From Eutreptiella sp. 'Long Island Sound 2002' (taxonomy: Eukaryota; Euglenozoa; Euglenophyceae; Eutreptiales; Eutreptiaceae), in assembly GCA_964036045.1 (NCBI GenBank), contig OZ038382.1:2936612-3000611 (forward strand): a stretch of 64,000 bases of DNA. The letters are read 5' to 3'. Position 1 is the first letter of the stretch; every line of letters starts with the position of its first letter. The translations under genes were made by a program, and so were the position numbers. The notes under the pieces were generated by a model. The model was not told the DNA's origin, did not search any database, and was given only the letters and a program-made list of their open reading frames with translations. This document shows, in pieces, positions 1 to 64,000 of this stretch.

Positions 1-2
1 TG

Positions 3-415
3 CAGAAGTCTGATTCGGTGTGGGGTGCACGGGCCTTTGTGGTCCCCAAGCCTGGGGGAAAATGGAGGCTGGTAATTGATTATCGCCACCTGAACTCCCA
101 GGTCAGCGACGACCCCTTTCCCCTCCCGGTCATAGAGGATATGATCCTCTCGCAGGGTAAAAATGCACTTTGGTCCGTCTTTGACCTCGAAGACGGGTTT
201 CACCAAATGCATTTAGCGCCTGAAAGCAGGCAATATACGGCCTTCGTGACACCATGGGGGGTGTACAAATGGCTGGTACTCCCCATGGGCCTGAAAACAG
301 CACCCACGGCATACCAGCGCATGGTGACGGCCTGCCTGGATACCGGGTTTGGGGACAAGAAAAGTTTCACAAAACGGTTTGGTACAAAGCCGTACGTTGA
401 TGACCTGCTACACGG
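3..415 (+). pseudogene. pol: Element A: Ty3/gypsy pol, 5' part of reverse transcriptase (interrupted)
   Basis: The reading frame is open from the window edge and gives the palm and fingers of a Ty3/gypsy RT: VPKPGGKWRLVIDYRHLN, then DLEDGFHQMHL, then LPMGLKTAPTAYQRM, and the catalytic box YVDD at 393-404. Translation is cut just after YVDDLLHG by element B, whose LTR starts at 416. The matching rest of A resumes at 11631. The RT is clearly different from those of B, C and D: it has the normal YxDD box and lacks their KMDKRSGFWQVD signature. Gag, protease and the 5' LTR of A lie upstream of the window. Family assignment is sure; the copy is dead because of the insertion and later mutations. 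Confidence 0.9.
411..415 (+). repeat. Target-site duplication of element B, left copy
   Basis: CACGG lies directly before the 5' LTR of B and again at 11626-11630 directly after its 3' LTR. A 5-bp duplication is normal for Ty3/gypsy integrases. It fixes both LTR termini. Confidence 0.9.
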
Positions 416-1124
416 AGTAAGAAAAAGTCACTGCCATGTCTTTCTTGGAGGGCTTGATCCAGGCCAAGCCCCCCTTAAAACCCTTTTGTTGATGCTAAGA
501 CAAACTTAAGTGTTTTTCTCTCTCTTTTGTTGCCTAAAGTACACTTTCTCAAAGTAACTAGGGTTGTGACCCTAGCCCCCCATGAAGTTCACCCCTACCA
601 CTCAACTGAGCGGAGGTACCTTCCTTCATGGAGGATATACCGAAATAAAACAGGCATTTCATGCTTTAGGCCTTGCAGGTTAAGCCTAGTGGTCTCCCAC
701 CCCAAGACCCCTATACTCAATTGTTTCTACCACTTATTGTGGTCCTACTTTGTAACTGTTTCTGAATTCAGTTGCTTGGCCAAGTCATTTTCTGTGTGGT
801 CTTGACATCTGTGCCCCACATTCCTAACCAGCACCATTTCACCCAAAAGAGTGCACATGAAGTGCCTAATGCAACCTCTGAGGCAAGAGTCAGACCAATT
901 TTCATATAAAATCTTTTGTATTATCCATTTGTGATTGAATCTATGTGTATAAACCTGCTTTGTCTATCTGCAGCCCTTCTGTGTTACACTGGATTCCAAA
1001 ACCAATCATTGATTCGATCCACATCCTGTTCTTGCTCTACTTGCTGCTTTGGTTTGGGTTTTCAACTACAAAACCTGCAGGAATACATCAAAATATCTAG
1101 GGCATAATTCAAGGACATCTTTCC
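416..1124 (+). repeat. Element B 5' LTR (709 bp)
   Basis: The segment is nearly identical to 10917-11625. It begins AGTAAGAAAAAGTC, the same start as element C's LTR. The 3' copy ends CATCTTTCT; here the last base reads C instead of T. The termini are thus AG...CT and not the usual TG...CA. The motif CTGCAGCCCTTC near 969 is also present in C's LTR. Short open frames inside this LTR recur identically in the 3' LTR and are not treated as genes. Confidence 0.93.
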
Positions 1125-1138
1125 GGTAGCAGAGACAG
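1125..1138 (+). other. Element B primer-binding site, initiator tRNA-Met type
   Basis: GGTAGCAGAGACAG starts right after the 5' LTR. It resembles the complement of an initiator tRNA-Met 3' end of the form CTCTGCTACCA. Elements C, D and G have very similar sequence at the same place. Confidence 0.75.
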
Positions 1139-1205
1139 TCCCTTGTGACCTTTTGAACCGACCCTGAGAAGAAGTGCAGCACAAAAGCTCAACAACAAGT
1201 TCATC

Positions 1206-3401
1206 ATGTCCACGCCAAGCGTCAGGACCTGGTCCATCAGAACTGTCCAAGTGCAAATGGGCAGCATGGCCCACCCAATGAGTGAACCACCTTACCGAGC
1301 TCCACATCATCTCAGTGGCGCATCTGGGTCCAAAGGAGATCCAGAACGCAGAAGGGCGGAAGAAAATAAAGGCCTTACCACCGAGGCCTTAGCAGCACAC
1401 CGTGGAGACAGCTTCATTCACCTCCACAGACGTGTAGCTGCCTCAGTATCCAGATCCAACTGTCCGGCTCCATCCTCAACAGCGATTGAAGGCCCTGAGG
1501 AGTATGAGGAACTGAGGAAGAAGATGGATGAGTACATCCTACATGAGGAGTACTACAAATCCATTCGTGGGGAAGATGGAGAGGAGCCATTGGCTGTACA
1601 TGGATCCAGACCACGTACAGACCTAGGGTTCTACGCGCACTCTGGTCCTCCGTCAACTGCATCCCTGCCAAGACGACTAAGACCTGAGTATCCAAGACCA
1701 TGTTGTCCAACCCCAAGGGCTCCCGAGGTGGGCCCGACTCGAGTCGAAGAACAACATCATCCAAGGCCAACCTACGGTGCCCTGGATCATACGGCCGAGC
1801 TGTTGGCCAAACTCCTGTCTGGATCAGAAGATCCAGATGTGACGGCCCTATCGGAGGCCATTAAGGCTAAACTGGGTATTGCAGAACCCTTACCCAAGCC
1901 AGAGTTGCCCTCTCTCTCTCCAGGACTGAGTACCCTGGCCGAAGATCTAAAGAGATCAAGGGTCTCAAGGGTGTTGCCTAAGGTCACCTGCCCCAGCCCC
2001 TTTCACCCCCGTGCCAGGACAGTGCCTATGGCTGATCTACAGGACGTGCCTGTCACAGAGATTGAGAGAAGAGGCCTGTCAGCCCTGGCACCTCTTGCCG
2101 GCGTGTCGCCTTCAGGCCTAACTCCGGGGGGTGGGAAGACGGGCAGACCAATTGCCCAGGCGAACATCCAGCTGGAACTGCCGGAGTTCGACCCCAAAAA
2201 TCTGCCCGAATGGGCAGAAGAATATGCAGAGTTCCTTTTGTTGACTGGCCAATCCCATGTGGATGTGGCCACCAAATGTTCACTGCTAAAACGCTCATGC
2301 AAAAAGAAGTTTTTGCAAAAACAGGTGAAACAGATTGTGAAAACCTGTTCTACCTGGGCAGAGGTACTCCTGAGGTTAGAGAAAACATTCCCAGTCTATG
2401 AGACTGACCTCAGCGTATGCACACAGATCGAGGAGCTACCTATGCTCCCTGAGTTTCCATCCGCTGCGCGAATTTCTGAGTATGTGTGCGACTTGGAGTA
2501 CTTGTTTTCGAGGATGAACGTGGGCTCCTACGGAGCCACTGAGCCCCACATGTGGCGCATGAGTAAGATTCCCCAGCGTACGTGGGATGATTGCCGCTGC
2601 ACCTCTGAGAGGAAGAGCAGGACCCACTCGTACGATGAACTGGTGGATCTCTTTATTGAGCTGGCTCTTGAGAGAGAGAATGACTCCCACATGGAGAAAT
2701 TCCTCAAGAAGCATTTGAGACGAGGTGGTACCCCTACCCCCGAATGTGGCGAAGGGAAAGGGCATAAAAATCCCACTAACACCAACCAGGGAGGTGGTAA
2801 AGGGAGGGGTAACCTACGTGCCATGAATGAGGTTAAACCAGATGCAGGTACACCCCCCCTGTTCTACTGCAGACCTGTCAATGACAAGGGGGGACCTTGT
2901 CATGCCTCTGACTGCGATCTCCGCAGTGGCTGTATGCTGCAGATGAAACGTCAGCAGCATACCAAAGATGGGAAAACTGTGACCCATCAAGACCATTTCA
3001 GGTGTACCATCACCTGTGGTTACTGTGGCAAACGTCGTCACTACGAGGACAAATGCCACATCAAGAAACGCGAGAGTGACAAACTCAAGCGTCAGGAGGC
3101 GGAACGCCAGAAGACCCAGACGCCCGGCAGAAATCCCCCGAATGGGGATAAAAGTGGTAAAGGAGGTGGCAAGGGGGGTGGCAAAACTGGACCCCCTAAC
3201 CCCAAGAGGCGCTCATCAGCGCCCGTTGCTACACCCACTCCTGCCGCTACACCCGCTCCTGCCGCAGGTGACCCCAAGAAACGCCCCCAAGGGGATAACA
3301 CTACCCCTGAGGGGAATAATTCGGAGAAGAGGCGCTTGGCCTGGATGGCCAAGTCCCTCATGGCTGCAGGGGTGGATGTGAAGTTCCCTGATGAGGAATA
3401 G
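1206..3401 (+). CDS. gag: Element B Gag polyprotein
   Basis: This is a 731-residue Gag starting at the ATG at 1206, 81 nt after the LTR. The N-terminal 300 residues are low-complexity. A capsid-like helical region runs over residues 318-500 (LELPEFDPKNLPEWAEEY..., TKCSLLKRSCKKKFLQKQVKQI, YETDLSV), colinear with elements C and D. A Cys-rich segment (HASDCDLRSGC, then FRCTITCGYC) leads into a canonical CCHC knuckle, C-GY-C-GKRR-H-YEDK-C, at about residues 603-616. The tail is Lys/Gly/Pro-rich. Gag would form the particle and bind RNA in the cytoplasm. The ORF ends with TAG at 3399-3401 and pol follows in the same frame. Confidence 0.92.
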   Translation: MSTPSVRTWSIRTVQVQMGSMAHPMSEPPYRAPHHLSGASGSKGDPERRRAEENKGLTTEALAAHRGDSFIHLHRRVAASVSRSNCPAPSSTAIEGPEEYEELRKKMDEYILHEEYYKSIRGEDGEEPLAVHGSRPRTDLGFYAHSGPPSTASLPRRLRPEYPRPCCPTPRAPEVGPTRVEEQHHPRPTYGALDHTAELLAKLLSGSEDPDVTALSEAIKAKLGIAEPLPKPELPSLSPGLSTLAEDLKRSRVSRVLPKVTCPSPFHPRARTVPMADLQDVPVTEIERRGLSALAPLAGVSPSGLTPGGGKTGRPIAQANIQLELPEFDPKNLPEWAEEYAEFLLLTGQSHVDVATKCSLLKRSCKKKFLQKQVKQIVKTCSTWAEVLLRLEKTFPVYETDLSVCTQIEELPMLPEFPSAARISEYVCDLEYLFSRMNVGSYGATEPHMWRMSKIPQRTWDDCRCTSERKSRTHSYDELVDLFIELALERENDSHMEKFLKKHLRRGGTPTPECGEGKGHKNPTNTNQGGGKGRGNLRAMNEVKPDAGTPPLFYCRPVNDKGGPCHASDCDLRSGCMLQMKRQQHTKDGKTVTHQDHFRCTITCGYCGKRRHYEDKCHIKKRESDKLKRQEAERQKTQTPGRNPPNGDKSGKGGGKGGGKTGPPNPKRRSSAPVATPTPAATPAPAAGDPKKRPQGDNTTPEGNNSEKRRLAWMAKSLMAAGVDVKFPDEE

Positions 3402-3413
3402 GGGGGCGGCTCC
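3399..3413 (+). promoter_or_regulatory. Element B gag-pol stop codon with putative readthrough context
   Basis: The codons are TAG GGG GGC GGC TCC. Pol continues in frame with no ATG before the protease DTG motif. The residues DLVFW just after the stop are shared with element C, which implies that this stretch is translated. Element D has TAG GGA GGC GGC TCT at the same place. Murine-leukaemia-type gag-pol readthrough also uses a UAG followed by a G-rich stretch. Readthrough is inferred. Confidence 0.65.
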
Positions 3414-6400
3414 GAAGAGGAGGACTTGGTTTTCTGGATCCTCGTGTAAATCGGGGATCAGGTTTTTCGAGCGGTGCTTGATACCGGTGCAACACTTTCC
3501 ATAGTGGCCCGGCGCCTGCTTAAGACTTTCAAGAAAACTAAGACCGTGGCCATAAGAGTAGGGGATGGGCGTACCATCCATTCCTTGGGGGGGGTCGATG
3601 TGACTATATGTCTGGGCGACGAGACCGTGACCCAACACTGCAGAGTGTTGGACACTGACGCCTTTGACATCGTCATTGGCACCGACTTTCTACGAAGAAA
3701 CCCCCAGGTAAAAATGCTGTCCCTACAGCGTCCCTATTCTTTGCACTGCAACTTTGGCAGTGGGCTATTCTCCGTACCTTTGGAGCTGTCAGGACGAAAA
3801 GAGTCTGGGCTGCGCTACGCAGCCAAGACGAACTATCGTACTGAAAACTACCAACTGGCCCGTCACGTTCTTGAAAATGGACTGGCGGCCCTTCAGGTAA
3901 ACCTGGATGAGATCCAAATGGAATGGTTTGCAAGCCAACAACAGCACATCATGCAGTTGTACTGCTCGAAACAACTGAACAATGCTTTCCGTTTCTTCTG
4001 GAAAGCAATGGGCCTAGCGTATGCTAACCCTCCCTTCTCCCTACTCGCGAAGGTTCTAACCAAAATCGCTTATGAGGGAGGAAGGGTTGTTATGTGCACC
4101 CCTGACTGGGGTTGCTCTGGTGAACATGCTTACTGGCACCGTATGCTAGATCGAATGACCGTGGGAAGAGTGCAACTCCCCGACGGCCCCATCTATGTGC
4201 CTGAGGACTCAGACACAGCTATGCAGGCCCCTGAGTGGGCCAGTTTCCTGTCCATCGTCGATGGATCTCTCAATCCTGTACCCCTGTGTGACCTAGACCA
4301 GGTGCTACTGAAAGAGGTCATGGCCGAAAATCGTGGCCTGACCCTTTATGATCTCAAAAATCGATCTCCTGAGCACCTATCTGCCACACTTACAGCGTGT
4401 GAGTCTCCCGATGACTATCTGGAACCTGCAGCTGTAAAAGAGGATGCTGACGACCAACTGTCTGAGATCGCCAGCACTATTCCCTCTGTTGATCCCAGCT
4501 GTGTTGACCTAAAACATAGTGCTTTCCTAGCCCAGCTGTTGCTAGAGGAGGTAGATCTAGAGTCAACCTCTGAACCCGCTTCCCCTGTTGGGAAGCCAGT
4601 GCTACACATGCAGCCTGTGCACACAGGTGAACCCGTGGCCCGGAGTGCTGATGCTCTGGCGCGGCCTGCTGCTAATAACATGCCATTGTCTGAGCATGAC
4701 ACTCAAGAACTCCGGCGGCTGTTGTACCTGAAGGCCGAAGGTATTGAGCGCCAAGAGCGGCTGCAATACCTCAGACAGACCTGGAAATCCTCCATCTGGT
4801 CTGAGGAGGACGATGAGTCCTATACGCTGCCTGATCCTGCGATACCTCTAGTGTATTCTCTACACTATGGGCAGCAATGTCCCCCTGAGTGGGACGATGG
4901 TACTGTGCCTGCCGAAACTGCTGATCGGCAGAAAAAGAAAGAACATGGAAAAAGCAACCTCCATGCTGAGGAGGATTTCCTTCAGAAACTCGAGGGTCTT
5001 AACCTTGACCCCCGCCTGAAGAAACTGCTGATAACCTATGAGGAGGTGTTCGGCGCCTTGCCGCCTCCCCTTTCTTGTAAAAAACTGGTCCAGATGGACC
5101 TGAAATTGAAACCAGAATTTGAAAACACGCGAGTGAGGCGTCGTCCCTATCCCGCTCCACAGAAACAGGTCGAAGAAATCGAGCGCCAGATCCAAGAATG
5201 CATTGATGCTGGCCTCGTTGAAGAGTACAAACACGGGGACTATCCCCATCACTGCAGTCCCTGTTTCCTTGTTGCCAAACCCGGGTCGACTGCCCTACGT
5301 CTTGTTGTAGACTATGGTGAGGTCAACAAGAAAACCCAGAACCACTCAGGGAGTATTCCTAACATGGAAAACACCCTGGAGCGTATTGCCAAATGCAGGT
5401 ATAAGACCAAAATGGACAAACGCTCTGGTTTCTGGCAGGTGGACCTAACCGCCGCAGCTCAGGAGCTGTTGGCCTTTATAACCCCTAAGGGTCGTGTCTT
5501 CAAGTGGAAGGTTATGCCTTTTGGGGTGGCTAATGCCCCAGCGCTCTTCCAGGAGCTTATGAACAAAATTTTGTACATACTGAGGCGCAGGCCTCTAGTA
5601 CAAGAGTTGATTTCTCGGGGTGCAGAAATGGAGGGTCACATCAACGACGTGAGTTTGGGTACTAATACCAAAGAGGACCACGTCCTTCTCCTCCGTGAAT
5701 TTTTCATTGTCTGTCAAGAAAACCATCTCCGAATCAAACTCGAAAAATGTGAGTTTCTCAAAGAGGAGATGGAGTATTTGGGTTTCGACGTGGGGTATGG
5801 CTGGTGGAAACCAGCCGCGTCTAAGATGCAGCCCCTACAGGACATGCAGATTCGCGATGACCCTAAGAAGGGTCTACACGATGTGAGGAGTTTTGTGGGC
5901 GCCTGTAATTTCTATCGGCGTCACATCCACAATTTTACTTACTCCTCTGCACCCCTCACTGACCTGATCAAGAAAACTACTCCCTGGAGGTGGACCCCCA
6001 GAGAGGAAGAGTGTTTCCAGGAGTTGAAGAAGAAGATTGCCTCCTCCAACTGCCTGGGAGTGCCCCGCCCTGAGGGCGAGATAGTCCTGATCACTGATGC
6101 CAGTGATGTAGGGGGGGGTGGTACGATCTACCAATGGCAGGAGCTTAACCCCGCTGTACTAACCCACTGCCATTATCGTACTACTGGACTGAACCGTGAT
6201 GGTTCGTTGAAACATGACTATCCTACCAGTGAGTGGCGACTGGTACCACTAGGACACTGGAATTGGAAATGGAACCAAGGGCGTTCCAACTACAGCACCT
6301 ATGACCAGGAACTCCTGGCCGGTATGTTGGTGCTATCGTCGCAATCCCGACTCCTGGGATCTAACCCTATTGTCTCGCTATGTGACCAGGAGCCTGTGAA

Positions 6401-8204
6401 GTCTTTTCAGAAGGGCCCACCACCAGAAAAAGCAAAGCTAAAACGGTGGTGGACTTACCTGAGCCAGTTCAGGCTGACAGTGCATCATATCCCCGGGATT
6501 AAGAATGAACTGTCTGACTATATATCGCGCAACAACTTCGATGCGCTTATTGGTGAGAGCTCTGAGGCGCTCGCCCAAGAGGCTTTCCAGCGTATGGATG
6601 TCCAGCTTCACCTGTCCATGCGCACTGCTGGAATCCTACAGGGTTGGAGTCTAACCAACTATCAGTCAGAGTATGAAGAAATTCTCCAAGCCCTCAGCAC
6701 TGGTCTCGAACCCCGTGTCATTGACGGGCACCAGTGATATAAAAACAATCAGTACCTCTTCTACGAGGACCGAATTGTTGTGCCTGAGGCACGACTGGAT
6801 GGGTGCCTACAGTGGTCCCATCTCAGTTCTGGTCACACTGGCGCTAATCGCTCAGTGGACTTCTTCCGTGAGTGTTACTACTCTAGTCTAACCCTGACTG
6901 AACTGAGGTCGCGTATGCAGACCATTGTGGATGCTTGTGGCTGTCATGCCAGCAAGCAGAGCGACAGTAGGGATAGGGGTCTGATCTCCAGCTTACCCAT
7001 ACCCTATTGTGCTAACTCTCTTCTCTACGTGGATTTCATCCACGGCCTACCACGCTTTGGCGGCTATGATAGTTGCCTCGTGGTCACCTGTGGTCCATCT
7101 CGCTTCACCCGTGTGTTCCCTTGCAATAAGAAAATCACAGGTGAGCAGACTGTGAAAATGTTGGTCGAACAATGGTTCGAACCCTATGGAGCACCTAAGC
7201 AGGTGCACTCTGATGAAGATGTACGCATCCGCAGTGACACTGGGTGGTACAAAGGAGTGCTAAATGCCCTCAACGTGGAGGTAACCACAGGTGTGCCCTA
7301 TACCCACACGTCTAACCCTCTCTGTGAGAGACAGAACCGTGTGGTGGAGCAAAACTTAAGAATCGTGATGAAACAGGAGCGCACCAAGGACTGGGTACGC
7401 CTAGTGCCCTGGGCAGTGCTGTCCATGAACTCCCAGCGGAGCTCTTCTACGGGTTTCACCCCCCACGAACTGTTCCATGGAGGACGACCTGCTTGGTTCT
7501 TCAAAACCCCCTTTCCTGAGGACTTCAAGAGCCCTGTGGGAGATTGGCTGGAACACAAGCAGTCTCTGGCTAACCAGGCTGGTACTAACCTGAGGCACAT
7601 TCGTGACCGTGAACAGAGCCGACAGAACCGCCTCCGGCGACCTGCCAGCTTCAAGGTTGGTGACCTTGTTTTGGTACACCATTCACGCCTACCCTCCTGG
7701 CCACGTAACTGCCTACAGGACCCTTACTTTCGACCCTATTGTATCATCAGGATAGATGGATCCAGGATCCATGTCAGGTGCAGTCCACGTCTAGGTGGTG
7801 AACTGCTGTGTGCACCCAAGCACTCCAGGCACTATCACTCCCCTGACGACTTGTCTTGGGATGAGTGGCGCCTCAGCGACAGTGAGATTGAACGTATAGA
7901 CCTAGAGAGCGCTGCCAGTCCAGAGGAGGCAGACAAACTCGAAGAGATGACTGCCGATGAGATGGCAGTCGTTGGTTACTACGTGGTTGCAGGTATTGCT
8001 CGCCACGAGTATAAACAGGGCTGGAAATTTCTTACCCTGTGGGATGGCTATGGGTTGTCTGAGGCGACCTGGGAACCTATGTCAGCCTTCATACAACCAG
8101 ATGGGAGTATCAACCCCATCTTCCGCACTTACCTCGTTGAGAACAACGAGGGGCAGCTCCTAACCCGTGCTGAGACTATGTCCCAGCGTAAGAAGCGAAA
8201 CTAA
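3402..8204 (+). pseudogene. pol: Element B Pol polyprotein (protease, MT-like, RT, RNase H, integrase, chromodomain), inactivated
   Basis: One reading frame encodes, in order: aspartic protease (VLDTGATLSIVARR, from about 3474, with IVIGTDFLRR later); the methyltransferase-like domain (3900-4206); an acidic linker; RT (about 5080-5790, KMDKRSGFWQVD, MPFGVANAPALFQE); RNase H (LITDASDVGGGG, YDQELLAGML, SLCDQEPV); integrase with DX35E catalytic core (VDF, SDEDVR, NPLCERQ); and a chromodomain near 7960-8120 (YYVVAGIARHEYKQ...LTLWDGYGLSEATWEP). Damage: in-frame TAA at 3447-3449, in-frame TGA at 6735-6737, and RT box HIND at 5637-5648 where C and D have HIDD. The integrase zinc module also lacks one Cys compared with C. 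The copy is probably dead although young. Confidence 0.92.
3900..4206 (+). other. Methyltransferase-like domain in element B Pol
   Basis: Between protease and RT lies a block of about 100 residues: EWFASQQQHIMQLYC, then GLAYANPPFSLLAKVLTKI, then GRVVMCTPDWG, then LPDGPIYVP. NPPF (4026-4037) is motif IV of N6-adenine methyltransferases. The surrounding order, an [E/D]-x-F-A-S start, NPPFS, then V-x-x-x-x-P-D-W after a helix, resembles phage Dam-type enzymes and the MT domain of DIRS retroelements. No glycine-rich SAM-binding motif I is evident. Homologous blocks occur in C, D and, degenerate, F. Enzymatic activity is unproven. Confidence 0.7.
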
Positions 8205-9456
8205 TCTCCCTGTGTCAGTCTACTGACAGGTGCAGTGAGCACTCTTCTGCAGACGTGCCTGTGTATGGGTGTAAGAGCAATTGTCACAGTTGCCCCGCAT
8301 TGCATCGCAGGACAGGACCGTTAGCCCCCCGTGACAACCACTCCCTGGCCGAAGGCCATTGGTTTTTTTTTACAGACTACTGCTTACTGAGCACTGCACT
8401 GACCCTGTCTGTGCCCTGCAGACCCATGCCTATGGTTTCCAGCGTGAGCCAGGAGGCCGCTTATCATGATTGCAGCCACCCAGCGAGTGTGTGCCTTGTT
8501 GACCATGTGTTGCATGGGTACTGCCCTAATGTAATGACCTTGAAGAGCCAACGAAGAACGGTGGCTTACTACACCAGGGGGGAATGACAAGCGAGGTGTT
8601 ATGAGGCAAGGTGTGTCTTCCCTCCTTGGGGACAAGCGAGCCCACAGTTAGGACCCCTGACTGGTCCAGACCCATGGGGTTCTACCCTTCCTTACAGGGT
8701 TTACCATACCCCTAAGTGTGCTACGTATGTCTATATGTGTCTCACTTCTCTCCCCAGCGTGGCTCCCGGAGACCGGGCTTCGCTGACGTCGGACGGAAGG
8801 TCCTAATCAGGTACTATCACCACTCCTATGGCGCCCAATTTCTGTGCTGGCGCCTATCCTTGGGGTAAGACGGCAAAAGCCCTACCTACTAGAGGGGAGG
8901 GGTGGCCAAGTGTGCTAAGGGCATACAAAACGCCCATTTTTGCTACAGGCCAAAAGCTAACGCACTCCCCTGCCCACGAGGAAAAGCACGCGGGAAAGGA
9001 GACACCACTACACTACACTCACTAACGCCAGCACCGGCCTTCGAAGGCAGGGTGAGCACTCATCACTTGCACTCAACTCCTGCCAGGCCTGCTGACCCTA
9101 ACCCCTACACACGCTACTGGGTGCTGCTGTCGAAGATCACTCAGGCCCTAATGGCCCTCCTGTGAAGAAGACAAGAGAACACAGCGCTCCTAAGCAGCTG
9201 TGGCCTAACAGAGGACGCCACCACGGGTTTCCCCTGCTAGGGCTTGGAGGGAAGGGGTGCTCTCGTTGCGTGCACAGCGCAGATGTCGTTGAAGTCAAAC
9301 TGCCCTCGCCAGTCCTGGCTGAGGCACAGTGATTTGATTTGTGATCAGCGCCCCTGTTTTGCTGGGGCAGAAAGATGGATGGCCGCCGAAGGCAGCTGCT
9401 GCGTGCACCAATCACCCTTAACCTCTCCCACCTGTACAACAGAGGCAAATGAAGGG

Positions 9457-9538
9457 GTGTTTGCGGCGGAGGAACCAAGCCACACTCCACGTATTATACG
9501 CTTCCCAGTGTGACCTATAATACACTGTCCGCAAACAC
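9457..9538 (+). ncRNA. Conserved pseudoknot-like structure in element B 3' region
   Basis: An outer stem pairs 9457-9466 with 9529-9538 (GTGTTTGCGG/CCGCAAACAC). Inside it, CACACT (9481-9486) pairs with AGTGTG (9507-9512), and GTATTATA (9491-9498) pairs with TATAATAC (9516-9523). The two inner stems interleave, so they form either a pseudoknot or two alternative folds. All three pairings recur in element C at 48469-48550 while loop bases differ. The function is unknown; RNA packaging, export or translation control are possibilities only. Confidence 0.55.
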
Positions 9539-10611
9539 GCTGACGGATCAGCTCCCCTGTCAAGCAAGCAAGCTTTAAGAGACTCCTTAGGTTCTCTTAA
9601 AGAACGTACCGAGGAGCCTCTGGGTAACCTAAACAAGGTTTACCGTGCGCAATTCGCGTGGCCTACCCTTTAATGCATCATGTGCACGCAGGGAAGGGAG
9701 GCGAAACCAATTCCACTCTGACTCAACCAGGAGGTGAGCTCCTCCTGGGCTAACCTACCTTACTCACCATGCAACGTGTGAATGCCGAATGAAGCGAACA
9801 CAAAACAAGCCTAAGCGTTTTAAGCAACCCTACTTTAACGCCACGGCCACACGCACGAACAAACGCTTTCTTTACTTACCTGTGAAGAAGAAAACAAGGG
9901 TGAATTTGGAGTACAGGTAGAGCATCACAACGTGTGAATGCCTCGATCAGGCACATGCATCGCGAGCACAGCGCACATTCTAACCCTACGTGCGCGCTGC
10001 GCGCTCCATTCGCATCGCATACCTTTCATTCCTGTTTTGACCTGTGCAGAGCACAAGGAGGAACACCCGAACCCCCAACGAACACAGCGTTGACAACCCT
10101 AACGTTTTGACGAAACAACCAACACGAACGCAATGCATGCGTGTGAGAGGACACTGACATACCTGAGAGGTGGGTTGTTGACCTGCTTTGTGGTGTCGGT
10201 TGAATTTGAATACTTTTCTGTGAAGTTTATAAAAATTTTGATGCAACTGTGCAAAAATTTCCTTTAAAACTCTAAAAACTACGGCTCATACCTTCTTTTT
10301 CAAAAACCGTTTACGCTTGCGCAATCCTTTTCTTGGAGTCCGCTTCCTTTGCGCTTGTCTGCGACTTTGAGTTATGTGTAAAAATGACGATTTCCCGCGT
10401 GGTTTCGTCGATTTTTAACGATTTCACTTGCTAAATCGCAACCCCTTCCGCTAAACCGCAGGAATCACTCCCTGCTGGTTACATTTTCTATTTTCTCCAG
10501 CTCCTGGAGGTTTGTGTCCTCCATTGGGAGTATTGCTCCGCCCTGGCCCTTGGTCAGGACGTTTACTAAAACGCTGTTTATACAGCAATGGCCGTCCGCA
10601 TTGGAGCGTTC

Positions 10612-10680
10612 GACTGTACCCTAGTGGGCAAGCATATGTGCTCTAGGGAGGGAGTCCTGGGTTCAAACCACACTACCCCC
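10612..10680 (+). other. tRNA-like segment with A- and B-box-like motifs in element B
   Basis: CTAGTGGGCAAGCA (from 10621) followed by GAGTCCTGGGTTCAAACC (10653-10670) looks like a decayed tRNA body with a pol III B box GGTTCAAACC. A similar CCTAGTGG...CCTGGGTTCAA pair occurs in element C's LTRs. No complete cloverleaf or clean acceptor stem is visible, so a tRNA-derived SINE relic or captured tRNA fragment is more likely than a tRNA gene. Confidence 0.45.
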
Positions 10681-10908
10681 AAACTTTTTCCAAAAGTTTT
10701 CGTCGCACGCCGGCGACTTTTGAGGAATGCCCCATCGAAGGGACATCATTCACGGTACATTACACTGTTTCTCAAGGGTACCTACAGTGTGATAGGCTTC
10801 TATGAACTGATGAGGATGTTTTTGGTAAGTTTAATGCATTTTCTGAGGTAATTTTGGGAATATTTGAGCCTTTTTTCTTGGTCCTACTAGCTTAGCTAAC
10901 TAGTACTC

Positions 10909-10918
10909 CAGGGGGGAG
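10909..10918 (+). other. Element B polypurine tract
   Basis: AGGGGGGAG directly precedes and overlaps the start of the 3' LTR, the position of the plus-strand primer. Element C has AGGGGGGAG at the same place. Confidence 0.8.
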
Positions 10919-11625
10919 TAAGAAAAAGTCACTGCCATGTCTTTCTTGGAGGGCTTGATCCAGGCCAAGCCCCCCTTAAAACCCTTTTGTTGATGCTAAG
11001 ACAAACTTAAGTGTTTTTCTCTCTCTTTTGTTGCCTAAAGTACACTTTCTCAAAGTAACTAGGGTTGTGACCCTAGCCCCCCATGAAGTTCACCCCTACC
11101 ACTCAACTGAGCGGAGGTACCTTCCTTCATGGAGGATATACCGAAATAAAACAGGCATTTCATGCTTTAGGCCTTGCAGGTTAAGCCTAGTGGTCTCCCA
11201 CCCCAAGACCCCTATACTCAATTGTTTCTACCACTTGTTGTGGTCCTACTTTGTAACTGTTTCTGAATTCAGTTGCTTGGCCAAGTCATTTTCTGTGTGG
11301 TCCTGACATCTGTGCCCCACATTCCTAACCAGCACCATTTCACCCAAAAGAGTGCACATGAAGTGCCTAATGCAACCTCTGAGGCAAGAGTCAGACCAAT
11401 TTTCATATAAAATCTTTTGTATTATCCATTTGTGATTGAATCTATGTGTATAAACCTGCTTTGTCTATCTGCAGCCCTTCTGTGTTACACTGGATTCCAA
11501 AACCAATCATTGATTCGATCCACATCCTGTTCTTGCTCTACTTGCTGCTTTGGTTTGGGTTTTCAACTACAAAACCTGCAGGAATACATCAAAATATCTA
11601 GGGCATAATTCAAGGACATCTTTCT
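10917..11625 (+). repeat. Element B 3' LTR (709 bp)
   Basis: Same length as the 5' LTR and differing at three positions. It begins AGTAAG and ends TTTCT, followed by target duplication CACGG at 11626-11630. Confidence 0.94.
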
Positions 11626-11630
11626 CACGG

Positions 11631-14600
11631 TACCCCTGACCGGGACAATTTGGAGAGGAACGAAAAACTTAGTCGTCTCTGCATAGAGGACCATGAGCGT
11701 CCGCTAGGGAGTTGTTTGAAATTTGGGCACACTACAAGCTCTCCCTGAAGCCCGAAAAGTGCAAAATGTTCGTTACTCGCGTTAAATTTTGTGGACACAT
11801 ACTCACACCCGGGGGTAGTCACAGGGACCCTGAAAAGGTAGCCGCCATTGAACGGTGGCGGTGGGAGGACATTACCACTCCCACCCACCTTAAGGGATTC
11901 CTCGGGTTTACACAGTGGTATAGCGTGTACATACATGACTACGCGCGCATGGCCGCCCCCCTGCAAATAGCCTTGCAAGGTATGTGCCTCACAAAGGCCC
12001 AGAAAAAGGCCCAAAAATACCAGCGGCAAACTGATTTGCTGCCTGGTACTGGTACCCGTCAAAGGGCCAATTTTTCCAAAATGAGCCAGGAAGAACTGGT
12101 ACAACATTACAAACTCCAGGGGAAGATTTACTGGACCCCCGAAACGAAGAAGGCGTTTGAGGAGCTGAAACAACGCTTCCAAAAGGAGGTGATACTCCAA
12201 TTTCCTGATCTCAGCAGGGACTGGTGGATCACCGTTGATTCCAGTACCTTCGCGTTTGGGGGTACACTGGAGCAGGAGGATGCTAACGGCAACCTCCGCC
12301 CAGTGGTGTTTTTTTCGAAAAGGTTACAGGGCACCAGGACCAAACGGCCTGACGGGTCCTACCACAAAACGGGCCAGTTGAACTGGCACATTTCGGATCA
12401 GGAAATGTACCGGATTGTCGCCACCCTGTACAAGTTTAGAAGCTGGTTGCAAACGGGGGTAAAAATCAAATGCCGCACGGACCACAAAAGTTTGGAGTCC
12501 TGGGTCAAAGAGGACTTTGACCGCATGGGTGGTCCAGTGGGTAGGCGGTCCCGTTGGCACCAGTTTTTGGCAAGGTTCCCCCTGGAAGTTATCTACATCA
12601 AGGGGGAAGACAACGGGGCAGCAGATGCGTTGTCTAGGTGGGCATACCCTGCTTACCTGGCCAACCCCGACACCAACCAGCATGGGAGCGATGCCGACTA
12701 AGCGGGTTGGGATGCATCGGAGCGGGAAACTGCGCAGTGGGTCAACGCAGCACTGGCACGGTCGGCCCCTACGGTCAACCCCGAGCCCCACCATACCCCC
12801 TTACCACCTCGCACATGGAACACCCCGGATGGAGAACGGTTGAAACACCTCGACCTTAGTACCGACCAAGTACGGGTCCACGGGGTGGAAGTGAACTGCA
12901 CATTGCCAATCACGGGTCAAAGCCTGGCAGGAGCAGTTCGTCAGTGGCATGCGGCCTTACGGCCCGTTAGTCATAGTGACGGAACCTCAGAGTTCTTTAA
13001 GTACAGGGAGCTCACGGAACAGGCCGAACGGGCCCGCAGGCAGCAGGCATTCGTCAATGCATTGCCTGCGGGACCCGGACGTGCTACGGTGCGCCAGCTA
13101 GCAAACACCATGTCCGGTGACGTAGTCAGTGTGCGCCATGATTCGTGCAAGTACGCACGCAATGCCCCGGATACACAAGGGTTGCATTGGAGGTCCAAGT
13201 GACGCCAGACTAGGGCGTATATGGACGCACAATGCTGGTACCAGGGCGCGGCCGCCTTGATGCGCCACACCCTTCCTGCCGACTGTTGGGACAGTCCCAA
13301 TACGGCTATGCTGCGCGCGCTTACCGCTTACTATGAGAATGCACATCCACAAAGTGAGCCCCCCACGCACGTACAGTGCTACCAGGCCATGCAGGCGTGG
13401 TGTAGAGCAGGGCGCCAAAAGAAGGCAGACATGCCTGATAAGGGCACCGTCATGATGCCCCCTCCGACTGAGTTCCTGTTTCACAACTGGGCCCCGCACT
13501 ACGAGACTGACCCTGCCCTGAAAGGGGAGTATGCGGCCGCTAGGACTGGCGTGGCGGAGCACCGACGCGCGGACCGGCATGTTAACGGCCGAGGGCAACT
13601 CCTTGAGCACCATCACGTGATAGTGCCCAAAGCGGTGGCCTCTAAGGTCATACAAGCGGTGCACTCTTGCAGTCACCCAGGGGTGGACAAGACGCTGGAA
13701 CTCCTACACAGACGCTACAAATTCCACGGATACACCCCTACGCGGCTCCGGGAGCTCCTGGAGAATGTAATCCAGCGCTGCGACACGTGTCAGACGTGTA
13801 AGCCGCGATGTGGTCGGCACCCTGAGACCCGCCACTACTACCCCATCCCCAAATATCCGTTTGCCTCAGTGGCAATGGACATAGTCCATCTCTCTACGTG
13901 CGAGGTGCGCAAAGGTTACACTGTGGACTGTTGCTTCGTCATAGTTGACCGAGCGACTGGCTATGTTATAGCCATACCAGCTACCCTCATAGGCCTCGAC
14001 GCCCGCAAATTGGCGGAACTTTTTTTGGAGAAGTGCGTGTTTTTTACAGGCGTTCCCAATAAAATCCTGCGGGATAACGCCAAATATTTCAATAACAAGT
14101 TTGTGACCACTCTTTGCAATTTGGCTGGCATCTCCACCCACGAGTCCGTGATCTACGATCACAAGACCAATCGGAGGGCCGAAAGGGCGGTAAAAAGCGT
14201 CGTTGAAACCCTTAGGGTATACCTGCAAGAGACCAACACACCCACCAGTCAATGGTACTGGAAATTGCCTATGGCACTGTGGGGTCTCAATGACCTTCCG
14301 GGTGCCATAGCCCCGTACTCTCCCCACCGTCTCTTGTTCGGGAGGGATCCAATTGGATTCGGGGACATGCCTCCCATTGTGCAGGAAAACGGGTGCGAAG
14401 ACGCCCTTGATTTTTTCTTGCGTCTCGGGCGTGAGCGTGAGGAGGTTCAGCAAAAGCTGACGGCCATCCATGAAAAACACGAGAAAGAATTTCGAAAGAC
14501 GCACCCTGAAGAACTGTGGGAAGTGTGTGACCGCGTCTCGTTCCGCAATTTGCCCAAAAGCGAGGACCGCGATTTTGACAAGCTGGCCCGCATTTGGTAG

Positions 14601-14966
14601 GGACCATATGAGATCCTCGAAATTATGGGCGGGGGTCGATACCGTGTGGCGACCGCCCAGGGACCTCAAATTTTGGGGATAGGCCGTCTCAAGCTGGCCC
14701 TGCCGCTGTTGTCGGGGGTTAAGCTGAAATGCGACCACCACACGCTCCGTCCCTCCCCTGAGCACGACGACAGCTGGGTGGTGGAGGATGTGGTGGATTT
14801 CAAGCAGGTGCCTTCCACTCGGGGTAACGGCAAGGTCCAGAAGTGGCTTGTCAAGTGGAAAGGTCACCAGGAGTGGACATGGGAGACCAGGGACCAATTT
14901 TTGTACCACGTCTGCGACGCCTGGCGGGCCTACAATGCCAAGCATGGCATTCAGGTCCCATTGTGA
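11631..14966 (+). pseudogene. pol: Element A: RT 3' part, RNase H, integrase and chromodomain (decayed)
   Basis: This continues the RT cut at 415: YKLSLKPEKCKMF, then FLGFTQWY. RNase H follows (WITVDSSTFAFGGTLEQ, RTDHKSLESW). The integrase has a zinc module (HSCSHPGVDK...CDTCQTCK), a core with MDIVH, RDNAKYF and NRRAERAVKS, and a C-terminal barrel (GPYEILEI). A chromodomain (VVEDVVDFKQV...KWLVKWKGHQEWTWE) ends at 14966. Inactivating changes: a frameshift near 11708, and in-frame stops TAA 12699-12701, TGA 13200-13202 and TAG 14598-14600. This is an old copy. Long minus-strand open frames here are shadows of this sequence. Confidence 0.9.
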
Positions 14967-14999
14967 CCTCCCGTCCCTCCTCGCCACCGTTAGGTCCCC

Positions 15000-15059
15000 T
15001 ACATTCACTACGTGTCACCTACATTGACTACATGTCACTTACCTTCGCTACATGTCACC
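15000..15059 (+). repeat. Three tandem copies of a 20-bp repeat in element A 3' region
   Basis: Units of 20 bp start at 15000, 15020 and 15040, each of the form TACATTSACTACRTGTCACY with one to four changes. They lie 33 bp after the chromodomain stop. Confidence 0.85.
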
Positions 15060-16446
15060 TACAGTATCTCAAAGCGGTGCCCATTACGCCTCGGCCCACC
15101 GCCATGCGGTAGCGGGCCCTAGTGCACGGGTTGGTCGTGTTCGGCCCGCAGTAAGGCCCTGCACTGAGTTTTTGTGTTGGGTTAGGCCCCCAGATGGGCC
15201 CTGCCCTCAATTCTTGCTGTGGGGCTCGGCCCCCAGAGAGGCTCTACCCTGAATTTTTGCCGCCGTTTTCATGTCGGGCGAAATGTCTCGGCCCGCCTCG
15301 GCAGGGCTCTGCCAGTATACCCATGTCTGAGTTTATGGTTAGACCCTGAAGGGGCCCTGCCTGTCATTGCATATCTAAACTGGTGAGACACGTGTAGCAC
15401 CCTCGACCCCGGCGTGGCGGTCCTGGCGAGCTACATGGGGAGACGACCTCGGCCCGCCCACTGTGGCAGGGGCCCTGCGAGTGAGCCCGCGTCCAACCCA
15501 TGCGTCTGCAATTTGCTTTTTCCTTCCTGTGCTCTCTCTCCCATCCTGCCATCTTTCTGTGTTTGTTTTTAGGCTGCGACCTGAGGTCAGAGCGCGGGCG
15601 CAGATCAGCCGCCACGAGCACCGAGCTGAGCGACTAGCCAGTCATTTCTGCGCCAACCCTCCGCTTCTTGCCCAGCACCCTGTGTCTCAGTGTCTCGGGC
15701 GGCTCTCTGGCCTTGGTGGCTGTCGAGGGCTGCCGAGCAGCATTTTGGAAAGGAAGGGGAGAGGGTGAACTGTTTGCCAGTGATTCATTTCTGCGCTTAC
15801 CCTCCGACTCTGTCCCTCCATCCTGGTTCAGCAAACATGTGCCCAGAGGTGGAGCGCAGTCCAGCTGGCCTCTACCTGGCCTCTGCCTTTTTGAATTATT
15901 AATTAGTATAAACAGTGAGCACGTCCCGGTGTGTTGCTGTGCTGCTGCGCATACGTCCACAGCACGTGTCGTCGTCAACAGCAGTCGTCGTCGTCGTCGT
16001 CAGCGTCGTCGACAGCAGCAGTCGTCGCCGTCGTCAGCGACGCAGTCGTTGCCTGCAGCAGCTGTCAGTGTCGCCAGTGTGTGCTGACGTGCCGTGCGTT
16101 GCGGTCTTCCTTCAGACTGGGGTCCTGAGCCCATACCCAGTCGCTCTGCTTGCGGCCGGCGCATTCTGTGATCCTTCCTTCTCTTCGTGAACAAAAAAAA
16201 ACGCTGTCGTTGTTGCCCCCCCCCCCCCCCCCTCAGAGCTGATCCTCACTGCTGGCTTTGGGCTGATGGGGAGCCCCTACCCCCCGTCGCTGCTAACATT
16301 TTTCCGAGCCGGAGTGCGCTACAGGATTTTTTTTTCTATGCAGTACTCCTGTCAGCGACGTCCGCTGCCTCCTACTAAGTAGATCTACCAGGCGCGCCCC
16401 TTTTCTGGCTGTGTTTTATCGCCAGGGCGCTGCCTTAGGAGGGGAG
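15060..16446 (+). other. Element A 3' noncoding region with low-complexity tracts
   Basis: There is no gene. About 15137-15265 holds imperfect repeats of roughly 45 bp built on GGCCC-CAGA-GGGCCCTGCCCTGA followed by a T tract. A GTC/GCA-rich triplet microsatellite spans about 15967-16070 and a run of 17 C lies at 16216-16232. The region ends in a purine tract GGAGGGGAG just before a TG start at 16447, the arrangement expected for a polypurine tract plus 3' LTR. Confidence 0.6.
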
Positions 16447-16860
16447 TGTTAGCAGTAGGCAGCAGAGTACAAACTCCGGCGATCGCGACTCATCTGCGAG
16501 GTCGCTCGCGAGCGATAGGCCTGACAACGTAATACAGACGACATCAATACTACAGAGTACAGACAGAATCACGACAGAGCACAGACAGAATTACGAGAGA
16601 ATAATTAGCGATTATTAAATAGCATGGTGATTGCATTTTACACATTGTGTATGCATGTGCTCTGTAAAGTATTCTGAGACTGTACTTCTGTGTGTTGCAC
16701 AGGGTCTTTTCCGACCATGTTGACTGTGGATTCACGGACAAGTTCAACAATTACGACGTGTATGAGCAGTGCGTTGCTTTGAGTGCAAAGGTACAAGTGT
16801 GGTCTGGATTTTGAAACAAAGTTCACCTGTTTTGCAGCATCGGTCCTGTGCAGGAGCCTA
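16447..16860 (+). repeat. Probable 3' LTR of element A (right end not resolved)
   Basis: TGTTAGCAGTAGG follows the purine tract AGGAGGGGAG, matching the pattern at 55001-55015 for element E. Inside are a 14-bp perfect palindrome (16502-16515) and two 22-bp tandem units (16552-16573, 16574-16595). The matching 5' LTR is outside the window, so the right end given here is arbitrary. Confidence 0.45.
16552..16595 (+). repeat. Two tandem copies of a 22-bp unit
   Basis: ACAGAGTACAGACAGAATCA followed by CG, then a second copy differing at two positions. It lies in the putative LTR of A. Confidence 0.85.
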
Positions 16861-18407
16861 GTGGCTTATCAGTATCGGACATCATCCTGATTATTGGTGT
16901 CGTTTGCACTACATTGCATTTTACTCTCCAAAAATTCAGTTTTTTTGACCCAACCAAACGCTCAAAGAAGTGCCACACGTGGCAAATTCATATTTTCTTT
17001 GCACATTTTACTTTGATTTATAGTCAACAACGGAAGGATCAATTTTTCTTCAGCCAAAGCTACAAGGGGGGTCCCTCTCCAGCTCAGCGTCATCTGTTGA
17101 GTGGACATGCTTCATGTGCCACCAGTGATACTCTTTTTGGCGTTTGACACTCCCCATAGGTTGCGGCAGGTGTGCATCATGAGCAATGCTGAAGGATGCA
17201 CCCTGTGCAACACCTCCAACCTATGTGCTCCTTTTGTTAGGAACAAAACAACATTAGAAATGATTTCTTCAGTCATCTCTTAGATTTGCAAGGCTTGCTT
17301 AGAGCGCCGAATGTCCGCCCGCGTAAACATATGGTACAATGTGATCAGGTCAAGGGTGCCTGTAATGTCACTGCAGTTTAGGCGCCTGCTTGATTCGCAA
17401 ATTGTACCATCATTACCTGGCATCGGAGGGGCAATGGACTGCTCCTTGCGCGAGGCCTCGCGCAAGGAACAGTTCAATGCCCCAAAAAAAGCATTTATTG
17501 GTCCCATCAGGACCAGTAAAAGGGCAGAAATTCCTTACATAAGAGTTCTTTTGGTGTTTCAAAAACGGCTTGATTTTTTGCAAGCCAAAGAATGGTTCAT
17601 TCGGTGTTTTCTGAGGCCCTGTATTTCGGGCACTTTCTGTCGTTTTGTACCCTGCAACTTGAGCCGCCTAAGTATATCATGGGCTTTGATACAATACCTA
17701 GTGCCATCCATCACGTGTTGTCTCCAGAAGAGAGGGAAGCAGATGGAATGTCAATGCTGCTGGTGCCGTTGATTGCTGAGGTGGTTGAGATGCTGCACGC
17801 CGGAGCGCAAGGCATAGGGACAGTGTGATGTCTGCATACTAAGGTCTGTGCACAGCGACAGTACTATAGCCCAGGGGCAGGGTTGCAGGGGGGGGGGGTT
17901 GGGGCCTGCTGCAGGATGAGGAAGTGATGGTATTGATTCATTCCAAGGCACTGCCACTTCACCACTAGCACGAATGCACTCACCATAAAAACCATGGTCA
18001 GAAAAATGGACAAAAAAGACGTTAGACAGGCTCCTGTGCTTGGACAAGGCAGTGCTTGCGCAGGGGGGAGGGGGGGTAAAGAATGGGGGGGGGGGTTGCA
18101 AAAAAAACGGGGAGGTTTGTGGTACGCACCAGGCTTTAGACCGTGTGCAAAAGTGAATTGGAACTGAACTGTCCGTCAGAAATGTAACATTATGCGACTG
18201 TTCTTCCATTGTACAGGCGAAGGGGGGCTGGTTCAGGTTTCCTTCTGGCCTCTGGTGCCACATAGGGCAGTGCTCTACAACCACGATGAACCACTCACTT
18301 GCCCAGACCAGAACAAGATCAGGTTTTTATACTATGATTGTATGTAGATTTCTCTGTTGTGGACTTCGGCTTGCCATGAACGCTCTCTTGCCCGTGGTTA
18401 GGCCGCT
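16861..18407 (+). other. No confident gene; relic ORFs and a large palindrome
   Basis: Open frames at 17311-17772 and 17592-17828 have no motif I can recognise and overlap one another. A 26-bp perfect palindrome centred at 17455/17456 makes both strands translate to related peptides and explains some of the apparent ORFs. G-runs occur near 17890 and 18060-18100. Confidence 0.5.
17443..17468 (+). repeat. 26-bp perfect palindrome within a longer imperfect inverted repeat
   Basis: The left arm TCCTTGCGCGAGG is followed directly by its reverse complement with no loop. Imperfect pairing continues out to about 17427-17484 (GGCAATGGACTG against CAGTTCAATGCC). Confidence 0.9.
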
Positions 18408-18976
18408 TTGAGTAATGCTCGCCGGGAGGCAACCCCCGTGCATCAAAAAAGGGGGGCTGGATCATGCTTCTCGTGGTCTCTCCTGCTCATACCAACTCTC
18501 TACTTGCCATTGCAACCCAATGCTGTCCGTTCTACTTCTGGCATAGCTGTTACGTACATCTGGTCCACCGGTGAACATGTGCCCGCCACAATTATTCGTC
18601 CTTCTACTATTGGGGATGGTTTCTTTGATGTGAAGTATATGCAGAATGGGCATGACCTTGAATATTCTCTGATTCTGATTCTGACCCTAGCAGCGGCACG
18701 GATTCTGACGGAGAGCTCCTCACGTTGGATGATTCATCGTCTTGCTCAGATTCTGGGGAGGGCAATGAAGTGCAGATTGTGTGGGCCAAAGGTGGCCGTG
18801 GTATTTGGCGCCTTGGCCATCTGTTTGAGGGCAAGCTTTGCTTCAACAAAGGTATGGTTGATGACCCAAGGAATAGGAAGCCTAAACCCATTCGAAAACC
18901 TGAAGCCAAGCCTGCTCCAAAGCCTGCCCCAAAGGGCAAGCATGTGCAATTGTTCAAGATGAGGTGCAAGGTTTGA
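18408..18976 (+). pseudogene. Degenerate ORF with acidic Ser-Asp repeat and Lys-Pro tail
   Basis: I do not recognise the protein. Frame 18408 gives TGEHVPATIIRPSTIGDGFF then DVKYMQNGHDLEYS, with the alternating hydrophobic pattern of small beta-barrel (Tudor/chromo-barrel-like) domains. Within the repeat TCTGATTCTGATTCTGA near 18664 the credible frame shifts by one and continues as SDSDSDPSSGTDSDGE, then EVQIVWAKGGRGIWRLGHLF, then KPKPIRKPEAKPAPKPAPKG, stopping at 18976. Slippage in the repeat may have broken one former gene. A chance reading is possible; confidence is low. Confidence 0.3.
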
Positions 18977-21900
18977 AAGTGCTTCTATTCTACAGCTCCT
19001 GATGCCTCTGATAGGCAGCGAGGAGCTCCAAAACATGCTGAAGTTTGCCCGCACATTGTGTTCCCGTGCCCTGTTGCAGCAAATGTGGTTAGGGTGAGGT
19101 ATGGGCGGGTTTTCGGCAACATGCATTTTTTTTGTATTGGGGGAGCGTTAGCGCGCGGGGCGCGCGCTGGGCATCTTTTTTGACCCGTGCCCCACCGGTG
19201 ACCTTTTAGAGGGTGCACTAAGTGCAGTGTGCGCGCAGTGCAACTATTTGCAAGTTTAGCCGTCCTAGAACCCCATGCTTTGTGATACTATGGGCATTAT
19301 TGTTTTTTGACAAAGGGTATTTTGATGATTCTTTCACATTCGGGATGTGGTATATTTGGATTGTCACCCAGTTTCACCCATTTTTCATCCATTTTTGGCT
19401 CGTTTCCACCACATCCACTCCTTACTAGGTTGATTCCTCGGCACCATGGGTACCCCAAGAAGACAGGGGTGATATAGCCATTCCTCCCAACTTTGGGCAA
19501 CTGAGAAGGCAGGGGTAATGTAGCCAATGCTGAGTTTGCGCTTCAATCTCTGACGTGAATCAGAAACGCCATCCAAATCGCTTGCTTGGGGACTTATTAC
19601 CATAGCGAAATCTATGGGAAAGGTAAAGGCAAAGTACCGTTTGTTAAGTACAATACAAATGCCATTTGGAGTTGTTGATTTCACAGCTATTGCCTAATTA
19701 TGCAACGTGCTTTGTAGGGAAGGTGCGCAGTCCATCATGGTTTATTTTGGGGGGCCTTCTCCATCAGAGGGTATATCTGGGGCTGAAGTCGGGATAGTTA
19801 ATAGAAAGGTAGTGAAGCGGTACCCAGAACCTATGGCCCATGGCCCGGAGGCCTGTGAGCCGTCACACCCGTGCGGAAGCCGTTGACACCGGCTATCAGC
19901 GGGATATCCCTATTCTCTAACCCGCGAAATCTGGAATCCAATTTCTGACCAATAAATCGATGTAGAATTATCATAATTTTATTGTCTTAGGCGATTTTCA
20001 GTCGGAAATCAGTGAAATACCCGATTTCTACCGCGATTTCTAATTGTCGTGAAATCGCCGCCTGATGTCGCCTGTTCACGCGCCTTCGTCGCTTCTCCGT
20101 GGCGAGTTTTGTGATGAACTTTTCTCGAGTGCCTGTGGGGTTCTAAGAGAACTTAAGGGCTGAATCTAGAGGGCATTGAATGTACTTTCATCTGGTGTGT
20201 TCACCAGAATTTTTTCGCCGTTGCGTCTTCGAGAAAATCAACGCGCAAGCTTTTCCGTCGATCGCTCGAACTCACGGTTCTCAAGGACCATGAGTTCGGA
20301 CGGAACCCTACATTCCCCCCCTATGCCTTTCATTAATGGCCCTTTCACGCGGGCATATCATTTTGTATAGGGAAGCGGGCAATGGCGGTGTTTTAGGCAG
20401 CCTATGGGTCTCGCAAACCCAAGTCGTTTGCGTGCGCAAACGCTAATTTTGTGGCCTTGTGAGCATGAACGTTAATAACCGAACACAATGCTCACAAGAC
20501 CAAAAGCCCTAGGCCATTTTCGTTTTTCGAGCCAACTCAACGATGGCTCCACGCAATTCAATGCGTACAAAAACTCTATTTTCAAAAGAGGGCAAGTTTT
20601 GGTCGAAAATTAGGCCAAAATGGCCAAACCCCCGAGGCTCGTACTGGAAGCCTATGTGGAGTTGAGCCTCGAATCAAGGCAGTATGTAAAGTAGAGACCA
20701 CGAAGAACATCGTGGATGGCTTGGTTGGTTTTTACAACCTTGTCTTCTTTTTTATATAATTTCGCCTTGTGAGCACGCGTGCCAAACTGCCTCATTGCAC
20801 ACGCGCTCATATGCTTGCACTAGTGACACGAGTGGGCGGAGACAATCTAACCATAGTGTGCATATTTGAAGGCACCCACTATGGGCCTACTCCAAAAGTG
20901 TTTGCTCATATTTTTGTTCCTCAATGACCCAAAGATATGTTCATGCCAATATCGCCGATATATGCACTTTTTCCCATAAATAGTGTGCTTCAAGGATTGA
21001 GGTGTTAAAAATGTTTCCATTATGCTTTGAACCTCAACCCTTGTTGCAAAAGGGAAGCAAAGCTTCGGTTTGCATCCATGCAAAAGCCCGAGGCTCCTTT
21101 CTCTTGTGATACGGAGATACGATATTTGGAGGGACCACTTTTGGGTGAATTTTGGCCGTTTTGCCCGGAATAGCCACAAACCCCATCTCCCCCTGATTTC
21201 ACCCCCGAGGTTGCGTGCGCCACTTGACCAAGGGTAAGGGCGATTCGGAGAGGGCACATAAGCCCGCATCGAATGGGGTCTTTCCCCATGTGGCCTCTCC
21301 TCTCGATGGGAGAGTTGTGAGTCACCCAATTTGGGGTATGTTGCCATTCTCCCCCATTTGTGTGTCACTTTCTCTCCAATGGGGAAAATAGCTAGAGGCA
21401 ACCATGAGGGTTGGCAAGTGGCATATATTGGGACCTAAGTCCGACGTGTCTATAGCATCCTTGGTTGAAAGGATCCTCGCCGTGGCCATGGAGATATGGA
21501 ATCATGAGTGCGGGCCATTTTGGCCAAATTTTGCTGTTTTTGCCATTGTATGCCATATTGGAATTACCATATCTCCATGGGGCACGGGAACTAGCCAGAA
21601 AGAAGTGGCGAATATTGTAGCATATGATTAAGGGTTGAACGCCCTTGAGTTTCGTATTTGCTCCTCCGGCTCATCCAGAGTTATTCAACTTTTGGTGCGA
21701 TCCATGATCCCCCCGTTTGCACCGCATGCTGCTTTCTGCCCCATCCGCGTGTTCATCCCCTCGATGAACAGCAAGCAGCCAGTGTGACAGCAAGCCATAA
21801 CCCAGGGCATGGGACCAAAGGGGATATCAAGGGTTGTGAATCAAGGCTTGGCGCGTCAATATCGCCAAGGCTTCCTACCCTGGACGGTCGCCCGAGACGG

Positions 21901-22964
21901 CCGATTTTGCCATTTTGGCAATTATGACCCCACTTGACGAACCCGTGGTGCCCTGATGCCGGGACCTCAGAGGGAACCAGGTTGGGTGAGGGCTCCAAGG
22001 AGTTCGTATGCGAAGGGCATAGGGTCAGTTGTCTCGTCCCTACCTCTGGCGGGTCCGGACGAGGGGTCAGATTGGGAGTTTTCGGAGCTAATATCAGTTT
22101 GGGCTGAAACAGCCCATTTTCAGCTACCAACTCCTAGGGGATAATGGCGGGGCCATATCTCTGACTCAGAGAGGAGTTGGGACCTGCCGTTACGGGAGCA
22201 TGGGAGGCGATTGTTGGTTGGCCTCGGAGCCCCTTGGTTCCCAGGAACTCGCTTGTGGCTGGGCGGGACACCCCCCCTATTGGCAGGGTTTCAGGGTCCG
22301 GACTGAGCAGGGCATGGGTTGTGTTTGAGCCCCCGCCCCCACCAGCCACTGAGAGGGTCGGACCTGGGATTGGGATATGAGTTGGGACTGAGTGTCTATT
22401 GTCCTGTGATGCCCTTACCCCAGTCCAGTCTTAACCCCATGTGTACATATCCTGATGTGTTGCTGTACATACTTTTGTTCCCTCATTGCAGACTGGCAAG
22501 GATTCTGAAACGCTTTGTCACATGACACGAGCGTAATGATGCCCCTGTGAGCGCAGTGCTTTGCCTGCCTGCTTGCTTGTGCGTGTCAACCGCAGCGTCC
22601 TGTGGCCAGGCCCCCCACGGGAACGCGTCAAAAGCGTTTCACCGCCGCGGGGTTACCCATCCCTCGCGTGCCACTCGGGGCCACCAACCCCGAGCAGGGC
22701 GGCGCAGCAGCTCGCAGCTCGCAGCTCGCAGCGCAGCGCAGCGGCTCGCAGCGCCGCCCAGCGACAGCGCCGAGTCCGTGAAGGAAGAGCAGGGACCGGA
22801 ACTCCGACATCAACGAGTTCCTTCCGCCGACCAGCAAGGCCGCACTCCCAGCTACAGCAACCACCTCCACAACCACCGGCTGACCAGCACCGGCCGCACT
22901 CCCAGTCCAGTGCTACATCACCCACCTCAACAACCACCCCAGGACCACTCCATCGAGAGGAACG
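18977..22964 (+). other. Gene-free, inverted-repeat-rich DNA upstream of element F gag
   Basis: There is no credible gene over about 4 kb. Perfect inverted repeats line up along it: 19990-19997/20052-20059, 20267-20274/20291-20298, 20456-20466/20488-20498, 20698-20703/20710-20715, 20851-20858/20877-20884 and 21486-21499/21567-21580. The texture matches the large LTR of element E, so part of it may be F's 5' LTR and leader. A CAGCTCG tandem run lies near 22705-22750. No primer-binding site could be fixed. Confidence 0.4.
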
Positions 22965-25900
22965 ATGGTGAATTGGGATGAGGCGGGCAAGACGTGGCCG
23001 CAGCCCCATCCCCATGCGGCGGGCCTACTGCGTGGGTTGCTGTGGGGGCAGCACTACCGCCACAGCAATCCCCAGTGCGAAGGCGGCATGCCCGGGAGCT
23101 TCGAGCTCCGCGAGGACATGGGCGAGGACCGCCTGCGGGCAGTGGAGGAATGGCTGCGGGCGGAAGGGTATGCGTACCGCTTCCGCCGCAAGCGCTGGAG
23201 GGTCTGGACCCGCCCACACAGGCCCGGCGAAGGGCTGCGCCCCGCCGGGATTGAGGAGGACGAGAAGCCCAACGAGTACCCGTCGGGCGCCTCGATCAAC
23301 GTCTCCATGTGGGACATGATCGAGAAGGAGTTCCCGGAGCTGGGGAACGCGCGCACGCTGCAGGGCAGCAGCAGCAGCAGTGCGTCTCCTGGCAAGGAGA
23401 AGCGTTCCGCCGGGGACAGGAGGCGGGACAGGTAGTGGCGGGAGTACCAGGAGTCCCTGGCCGCCGAAGCCGCCCAAGGCGCCAAGGGCGGAACCCCAGC
23501 CCGCAGTCTCCAACGGGCCAGTGGTGGTCAGCACCCCGGCCACACCACCCTTGGCGACTTCCTCCAAGTCGCCAAGCATGCCAAGGCCAAGCCCCGTCAG
23601 CTGCACCTGAGGAAGTCAGGCCCCAGCAGCGACGTGGAGTCGGCCCACCGCGGGAAGATGCCGGCCGACCAGGCCAGCTCCAGCAGCAGCGTCGCTCCCA
23701 ACCAAAGGGACGTGGCGCGCGCCTGTGAGCGCGCCTGTGGGGTGCCCTGCAACCTTCGGGTTGCCCGGCAACGGGCCACGCAGCAGAACGCTGCCATGGA
23801 GGGCGCCGTCGGCATCGCCCAGCAGGAAGCTGCGGAGTGGCAGCATGGCATGGCCATCCACGCCTCGACCGTGGCGGCCATTGCGGCCGGACTCACGGCC
23901 GGAGCCGCCCATGAGGCAGCGACTGCCCAGGTCAAGGGTGAGGTGGCGGCAGCCGCTGAGGAAGCCCGCCTGACCCAGGAGGCCATTGCCTGCAAGGAGG
24001 CCGAGGTGAAGGCGCTGGAAGAGGCGCTTGCCCAAGAGAGGGCAAGGAAGGAGGCGGAGGAAAGGGCCCACGCCGAGGCAACGGCTAAGGCCCAGGCAGA
24101 CGCCAGGAAGGACGCCATCGAGGCCGCGCGACGGAAGGTCGCTGAGGAGAGGGCCAAGACGGAGGCGGAGCTGGAGGCGCTGGAAGCGGAGAAGGCTCGG
24201 CTGCAGCAGGCCCGGGAAGCCGAGGCGGCTCGTGCCCGGGAGGAAGCCGAAGGGCGAGCTGCCGCAGCCACAGCCGCCGCAATGGCGGAGGCGGAGGCCA
24301 AGCTCCACCGCGAGACTCCCCCGGGAGGATCCCGAGTGGAGACCCTTCGAAAGCTTTTCGAAGGGGACGCCTCCTCCAAGATGGCGCTGGATCCGGAGGA
24401 GGTGGACACGGGCAGCAGTGGGAGCAGTGACCCCACCGCCTACCGACGGAGGAAGGGTAAGGGGAAGACCCCCGAGAGGTCACGGAGACCAGCGGGCGGA
24501 CACCCCCATGACTCCGACCCCTTCTTCACCGCCAGCGACGGGGATGAACGAAGCCACCAACATCGCCGAGGAGTGGCTGGCGGAGGAGGCGGAGACGTCC
24601 CCATGGAGCCGGAAGGTGAGGATCAGGACCTCCTCCCTACCGAAGCTCGGAGTCTTCCGAGACCGAGACGCCCAGGTGGGGCGACATGGACGAGGATGAT
24701 GACATGGACTTTGACTACACGAAGAAGCCCCCATCCTCGGACCCACCGGGACCCCCTGGCGGAGGACCATCAGGACCCCCTGGAGGACGCCCACCAAGTG
24801 GACCCCCTGGAGACGGACCACCGGGCGGGGGAGGACCCCCTGGACCGGGCGGACCCGGCGGAGGCCCTCCTGGAGGACCCCCTGGAGACCCAGACGACCC
24901 ACCAGGGAACGGCGACCCGGATACCACCTGGCGGTGGATTGTCTATCTCCGCAGGAGGGTCCAGTTCCTCGAGCGCGAGGTAGACCCGGGCAAGGGCGAG
25001 ATGACTCGCATCGCCTGGGTCGCCGCGCGCGCACAGAGAGAGCTGGACATCGCCAAGATCGAGATGGTCAAGAGCGCCAACGTCGCCACCGCCACCCAGA
25101 GGCAGCTGGACATTGCCAAGAGCGAGACCAGGCACCTGAACAAGGTCATCAGCGGCCTGCAGCAGAGGTTGGACGTGCTGGAAGGCCGTGGGAGCGTCAG
25201 CAGCGACCACCCACCCCTGGAGTCTGGCTCGTCGGACGACGGCTGGGGATCCGGACCAGCTCCAGGGAGACCCCACGCCCCCGGCGGAGACCCCAGGAGT
25301 CGCCCCAGCGCCAGTGCCCCCTCTCTCAGCGCCCCCTCTCACCACAGCGCGGGCCGCCGCAACGAGCGCGTGCCGCCCGGGGGGCAGTGAGGGTTGGCGT
25401 GATGAGTGGCTCAGCGCGGAGTACCACAACCGCCGTGCTCCTCCGCGCACACCGGTACGCCCCCGACGCCCCGCACCAGCCCCGGAGCCAATCCCAATAG
25501 CTGGTGGACGTTATGGTGGACTCAGGGATGAGGTCCCCAGAGGAGACGTGGAGTGGGATGTCGGCGGAGGTGAGCACCTGGAGCTGGACCTGGAGGAGTT
25601 CGACATTTCCCTGCCGCGTGGTGTACGACGGGAGGCCGCTGAACGCAGCCGCCGGCGCCGTGATGAGGAGGCGTACATGGAAGGAGTACGGGGTGAACAT
25701 CTAGGTTCAGCGTACATGGAGGAACCACGGCGTAGCCACGCGGATACCGGGGAGGAGATGGAAGTGGCGGCCGTGGGAGTCCGTGGGAGAGGCCGATGGG
25801 AACCTCGGTCGACCTCGCGGCCGGCGTTCATGGTCTCTAAGGCCGCGGATGCCGCCGTGTGGGAAGACCTGAAGGACATCAAGCCCCCCATGTACGATGG

Positions 25901-27302
25901 CAACCCCCTCAACCTCGACCGCTTCTTGGAGAACCTGGACGATTGGGGGGTGACCGTCACTGAGGACATGGATCCCGCAGATGCGGAGAAATATGTCTTC
26001 AGACGGTTCAGGTACCGCCTGCCGGAAGTGCTCCAAGAGCTATACTTCGTGGCGACCAAGGAGGGGAAAATCAAGACCCCCAAGGAAGCCAAGAAGTGGC
26101 TCAACGAGCAGGAGCGGGTGGACGCTCCGCAGGTGGCTGCCAAGCGGTGGAAGTCCATCAAGCTTCAGCATGATAGACGGGAGATCCGTCTACGGGACTG
26201 GCGAGACTTCCGGGGGCAATACACCCTCTTCCGCCGCAACGTGGAGGATTGGAACGAGGGTGACGAGCAGGCTCGCCTGCTCTCCATGCTGCCGGAAGCA
26301 TGGATCAAAAGGGTCACCAAGGAGGAAGCCAAGAGGGCCAAGTCCAACCACACGGTCAAGATGATGCTCCCCAAAGAGTATCATACGAACGTGGTGGCTT
26401 GAACGAAGAAGAACGTGGCACGGGATGTCAAACGGCACTCCCTGCGGAACGCTCTCCTCATCACCGTCTCGGGCGAATGCGAGAAGACCGCGATGTGGCG
26501 CCTTGACGAGTGTGACGTGAGCGGCCAGACCATTCGTCTGCAGGCCATCCCGGCGTGAATGAGCTGCGACGAGATCCTGGAGTGGGTTGGAGAGGAGGTG
26601 CTCAAGGAGTACCGGAACCTCCACCACACCCGCGGGTTGAGGCCCGGCGACCGTGACGTCAACTACGTTGGCGAGGGACCTGGCGGGGAAGCTGCCATGG
26701 ACCCAGCGGGAGCCGCTGGCGATGAAGCTCTCGTCGACGATGACGACGACGATGAGCCCGCCGACATGGCCGTTTGTGCCTTCGTGGCCAACAACCTGAA
26801 CGCGGGGAGCAACCGGGGAAGCTGGAAGCCCCTGCAGCCGGGTTGGAAGAAGAAGGAGAAGAGGGACCCTCGTCGCATTGGCAGCCCTCCGCTGTCCTTT
26901 GGGAAGTTCATACGAGCTCACCCTCAGGGCTGTTTCGTGTGTTATGGGAGGAAGCAAGGCTTCAACCATGACCACCGGACATGCCCCATCCACCAGGCCG
27001 ACACGGAGGCCTACAAGAAGGCGCACGGGTCAAAGAAGCGTGCACCCGCGGGTATCCGGGAGGCCAAAGTGGAGGTGGACAAGGACGAGCTCTCCAAGCT
27101 GATGTCGGTGGGGACCGAGTTGGTCAAGGAGATCCAGGAGATCAAGAGGAACTGGGTCCCCAGGCAGGACAACAAGAACAAGGAGAACAATGAGAACGAC
27201 AAGGACAAGGACAAGAAGCCTAGGAATAGGAGAAAGAAGAAGGGTGTCAACGAGGTTGACGCGGAGGAGAATACCCCTACTTCCACAACCGACGCCCCCT
27301 AG
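22965..27302 (+). pseudogene. gag: Element F Gag, broken by stops and frameshifts
   Basis: ATG at 22965 opens a gag-like region of about 1,440 codons. Most is in one frame, with a stop at 23433-23435, shifts near 24540, 24600-24680 and 25370, and TGA at 26400-26402 and 26556-26558. Parts in order: an N-terminal domain (DRLRAVEEWLRAEGYAYRFR); a long Ala/Glu coiled coil (about 23950-24300); a Pro/Gly linker (24720-24920); a second coiled coil (25000-25180); a capsid-like helical segment (AVWEDLKDIKPPMYDGNPLN to KRVTKEEAKRAKSN, 25860-26340); and a zinc knuckle-like motif CFVC...NHDHRTC (26937-26990). The C-terminal 130 residues are charged. TAG CGG ends gag at 27300-27302. Confidence 0.7.
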
Positions 27303-27638
27303 CGGAGCCCCTGCAGCCAAGGGCCCAAGCTAGGGCGGTCGCAGGATGGTGTCGTGGGAAGCGCCACACCATCCCCGTCGGGAAACGATAAGCACAAAGG
27401 GACTGCCGCGGGCGGAAGGCCCGGTCCGGCACCCAGTCGCGGTGGCGGGGTGAGGGCAAGTGAAGGCACTAACCCTTGCACCCGTCCATCCTTCGTGACT
27501 AAGAATGTATTCGATGTGCTTCAAGATCTATCTGAGAGTATCGGAGGATCACCCGGACCGCAGCTGGATGCTGCAGATGGGCAGCCTGAGCCCATTGGGC
27601 ACGACCTGCACTAGTCGCTTGTTGAGCTTCTGGAAAGG
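26913..27638 (+). repeat. 726-bp direct repeat, copy 1 (element F gag/pol junction)
   Basis: Colinear without gaps with 31664-32389, at about 97% identity by eye. It covers the zinc-knuckle end of gag, the TAG and the start of pol. In this copy a CAG codon of copy 2 reads TAG at 27612-27614, closing pol early. After 27638 the sequence switches to TTTGAGG repeats and GC-rich DNA. Confidence 0.9.
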
Positions 27639-30600
27639 TTTGAGGTTTGAGGTTTGATTTTGCGGGTACTAGACGCCTTTCGGCTCCGGGGGGCCACCTG
27701 GTCGGGCCAGGTGATATCCTCCCCACCGCGTCCTAGTGGGGGGCCCTCCAAGATGCACCTCCTGCCTGGTGGCGGAGTTCCCCGGGTTCACAGAGCTCGG
27801 AGCCCCGTCCTTCCCCGGCTTCCCTGTTTCGCCACTCCCCGGTCAGTGCATCAATTCGCAGCCGTGGCTGCGGGCGCTTACCCACTGCGTCGCCCCCCTA
27901 ATGCGTGGTCGCCCGGGGCGCCGGCGCCGCCGGGCCCGTGCTACTGGCTTGTCGCCAGTGGGACCCCCTTGGGTTGGGGCGGAGGCTGCCTAGCCTAGGG
28001 GTTGGGGCGTGGCGCTGTGCGCCACTACTGCCTTGGCGGGTGCAGTGCCCCGTCTGTGTGTGCGCGGCGCTCGCGGCTGGTTCGGGGGGCTCGGGCCGGT
28101 ACCTGGTGTTGTGTCTCTCTCATTGCCCCCTCCCCGCCCCGCGTGTTCCGCGCTGCGTGTGGCGGGCCGTCCCGTCCGGGTGTCCCTTACCCTCGCTCGC
28201 TGGTACGCCATTCCACGCGGTCTGTGCGTTCCGCGCGCTCGGTCCGGTTGCCCTTCTGGTAGTCCCCGCGTGTCCCTTTCGTGTGTGTGCGCTCGCGCTC
28301 CCGCGGCGTCCGCTCCCCCCCCCCCTGGGTGTTGTGGCGTGCGCACCTCGCGTGGTGCCGGCACTGGGCGCTGGTAGGGCCGTTCCACGTGGTCCGTGCC
28401 CCTCCGCGTGTCCTGCCCCGGTCCCTTGCTCCGTCTGGCAAGCTTGGGAGGGGGGGTCCGGTCCCGGGTCCCCCCCACTTGGCTTGGGGTTGTGGGGGTT
28501 GGCGGTAGGGCGTCCCCGGGGGGGGTGCCTTCTACTGTTGCGAGGGGCGTCTTGGGTCAGGCGCTCCCCCTCCCCCGACTGCCCGCCCACTGGGCGGGCT
28601 GTCGGGGTCCGCGATCCACGTGTTGTGGGCGCGGGCGTGCGGGTGTGGGGGCCCTTCTCTGTCCCCTCGGCCGGCACGCCCTGTGGGGGCTGCGCGCCGC
28701 GGGGCGGGTCCGTGGCGTTCCTGTGCCGGAAGGCGGGCTGGGGGGGGGGGGGGGGGGGCGTGCGCCGTACCCCCCGGTTGTGCGGCCGGGGGGGGGCCTG
28801 TAGGGCGGGGGGTCGCTCTGCCTCATTCCGTCCCTCTGCCTTCCCTGGGCAGGCAACAAAGCGGGTGTCACTGGCGTTGTGCTGTCCATGGGGGGCGTGG
28901 CACCCCATATCACTCCGGTTCGTGCTCACCAGGCTTCTCTGGGTGCGATCTGTGCGGCGTCCTGGCGCGTTGGCGCGGGCTCGCTTGTTCTTCGCGGCCC
29001 CCGTGGGAGCCGGCGGCTGGGGCGGGGGGGCGGGTCGCGCTCCGGCTCCTCTCTCGGGCGGGGGGGGGACCATCCCCCCTGCCTCGGGGGGTGGGGGCCG
29101 GGGCCCCCGCGGCTTGCGGGCCGGTGGGGGGGCGGGGGGGGGGGGTGTCGCACCGCGGCCTCCCTGCTCCCCTTCTGGGCGGCGGCCTGCGGTACTCAAT
29201 CCTGGCCCCCTTCGTGTCGTCGGCGCGCTCCCTTCTGGGGTGCGCGTGCGGTCGGGGTCGAAGTGCCGCCCCGGGGTGGGGGGGGGTGAGGGGCGGACCG
29301 TGGACCGCTCCCCCGGGGGCCCTTGCAGACCTGAACCCCCCCTCTGCCCTCCCTGAGTGGGCTGTGGTCACGGGAGGGTCATGTGGGGCGCGGCCTCCAT
29401 ACTGTTCTGTTGTGCGCGTTGCTCCGGCACGCTAGTGTGGGCTCGCGGGAGCAGGTCTAGCCGCCGCTCCCCCCACCGCGTCGCCGTCCCTTCTGTGAGG
29501 GGGGGGGCGTCCCCTCGGCTCCGGGGGGGCGGAGGGCCGCGCCTGTGGCTCCCCAGCTGGGGGGGGTGCGGGGGGGGGGGTGGGGGGGACGCCCCCCCTG
29601 CCCGCTCTCGGGCCTGAGTGGGAGGGGGGGGGGAGTGGGGGGGCCCCCCTGGTCCCCTGGCGACGCCTCCTGACGGCCGGGGGGGGGGGGGCGGCATGGC
29701 AGTCCCGGCCCCGGGGGCCAGCCATCGGCTGGGGGGTCGCGCCCTTCCCCCGCCCCCCTCTACCTAGAGCCGGACCCTCGTGCAGGCCCTCGCTGGGGCC
29801 CCCCATCCCCCCGGCCGTCGTCGCGCGGCGCTGGCCGGCCGGGGGCGGCCGTGAGGGTTAGCGGTCAGCGGTTAGCGGGCTGCGGGGCAGCAGGATGCCC
29901 CCCGCGCTCGTTGTCTCCGCCCTCCCTCCCGCGGGAGGTAGCACGCTCTCATGCGTCGTGCCGTACCGTGGGGGGGGCGTGGGTCGGGGGGCCCAGCTCC
30001 CCCCCCCGCTCTCTCGCATCCGCCGTCTGGGCCATCACCTGCGCCGCCGCTTATGTGGGGGCTGGGGCTGTGGCGGCGGCGGGTTGCGCCGGCGGTAGCG
30101 CCAGTGGGCGAGGGCGCTGCGCAAAGCCCGGGGGAGCCAGTTGTTGGCGTCCGCATCCGTGATGCGGAGCACTGCTCCCCCTTCCAGGAAGGCCGGCCAC
30201 GTCGGCTCCCTGTCGGGCCACGCCGCCCGGATCACTGACCTGAGGACCCTCTCATGGTCCTCTGGGGCTGCCCAACCCCCCGGGGGTACCTCTCGGTTTC
30301 CTCCGTCTCTCCGGAGGAGCACGGCATCGAAGGGCCGGTTCCTCAACCCCCTGGTGGTCCCCTGGTTGGCCCAGCACAACCACCCGTACACCTCCCCCAC
30401 CAGGGGGAGGGCCTCTTCCCCCAGAGGGTCCGGGACCGCGCCCCAGTCCCGGTCCCATGGCCGGCCCCCCTCTGCCCCCCGCGCCGGCTCCCCTCCCTGC
30501 CCCTGTGCCTGCGGCGCCGATGCCGCGCCCCGCCCCCCCTCCGCCGAGGCCATCCGCGCCGGCTCCGCCCTCGGCGCGGGGGGGGCTGGCTGGTGCCGGG

Positions 30601-31663
30601 GTCGTGGGGGTTGGGGGGGGACGAGCTCGGCGGCGTCAGGGTCGATGTTGTAGAGGTGGTGGTGGTGGTGGTGGTGGTGGTGGTGGGTGTGGTGCGCCGG
30701 CATCTGTTGGATGCCGGGGGGGATGCACCTCACCGGCCGCACGTCCGGCTGCGGGGGCGCCCCGCTCTCCGCCCCCCTCCCTTCGTCCCGCCCTCCCTCC
30801 TCGGCTCCCATGCCCCGTCCCGCCTGTCCCTTGGGGCCCGCGGCGCCCTTGCCCTTGCCCTTTGGCCCCTTTCCAGCCCCCTGCCCGTGCCGCGGGTCCC
30901 GCCTCCCGTCCCCCACGCCCTGGCCCGCCCGCTCACCCACCGCCCCTCGCCCTGCCCCCTGCACCTGGGCTCCCTGCCCGTGCCCCTGCGCGCCCTTCCC
31001 GTGCCCTGGTCCCTTCTCGGCCCCCTGCCCTGAGTCGCGCCGTCCGCTGCCTGCGCTCTGCTCCCCCCCGCTGCTGCGTCCTTGCTCCCTGCCGCGCGTG
31101 CCCTGGCCCGTTCCTTGCGCGCGCTCCTGGGCACCTCCCCTGTCGCCTCCTGCCCCCTGCTCCGCGCTCCCGTGGCTGGCACGCCGCTCTGCCTGCGCGC
31201 CCTCCCCTCCTTCCTGAATCACGCGCCGGGCTTCCCGCTGTCTTTGCAGCTGCGGCAGCGTGACGCCCGGCGGCGGGCGCTCGGGCGCCGGGGGGCGGAC
31301 GTGCCGCGCCCGCCCCGGGGGGAAGGGCTTGGGGGGAAACTGCCTTGGGGGGGCTGGTGTGGGTGTGGGTGGGGTTGGCGTGGGCGCGGTACCTCGCGCT
31401 CTCCCTGCCCACTTCTGCTGCTGCGGCGGCCGCCGGCGAGGCGCCCGTGGCCCGTGCGGGGTTCTTCACTCGCTTGCGCGGCGTGCTGGGGGTCGCGGCG
31501 TGGCCGGCCGAGGCGGTGGCGCGGCCCGCCAGGGCCGCGGTCGCAACTCCTCGCGCGCCCTCCTCGCTCTCCTCTGCTGCTGTGGTGGCCGCCGGCGAGG
31601 CGCCCGTGGCCCGTGCGGGGTCCGTCCCCCGCTTTCGCGGCGTGCTGGGGGTCGCGACGTGGC
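27639..31663. other. About 4-kb very GC-rich block between the two element F fragments
   Basis: Base composition changes abruptly at both edges. The + strand is G-rich to about 30.1 kb with many G runs (19 G at 28740-28758), then C-rich to about 31.2 kb. Open frames appear in nearly every frame, as expected from stop-poor GC-rich DNA, so most are ignored. A GGT tract lies at about 30655-30685. Two related segments of about 105 bp, near 31400-31508 and 31560-31664, share GCCGCCGGCGAGGCGCCCGT. The left edge holds short TTTGAGG tandem repeats, which could be the 3' tail of a minus-strand non-LTR element; this is a guess. Confidence 0.6.
30035..31222 (-). CDS. Hypothetical 395-aa minus-strand protein in GC-rich block
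   Basis: I do not recognise this protein. The N-terminal 150 residues are Gly/Arg/Gln/Lys-rich. A run of ten His comes from the GGT tract near 30655-30685. The C-terminal 170 residues look like a folded domain: DWGAVPDPLGEEALPLVGEV, GWLCWANQGTTRGLRNRPFD, ERVLRSVIRAAWPDREPTWP, ITDADANNWLPRALRSALAH. It ends in a basic HKRRRR tail. It could be a Gag- or ORF1-like protein of an inserted element, or a chance frame in GC-rich DNA. Overlapping frames on the other strand are repeat-like and less protein-like. Confidence 0.35.
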   Translation of the reverse strand: MIQEGGEGAQAERRASHGSAEQGAGGDRGGAQERAQGTGQGTRGREQGRSSGGEQSAGSGRRDSGQGAEKGPGHGKGAQGHGQGAQVQGAGRGAVGERAGQGVGDGRRDPRHGQGAGKGPKGKGKGAAGPKGQAGRGMGAEEGGRDEGRGAESGAPPQPDVRPVRCIPPGIQQMPAHHTHHHHHHHHHHLYNIDPDAAELVPPQPPRPRHQPAPPAPRAEPARMASAEGGRGAASAPQAQGQGGEPARGAEGGRPWDRDWGAVPDPLGEEALPLVGEVYGWLCWANQGTTRGLRNRPFDAVLLRRDGGNREVPPGGWAAPEDHERVLRSVIRAAWPDREPTWPAFLEGGAVLRITDADANNWLPRALRSALAHWRYRRRNPPPPQPQPPHKRRRR

Positions 31664-32389
31664 CGAGCTCACCCTCAGGGCTGTTTCGTGTGTTATCGGA
31701 GGAAGCAAGCCTTCAACCATGACCACCGGACATGCCCCATTCATCAGGACGACACGGAGGCCTACAAGAAGGCGCACGGGTCAAAGAAGCGTGCACCCGC
31801 GGTCATCCGGGAGGCCAAAGTGGAGGTGGACAAGGACGAGCTCTCCAAGCTGATGTCGGTGGGGACCGAGTTGGTCAAGGAGATCCAGGAGATCAAGAGG
31901 AACTGGGTCCCCAGGCAGGACAACAAGAACAAGGAGAAAAAGAAGAACGACAAGGACAAGGACAAGAAGCCTAGGAATAGGGGAAAGAAGAAGGGTGTCA
32001 ACGAGGTTGACGCGGAGGAGAATACCCCTACTTCCACAACCGACGCCCCCTAGCGGAGCCCCTGCAGCCAAGGGCCCAAGCTAGGGCGGTCGCAGGATGG
32101 TGTCGTGGGAAGCGCCACACCATCCCCGTCGGGAAACGATAAGCACAAAGGGACTGCCGCGGGCGGAAGGCCCGGTCGGGCACCCAGTCGCGGTGGCGGG
32201 GTGAGGGCAAGTGAAGGCACTAACACTTGCACCCGTCCATCCTTCGCGACTAAGAATGTATTCGATGTGCTTCAAGATCTATCTGAGAGTATCGGAGGAT
32301 CACCCGGACTGCAGCTGGATGCTGCAGATGGGCAGCCTGAGCCCATTGTCCACGACATGCACCAGTCCCTTGTTGAGCTTCTGGAACGG
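31664..32389 (+). repeat. 726-bp direct repeat, copy 2 (element F gag/pol junction)
   Basis: Partner of 26913-27638, offset 4751 bp. The knuckle CFVCYRRKQAFNHDHRTC and the gag C-terminus are intact; gag stops with TAG CGG at 32051-32053. Its open frame extends upstream into the GC-rich block, but that upstream part is a chance fusion. Confidence 0.9.
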
Positions 32390-33916
32390 CCGGAGATCCT
32401 GAGCTTGCACGCCGTGCGCCGAGTGGGGCGTGAGCGGCAGTTGCACCTTAAGGTCCGTGCTTTATGTGGGGAAGTGGAAAAGGTCTTCGACGTGTTCGTC
32501 GACACGGGAGCACAGGTCAGCTTGGTCAAGGCTGGCCTACTTCCACCAGAGTGGTTGACCGACAGTCGGAAACCTGTCAGGCTGAAGGTGGCGAACGGCC
32601 AGTACATGGAGGGAGGCACGAAGGAAGCGGCCATTGGGCTGCAGTTCGTGAACCACCGTGAGCTGAAGCGCCCGGACCTCGGCAAGGAAATCCTCCTGCA
32701 AGGTCGCTTCTACGAGGCCGAGATGGACTGGGACATGATCGTTGGGTAAGACTTCATGATGGAGACGGACTCCGGCGTCCTCCCGGCCCAGGCCTCGATG
32801 ACCCTGTACCAGGACGACCAGCTCTCGTGGCTTTCGTCACCTGAGCACCATGTGGAATGCCAATGGATCCACCCGGAACGCAATCAGCTCGAAGTAGCCG
32901 CGCTGGGCACTGAGCCAACTGGGCCAGCAAACCAGGAGTACGGCGTAATGCTGGAAGTGGCGAGCCGAGTGGTCGCGGACCTGGGAGCTTCGGATCTGGC
33001 CCTGGATGCGTTCTCTTCAGGAACCTCCGCCCATCTGCGGGTTTGTGAGAAGTACTCGAGCGCACAGGACTCCGCGTGGAAGAAGCACTGGGGTCCGCAT
33101 CAGGGCTTGATGTGGATCCATTGCCCCCGATGGGACATTCCAAGGGCGGTAGCGAAGATACGCAAGGACCGCTCCAAGGCAGTGCTGGTTGTTCCTATGG
33201 GATGCACCGAGGAGGAAAGTACCCGACATTGGGTAGTCTCATTGACCAACATGACCTTAAACAAGGTCGTCCTACCGGCTGGAGAGAGTGTCTATCAGGA
33301 CGCTAAGGGACAGCCCATGCCACCCCAGAGATGGCCAACGGAATTCCACCATGTGGATGGGGGCCTTGATCAGGCCGACACCACAGACTTCGTGTGTGTC
33401 AACCGCATCGTAGCGGAGCCATGGCGGCAATGCTTCGCGGTTTCCCCTGTTGACATCGGAGAATCGGAAGACCCCCTCACAGAAGAGGAGTTGGATCTGG
33501 TTCAGGGGTATATGGATCAGCCCTTTCATGACTGGGGAAGCTAGCGTGAGGGCAAAGGCCAGGACAAAGCCTGGTGGGAAGTGGACTCGATCGTCACTGG
33601 TTCCTATGAACGAGACACCTTCGTAAGGAGGGTGCTGGACCACATGTCCAGCCAGGACCAGCCAGTCGGCGGTAACCCACCCACCTACGGCGATCTATTC
33701 CGAGGCAAGACCAGAGATGGCCCTTTGGGCCACCTGGGAGGACCACCTGGGATGAAACCGAGCGGGGTCGCTACCCCTCAAGTAAGTTCAGTGGTCCAGG
33801 TGCCCGGAAAAGCCAAGGCGGAGTCCGATGATTGCCCCAAGATCCAGGCATTGAGGGCCAGGCTGGAGCAGAAGTATGGTGATACCTTCTTCAGCGGGAA
33901 ACCTGTTGGAACCGGT
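32054..33916 (+). pseudogene. pol: Element F Pol: protease and methyltransferase-like domain, truncated by element E
   Basis: The frame of gag continues after the TAG. The aspartic protease has VFVDTGAQVSLVKAGLL (near 32500) and ends at DMIVG, where an in-frame TAA (32747-32749) precedes DFMMETDSG. A methyltransferase-like block follows at 32990-33330. Another in-frame stop, TAG 33542-33544, lies in the linker. The frame then runs through RARLEQKYGDTFFSGKP, the lead-in to the RT domain, and is cut at 33916 by the LTR of element E. RT, RNase H and integrase of this copy are not in the window. Confidence 0.8.
32990..33330 (+). other. Degenerate methyltransferase-like domain in element F Pol
   Basis: LALDAFSSGTSAHLRVCEKY, then GLMWIHCPRWDIPRAVAKI, then KAVLVVPMG, then VVLPAGESVYQ follow the same order and spacing as in B, C and D. 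Where B and D have NPPF, this copy has HCPR (33118-33129), so adenine methyltransferase chemistry is unlikely while the fold may be kept. Confidence 0.55.
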
Positions 33917-36718
33917 TGTTGGTTTCCGTCATGCCCTGCGCCCCCCGGCCCCCCCTGTGGGGCCTGATCCCCGGTTATGGGGACACATACTCCTCTTTGT
34001 GCTGACCCCCGTCATCCCCTTGTGTAGGCTATTATAGGCCCACACTATGAGATTTGATAGGGGATATCATTAGCCTTCATCCCCCCTTAACCTTTCCTTT
34101 CATTGTACTTTTGACTTGAGCCTGCAGGAGGGATATCATGGAACTCGGCCTGTTTTTCCGCCGCTTTCGTATCAGTCATTAGGGAATTCATTGCCCTGTT
34201 GATACCTATGCGAATTTGCCTTAAATTCGCATAGGTACAGAAGTTAAATATTGGCAGCGGCCTGGTGGTGAACCGGCGTCGCGCCAATTCGCGGGCGAAC
34301 TGCCAGTTGGGATCTGGCGACCCAAATCGCGAGACCATGAACTGGCCTTTACGGCAACTTCATCCTGTTGACCTGAATTAATTCTGACTGCATGGTTGTA
34401 ATAGTCAATACTTGGTTTATGATAGGGAATTAAAAGTTCAGGTTCCGGTGCCACTATTTTCAAAAACCCCTTAACGTCATGGTGCCCAGCCATTTAAAGT
34501 ATAGGGATAGCTTAGGCATCGTTGCCGGCACCTTACGGTGCCTTTTTCTTTTACCCCCCATTGTTAGATTAGGCATGGCATGCATATCTTATGCATTTCA
34601 TGTAGTCACCTCAACCTAACCGTAAATTGAGATTTTCCATCCATTTCTCTTGAGGAGAGATGCAATGGAATGGTATGACTCTCCTCTACATTGGTATGTT
34701 ATTTGTTTGTGTGAGTTGCAAGCCAGTTTGGAGATATGCCTTAATTATTAAGATTGAATTGAGTTTTGGTTGTGGTGAAGAGACCATGGTGAATCTCAAG
34801 CTCAAGTTGATTTCATTGATTCCAGGGTGAACCCAACATTGGTAATCATTTTGGTTTGCCTTCCCTTCCCTTTGCAACGTCGAGATATGGTCGTGGTGGG
34901 TCACCACACTCCATGGTGGGACCCACTTTCATGCATAAATAGTGCATTTTTGTTGTGTTCATGATGCCACTTTGTCGAGTTTGTGTGTCACGTCATTGTC
35001 AACTTTTCACGTAATTTCTTTTTGGTAACGTAGCAACGTGTCTCTACTTTCATTATCACTCTGGTTCGAGTCCATTTGAGCCATTGGTGATTTTTGGCGT
35101 CAATTTTAGTTTCGACATTTTGAGTACTTTGTTTTCATGTGCTCAAAGTTCGCCACTATATCTCCAGGATATAGTGGCGACGGAAAATAAGTAAGAGCTC
35201 ATTTTGTTCGTACTTGGTGAGTACGAACAATATATGTTCAAGTTTTGGTTGCGTTTCGATGCTTTCGACATCTTTTGGTTGGAAGTTTTAAACCTTTTTG
35301 AGCTCATTTTGGCATAGTCATTTTATGCCAAAAATCACTCATTTTTGGCCTGTCATGGGCCTACTTTTTGAGCTTGGATCTCCAAGGTCGTGTCGAGTTT
35401 GAGTCTAAGTGTTGTTTGTGCGTGTTGTGGCATGTGTCTTCTTTCCTTCATGCAACTTGTTCGGCCGTGATTCATTGTACATAGGGCCACACATAAATTT
35501 TAGTGATTGTGTCTTGCATTTCATATTTTTCATGTGTTCACTTGTGGTGACCATGGAGATCCACTACTATAGAGTTTTCGGTCGAACTTTCGATCATTCG
35601 AGGTCTCCATGGTCCCTACCATTCATATATGGTCACCATAGGTTGTCGTCGATTTTTGTCTTTACGCTACAACCAATTTTCTATGTGCCATTTTGGTCAA
35701 TTTTTGCTTGTAGTAAATTTGGTCATGTGAACATTGCCCAAATTTACTCAGTTATGGGTTGACTTTTTGAACTCATATCTTCATGTACATGTTAAGTTCG
35801 AACCCAAGTGTTGATCCCACGGAAAGAGCATGCTTTCGAGTTCACGTGCATGCTTTTACTTGGTTATAACTCACTTTGGGATTACCACACCATTGCAATC
35901 TCTAAAACTGTTTGGAGATTTCAAATTTTGTGTGTTCACTTCATTCACTTGGTTCAGTTGTGGCTTTTTGGGCCAAATCTCCTTGTTCTTTGACCCTAGA
36001 CCTCCCTAATGTGTCTACGTTGGGTATTTGAACTTGTTTTGGTATGTTCTATCACCTACCCAATCCATTGGAACCAAGTCTGCCAAGTGCATAGGATAGT
36101 GGTATTACATGGTCCCAGAGATGTACATTATGGACCCTGAAAACCACCCTGTCATGTAGTCACTTGGCGGGTAAACAGTAAAGAACCTATGAGGAGTTGG
36201 ACCTTGGGGGCTTTTTCTATGTTTTAATGGTGCTCTCTACTTTGTATTGAGCATTTTGTGGAAGGTTACTGGTACACAGGTTCACTGTTTTGAATTTTCT
36301 CTGGAATTTGGTTGAAAATTCCAAATTTCATGAGGTCACTTCTGGGCCATGGGAAAGTTAGGCCATCTTCTTGATTTGGGCCAATATTTTACTCATGGCC
36401 TCTCATCAGTGTCTATTCTTCCTATTTGAGGAGCTTGGGTTATGGCCTACCCTTATGGGATCGGACCAAACCCATATGTCACCTCAATTTGGACCTCAAA
36501 AAGTGGGTATTGGAGTTTGTTGGCTTGCTCCTACCTGAGGGAGAGGTAGGGCCAACCCTTTTAGGACAATCAACTCCTCTCCAGATCCTTTGTGCATGCA
36601 CTTCCCTGGACCTTAGGCTGACCCTATGCGGGAGTTATTTGCATTCTTTTCTCCCTTGTTTTTCACTTAAGGGGAATTTCACCAAAGTGCGCAGCCTACC
36701 AGACTTGTGACAGTGACA
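33917..36718 (+). repeat. Element E 5' LTR (about 2.8 kb)
   Basis: From 33917 (TGTTGGTTTCC) to 35923 the sequence matches 55015-57022 at high identity; the 3' copy is interrupted there by element D. The LTR very likely continues to GACA at 36718, because a tRNA-Met-like primer site follows. The termini would be TG...CA, unlike B and C. It interrupts the pol frame of element F. The right end rests on the primer site only. Confidence 0.7.
34203..34237 (+). repeat. Hairpin in element E LTR, 15-bp perfect stem
   Basis: TACCTATGCGAATTT (34203-34217) pairs with 34223-34237 across the loop GCCTT. The 3' LTR copy has one mismatch. It is the first of at least seven perfect inverted repeats in this LTR: 34527-34542, 35150-35180, 35204-35230, 35307-35333, 35549-35614 and 35714-35746 are the others. 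Confidence 0.9.
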
Positions 36719-36732
36719 CGGTATCAGGGAGC
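36719..36732 (+). other. Element E putative primer-binding site
   Basis: CGGTATCAGGGAGC resembles TGGTATCAGAGCC, the initiator tRNA-Met site common in plant elements, with changes at the first base and one extra G. It follows an LTR-like ACA end. Confidence 0.5.
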
Positions 36733-37589
36733 CAGACTCGGATATCTGGTGGGCATAATGTTTGACTGATGCCCTTTGGATGTGCCCACATGGAATTCTT
36801 CGAATCCCTTTTGCCTTGGCGGGAGAGTGTGTTGAAGTGGGTAACCTCTGATTTTTGGTTTTGCCCGTTTTTGTGCCCTGCTTCCCATGCTAGGTCTCAA
36901 AGCCCGTGTGGAGTTGGGTCCTGCCCCTCTACTTGTGTCAGGGTGAAGGTCCTGGCTACCCCCAACTACCCTTGTTTCCTTTTGGGATGTGGGATCCTGA
37001 GGTGGTATGGGCGATTTACCACTTTACCCCCTTTTCCACAGAATTTCTGGGGCCTAAGTCTTATAGGCACCCAGGACCACCACCCCCCCTACGGTGGTGT
37101 GGTGGGGCTATCTCCTGCCCCAAGGGGACTTGAGTTAGGATATTTGGGGAGGATGGAGAGTCAGTGTGTAGGCACTAGACCCTCGCCTCTGGGGTCCTGT
37201 AGTGCCGGGAGTGGAGAGTGACAACCCCTCCACTAGGGTAGGCTTTGACAGCCAATGGGCCTTACCCATGTCTTCTTGTTTTTGCATGTTTTGTTCTTCC
37301 TCCTTGGGGATCCTGAATCAGGCTACCCAGGATGCGCTGAGTGGGAGAGTGGGCTCCCTTTGTCCCCCCCTCTCCTGCCTTGATGCCACTTCCTTTGTAC
37401 CTTACCCTAACCGGGACATGGTTTGGAGGATTTACATGTTCCTATGACCTTTTGTACATGCTTTCTTTCCTTTGTTGTTTAGACCTCAAAGGGATTGCTT
37501 CGATTTCGCAATCCCGATGGATGCTCACTGAGTTCATGTGGATGTGAGTGGTCTTCTGCTTGTGCTACGCGTGCAAGGGAGGAGGCCGC
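36733..37589 (+). other. Element E leader, no gene
   Basis: No ORF here has supporting features. Near 37460-37482 a pyrimidine-rich stretch ending TTGTTTAG resembles a splice acceptor upstream of the first ORF. Confidence 0.4.
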
Positions 37590-38744
37590 ATGGGCTTGGA
37601 GAAGGTCGACCCGGGGATGGTAGCCCCGGAACAGCAAATCGAAGCATCGACCAGCCCCACATCCCGAGCGCCATCGGTAAGGCGCAAATCAAGCCCCTTA
37701 TCCTCGGAAAGTGTCAATCCCTCGGAGATGGACTTCAAAGAGACCATGGATGCCCTCACCAAGGCCCTCATGGAGTTGGAAGAGTCCGGGAGAGAGCGCC
37801 TCACCATCCAATGCGGCATGGCGCGCCTCCCTATCTTGGAGGACTTCTTCATTGACTTGGGTCCTGCCCTGCGGGTATGCAGGCCAGCCCTGGCCATCGA
37901 GGAGCGCTTGGAGTCCATGGAGAAGAGGATCTCAGTGATGAAGGAGGCCGTCAGCGCCCCCCTACCGACCTCCTCGAGTCCACCGAACCCGGCAGCCCCA
38001 GCTCAGGACCACCCCCTGAGCCAGGCGCCTCAATCCCCCCAAGGGGAGGCCCCTATCTCAGTGGCCGCCCCCGCGCAGCCCTGGAGGCGCCCATCAGTTG
38101 AAGGGCAGCCCCAATGGTCGCCGCCAACTCAACAATGGCCGGCGCCTTCGAGTTCATCAAAGAGATGATGGGAACCGCGGACACCAACAGCGGGGACGAG
38201 CACACCACGCCGACGTCGCCGAAGAGGATGTCGAGCAGGCCGACAAGTGAAGAGCCGACGACAACGTGAAGGGCCTGAACCAGCCCCAAGGGCCCCGTCG
38301 CCGGCCCCTGATGACTCCACAGTCCTGAGCGACGCCCCCGAGGTCCTGAATGACCCCCCATGCGCCGCCGGGGTTGAGATGGGGCCAAATCATCTCCCTT
38401 CAGCCCCCCCAGAGGAGCTCATGGAGTTGACCACCGCGGCCGAACCGCAGAGCCCCATGAATGACCCCTTGAACTTCAGAGATGTCCGCTCAGGGGTCAA
38501 GGAGGCCGAGAAGGATGCCCAATGCGCCCCCTCAGGCGCTGAGCAGGCCGAGGAGGCGACCACGAACGAGCAGGGCACTGTGGCAACCTGCCCCTGCCCT
38601 GAGGAGGTCCCCAAGACCATGCAGGACATGCTGGCGATCAGCCCCAGCCCTGTGGAGGCTCCACAGCCCGCGCCACCACGCTCGCTCAATCGCCTCCAAG
38701 AATTATGGGGATTCATCGCTCCCGAGTGCTACGACCTGATCTGA
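37590..38744 (+). pseudogene. Element E internal ORF (Gag-like position, unknown protein)
   Basis: ATG at 37590 starts a 192-codon frame: MGLEKVDPGMVAPEQQIEAS..., a helical stretch DFKETMDALTKALMELEESG, then LAIEERLESMEKRISVMKEA (coiled-coil-like), then a Pro/Ser-rich tail. TGA at 38166-38168 interrupts; the same frame reopens at 38247-38744 (PEEVPKTMQDMLAIS, RSLNRLQELWGFIAPECYDL). No zinc knuckle, protease or RT is present. Its place after the primer site suggests a Gag-like role, but I recognise no family. An alternative frame at 38135-38269 (MAGAFEFIKEMMGTADTNSG) suggests frameshifts. Confidence 0.45.
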
Positions 38745-39328
38745 AGCCCTTGGGATCCGCCATGCGGGGGACGTGCCTGCGGTTGCACTCAGGTGCAACC
38801 AGATGACCTGCAGGGAGTGGCACTACCCTGCCAAGACGAGCATTAAGTTATATGCAGGTCTGGTTTCTGGTTTTCAGCCCAGTCTGGATGTTTATAGGGG
38901 TCCCTGTGGGTAACGGGGATCCACCAGACGGGAGCAGAAACCAGCAGACCTGCAGGGTGTTACTTTTTGTGTTTGTCAGCAGGATTGATCCATGTTGGGC
39001 TCGAGCCGTCGCAACCGGTCTATGCCACTGTTGTACATAGGAATCAGTGCAATGGCCGATTCTGAGTGTCTATAGGGGTATGTCAGCCTATGATGGCCAG
39101 ACCCCCAGAAAATCTGCAGCTGTGCTGATGTGGGGCCTGAGCCGTCGCAATCGGCCTGTGTCCAGTTTCATCCACTTTCTTTCTCAGTCCGTGAATGGAT
39201 GGAAATGCCCTTTAGGGGTGGACCGCGACCGGGGCAGTTCGTCGTCAAGATAGGTCACCAGTTTCCGCATCAGAACCTGCCCCCCCCTTTAAGGTTAAGT
39301 GCCGCAGGCGAAAACCCAGGTTGGTATG
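38745..39328 (+). other. Element E internal noncoding DNA left of element C
   Basis: No gene seen. It ends in GTATG (39324-39328), the left target duplication of element C. Confidence 0.6.
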
Positions 39329-40126
39329 AGTAAGAAAAAGTGCTTTTCCATTGCTTTGGGACATACCCTGGTTGTATTAGAGATGCACTGAGCATCCATG
39401 CATTTTTATCTTAGTATTGGTCCAGCCAAAAGTGGTGAGAACACATTTTGACCTATGGAACCAAACACCCAATCAGGATATTGAGTGGACCCCTTAATCC
39501 CCTTTCAATCAGAAGTAAAACATCTTTTCCTGAGTTGACTGAGCACTGACATACCTAAGGTAGAGCCTATGAATTTATCTATGTTTTTCCATGAATACTT
39601 ATCTGCCCTAGTGGTATGCACCATAGGGGGTTAGGCACCTCTTTTTGAGAGGTCCTGGGTTCAATTCCTGGTCAGCCTAACTAAGTAGGAAGATCCCATG
39701 TGACATGGCAGTGACCTCATCGCCACATACCATGCCACCTCAGCACATATGGGACCCAAAACAAAGAGTGCACATCTCCTAAGATGGCACTATGGAGAGA
39801 GAGTGATCCTGTGGCAGTTTTCTAACTCTTTTCCCAAAACATTTCAGCTATCGCTGTGAATATGCATTCATTTGTATCCTGAGTTGCAGTTTCTGTGAAT
39901 ATCTAATCATCTTTCACTGTTTACACTGCAGCCCTTCATGCTTTGATCCTGAATTACCTTCTCCTTGCATACTATTGGCTTGGGCTATCCTGGATTGAGT
40001 TGGCTTTACTGTATTTCAACAAACAAAAGCTTTTCATCATCCAAAACCAGCAGCAGGACACCCTACAGCAACAACAAGCAGCAGGAGAAGCAAAAACACA
40101 GTGCTGAAAACACTATAAACTTTTCT
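39329..40126 (+). repeat. Element C 5' LTR (798 bp)
   Basis: It begins AGTAAGAAAAAGTGC and ends ACTTTTCT, so the termini are AG...CT as in element B. It contains the tRNA-like segment at 39605-39678 and CTGCAGCCCTTC near 39928, also found in B's LTR. Confidence 0.95.
39605..39678 (+). other. tRNA-like segment inside element C LTR
   Basis: CCCTAGTGGTATGCACC precedes ACCTCTTTTTGAGAGGT (an anticodon-arm-like hairpin) and the pol III B-box consensus GGTTCAATTCC (39658-39668) in CCTGGGTTCAATTCCTGG. It is repeated in the 3' LTR (B box 50257-50267). The acceptor stem does not close, so this is tRNA-derived rather than a working tRNA gene. Confidence 0.5.
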
Positions 40127-40140
40127 GGTAGCAAGAGGCA
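40127..40140 (+). other. Element C primer-binding site
   Basis: GGTAGCAAGAGGCA directly follows the LTR, similar to B and D with one extra A. Initiator tRNA-Met type. Confidence 0.7.
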
Positions 40141-40224
40141 GCCTGTCTCTGTGCACCGGCAGCGACCCCGCGCCGTACAACCAGTGCTCCGAGCAGGCAA
40201 ACATAAGCAGAAGGGTGGATTAAG

Positions 40225-42726
40225 ATGGATCCAGGAAGAGTGGACGCCGAGGTGAACACAGCGCCAGCGCCAGAGACACCGGCAAGGCCGGCGCCTGACG
40301 CTGTACCTTCGGTGGAGCCCTTACATGGGCCAATGGATACGGCGGAGGACTCCTTGGATGGCCTCCACACGGCCTTTGGGGCCCTGTCGGTGAAGGAAAT
40401 GGTCTCTCAGCCTCAGCCTGTGAAGAGGAAGAGAGGAAACGAGAGCGAGAAGGATGCTGGAGAAGGAGCAGACGAAGGAGAGGAGCAAGGGCAAGACCCG
40501 ACGGATGTCCCTACCTTCGAAGGCGCACCAAGCGCTTCTGGCCTCCAAGCATCACCCTCTCCCATAACCACCACACACCCAGCTGCCGCTACATCCACTT
40601 CCACAACCAACCAGCCTATGGCAGAGGGCATAGGCTTTACTGGCATGCCTCACTACCCCGCCTATGGCATGGGCCCACCTACCACTGCGCTCCTTGAGGC
40701 AACTACTGCCAGTGAGCCGGTGGCTTCCAGCTCTGCGCCGCGTTGGTATGCGGCTGACCATCCCCATCCACTCCACGCCACTGGAACCTACATGGAAGTT
40801 CCTGGGTATGCTCCTGGGTGTGCATCTGGGTATGCACCCCTGAGTGGGTTGAGGAGAGGACCAGAGTCTCTGGGAGGCAGGAGTAGAGGATCGGGAAGAT
40901 CCTCCAACAGGTCCCTGACGCGGTCGGAGATCGATGAGGTGCTCCGAGGAGCCACTTCGCAAATCGTGAGCGACCTCACGCAAGAGATCAGGGAGAAACT
41001 GCAGCCCCTGATGATCCCGTCCCATGCGTCACCTACGACAGTGGGAATGTCACCCCACCGAGTACAGGCTAACCACCTGGCGGCAGGGTTGACGAATACC
41101 CTGGGGAGCCTGAGGAGCCGACCGATGCCGACTCCTGCAGCAGTACCAAGAAGCCCATTCGTCCCGAGGACAGCCCAGCCGCCCTACAGTCACGTGACGA
41201 ACTCGACGAGGGCCGAGCTGGACCAGCTGGGGCTGACAGCCCTAAGGGCTATGGTGGACGTGGAGCCTTATGGCTCCAGTGATCTAGGCGGAGACCCCTC
41301 CGATGATGGGCCGCCTTCGATGACTTCTTCTTCGCCATCGGATGACGAAGACCCTGAGGACCCCGAGGACCCCAAGGGTAAGAAGAAGAAGAAGAAGAAG
41401 AAGAAGACCCGACGCCCTGAAGGACGCCGAGCTCAGGAGGCGAAGGCTATTGCCACCTCCAAGATAGTGGTGAACCTGCCTGACTTCACAGGCAAGGACC
41501 TCAGCGAGTTCGCTGAGAACTTTGGCCGGTTCCTACGACTGACCGGCCAAACCCACGCGAGTGGGCGAGTGAAGTGCGACCTGCTCCTGCAGTGCTGCAA
41601 GACGAAGTACCTGGAGAAGCAGGTCAGGCAGATCGTCACCAACTCCGCCACCTTCGCCGACGTGTTGGTTGCCCTGGAGAGGCAGTACCCAACCTACGAG
41701 ACAGACCTCTCCATCAGGGCCGAGATCCAGAACCTGCCCGTCCTGCCCAACAACCCCAAACCTGGCAGGGTCTCCGAGCTGTTGGCGGACCTGGACCACT
41801 GGGCTGGACGACTGACGCCCGGTTCCTACAGCAGCGACGACCTGCTGTTTTGGTTGTGCTCCAAGCTCCCCCGTGAGCTATGGGACGAGTGCCGTCTGAC
41901 GGCTGAGCGCAAGGCTAGATCCCTCCGCTACGAGGATCTATGCGTGCTGCTCCTGGAGATGGCGCTGGAGAAGGAGAGCGACCAACACCTGAACCACTAC
42001 CGTCCTGGTGGTGGAGGTTCTGGAGGCAAAGGGTACCAAGGGTCCCGACCTGGGCAGGGGACTACCCCCAAACACGCCCACGCCCGCCTAATGGAGAACG
42101 TGAAGGAGCTATTCTGGTGTGATGCCAGAGATGAACAGGGCCACCTGCAGCATGCCTCCGACTGCGAGCAGCGAGACTGCTTTGTTGTCCAGGGGAAGCA
42201 GCAGGAAAAGATCACCGGCGCCAAGGTGAAGATGCCGGATCATTACCGCTGCACCATCACGTGTGCATTCTGCGGTAAGCGGAAGCACTATGAGGATGAG
42301 TGCTACCATAAGCAACGCCTATCGGCGAAGCTTAAGGGGGAAGATCCTGGCAAAAGCTCAGGCAAAGGTGGAGGCAAGGCCAAAGGCAACGACTCCGGCA
42401 AGGGCAAGTCGAAAGGACGTGGTCAAGGTGGTCAAGACAAGGGTCAAGGCGGACGAGGAGGAGGCGCTAATCGCCAGAACGACAACAAGAACAAGGACAA
42501 GAACGGAGGTAACCCCAACCCTAATCCAGGGGGGAACTCCGAGCCCTCTGGAGGGCAGTCTGGACCTACCACACGCTCACAGACGCAGGCCCAGCAAGAA
42601 CAAGGAGCCAAGCGTGAGCATGAAGGTGGTGACGACGGCAACGCCAAGAAGAGAAGCCGTTTCATGAGGATGGCCCGCAAATTGCGAAACAAGGGGTTCG
42701 AGGTGACCTGTCCCGCGGAGTTCTGA
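40225..42726 (+). CDS. gag: Element C Gag polyprotein
   Basis: This 833-residue Gag starts at the ATG at 40225, 98 nt after the LTR. Residues 1-380 are Pro/Ala/Ser-rich. A run of nine Lys lies near 388. Capsid-like residues 412-590 include VVNLPDFTGKDLSEFAENFG, KTKYLEKQVRQIVTNSATFA and TYETDLSIRAEIQNLPVL. HLQHASDCEQRDC and YRCTITCAFC lead into a CCHC knuckle C-AF-C-GKRK-H-YEDE-C near residues 681-694. A basic Gly/Lys/Asn tail and FMRMARKLRNKGFEV end the protein. The stop is TGA at 42724-42726, with pol following in frame. Confidence 0.95.
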   Translation: MDPGRVDAEVNTAPAPETPARPAPDAVPSVEPLHGPMDTAEDSLDGLHTAFGALSVKEMVSQPQPVKRKRGNESEKDAGEGADEGEEQGQDPTDVPTFEGAPSASGLQASPSPITTTHPAAATSTSTTNQPMAEGIGFTGMPHYPAYGMGPPTTALLEATTASEPVASSSAPRWYAADHPHPLHATGTYMEVPGYAPGCASGYAPLSGLRRGPESLGGRSRGSGRSSNRSLTRSEIDEVLRGATSQIVSDLTQEIREKLQPLMIPSHASPTTVGMSPHRVQANHLAAGLTNTLGSLRSRPMPTPAAVPRSPFVPRTAQPPYSHVTNSTRAELDQLGLTALRAMVDVEPYGSSDLGGDPSDDGPPSMTSSSPSDDEDPEDPEDPKGKKKKKKKKKTRRPEGRRAQEAKAIATSKIVVNLPDFTGKDLSEFAENFGRFLRLTGQTHASGRVKCDLLLQCCKTKYLEKQVRQIVTNSATFADVLVALERQYPTYETDLSIRAEIQNLPVLPNNPKPGRVSELLADLDHWAGRLTPGSYSSDDLLFWLCSKLPRELWDECRLTAERKARSLRYEDLCVLLLEMALEKESDQHLNHYRPGGGGSGGKGYQGSRPGQGTTPKHAHARLMENVKELFWCDARDEQGHLQHASDCEQRDCFVVQGKQQEKITGAKVKMPDHYRCTITCAFCGKRKHYEDECYHKQRLSAKLKGEDPGKSSGKGGGKAKGNDSGKGKSKGRGQGGQDKGQGGRGGGANRQNDNKNKDKNGGNPNPNPGGNSEPSGGQSGPTTRSQTQAQQEQGAKREHEGGDDGNAKKRSRFMRMARKLRNKGFEVTCPAEF

Positions 42727-42738
42727 CGGGGACGCTCT
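42724..42738 (+). promoter_or_regulatory. Element C gag-pol stop codon with putative readthrough context
   Basis: TGA CGG GGA CGC TCT. A purine- and G-rich context follows, as in B and D but with TGA. The frame continues GGTQDLVFWVR into protease with no ATG, and DLVFW matches element B. Confidence 0.65.
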
Positions 42739-45700
42739 GGTGGCACCCAAGACCTGGTGTTTTGGGTACGTATCCGACTAGGGGGACGTGAATACCTGGG
42801 GGTACTGGATACTGGAGCCACAATATCGATAGTGGCCAAGAAAATTTTACCTTGTGGGAGCCTGAAGAACACCATGACCACCGCCGCTATACGGATGGGG
42901 GATGGACATGTGGTGCACAGCTGCGGGGACTGCGAAGTGGAGGTACCTATGGGCTCCAGGACTATCGCCCATCGGTTCTATGTGATGGACACTGATGCCT
43001 TCGACTTTGTACTGGGTACTGACTTCTTCGTGCAGCACTCCCAGATACAATCCCTGACGCTGCAAGCGCCCTACCTCCTGTACGTGGACCACGGCAGTGG
43101 CAGAGAGTCTGTGCCACTGGAGCAGTCGGAACATACCTCGAGTTACCTGAGACTATCGAAGGAGGAGCCCTCGAACATGATGGCGGCCTCCAAAACTGAG
43201 GACTATCAACTAATGGGGGAAGTCCTAGACCAAGGTCTGAAGGAGTTGGGTTACTCTCGAGAAGACCTAAGTGTGGAACTGTTCGCCAGCGACAAGCAGC
43301 ATGTACTGGACCTATACTGCAGCAAGGGGAAGAACTGCAGCTACAAATTTTACTGGCCCTCTTTCGGGATGGCCTACGGGAACCCCAGATTCAGTGAACT
43401 GGGGAAGGTGCTGACCAAGGTGGCCTTGGAACGTTCCCGTATGGTCCTGTGTTCCCCCGATTGGGGAGCCCATGGGGGCAACGAGTACTGGCGAACCCTC
43501 CTTGACAAGCTGACTATCAGCTCTGTGCGGTTACCTGATGAGGCCATCTACGTGCCTCTGGGACGCAAGACGCCCATTGGGAAGCCCGGATGGGGGAGTA
43601 TGCTCAGCGTGGTGGACGGAAGTCTTACCACCATCTCCTGGGAAGACCTCGACCCTACTCTGGTCCAGGCTATCCAACGAGAAAGCGATGGACTCGCCTT
43701 GGGTGACTTGAAGGATCGCCTACGACCTCAAGATGCTGTTGAAACTACACCCGGAGGAGATGAGTACGTCGTGACTGACACCAACGCCCCCAACTCTCCC
43801 TGTCATGTACCTGTCCCTGATGGAGTCTCTGAGTGTGGACTATCTGAGCTACCTAGCTCTATCCACTCAGACGACGAAACTGAGCACGACGCCTTCTTCG
43901 TGCAGACTGCGGTGGAAGAAGTGGAGAACGCCGAGTACGTCGCCCCACTAAAACCCCTACTCTCCATGAGGGTGGAAGACCCCGTGGATGAAGAGCTGGA
44001 CCCTCGATCCAGGCTCAGGGAGTATGTGGATTCCAAGAGGAAGTTGGTGGCGAAAAAGCTATGCTACGCGAAGCCTACCCGCAGCTCATGGCCACTGAAG
44101 CAAGGACGGATGGGAGACCTATCCCAACTGAAGGAGGACCTCGAACAGAAGATCACCACCTGGCAAAGGGAGGTAGATCTCAAGCTCATGAAGAGCGTAT
44201 GGGGTGCCCATGTGAGGACCCCAGAGGAGGACGACCTCTCGGAGGAATGTGTATGTGAACCCCCTAAAGCGTGCCTATGTTGCCATCGTCCACCGGAGAT
44301 GGTTGAGCAAGACCTTCTGTATGCCTACCAAGGGCTGAAGGATGCTACCGCGGGCGAAGAGTCGGTGGAGGACCACCTCCCGATGTCTATTCAAGGGGCA
44401 AGCAACTTACACTCCGACGAGGACATGGAGGACAAGATCAAGGTACTGGACCCGCGGGTACAAAAGCTGATAAGGACCTATCTGGAGGTGTTCGGAGAAC
44501 TACCCCCTCCAGCCTCATGCGACAAGCTGGTACAGATGGACCTCAAGCTGAAACCCGAGTTCGTGGGTCACAAGATCCGGAGGAGACCCTATCCAGCTCC
44601 TAAAGAGCAGGCCGACGAGATTGAGCGACAGATACAAGAATGTATCGACGCTGGCCTAGTCCTGGAGTACAAGGATGGGGACTACCCCCTACACTGCAGC
44701 CCCTGTTTCCTGGTGGCTAAACCTGGGTCTACAGCCAAACGGCTGGTAGTGGACTATGAAGAGCTGAACAAGAAGACGCTGAACCACTCAGGGTCCATTC
44801 CCAATATGGAGTCTACCCTGGAGAAGATAGCCTCCTGTCGCTACAAGACCAAGATGGACAAGCGAAGTGGATTCTGGCAAGTGGACCTGACGCCCAACGC
44901 GCAGGAACTACTGGCCTTCATCACCCCTCAGGGGAGGGTATTCAAGTGGAAGGTCATGCCATTCGGCGTGGCTAACGCCCCCGCTCTGTTCCAGGAGCTG
45001 ATGAACAAGATCTTGTCCATCCTACGAAGGAGACCTAAGGTGCAGGAGCTCATATCCCGTGGGGCCCAGATGGAGGCTCACATCGACGATGTATGCCTCG
45101 GGACCAATACCCAGGAGGATCACCTAATCCTCTTGGGTGAGTTCTTTGCGGTCTGCCAGGAGAACCACACACGACTCAAGCTGGAGAAGTGTGAGTTCAT
45201 GCAGGAGACCATGCAGTACCTGGGGTTTGACGTTGGCTATGGGTGGTGGACCCCAGCGGCCTCTAAGGCCAAACCCCTGATGGATGCCAAGGTACGACAC
45301 GAAGACCCCAAGAAAGGACTTCATGATGTACGCAGTTTCATTGGGGCGTGCAACTTCTATCGCCGCCACATCAAGAACTTCACCTACACCAGCGCGGTAC
45401 TGACTGACTTGATCAAGAAGAGTACTACTTGGCGCTGGGGCCCACAAGAGCAACAAGCGTTTGACGAGCTCAAAGACAAGGTAGCCAACGCTAAGTGCTT
45501 GGGCGTGCCTAGGGCACAAGGGGAGATTATCCTGGTGACCGACGCCAGCAATGTGGGCGGTGGTGGAACGTTGTTCCAATGGCAAGCACTAGAGAATGAG
45601 GAGTTCGACTCGGCCATTTCCCAATGGGGGACGGAAGGTCTCAACCGAGATGGAACCCTCAAGCACAGCTACCCTGACGACAAGTGGGTCCTAGTACCTC

Positions 45701-47655
45701 TGGGCCACTGGAACTGGAAGTGGAACCAGGCCAGGGGGAACTACTCCACCTATGAGCAGGAACTGCTCGCGGGTATGCTGGTGCTATCCTCACAAGCACG
45801 ACTGTTGGGGAGTAACCCTGTGGTCTGGCTATGCGACCAAGAACCGGTCCGCAGTTTCCAGAAGGGCCCCCCACCTGAGAAGGCCAAGCTACGTCGCTGG
45901 TGGACCTACCTCAGTCAACTACGGCTGACGGTACACCATATCCAGGGAGTGAAGAACGAGTGTGCCGACTACATCAGCCGCAACAACTTCGACGCCCTGA
46001 TTGGTGCCCGGTCTGAAGCGCTGGCTAAGGAAGCGTTCAGCCGTATGGACGTACACCTGGACCTGAACATGACCATGATACGCCCCCTGGATGGACTCCA
46101 ACAATCGGAGTACCTACAGGAGTTTGGGGATATCTACCGGCGCCTGGAGAAACGCCTTGAACCCCTCCTGGTCAACCAAGACCAGTGGAAGCGGGACAAG
46201 AGCTACCTCTGGCACGAGGACCGCATCGTGGTGCCTAGTGACCGAGTCCCAGCGCTGCTGAAGTGGACCCATGAGTCCAGTGGTCATGTGGGTGCTGACC
46301 GTACCCTGAGGCTGTTCAAGCAGTGGTTCCAGACTACGTGGACTGACGACCAGCTGCGGAAGACGCTCCTGCCTATCGTGGACAAGTGCCCGTGCAGGTC
46401 CTGTAAACCAGGGGATATCAGGGACAGAGGTCTCTACTCGACCCTGCCCATCCCTCACTGTGCTAACAGTGTTCTATACGTGGACTACACGGAGATGCCG
46501 AAGTTCGGGGGCTATGACTTCGCCCTCGTGGTAACCTGTGGGTTGACCAGGTTTACCAGGGTGTTCCCATGTACCAAGCACATTACCGGAGAGGAGACTA
46601 TCAAGATACTCCTGGAGGAGTGGTTTTGTGTCTATGGGGCGCCCAAGGAGATCAACTCCGATGAGGACGTACGAGTACGCTCAGATACTGGCTGGTACAA
46701 GAGGGTCCTGAGGTCCCTCAATGTCCAGGTGTCTACGGGGATTCCCTACTCTCACACGGGCAACCCCCTATGTGAGCGACAGATTCGTGTCCTGAAGGAG
46801 AACGTCAGGATATGGTGCAAAACTGAACGCACCAGAGACTGGGTGAGACTACTCCCCGTCATATCCTTGATGATGAACTCCCAAGAGAGTTCAGCTACTG
46901 GCTACTCGCCACATGAGCTATTCATGGGGCGCCCGGCATGGTTTCTACATGCCCCCTATCCAGAGGACACCCATTCTTCTGTGGGTGAATGGGTCCAAGA
47001 GCAACAAGCGAAGGTGGACAAGGCCAAGGCTATGCTCCAGAGAGTGAGGGAGCGTCAGTGGAACAAGAAGAACAAGCACCGTGTACCGGCCACCTACCAA
47101 GAAGGGGACTGGGTGCTGGTGCACCACAGTCGACTACCCGCCTGGCCACGCTCTACCAGCGATGACCCATACTTCGGGCCGTACAAGATCCTATCTGTGG
47201 ATGGGCACCGTATCACCGTGCGGTGTTCTCCCCGTCTAGGGGGGACCCTGGTGTGCGCCGCTCAACACCTGAAGCGCTACCATGATCCTGAAGACCTCTG
47301 TGGGGAGGAGTGGGAGCTGAACGACGAGGAAATCGCCGCTCTGGACCTACAAGGGGCTGCCAGCCCTATGGAAGTTGAAGGTGAACTCCCCGACATGAAC
47401 GCCGAGGAGATGGCTAAGGAGGGTTTCTACCTGGTGAAGTCTGTCCTACGCCACCGCTATCGCCAGGGTTGGCGCTTCCTCACCCTCTGGGAAGGGTTTG
47501 GAGTCGAAGAGGCCACCTAGGAGCCCTTCTCTGCATTTGTTCTACCTGAGGGACGCCTAAACTCAGTTCTGGTTGACTACTTGTCCCAGAACAACCTTGG
47601 TGAGTTGTTGAGGCTCGCTGAGACGCTTGCCTCCAAGAATAAAGCTAGGGACTGA
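42727..47655 (+). pseudogene. pol: Element C Pol polyprotein, nearly intact, one nonsense codon in chromodomain
   Basis: The protein is about 1,640 codons. Protease: VLDTGATISIVAKK (near 42800) and VLGTDFFVQHS. Methyltransferase-like block: 43261-43563. An acidic linker runs to about 44450. RT (44510-45210): KPGSTAKRLVVDYEELN, KMDKRSGFWQVDL, HIDD at 45079-45090. RNase H: LVTDASNVGGGG, YEQELLAGML, LCDQEP. Integrase: SSGHVGADRT and CPCRSC zinc ligands; core VDY, SDEDVRVRS, CERQ, with 35 residues between the second Asp of SDED and the Glu. Chromodomain: YLVKSVLRHRYRQ...LWEGFG. TAG at 47518-47520 stands where B encodes the conserved Trp of the chromodomain; the frame continues to TGA at 47653-47655. 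All upstream domains look functional. Confidence 0.94.
43261..43563 (+). other. Methyltransferase-like domain in element C Pol
   Basis: VELFASDKQHVLDLYCS, YKFYWPSFGMAYGNPRFSEL, GKVLTKVALERSRMVLCSPD, LPDEAIYVPLG. Motif IV reads NPRF (43381-43392) rather than NPPF. The rest aligns without large gaps to B. With B and D this shows the domain kept under constraint while the catalytic Pro varies. Confidence 0.7.
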
Positions 47656-49927
47656 ACCTTACCCTTACCTGCCAAAGCGTATGTGTGAGTGTGCTAGTCC
47701 TAAGGTCCTGAGAGCAAGCCGCAGAAGTGGTGTCCTAATTATACCCAAGTCTGCGCCCTTGCTGAACCTGGAGGGTTGGCTTATTGATGCCACGGGGTAC
47801 GCCCCGGGTCTCCCCTCCCCTATGCGCCCATATTCTGTGCTGGCGCAAAACCTTGGGGGAATACCCAGAGTGTTAATCCAGGTATTGTTTTCCCTACCTA
47901 CCTGTCTACTACAGGGAGGGGTGGCCAAAAGCTATGAAGGCATGCAAAACGCCTGTTTGCTATGTGGCCAAAAACACTAACCTAACCCACTGTCACAGCC
48001 CACCAACCCAGCTAAAATTGCAGGAAAAGGGTGGGACAGTGACACGCCCCCTACAGGTCCTACACACCCTACAGTGGCACCATCCTGGTGGGCGAGCGCT
48101 GGACAACTGGCTCTAGCCCGCAGGCAGGACTACCACTCCTACACGCACACTCTACTTGGCGTTGCGAAGAGGAAGTTCTCGAGGGTCCTAGCGACCCACC
48201 TGTGAAATGACAAGAGAACACAGCGCTGCTAAGCAACTGTGGCCTCACAGGGGACGCCACAACGCGTTTCCCCTTCAAGGGCTTGGAGGGAAGGAGTGCT
48301 CTCGTGTGCAAGGCGCAGATGTCGATGAAGTCGGACTCCCTGCTCTGCCACAGGCGGAGCGGAGTTACTTGTTTGTGTGATCTGCGCCCCTGTTTAGCAG
48401 GGCATAAAAAAGTGCTGCTGCACCACTCACCCTACCTGCCCACCTGTAAAACAAAGGCAAATGAAAGGGCGTTTGCGGCGGAGGAACCAAGGCACACTCC
48501 AGGTATTATACCCTTCTCAGTGTGCCCTATAATACGCTGTCCGCAAACACGCTGCATGGAGCAGCTACCCTTATCAAGCAAGCAAGCGTTAAGGGACTCC
48601 TCAGGTTCTCTTAAAGAACGTACCGAGGAGCCCCTGGGTAGCCTAAACAAGGTTTACCGTGCGCACTTCGCGTGGCCTACCCTTTAATGCGTGTGTGCAT
48701 GCACGACTATGCACAATCACGTTGGGCAAACCTGCCCATCTCCACAACAATCTTGACTCCACCAGGGGGTGGCCCCGCCTGGGCGTACCTACCTTACCTA
48801 CCGCTGGTAAGTGAAGCAAGGAGAGAAAACAAAAGGGGCGCACGCGAAGAACGTTGCTATGCACTTGTGTGTATGACTAATCACCCTGATCTGACCGCTA
48901 ATCATCTGCAATCTTTGTAATCAATCCCTCTACCGCGCCCTATCGTGGTTATCGTTGTTAACGCTGCTACACGACTCGTTCACGGAGACACGAGACGAGC
49001 AATGTGTATGCGGCATGCAAGACGAGCATACCTGTAGTTTATACCTGATTCATTGAAGTCTTTTCAATTGATTTTCGAATTCTTGAATTTTTGAAGCTTC
49101 TATTAGTGTGGGTGGAATCTGTATGTTTGTTTATTAATGTGTGTCTCGTCATTTTCAAGACTACGTGATACATACGTTTATAATTCCATTATTTTTCCAT
49201 TTTCCGGCGCTTCGCTAGGAGCCGCTCCTGCGCGCCGCCATTTTATGCGTATGAATTTCTGGACTTAAAAAATCCAGAGATGACTATAATTTCTATAAAA
49301 ATGTGCCTTTGATGCACAATTGGATTCTACTCAGGTGTGTCGTTTCAGAAAAATTCTACGCCGTCATTTGACGGATTTTGGTGTCGTCGCTTCGTTTTTG
49401 CGTGGATTCGTCCATAATTCTCCCATTCCTGCCTCTGCAGATACCCACGCGCAGCCTCGCTGAGTAGGCCGTGTTCGGGCCAAAACGCAGGTGCCTGGAG
49501 AGACTGAGCAGAACCAGGACCCCACCAAGGGGCAAATTAATTTCTTTTCGACTCCCTACGCCCTAAGACAGGTCACAGGTCGCCAGCAGGTTTACGAGAA
49601 CCCATGCGAGTGTGTATAATGTGTCTTGCGTTTGGGTTGTGTCGACGCTGCGTCTTGGAGGAAGGGATGCATATGCACATGTTTGGCATGCTCCCAATCT
49701 AACCCAACCAAGCCACAGGAGCCCCGGCAGCGCCAAGAGCGCTGAGTCTTCTGTAGGAAACTGTACAATCAGAGCAGCAAAAGGACGCCAGCCATGGTGA
49801 GCGCCCATTTTTCAGTGTGAGGGAGACTGTAGGTATTTTAAAGTAGATGTGGAAACCAAGGAAAGGCCAAGAAAAATTCCCTTTTTCCTAAAATGCGACA
49901 GTGGTGGCCACCACAGCACAAGGGGGG
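47656..49927 (+). other. Element C long 3' noncoding region
   Basis: About 2.3 kb without a credible gene. Roughly 47818-48770 is homologous to 8825-9790 of element B. The rest is AT-rich around 49040-49400 and unrelated to B. It ends in the polypurine tract AGGGGGG (49921-49927). Confidence 0.75.
48469..48550 (+). ncRNA. Conserved pseudoknot-like structure in element C 3' region
   Basis: Outer stem GTTTGCGG (48471-48478) with CCGCAAAC (48541-48548). Inner interleaved stems: GGCACACT (48491-48498) with AGTGTGCC (48519-48526), and GTATTATA (48503-48510) with TATAATAC (48528-48535). One inner stem is longer than in B. The homologue is 9457-9538. Confidence 0.55.
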
Positions 49928-50725
49928 AGTAAGAAAAAGTGCTTTTCCATTGCTTTGGGACATACCCTAGTTGTATTAGAGATGCACTGAGCATCCATGC
50001 ATTTTTATCTTAGTATTGGTCCAGCCAAAAGTGGTGAGAACACATTTTGACCTATGGAACCAAACACCCAATCAGGATATTGAGTGGACCCCTTAATCCC
50101 CTTTCAATCAGAAGTAAAACATCTTTTCCTGAGTTGACTGAGCACTGACATACCTAAGGTAGAGCCTATGAATTTATCTATGTTTTTCCATGAATACTTA
50201 TCTGCCCTAGTGGTATGCACCATAGGGGGTTAGGCACCTCTTTTTGAGAGGTCCTGGGTTCAATTCCTGGTCAGCCTAACTAAGTAGGAAGATCCCATGT
50301 GACATGGCAGTGACCTCATCGCCACATACCATGCCACCTCAGCACATATGGGACCCAAAACAAAGAGTGCACATCTCCTAAGATGGCACTATGGAGAGAG
50401 AGTGATCCTGTGGCAGTTTTCTAACTCTTTTCCCAAAACATTTCAGCTATCGCTGTGAATATGCATTCATTTGTATCCTGAGTTGCAGTTTCTGTGAATA
50501 TCTAATCATCTTTCACTGTTTACACTGCAGCCCTTCATGCTTTGATCCTGAATTACCTTCTCCTTGCATACTATTGGCTTGGGCTATCCTGGATTGAGTT
50601 GGCTTTACTGTATTTCAACAAACAAAAGCTTTTCATCATCCAAAACCAGCAGCAGGACACCCTACAGCAACAACAAGCAGCAGGAGAAGCACAAACACAG
50701 TGCTGAAAACACTATAAACTTTTCT
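49928..50725 (+). repeat. Element C 3' LTR (798 bp)
   Basis: Same length as 39329-40126; two differences seen. It ends TTTTCT followed by the target duplication GTATG (50726-50730). Confidence 0.95.
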
Positions 50726-50730
50726 GTATG

Positions 50731-53700
50731 CGACCTGTACCTCATTCTTCAATGCCTCATTGGTGCCATGGACTGAGTGCCATGGACCTGCAGTAGTGAG
50801 GGGTAGACCAGGACGCCCTGCCCCTGTGGGGACCCCCCCCCAGCGCATGTGCCAGCTATGGTGCCATGGGAGTGCCAGGTCACAGAGTGGAGGGGAGCCC
50901 CACGTCCTATCACCAGTGGGACATTACTGTCACACTGAGCCGGGTGCTGTGTGGGTATCCACATGGCACTTCCCAGCCCGGAGGCTGCACAGGATGTGGC
51001 CGATGATGGGAGTAGTGGGCTAAGGGCGACCGGAGCGCATATCTGCGCAGGTGGGGCAACCAGAATCGAAGGGACCAGGTAAACCGTGAGCACCACGGCA
51101 AGGCACAGTGCCAAGGAGGGGTTGGAGTGGCGCGAAGCGCTAGAAACCCTTGGGGAGGGGAGTGGGAGGGGTAAGTATGCAGATGACTGGATGACTGGTG
51201 GTAACCTCAAGGGGTGAGTGACCACGAAGGGAGGGGGAAAGCCTTGACCAGGGCAGCCCCACCAATATCCTGAAGGACAGTGGGTGACTGACCCTGAGGA
51301 AGGCAGAGCATGGCGCGCCCAGCGAGGGGACCAGTTTTTCAGGTTTTTTTTATGCCAATTTTGGACCCCCCGCAAGGACAGTACCCAGGCAGCGACCTAC
51401 GAGTCGCGCCGGAGGAATACAGGTGGGTACGGCGGGATATACCCCGCATGAAGGCGGCGCCAGGGGGTTGGACCCTTCGGGGTGCCAGCCCTCCATAAGG
51501 GAGGCGGTGTTGGGACACCGGAGGGACGTTACCCTGAGGTATGGCTGGATCTGGGGTCTGGGATCATGGACCCTATGCCTTAGCCCTGCTGATTGGGTAC
51601 AATATGCCCAGGGTGCCATGGACTGAGTGCCATGGACCTACTGATTGGGCATGAGATGGCATGGATGAGAAGGTAAGGGGTTTTCTGGCGAGACCCCTGG
51701 CTTTCAGGATGTCATGACATGCCAACCCACTCAAGACCTATTCTTTCCGCTCCTTATTGGGTCTGAGTCAGGGATGCCCAGCGAAAGCTGGTGGCTACCC
51801 CGACGGTTGGACGTCAATCGCACATACACACCTGTGAACACACAATCAGCAGGCAAGGACAGAATGGAGAGACCTCTACAGGTTTTGCAACCACCGGCAG
51901 GGACCCACTGTGAAAGTGGTCCTGATGCCACGCCCATTTGTCCAGAAATGCTGAGCAGTTTGCTGCCATTGACTCCAGCAGAATTCACACCTGAACAGGC
52001 CTTGAGCGAAGGACTGAATCAGGTCCAAAGACTGACTGGGACTACCCCTGAGAGCAGTAACCCAGAGTCCCCATCCGATGAATGGGGCTATGCTAACAGC
52101 ATATCAGTCCTGCTCGCCCCGTCCGGGAGTATAGCCACCCAGGCTGGGATTTGACAGAGTTCCAGAGGGTGGATTGGATAAGATACTCCCCCTGCTTCGA
52201 TGCCAACAAAGGGCGACCCACAGCTCGTGGACGCCCTATGCATTATGACGTCCCTCTTGGCTGGATTGTGCTGTCAGGTGAAGGCACCCCAGTCTGCACA
52301 GCCAGAAAAGCCTGAAGTGCCAACGACCGGTGAGCCCTGTCGCTGCAGCGTACGGGTCCTGGCAGCTGTGACGGACTGTGACCGGACCAAGGAGGTGATG
52401 GTCGACGACATCTCCTCCTTCTTTTTTCCTTTCCCCTTTCCTATCCAGCCAGAGCCGTCCGATCAAGGTCCTGCCGCCCAGTTGCAAGTCTCTGGGGACT
52501 TGACCAAGATGATCGCGGCCTGTGCCAGGATTGGCTGCCCGTGAGCAGGATTTCGAGTCTTGCTCGGGTGATGAGGGCATGAGCGTGGTGCCATGAACGT
52601 CAGTGTCATGGACCTTAGGGACCCGCAGGACGATGTCCTGCCGTCCAGCTTAGCCCCAACCGTGGCCTCTTAGGAGACCATGGCGAAACGCCCCATCAGC
52701 CCGCTGAAACACCGCGGAATGTGTGAGTTGGTGAGTGGAGTGCGTGTGAGGAATGTGCTTGGCAGCAGGGGGTGAACAATGTCCTCCAGTGGGGGCCCAC
52801 CAGATCCAGCAAGGTCTATTCTTCCCGGGTAGACGGACAATCTACCTTATGGATGCACTCACGCATCGTCAAAGACTGCCACCACAGCCTTGTGGTTACC
52901 CTGCGAGGGCCTGGAGGACCTGCACTCAGTGGGAACCCCAAGTCAACCTTAGGGGAGTCCCCGGTCTGGGGTAGTCTTCTTACAGCGCCCCCAAGTGTAG
53001 GCTGTATGGGGACGGCTGATGCCTACCTGCCTGCCTGAGCCAAGTGTGTCTTGCTTTCGGGTGTAGTAGTGATGTGTTGACTGTGATCTGAAGTGTCCTG
53101 ACATCTCACTGTGGGCGCTGCCTACCCACAGTACCAAACCAGACCGCCCAGTTGCAAGTCTCTGGGGATCTGGGAACCAGACCGCCCAGTTGCAAGTCTC
53201 TGGGGCTCTGGGCAACGTGTAGGTCTTCTCTTTTCCCTTATATATGCATATGTATGTCACAATCTTTTGTACCCCCCTGTCCTGCAGGCAGAGGCTGGTA
53301 TACCCAGAGTAAATACATTCAGCAGGATGTATTTCAGGATCCAAGGGGAGCCGTTAAGCCAAAGTAGTCCATCAGACCATCAGGTCTGGACTTGAGGCGG
53401 TACGACCACCATATCCTGGGTCCATACGCCTACACTAATCTCTCTTCCTCTACCACAGGAGATGGGCACTCAACCCATCTCCCACTGATACATATACAGT
53501 CATATTTGCTGTCCGTATGGAGCTGACACGCCCAGGCCACCAACTTGGGCGGATAGGCCCCAGACTGGCAGCAACACAGGGTAGTGTCCAGCCTATGTGT
53601 GCCTAAAATTGGCTCCCAAACTGCAGCAGTCCCCTTGTTTGGGGTCGCCAACACCCAAACACAACTAAAAGGGCCAATCAAAGAAGAAACAGGTTGTTGG

Positions 53701-55014
53701 ACTGCAAACAGCGGGACCCGCTGGGTAGTGCAGTCAAGTGCAGGCCCCCATATGCGGAGAACCCACCATATACGTGTACTTAGGCAGCACATTTAGTGTC
53801 GGAGTGGAGTCCAGACCCCAGTACAGTGCGTAGGTTGCAGCCACTGGGGCCGTGGACATCCCCAACACATGGGCTGTTAAGAGGACGTTTCTGGCCTTCT
53901 GGTGCAGCACCAACACCCAGAGGCCCTGAAGAGTCTGTTCTGCACTGCAGCAGTGTAAGGTCTTGGAGTCAGACCGGTCCAGAAGATCCACTGATGACCA
54001 AGTCGGGTCAGTTCTTGTACAATCCCATGGCTGGAAAACCAGGGATAGGGTCACGAGGGGAAATGGCCATGTGAACCCAGGTATCGGCCAGAAACCTGGC
54101 AGCTGCAGGGGGTTGACACTGGCCCAGTCTGAGGTGCATAAAAAGTCGCAGCAACGTCCTGAGATAGTCCACAGAGCCGCCATGGCTAAGGGGGCACCTC
54201 AAAGATTCCACCTAATGTAAGCTCTTGTGGAGGCTGTGGCTGTAAACAGCACTGCTTGTGGTATGAGTACAGTAACTTTTGGTGTCCCTGAGTGAAACTG
54301 AAGTAAGGTATGCTGAGTATTCTGACTGAAATATGTATGCTGCAAGTAGTCTGACTGAATCCAGGCACTGCAGGCGCTGGCATAGCCTCTGCAGTACCTC
54401 TGTCCTGAATCCTGACTGATCCTGGATGATCAGTAGCAATCTGTACATTGTTCTTCTCTGCATCGCTGGGGTTGATGGGATCTAACGCCCACTGAAGGTA
54501 TGGGTCCCAGCCCACTGAATGGACTGTCATCTGTTTCTATTTTTTCACCCACTGTTGGCACGTGGGCCCTTCCTTCATGGAAGTGGGCAGCCAGTGTCTT
54601 GATAGAACATTCAGTCTTCAATCTGGATAGGTGCTGGACGGAGGATAATGATGGCATGCCTGAACCATTTCCTCCTGTCACAGCATACCTTGAGTTTTAA
54701 CTTATTGACTTTCTGTGTTGCTTGTTTTTCATTTGAATGTGTAGAGACCGCATTAGGTTGTTGTGCTAACCTGATGGTTCAGCCCAACAGAAGCACTGAT
54801 GGGCAGCGGGAGGCCACACGGCTATAATCGTTTTTCCGTGTCAGTTTTCGCCAGCATGATTGCTGGGCTGGGGGGGGGAGTGTAAAACGGTTTGAGCCGT
54901 AGGTGAAGTTTTACACCCACCCATCCCATCCCTGTTTTTTTCCTGGTTCTAGGTCACGACGTCACCACCTTTGTTTTTTCCGCTTCAACGGTGTCGTTGA
55001 GCTAGGGAGGGGAG
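50731..55014 (+). other. Element E internal region right of element C, no pol found
   Basis: About 4.3 kb with only short ORFs (for example 51714-52154 and 52200-52544) that have no recognisable motif. A 28-bp sequence (GTGCCATGGAC core, itself doubled) occurs at 50762-50789 and 51612-51639. CCGCCCAGTTGCAAGTCTCT plus GGGG occurs at 52474-52497, 53144-53167 and 53182-53205; the last two are a 38-bp tandem repeat. No protease, RT or integrase motif appears, so E looks like a large non-autonomous retrotransposon derivative. Confidence 0.6.
55003..55014 (+). other. Element E polypurine tract
   Basis: TAGGGAGGGGAG directly precedes TGTTTGG, the start of the 3' LTR. The same arrangement precedes the putative LTR of element A at 16447. 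Confidence 0.75.
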
Positions 55015-57021
55015 TGTTTGGTTTCCGTCATGCCCTGCGCCCCCCGGCCCCCCCTGTGGGGCCTGATCTCCGGTTATGGGGACACATACTCCTCTTTGTG
55101 CTGACCCCCGTCATCCCCTTGTGTAGGCTATTATAGGCCCACACTATGAGATTTGATAGGGGATATCATTAGCCTTCATCCCCCCTTAACCTTTCCTTTC
55201 ATTGTACTTTTGACTTGAGCCTGCAGGAGGGATATCATGGAACTCGGCCTGTTTTTCCGCCGCTTTCGTATCAGTCATTAGGGAATTCATTGCTCTGTTG
55301 ATACCTATGCGAATTTGCCTTAAATTTGCATAGGTACAGAAGTTAAATATTGGCAGCGGCCTGGTGGTGAACCGGCGTCGCGCCAATTCGCGGGCGAACT
55401 GCCAGTTGGGATCTGGCGACCCAAATCGCGAGACCATGAACTGGCCTTTACGGCAACTTCATCCTGTTGACCTGAATTAATTCTGACTGCATGGTTGTAA
55501 TAGTCAATACTTGGTTTATGATAGGGAATTAAAAGTTCAGGTCCCGGTGCCACTATTTTCAAAAACCCCTTAACGTCATGGTGCCCAGCCATTTAAAGTA
55601 TAGGGATAGCTTAGGCATCGTTGCCGGCACCTTACGGTGCCTTTTTCTTTTACCCCCCATTGTTAGATTAGGCATGGCATGCATATCTTATGCATTTCAT
55701 GTAGTCACTTCAACCTAACCGTAAATTGAGATTTTCCATCCATTTCTCTTGAGGAGAGATGCAATGGAATGGCATGACTCTCCTCTACATTGGTATGTTA
55801 TTTGTTTGTGTGAGTTGCAAGCCAGTTTGGAGATATGCCTTAATTATTAAGATTGAATTGAGTTTTGGTTGTGGTGAAGAGACCATGGTGAATCTCAAGC
55901 TCAAGTTGATTTCATTGATTCCAGGGTGAACCCAACATGGGTAATCATTTTGTTTTGCCTTCCCTTCCCTTTGCAACGTCGAGATATGGTCGTGGTGGGT
56001 CACCACACTCCATGGTGGGACCCACTTTCATGCATAAATAGTGCATTTTTGTTGTGTTCATGATGTCACTTTGTCGAGTTTGTGTGTCACGTCATTTTCG
56101 ACTTTTCACGTAATTTCTTTTTGGTAACGTAGCAACGTGTCTCTACTTTCATTATCACTCTGGTTCGAGTCCATTTGAGCCATTGGTGATTTTTGGCGTC
56201 AATTTTGGTTTCGACATTTTGAGCACTTTGTTTTCATGTGCTCAAAGTTCGCCACTATATCTCCAAGATATAGTGGCGACGGAAAAAAAGTAAGAGCTCA
56301 TTTTGTTCGTACTTGGTGAGTACAAACAATATATGTTCGAGTTTTGGTTGCGTTTCGATGCTTTCGACATCTTTTGGTTGGAAGTTTTAAACCTTTTTGA
56401 GCTCGTTTTGGCATAGTCATTTTATGCCAAAAATCACTCATTTTTGGCCTGTCATGGGCCTACATTTCGAGCTTGGATCTCCAAGCTCGTGTCGAGTTTG
56501 AGTCTAAGTGTTGTTTGTGCGTGTTGTGGCATGTGTCTTCTTTCCTTAATGCAACTTGTTCGGCCGTGATTCATTGTACATAGGGCCACACATAAATTTT
56601 AGTGATTGTGTCTTGCATTTCATTTTTTTCATGTGTTCACTTGTGGTGACCATGGAGATCCACTACTATAGAGTTTTCGGTCGAACTTTCGATCATTCGA
56701 GGTCTCCATGGTCCCTACTATTCATATATGGTCATTACAGGTTGTCGTCGATTTTTGTCTTTACGCTACAACCAATTTTCTATGTGCCATTTTGGTCAAT
56801 TTTTGCTTGTAGTAAATTTGGTCATGTGAACATTGCCCAAATTTACTCAGTTATGGGTTGACTTTTTGAACTCATATCTTCATGTACATGTTGAGTTCGA
56901 ACCCAAGTGTTGATCCCAAGGAAAGAGCATGCTTGCCAGTCCACGTGCATGCTTTTACTTGGTTATAACTCACTTTGGGCTTACCACACCATTGCAATCT
57001 CTAAAACTGTTTGGAGATTTC
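55015..57021 (+). repeat. Element E 3' LTR, interrupted by element D
   Basis: It matches 33917-35923 throughout, with scattered substitutions and a 1-nt indel near the start. The match stops at 57021/57022, in the middle of the longer 5' LTR, exactly where element D begins. Confidence 0.85.
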
Positions 57022-57562
57022 AGTGAAGTGGACCCACAATCCTAAGCACCACAGGTTAAAAAGGTTTTGACAGCCCGACACATTGATGTCATTTTACTGG
57101 CATGCATGTCATTTGCTGATGCATGAAGATCATGATTTGGATGGTCACTGATGCATGATGATCATGATTTGGATGGTCATTTATACTGATTTTGTATCCT
57201 TGCAACCCTGTGTCTCTAAGGCTATTGGAGTCGCTTTTACTACTATTTTACACAGTTTCGTGCTATGCGCCCCTCTTTGAGTGGGAGCCTTTGTTGGGCT
57301 ATTGGCGCTATTCATTCTTTTGCTCTTGGTAGGAAATACCCATGGTGGTCACATGTGCACAACACAAATAACAAGCAAAGGGCAATAGAGAAAGCAAATA
57401 AGCAAAGCGTGTAAAGTAAACGAAGTGAATGGAAAACTGCGAGTGTAAATAAGTCAGTGGTTTGACACATACTCTGTGTTTGTACAGCCTCAGTGTGATA
57501 CAATGAATGAGTCCAAGGTGCAGTGCTTTCTAAGGGGTGCTGGTTAGAGCCTAAATCTTAGT
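57022..57562 (+). repeat. Element D 5' LTR (about 541 bp, inferred)
   Basis: The left edge is the break in E's LTR and reads AGTGAAGTGG, starting AG like B and C. The right edge is set by the primer site. It contains two 32-bp tandem units at 57117-57148 and 57149-57180 (TGATGCATGAWGATCATGAT core). The 3' LTR is outside the window, so termini are not confirmed. Confidence 0.6.
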
Positions 57563-57575
57563 GGTAGCAGAGCGA
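57563..57575 (+). other. Element D primer-binding site
   Basis: GGTAGCAGAGCGA, preceded by T, matches the initiator tRNA-Met pattern of B, C and G. Confidence 0.7.
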
Positions 57576-57691
57576 ACGATTCTGAAGGTGTCAACTATAC
57601 AAAGGCGCCTGATCTGTCTGTGTCTGTCTGTTCTGTCAGTTCTTTGAACAGTTCTGCCTGTTTGAATCTGAACTGTGATAAGACGAGTGAC

Positions 57692-59893
57692 ATGGATTCC
57701 CCAACCACAACTGAGGCGAAAGAAAAAGACACCCCTACAACAACCTCCACAGATGAGTCCCATGAGACCACCTCAGAGTCTGTGAAAGAATACAGACGAG
57801 AGTTAAAGGAAGTCCTTGAATCTAAACCCTCATCCTCAGAAAACCCTGCGTCTAAAAGTCTCAACCCTGATCCGGAGGTAAAGGTGCGAGATGTGTCGGG
57901 TCCCAGCGCAGAGACAGAAGTGCGCGAGGACGCTCGTGAACACGAACCCATGCGCGAAGACGCTCGAGGTGAAAGGCACGAAAGCGTCGACAGGGACGAC
58001 GCCAAGCACGAAGACGGCAGCGTAGGTGAACCGGAGGAATGGAAGCAAGCAGTTGACTTTGCGAAGGAACTAGCGAGCGAGGGTAAGCTAGAGTGGTTTA
58101 GGACCATGATGGCCAGGATTGAGTCAGGGAGAGTGGACGAGAGGAAGGATGAGGATAGGGAGTCGAGAACAACAGTGTCCGAGAGGTCAAAAGGGAAGAA
58201 GCATGACATAGGTGAGTTCAAGTTTGGAAGACCAGGACCACCTTCCTCACCTCCCACTTCCTCGACAAGTTCTCACACTTCTCGTTCGACAAAGACGAAA
58301 AGGTCGACAACCAGCAAAGGTGCGTCGGTGGCGTCCACGACGTCGAAGCTGAGCCGTGCGACGGAAATCCAAGACTCGTTGTCGAAGATGTTGGAGGAGC
58401 AGAAGAAGATCTTCCGACGGTTAGACGAGTTGGAGGAGTCCGGGAAAAGTCGCATCGAAAGTGACCTGAACACTTCTGCGCTCTCCAAGGTAACCGGACT
58501 GCACCTGTTAGACGAACATCAGAAAGGCATTTCACCCTTCCTTCCGAGGATCAAGGAGTCGTACCTGCCGGACGAGTTTGCTGTGAGGATCAAGGTCGGT
58601 AGCTTGCAGGAGGCGCGCGACAAGCATGGGTTAACGGCGCTTGCACTGCTCGCCGTTTCACCTTCCAGGGTGGATGACAGCGATCTCGACGACAGCAAAG
58701 ATTCAGGGAGTGGTACGAAGGGCACAGCGAAAGGAAAGCTGGAGATACCTCTACCTGTGTTCACTGGGAAGCGCCTCGACCTGTACGCGCGTGACTTCGT
58801 GAGGTACCTACGAATGACAGGGCAGAAAGCTGCAGATGAGATGACCCGCGCCGACCTGATCGTGACAGGCTGCAAGAACGAATGGCTTCGAGGAGTGGTA
58901 GACGACATCTTAACCACGTCGGAATCATGGGTACACTTCCTGAAACAAGTGGAGTCTGCCTTCCCTCACTTCGAGACGGATGCATCCATTCGCGGAGCCT
59001 TGGAGAAAGTACAGAAACTTAAAGAACTCCCAACTCCTGCCGATGTTCGTCAACTGCTGCAGAAGCTCAAAAGCCTTATGACCCAGTTGAAGATTCCTAT
59101 GTCCGAGACCGAGAAACTCCTTTTGCTGACCCGAAAGATTCAGAAGAAGACTTGGACCGAATGTCGGTCGACCGTGGAAAGGAAGGCGAAGACACACACC
59201 TATCAAGACTTGGCTGACTTGCTGGAGGAACTCGCCCTCGAACGAATATCAGACCAACATGTCGAAGGGGAACGCGAAGCTCAACTCAATTTCCTGAAAA
59301 GAGGGAACAAGAACAAAAACCAAAACCAAGAACCGCCTCCCGAAGCTGGTCAAGACGAAGAAATCCAAGACTTATACTGGTCAGAGGGACAAAAAGGCAA
59401 CGGAGGCAAAGGCAAAGGAAAAGGACGTGGGAAAGGCAGCGGTCGTGGAGGCGGTCGCGGAGAGTGGGTATGGCAACCGCCTCAATTCCATTCCATCGTG
59501 TGGTGCGAGTACTGTGGGAAAAAGAACCATGCTCATGACCAATGCTGGACGAAAGAAAGGGACGAGAGGAAAGCCCGCGCTGCAGCCAAGAAACAAGGAG
59601 AAGATCCTGGCAAAGGGAAGGGCAAAGGCGACGGAAAAGGCAAAGGCGACGGAAAGGGCAAAGGCAACGGAGAGAAAGGTGGCAAAGGAGAATCCGGCAA
59701 AGGACAACCAAGCCAAACCACACCGCCACCCAACGCGATTCCCTTGCCTGAAACCGCTGAAGGAGAAGAAGGACCAAGCAATCGAAAGAGAAGGAGGTTC
59801 CTCAAGCTTCAAGAGAACCTTACCAACATGGCCAAATCCTGTGGACTTGCGTTGACGATGGACGCAAAGCCACTCCCTCCGCAAGACAAGTAG
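57692..59893 (+). CDS. gag: Element D Gag polyprotein
   Basis: The first ATG in the open frame is at 57692 (MDSPTTTEAKEKD), giving 733 residues. An acidic, low-complexity N-terminus and Ser/Thr-rich stretch are followed by a coiled-coil-like segment (EIQDSLSKMLEEQKKIFRRL). The capsid-like region covers about residues 349-523 (EIPLPVFTGKRLDLYARDFV, HFETDASIRGALEKVQKL, RSTVERKAKTHTYQDL), colinear with B and C. A CCHC knuckle C-EY-C-GKKN-H-AHDQ-C lies near residue 604. B's extra Cys cluster upstream of the knuckle is absent. Lys/Gly repeats follow. TAG at 59891-59893; pol follows in frame. Confidence 0.92.
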   Translation: MDSPTTTEAKEKDTPTTTSTDESHETTSESVKEYRRELKEVLESKPSSSENPASKSLNPDPEVKVRDVSGPSAETEVREDAREHEPMREDARGERHESVDRDDAKHEDGSVGEPEEWKQAVDFAKELASEGKLEWFRTMMARIESGRVDERKDEDRESRTTVSERSKGKKHDIGEFKFGRPGPPSSPPTSSTSSHTSRSTKTKRSTTSKGASVASTTSKLSRATEIQDSLSKMLEEQKKIFRRLDELEESGKSRIESDLNTSALSKVTGLHLLDEHQKGISPFLPRIKESYLPDEFAVRIKVGSLQEARDKHGLTALALLAVSPSRVDDSDLDDSKDSGSGTKGTAKGKLEIPLPVFTGKRLDLYARDFVRYLRMTGQKAADEMTRADLIVTGCKNEWLRGVVDDILTTSESWVHFLKQVESAFPHFETDASIRGALEKVQKLKELPTPADVRQLLQKLKSLMTQLKIPMSETEKLLLLTRKIQKKTWTECRSTVERKAKTHTYQDLADLLEELALERISDQHVEGEREAQLNFLKRGNKNKNQNQEPPPEAGQDEEIQDLYWSEGQKGNGGKGKGKGRGKGSGRGGGRGEWVWQPPQFHSIVWCEYCGKKNHAHDQCWTKERDERKARAAAKKQGEDPGKGKGKGDGKGKGDGKGKGNGEKGGKGESGKGQPSQTTPPPNAIPLPETAEGEEGPSNRKRRRFLKLQENLTNMAKSCGLALTMDAKPLPPQDK

Positions 59894-59905
59894 GGAGGCG
59901 GCTCT
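59891..59905 (+). promoter_or_regulatory. Element D gag-pol stop codon with putative readthrough context
   Basis: TAG GGA GGC GGC TCT, nearly the same as element B (TAG GGG GGC GGC TCC). Pol continues in frame to the protease IDTGATSSIM with no ATG. Confidence 0.65.
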
Positions 59906-62900
59906 TTGGGGAAGGGCTACCTGTTGCCAGTCGAAGTAACCGAAGCATCCGCGATTGAAAGTTTTATTGATACGGGGGCTACGAGCAGTATAATGGCGGC
60001 GAAACACGTACCTGAGGGAGAAATTGAGTACGCGCCGAGCGTAGGTATTCGTATTGGCGACGGGAGAATATGCCTGACCGAAGGGAAGTACAGAGGGACG
60101 GTGATTCTGGGGAGAAGGAGATTACCGATAAGTTTCTTAGTCCTCGAGAAGGACGCGTTCGACGCAGTGCTCGGTGAGGACTTCTTCGAGGAGAACCCGG
60201 AGATTCGTTACCTGGGCCTTCAGTCACCGAGACACCTCCTAGTACGGACAGACGACGGAGAGTGGGAGAAGGTGCACCTCGAAGAGACCGCGGAGATTGT
60301 CGAAGGAGTAAAGGTCTTTAGGGACATCAGCTTTGACCTGGACACGGAAGTTAAGGTCGAAGGGCTGCTGCGTTTGGAGAAAGAAATGCTACTAACCCTG
60401 GAGACCTACACCTTAGCGACAGAGATGAAGCTACACGCGTACGAGGAGTTGAACATCGAAGGTGATCCCTGCGGTGACGATTTTATCGAACTCTTCGCTA
60501 ACCACGTTAACGCAGACAGCGAACTCTACTGTTGGAGACAAGGCAACAGCGCCTGGTGGTACGATTGGCGAGACCTGGGGAGATGGAAGTACCTGTACGC
60601 CAACCCACCGTTCTCCCAAATGGAGAAAGTCTTGACGAAAGTCGCGTTGGAAGGTGCACGAGTAATCCTTGTCGTACCTGAAGAAGGGAAATGGATGAAG
60701 AAAGCGTGGAGAGAATTACTGACCAAGCTGACAATAACCCAAGTACGACTACCCGATGTTCCTGTGTACAAAGTTGACTACGGGGTGGAGCTACTGCCCG
60801 CTCCCAAGTGGCGAACGAATTTATGTCTTGTTGACGGATCGCTCAACCCGGTGGCGCGAGAGGACTTGAACCCCGAAGTTGTCGAGAAGATCACGAAGAA
60901 CAACTGAGGATGGGGAAGAAAGCACATGTTACAACACTTTCCTGACCTGAAGGAATCGCAACAAGACCGGAAACGCGAAGACATGAAGGTGACCATCAAA
61001 GAACTACCCAAAGGAAACCGAGAACTCCCGGCGGAAGAGAAAAGTGAACTCTCGGAAGAAGCGCACGACAGCGATGGGCTGTCGGAAGCTCCTAGTATAA
61101 GCACCATCGCACCTGTTACTGAAGGGAGCTACCCAACTTCGATGGAGTACGAGGACATGTTCAACGACGTTCTTTTGGCTTGTGAAAACGAAGAATTGTT
61201 GCTCCGACGAACCATCGAGGAGAACCTACAGCCGAAGAGCGAATGGCATGGATTTCAGTACGGGTTCGAAACAAAGAAGCGAAAGACGAATCTAGCTAAG
61301 CCGACAGAGTCGTGGCCCATGTCAAAGCAGGATTGAGAAGAAGTGAAGGCCCTACTCTGGACGCGCATCGATCAGATTCAGAAAGAAGAGTTGAAAGACC
61401 TCTGGAAGTCTAAGGTTTACTTGCCCGATCACGATGATGGAGCGACAGACGAGTACTCGGAGGTCTTGAACTACACCGATCTGTGTGACCTGTTAGAAGA
61501 GTACAGGGAGACTACGGACTACTATGCCGATGAGGAACTCAACACAGGTGGCGCGAAGAGATGCAAGAAGAACAAACGCCAGAGGAAGACAGAACGTACC
61601 AAAAGATGTGAACGTGCTTTTGGGTTGACTGAAGTCGGGATACCCGAAGAAGTGAAACCGGACGGTCTCCACAACCAAAAGAAGGATGAATTCGGGCGAA
61701 GCAACCTGCAAGCGAGCGAGGACTTCATGAGCAAAGTTAAAGAACACGACGAGCGCGTGTGGAACATCTTACACAAGTACCAAGAGGTGTTCGGACCATT
61801 GCCATCACCTGGAACCTGTAAAAAGCTGGTACAGCTTGACTTGGAGCTGAAAGAAGAGCACGCCAAAGATCGAATAAGGTCGAAGCCTTATCCGTGTTCC
61901 AAAGCTGACATGGACGAGATCATGCGGCAAGTTTTGGAGTGCGTGGAGGCAGGGCTGATCGAGGAATACAAGGAGGGAGACTACCCCAAGCATTGTTCCC
62001 CTTGTTTCCTAGTGGCGAAGCCAGGGTCTACGGCGAAGAGGTTAGTCGTGGACTACCAAAAGCTCAACCGCAAGATCAAGCAGCACAGTGGGTCCCTGCC
62101 GTTTATGGAGAACACGGTGGAAACCGCAGCGGACTGCAAGTTCAAGACGAAGATGGACAAGAGGTCAGGCTTCTGGCAAGTGGACCCGACGGAGCGCGCA
62201 AAGGACATGATGGCTTTCATCACTCCACAAGGCCGTATTTTCAAGTGGCGAGTGATGCCTTTTGGCATTAGCAACGCCCCAGCCTTGTTCCAGGAGATGA
62301 TGTCTCAAGTCCTGTGCCTCGTCAAGAAGAGACCAGCCGTTCAAGAGCTACTCACAAGAGGTGCCGTGTTGGAGGCGCACATTGACGACGTGCTGCTAGG
62401 GACCAACTCGGTCGAGGACCATTTGGTACTCTTGAGTGAGTTTTTCGAAGTCTGTCAAGAGCAACACTTGAGGATAAAGCTGGAGAAGTGCGAGTTCCTC
62501 CGGAGTGAAATGGAGTATCTGGGGTTTACGATTGGACCGGGATGGTGGAAGCCAACGGATGCAAAGTTGCGACCATTGCTCGACTTTGACCTGTCTGAAG
62601 TCAATGGAAAGGCCGAAGGTGTCAAGAAAATACGCCAGTTCGTGGGATCGTGTAACTTTTACCGAAGACACCTGAAGAACTTCACCTTCAGTACTGCACC
62701 CTTGACCGACCTCATCAAGAACGAGACCAAGTGGCAATGGACAGAGAAAGAGCAAGCAGCACTGGAGGAAATGAAAGGAAAGCTTAAGAACTGCCTGATC
62801 TTAGGCGTACCTCGGCCAGTCGGTGAGATGTTGCTGGTTACGGACGCGTCGGATGTTGGAGGCGGAGGTACACTCTTCCAATGGCAACGCCTGAACAGGG

Positions 62901-63420
62901 AAATGTGCCAAGAAGTGGACCAAAAGCTCAGAACGCTGGGCGTAAACAGAGACGGAACGCTACGACACGAGTACAATGAAGACGAGTGGCGTTTGGTCCC
63001 GTTAGGTCACTGGAACTGGAAGTGGAATGACGCCCGGAAGAACTACCCAACCTACGAGCAGGAGATCATGAGCGGAGTCCTGTTGCTGGCAAGCCAGACT
63101 CGCATCGTGGGGTCAAACCCTGTTACGTGGTTGTGTGATCAGGAACCGGCACAAGCATTCCTACATAAGCCTCCACCCGAACAAAAGAGGATCAGGAGAT
63201 GGTGGACCTTTTTATCACAACTTCGATTGGCGACCTTCCACATTCCTGGCGTGAAGAACGAGTTATGCGACTACCTTTCACGAGGTTCGTTCAACGACTT
63301 GCTGGGACGAGACACGGAAGAACTCGCGAAGGAGGCTTTCGCTAAGATGGATGTGCAGTTGGACCTCTTCGCAAAGGCTACACCCTCGAAATCTACAGAA
63401 TGGAAGGTCACAGACCTGCT
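59894..63420 (+). pseudogene. pol: Element D Pol (protease, MT-like, RT, RNase H), broken and cut by element G
   Basis: Protease: FIDTGATSSIMAAKH, AVLGEDFFEE. Methyltransferase-like block: 60476-60790. In-frame stops TGA 60905-60907 and TGA 61334-61336 fall in the acidic linker between that block and RT, not in a catalytic domain. RT: about 61800-62520 (KPGSTAKRLVVDYQKLN, KMDKRSGFWQVDP, HIDD at 62378-62389). RNase H: LVTDASDVGGGGTLFQWQ, YEQEIMSGVLLL, WLCDQEPAQAF. The frame ends at AFAKMDVQLDLFAKA and is cut at 63420 by element G, before the integrase. Confidence 0.9.
60476..60790 (+). other. Methyltransferase-like domain in element D Pol
   Basis: DDFIELFANHVNADSELYCW, then WKYLYANPPFSQMEKVLTKV, then ARVILVVPEEGKWMKKAW, then LPDVPVYKVDYG. 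The motif NPPFS is at 60602-60616. This copy is more diverged from B and C than they are from each other, yet keeps the motif and the spacing. Confidence 0.7.
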
Positions 63421-63953
63421 TGTAAGTGCGGCTAACCCCCATCTGCTCAGATTTTCACTGATCTAACCCAGATTGGCTACATTTTGGTCATTTTCTTTGC
63501 TTCGGCGGAATCGCCGCCTCGCAGCTCAGTCTCAGGATCAGACCTATATATCTCTGATATGCCGGATCTGATTCCGCGGTCCATTCCCCGTAAATCCGTC
63601 GCGTTCCGGTCATTTGCCTGGAATCGCCATTTGCCGCTGACGCGCGCTCGCGGGCCAGATCGGCCAAATATTTTTCACAATCGGATTTATTTAAATCTTT
63701 TCAGTTAGATATGGACACTCAGATGTGCATAATAAAATCCGCATCAATTTTCTTCATAGACTGGGATTTTCTGCCGGATAACACTCAACATGGATCTTGC
63801 TTCAGTTGTTGCTGCTCTCGCCTCCGTTGGTGTTCGAGTCTCCGGTTCTACCCCCAATAGCAGCGTTCAGGTCGACTCCTCGCGTGCCTGCCCCACTGGT
63901 CTTGCCGGCCCCGAGCCCTCCGGCACCATCAACGACCCAGGGCAGCACTTTCA
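63421..63953 (+). repeat. Element G 5' LTR, probable Ty1/copia-like element (533 bp)
   Basis: It interrupts D's pol frame. It begins TGTAAGTGC and ends GCACTTTCA, inverted termini matching at eight of nine positions with TG...CA ends. A tRNA-Met primer site, TGGTAGCAGAGG, follows at 63954. The copia assignment rests on this layout and on the gag-like start inside the LTR; no pol is visible. Confidence 0.6.
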
Positions 63954-64000
63954 TGGTAGCAGAGGCTACCTGAATGTTGTTCCTTTGGTGTCCCAACCAC
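63790..64000 (+). CDS. Element G: N-terminal part of possible Gag, runs off window
   Basis: ATG at 63790 opens a 70-codon frame to the window edge (MDLASVVAALASVGVRVSGS, ... GQHFHGSRGYLNVVPLVSQP). It crosses the LTR end and the primer site, as the TYA gene of yeast Ty1 does. There is too little sequence for a family call. Confidence 0.35.
   Translation, partial: MDLASVVAALASVGVRVSGSTPNSSVQVDSSRACPTGLAGPEPSGTINDPGQHFHGSRGYLNVVPLVSQP
63954..63965 (+). other. Element G primer-binding site
   Basis: TGGTAGCAGAGG directly follows the CA end of the LTR and matches the complement of an initiator tRNA-Met 3' end (CCTCTGCTACCA). Confidence 0.7.

Follow-up and report, generated by a model that had tools for sequence, protein, structure and literature searches.

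Ty3/gypsy retrotransposons of a euglenophyte carry a domain related to phage Dam methylases between protease and reverse transcriptase

The window analysed here is a 64,000-nucleotide stretch of the genome of Eutreptiella sp. 'Long Island Sound 2002' (assembly GCA_964036045.1, contig OZ038382.1, positions 2,936,612 to 3,000,611). Four Ty3/gypsy elements within it (B, C, D and F) encode a Dam-like methyltransferase (MT) domain in Pol, together with protease (PR) and reverse transcriptase (RT), and a fifth MT-bearing element, A, reaches into the window. The dinoflagellate spliced leader gave 0 matches in a search that passes over very common words. The features are as follows, in window coordinates.

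3-419, plus strand: start of the element A RT, broken by element B (tblastn with L039 Pol, 96%)
411-414 and 11626-11629: 4-bp target-site duplication CACG of element B, left and right
415-1123, plus strand: element B 5' LTR (self-BLAST, 710 bp with 2 mismatches to the 3' LTR)
1149-3401, plus strand: element B Gag ORF, assigned by eye from its position and Cys/His-rich end, without a profile scan
3450-6737, plus strand: element B Pol ORF with PR, MT, RT and RNase H, closing at a stop (profile scan)
3831-4292, plus strand: block B, Dam-like MT domain, motif IV NPPF (profile and alignment)
5274-5789, plus strand: element B RT (PF00078), residues 609-780
6738-8204: element B integrase-like ORF after the Pol stop (by eye)
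10916-11625, plus strand: element B 3' LTR (self-BLAST)
11620-14315, plus strand: remaining RT, RNase H and integrase of element A (tblastn with L039 Pol)
32480-32662, plus strand: element F protease (PF00077, E 0.003, under the cut-off)
32927-33379, plus strand: block F, Dam-like MT domain, HCPR replacing motif IV (profile and alignment)
39324-39327 and 50726-50729: 4-bp target-site duplication GTAT of element C, left and right
39328-40126, plus strand: element C 5' LTR (800-bp match to the 3' LTR with 2 mismatches)
42727-47520, plus strand: element C Pol ORF, 1597 aa, with PR, MT, RT, RNase H and integrase
43189-43647, plus strand: block C, Dam-like MT domain, motif IV NPRF (profile and alignment)
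49927-50725, plus strand: element C 3' LTR (self-BLAST)
55018-57022, plus strand: 2005-bp repeat left of element D (second copy at 33919-35923, 98.4%, self-BLAST)
59894-60907, plus strand: element D ORF with protease and MT (profile scan)
60395-60865, plus strand: block D, Dam-like MT domain, motif IV NPPF (profile and alignment)
61337-63466, plus strand: element D ORF with RT and RNase H (profile scan)

Element B is nested in element A, and an A-type MT lies approximately 530-740 bases before the window start (contig coordinates 2935873-2936082). The single 1597-aa ORF of element C displays the Ty3/gypsy domain order of PR, RT, RNase H and integrase; RT and RNase H scored over the Pfam cut-offs, with PR (3e-4) and rve (4e-7) just under them. 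Direct LTRs with a short target duplication, a further Ty3/gypsy trait, were found in elements B and C, and we infer that the 2005-bp repeat is probably the element D LTR. The original prediction had placed an MT domain between PR and RT of Ty3/gypsy elements. Profile, profile-profile and pairwise comparisons support the Ty3/gypsy setting, and elements B, C and D support the position of the domain.

Four blocks had been reported in B, C, D and F, and their uninterrupted translation at the reported positions was confirmed. When a profile of ten lineages, including these four, was run on the six frames of the window, it recovered the four blocks at the coordinates listed above, and all other stretches returned E values of 4.4 or above. 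Blocks were compared by Smith-Waterman alignment against 2000 shuffles per pair, giving z scores of 62 (B-C), 39 (B-D), 33 (C-D), 11 (B-F), 11 (C-F) and 6 (D-F); the real score was attained by 2 of 2000 shuffles for D-F and by none for the other pairs. With the seven residues round NPPF masked, the corresponding values were 61, 32, 30, 11, 12 and 6, and no shuffle attained the score for any pair. The blocks are homologous outside NPPF too, and the homology extends 16 to 29 residues past the earlier limits on both sides. A chance NPPF motif is ruled out by these masked scores. The shared motifs originally proposed fared unevenly: (Y)ANPPFS is found in B and D (YANPPFS) but not in C (YGNPRFS) or F (IHCPRWD); the KVLTK helix end and LPD hold for B, C and D but not for F (AVAKI and LPA); and P-D-W is confined to B and C. 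The reported retention of NPPF in B and D, with NPRF in C and HCPR in F, agrees with the block sequences.

In isolation, the blocks matched phage methylase models only, mainly PF05869/TIGR01712, in one register and under the curated cut-offs. For PF05869 (cut-off 28.1 bits), the scores were 17.2 (B), 16.9 (D) and 19.8 (F), and block C yielded no Pfam match in the profile scan; we count these low scores against the explanation favoured below. Sister Ty3/gypsy Pols from the same 2.28 Gb genome carry a PF05869 domain upstream of RT in the same reading frame, scoring over the cut-off in L039 (40.2 bits, 3.6e-10), L040 (36.4, 5.3e-9) and L041 (28.9, 1.1e-6) and under it in L043 (24.8). No protease was recognised by the Pfam scan in the L039, L040 and L041 Pols, which is likewise counted against that explanation. 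L039 Pol matched block D at 2.9e-10 and block F at 2e-6 (tblastn), and its domain matched phage T1 Dam at 5e-4. Among the phage matches listed, all 40 for L041 and 34 of 40 for L039 were annotated as methylases, the remainder for L039 being hypothetical (2) or unannotated (4).

The HMM-HMM comparison proposed earlier gave a similar picture: aligned by hhalign to six phage Dams, the four blocks of the window reached a probability of 92 and a score of 48.9, against 21.3 for the best of 100 column shuffles. When B Pol was cut into eight 150-residue pieces, the piece containing the block scored 25.2 against Dam and the other seven 8.6-15.8; with no Dam match in those seven, a known part of RT or protease was rejected as the identity of the block. 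Matches to DNA methyltransferases in PHROGs were weak (phrog_111, 0.22 with block B and 0.02 with block D). Among solved structures, neither the blocks nor the phage Dams had a convincing relative by sequence, and searches of viral contigs found no relative of the four-block alignment. Profile, profile-profile and pairwise matches support a phage Dam-type ancestry. That the domain is instead an unrelated RT-linked module, or carries NPPF by chance, is hardly credible: the window blocks do score under the curated cut-off, but the sister Pols over it, the T1 Dam match, the hhalign scores and the congruence of MT with RT all argue otherwise.

The retrotransposon domain resembles phage T1-type Dam (PF05869, TIGR01712) in its motif I-like acidic stretch, a W preceding motif IV, NPP[YF], and then K, P and W. 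It differs in being a Pol domain without TP, whereas the phage enzymes are stand-alone genes with an upstream TP motif and another C-terminal part. Our searches of the open-access literature found no Dam between the protease and RT of a gypsy element. DIRS1-like retrotransposons also possess a PF05869-type MT domain in Pol, of unknown role (PMC3783388, PMC3266345), but their order is RT-RH-MT, with a tyrosine recombinase and without a protease. In the window elements, by contrast, the order is PR-MT-RT-RH-integrase, and direct LTRs and 4-bp duplications are present. With MT before RT, and protease and rve/H2C2 integrase matches in the Pols, a DIRS identity is excluded by integrase and domain order. 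Capture of a methyltransferase by a retrotransposon is also described in PMC5890265, within the Pol of a Klebsormidium gypsy (KnitGypsy-Dnmt3) and in Symbiodinium LINE/DIRS elements with a DNMT; these are cytosine-5 enzymes, with no structural kinship to Dam according to that paper. The Pols scanned contained no match to the cytosine-5 methylase domain PF00145, excluding a cytosine DNMT.

MT and RT distances were compared across ten lineages or sub-lineages and correlated at r 0.85, a value reached in 0 of 20,000 permutations. The MT has been inherited together with the RT, and this correlation makes a single old capture by a gypsy ancestor likely. Independent captures of Dam by separate gypsy lineages appear improbable. 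They would account for the placement of F, whose RT falls beside those of A, L040 and L041 and whose MT falls in the B-D group, and for the 83% identity of B and C in RT against 46% in MT. Against them, the MT lies upstream of RT in all lineages, and the ten retrotransposon domains form one group apart from the phage Dams with 100/100 support, in a tree limited to these domains and a small sample of six phage Dams. The conflicting grouping of F is also counted against our favoured explanation. The MT is under purifying selection in the one NPPF pair compared, B-B2, where dN/dS was 0.066 for the MT, 0.17 for the protease and 0.179 for the linker, with synonymous sites saturated; dN was 0.176 for the MT and 0.334 for the linker.

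Motif IV of the functional Dam family follows the pattern [DNS]PP[YFW], present in blocks B and D and absent in C and F. Canonical NPP[FW] is kept in six of the ten lineages (B, B2, D, L040, L041, L081) and altered in four (A, C, D2, F) to NAPF, NPRF or HCPR, with NPRF common to C and D2; the N persists in nine. When the 30 D loci with the highest scores were compared, 29 had NPPF, which speaks for the explanation favoured below. A TP motif upstream of motif I, which we take as possibly motif X of methyl-donor binding, was present in all six phage Dams (as W-x-TP in five) and in none of the ten retrotransposon domains over 17-34 upstream residues (17 in E81). Families with an altered motif are abundant, the C-type protein cluster having 6,186 members and F copies having frames of 1,658-1,673 aa. 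Since this is so, methylation is not required for spread. The original suggestion that the fold is conserved for binding more than for catalysis fits these four lineages; the other six keep NPP[FW].

Our favoured explanation, to which we give an even chance, is that a phage-type DNA-adenine methyltransferase (Dam, PF05869) was captured once by an ancestor of one group of Ty3/gypsy retrotransposons and passed down as a regular part of Pol in the protease-RT gap. It would act on the element's own nucleic acid, presumably in the element's particle. In NPP[FW] lineages, we think that the methyl-donor/adenine pocket is still in use, and the domain would probably mark or bind adenines in new cDNA. 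Judging from their motifs, A, C, D2 and F have probably lost catalysis, the domain probably serving as a nucleic-acid-binding or structural module adjoining RT. A real though lesser possibility is a pseudo-enzyme throughout, non-catalytic since or after capture and kept solely to give Pol a scaffold or a means of binding nucleic acid. The lack of TP in all ten lineages and the abundance of altered-motif families (both also counted against the favoured explanation) would fit this, as would the alteration of motif IV on apparently four separate branches, with NPRF present in both C and D2. Conversely, NPP[FW] persists in lineages whose MT domains share 20-40% identity (71% for B-B2), as does the N in nine of ten. 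An RNA methyltransferase, placing m6A on the genomic RNA of the element and not marking its cDNA, is very improbable; the position upstream of RT, and an orchid gypsy encoding an RNA m6A demethylase (PMC9289625), speak for it, but the relatives are annotated as DNA methylases and the block scans yielded no RNA methylase family.

Sequence comparison thus supports the view that several gypsy families in one large eukaryotic genome, including abundant motif-less ones, carry a phage-Dam-derived domain in mid-Pol. More tentatively, and at somewhat short of even confidence, a phage Dam domain may have become a core part of Pol, not an accessory one, when a large Ty3/gypsy radiation began, its catalytic motif then being shed repeatedly (NPRF twice). 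Because the domain stays put in very abundant families after losing the motif, it might also serve reverse transcription or integration in a non-catalytic way, a second role that lineage comparison could then separate from methylation. Methylases had already been recognised in DIRS retrotransposons and, in the form of cytosine enzymes, in a small number of others, their benefit to the element being unknown. Here, one genome holds forms that grade from clear Dam relatives bearing NPPF into abundant motif-less families, with the domain upstream of RT in every case; catalytic and non-catalytic roles are therefore testable against each other. The domain also hints at where adenine methylation of a eukaryotic genome might come from.

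A methyltransferase (MT) domain resembling Dam-type adenine methylases had been predicted in the Pol regions of four Ty3/gypsy elements. The reading frame was open through all four blocks, with motif IV (the NPPF-type catalytic motif of N6-adenine methyltransferases) as originally read:

3831-4292, block B, motif IV NPPF
32927-33379, block F, motif IV replaced by HCPR
43189-43647, block C, motif IV NPRF
60395-60865, block D, motif IV NPPF

Similarity among the blocks extended beyond NPPF, as motif-masked pairwise scores still exceeded those of shuffles. Searches of the isolated blocks against Pfam, NCBIfam and PHROGs returned methylase models and no other family. Matches to the phage Dam models were weak and all lay below the curated cut-offs, both for PF05869 (B 0.0043, D 0.0053, F 0.00066; the Pfam scan of isolated block C gave none) and for TIGR01712 (B 0.044, C 0.056, D 0.07, F 0.0017), and shared a start at profile positions 31-33 in every case. 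Those to phrog_111 were weak too (B 0.22, D 0.02). Dam ancestry was shown by profile and pairwise comparisons together. In hhalign, the four blocks aligned with six phage Dams at a probability of 92.1 (E 6.1e-7, score 48.9), against a best score of 21.3 from 100 column shuffles. Single blocks scored 22.7 to 35.7; with a 24-row alignment, most of its rows long, the match was weaker, at a probability of 33.

A PF05869 search of the same genome gave 3,813 first-look candidates, of which 150 were scored and 133 matched at E <= 0.01 (best 45.6 bits). The best 30 (L009-L038) were of the type of element A, 29 by script and one by eye; nine further loci were chosen by hand (L039-L044, L081-L083). Among the loci that were read, no Pol was that of a DIRS element. 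The A-type gypsy Pol L039 carries Dam (3.6e-10, 40.2 bits), reverse transcriptase (RT), RNase H and integrase in a single 1,774-residue frame. Dam scored 36.4 bits in L040, 28.9 in L041 and 24.8, below the cut-off, in B-like L043. Pfam recognised no protease (PR) in L039, L040 or L041. By tblastn, the L041 and L039 domains matched phage methylases (best E 1e-5, and T1 Dam at 5e-4, respectively), and the L039 Pol matched blocks D (33% identity, 2.9e-10) and F (26%, 2e-6). First-look candidates for B, D and F numbered 21,075, 24,472 and 20,073 (150 scored each), loose counts, probably with some overlap between them. Clustering of proteins at 90% identity gave groups of 6,186 members (C type), 5,370 (B type) and 1,584 (L041 type).

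The predicted position between PR and RT was established for B and C, each within one ORF. For D, PR and the block share an ORF but RT lies in a later one; in D2 (L084), a protease-like stretch, MT and RT were seen by eye in one frame. The window copy of F stops shortly after MT, and copy L085 holds PR, MT, RT and RNase H within one frame (by eye). In DIRS elements, by contrast, a Dam-like MT of unknown function follows RNase H, according to PMC3783388 and PMC3266345. PMC5890265 describes cytosine methylases captured by Symbiodinium LINE and DIRS elements and one Klebsormidium gypsy. In the open literature library searched, we found no report of a Dam between PR and RT of a gypsy.

Ten lineages or sub-lineages were compared: A (L039), L040, L041, B, B2 (L042-L044), C, D, D2, E81 (L081, L082) and F. 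Their domains formed one group against the six phage Dams (support 100/100). MT and RT distances correlated (r 0.848, 0/20,000 permutations; without F, r 0.839, 2/20,000), establishing co-inheritance. Two discords were seen: RT places F with A, L040 and L041, whereas MT places it in the B-D group (92/88); and B-C identity is 83% in RT versus 46% in MT (B-B2, 81% and 71%). Inter-element recombination or faster MT change would explain both. In 60-column windows, the Pols of B (3450-6737) and C (42727-47520) are about 72-90% alike from the linker end through RT and about 22-55% alike upstream; this jump suggests that Pol halves were swapped between lineages.

Constraint on MT was established in one pair, B against B2 (L043), where synonymous sites are near saturation: dN/dS was 0.066 in MT, 0.172 in PR, 0.179 in the linker, 0.103 in RNase H and 0.037 in RT (dN 0.176, 0.31, 0.334, 0.134 and 0.085). 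In a second comparison (L044), MT and RT were saturated. E81 against E82 gave 0.35 in MT, 0.43 in the linker and 0.34 in RT, so that MT was no tighter than RT. For two recent B2 copies the ratio was 0.55-0.75 across MT, linker and RT, as expected of copies in decay.

Motif IV is NPPF in B, B2, D, L040 and L041, and NPPW in E81. Among the 30 best-scoring D loci, 29 keep NPPF, the other being unread by script. Six lineages, most of them 20-40% alike, retain NPP[FW], which speaks for a catalytic pocket in use. Conversely, motif IV is lost in four lineages, being NAPF in A (28 of 29 loci; NTPF in one) and HCPR in F; NPRF is common to two separate lineages, C and D2. An upstream TP motif, possibly motif X, occurs in all six phage Dams (W-x-TP in five); no retro domain of the ten has it within the 17-34 residues inspected. 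Both features point to a binding role, and a pseudo-enzyme in all lineages is a serious though somewhat less likely reading, the persistent NPP[FW] speaking against it. We give an even chance to a mixed reading, in which the NPP[FW] lineages use the pocket and the NAPF, NPRF and HCPR lineages retain a binding or structural module. The domain would act on the element's own nucleic acid, inside the particle.

The insertions themselves are arranged as follows:

Element A, 3-419 and 11620-14315, RT split by nested element B (CACG duplication)
Element B, LTR pair of 710 bp, two mismatches, 4-bp duplication CACG
Element C, LTR pair of 800 bp, two mismatches, 4-bp duplication GTAT

Given these LTR pairs and duplications, B and C look like recent insertions. 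Element A represents a fifth MT-bearing gypsy family, with an A-type MT a short way outside the window. A 2005-bp direct repeat (33919-35923 and 55018-57022, 98.4% identity) is probably a D-family LTR, of which one copy stands solo behind element F. Inside element F, a very GC-rich stretch (about 72-81%) at 28000-31500 has on both sides a 723-bp duplication (26913-27635 and 31664-32386, 97%).
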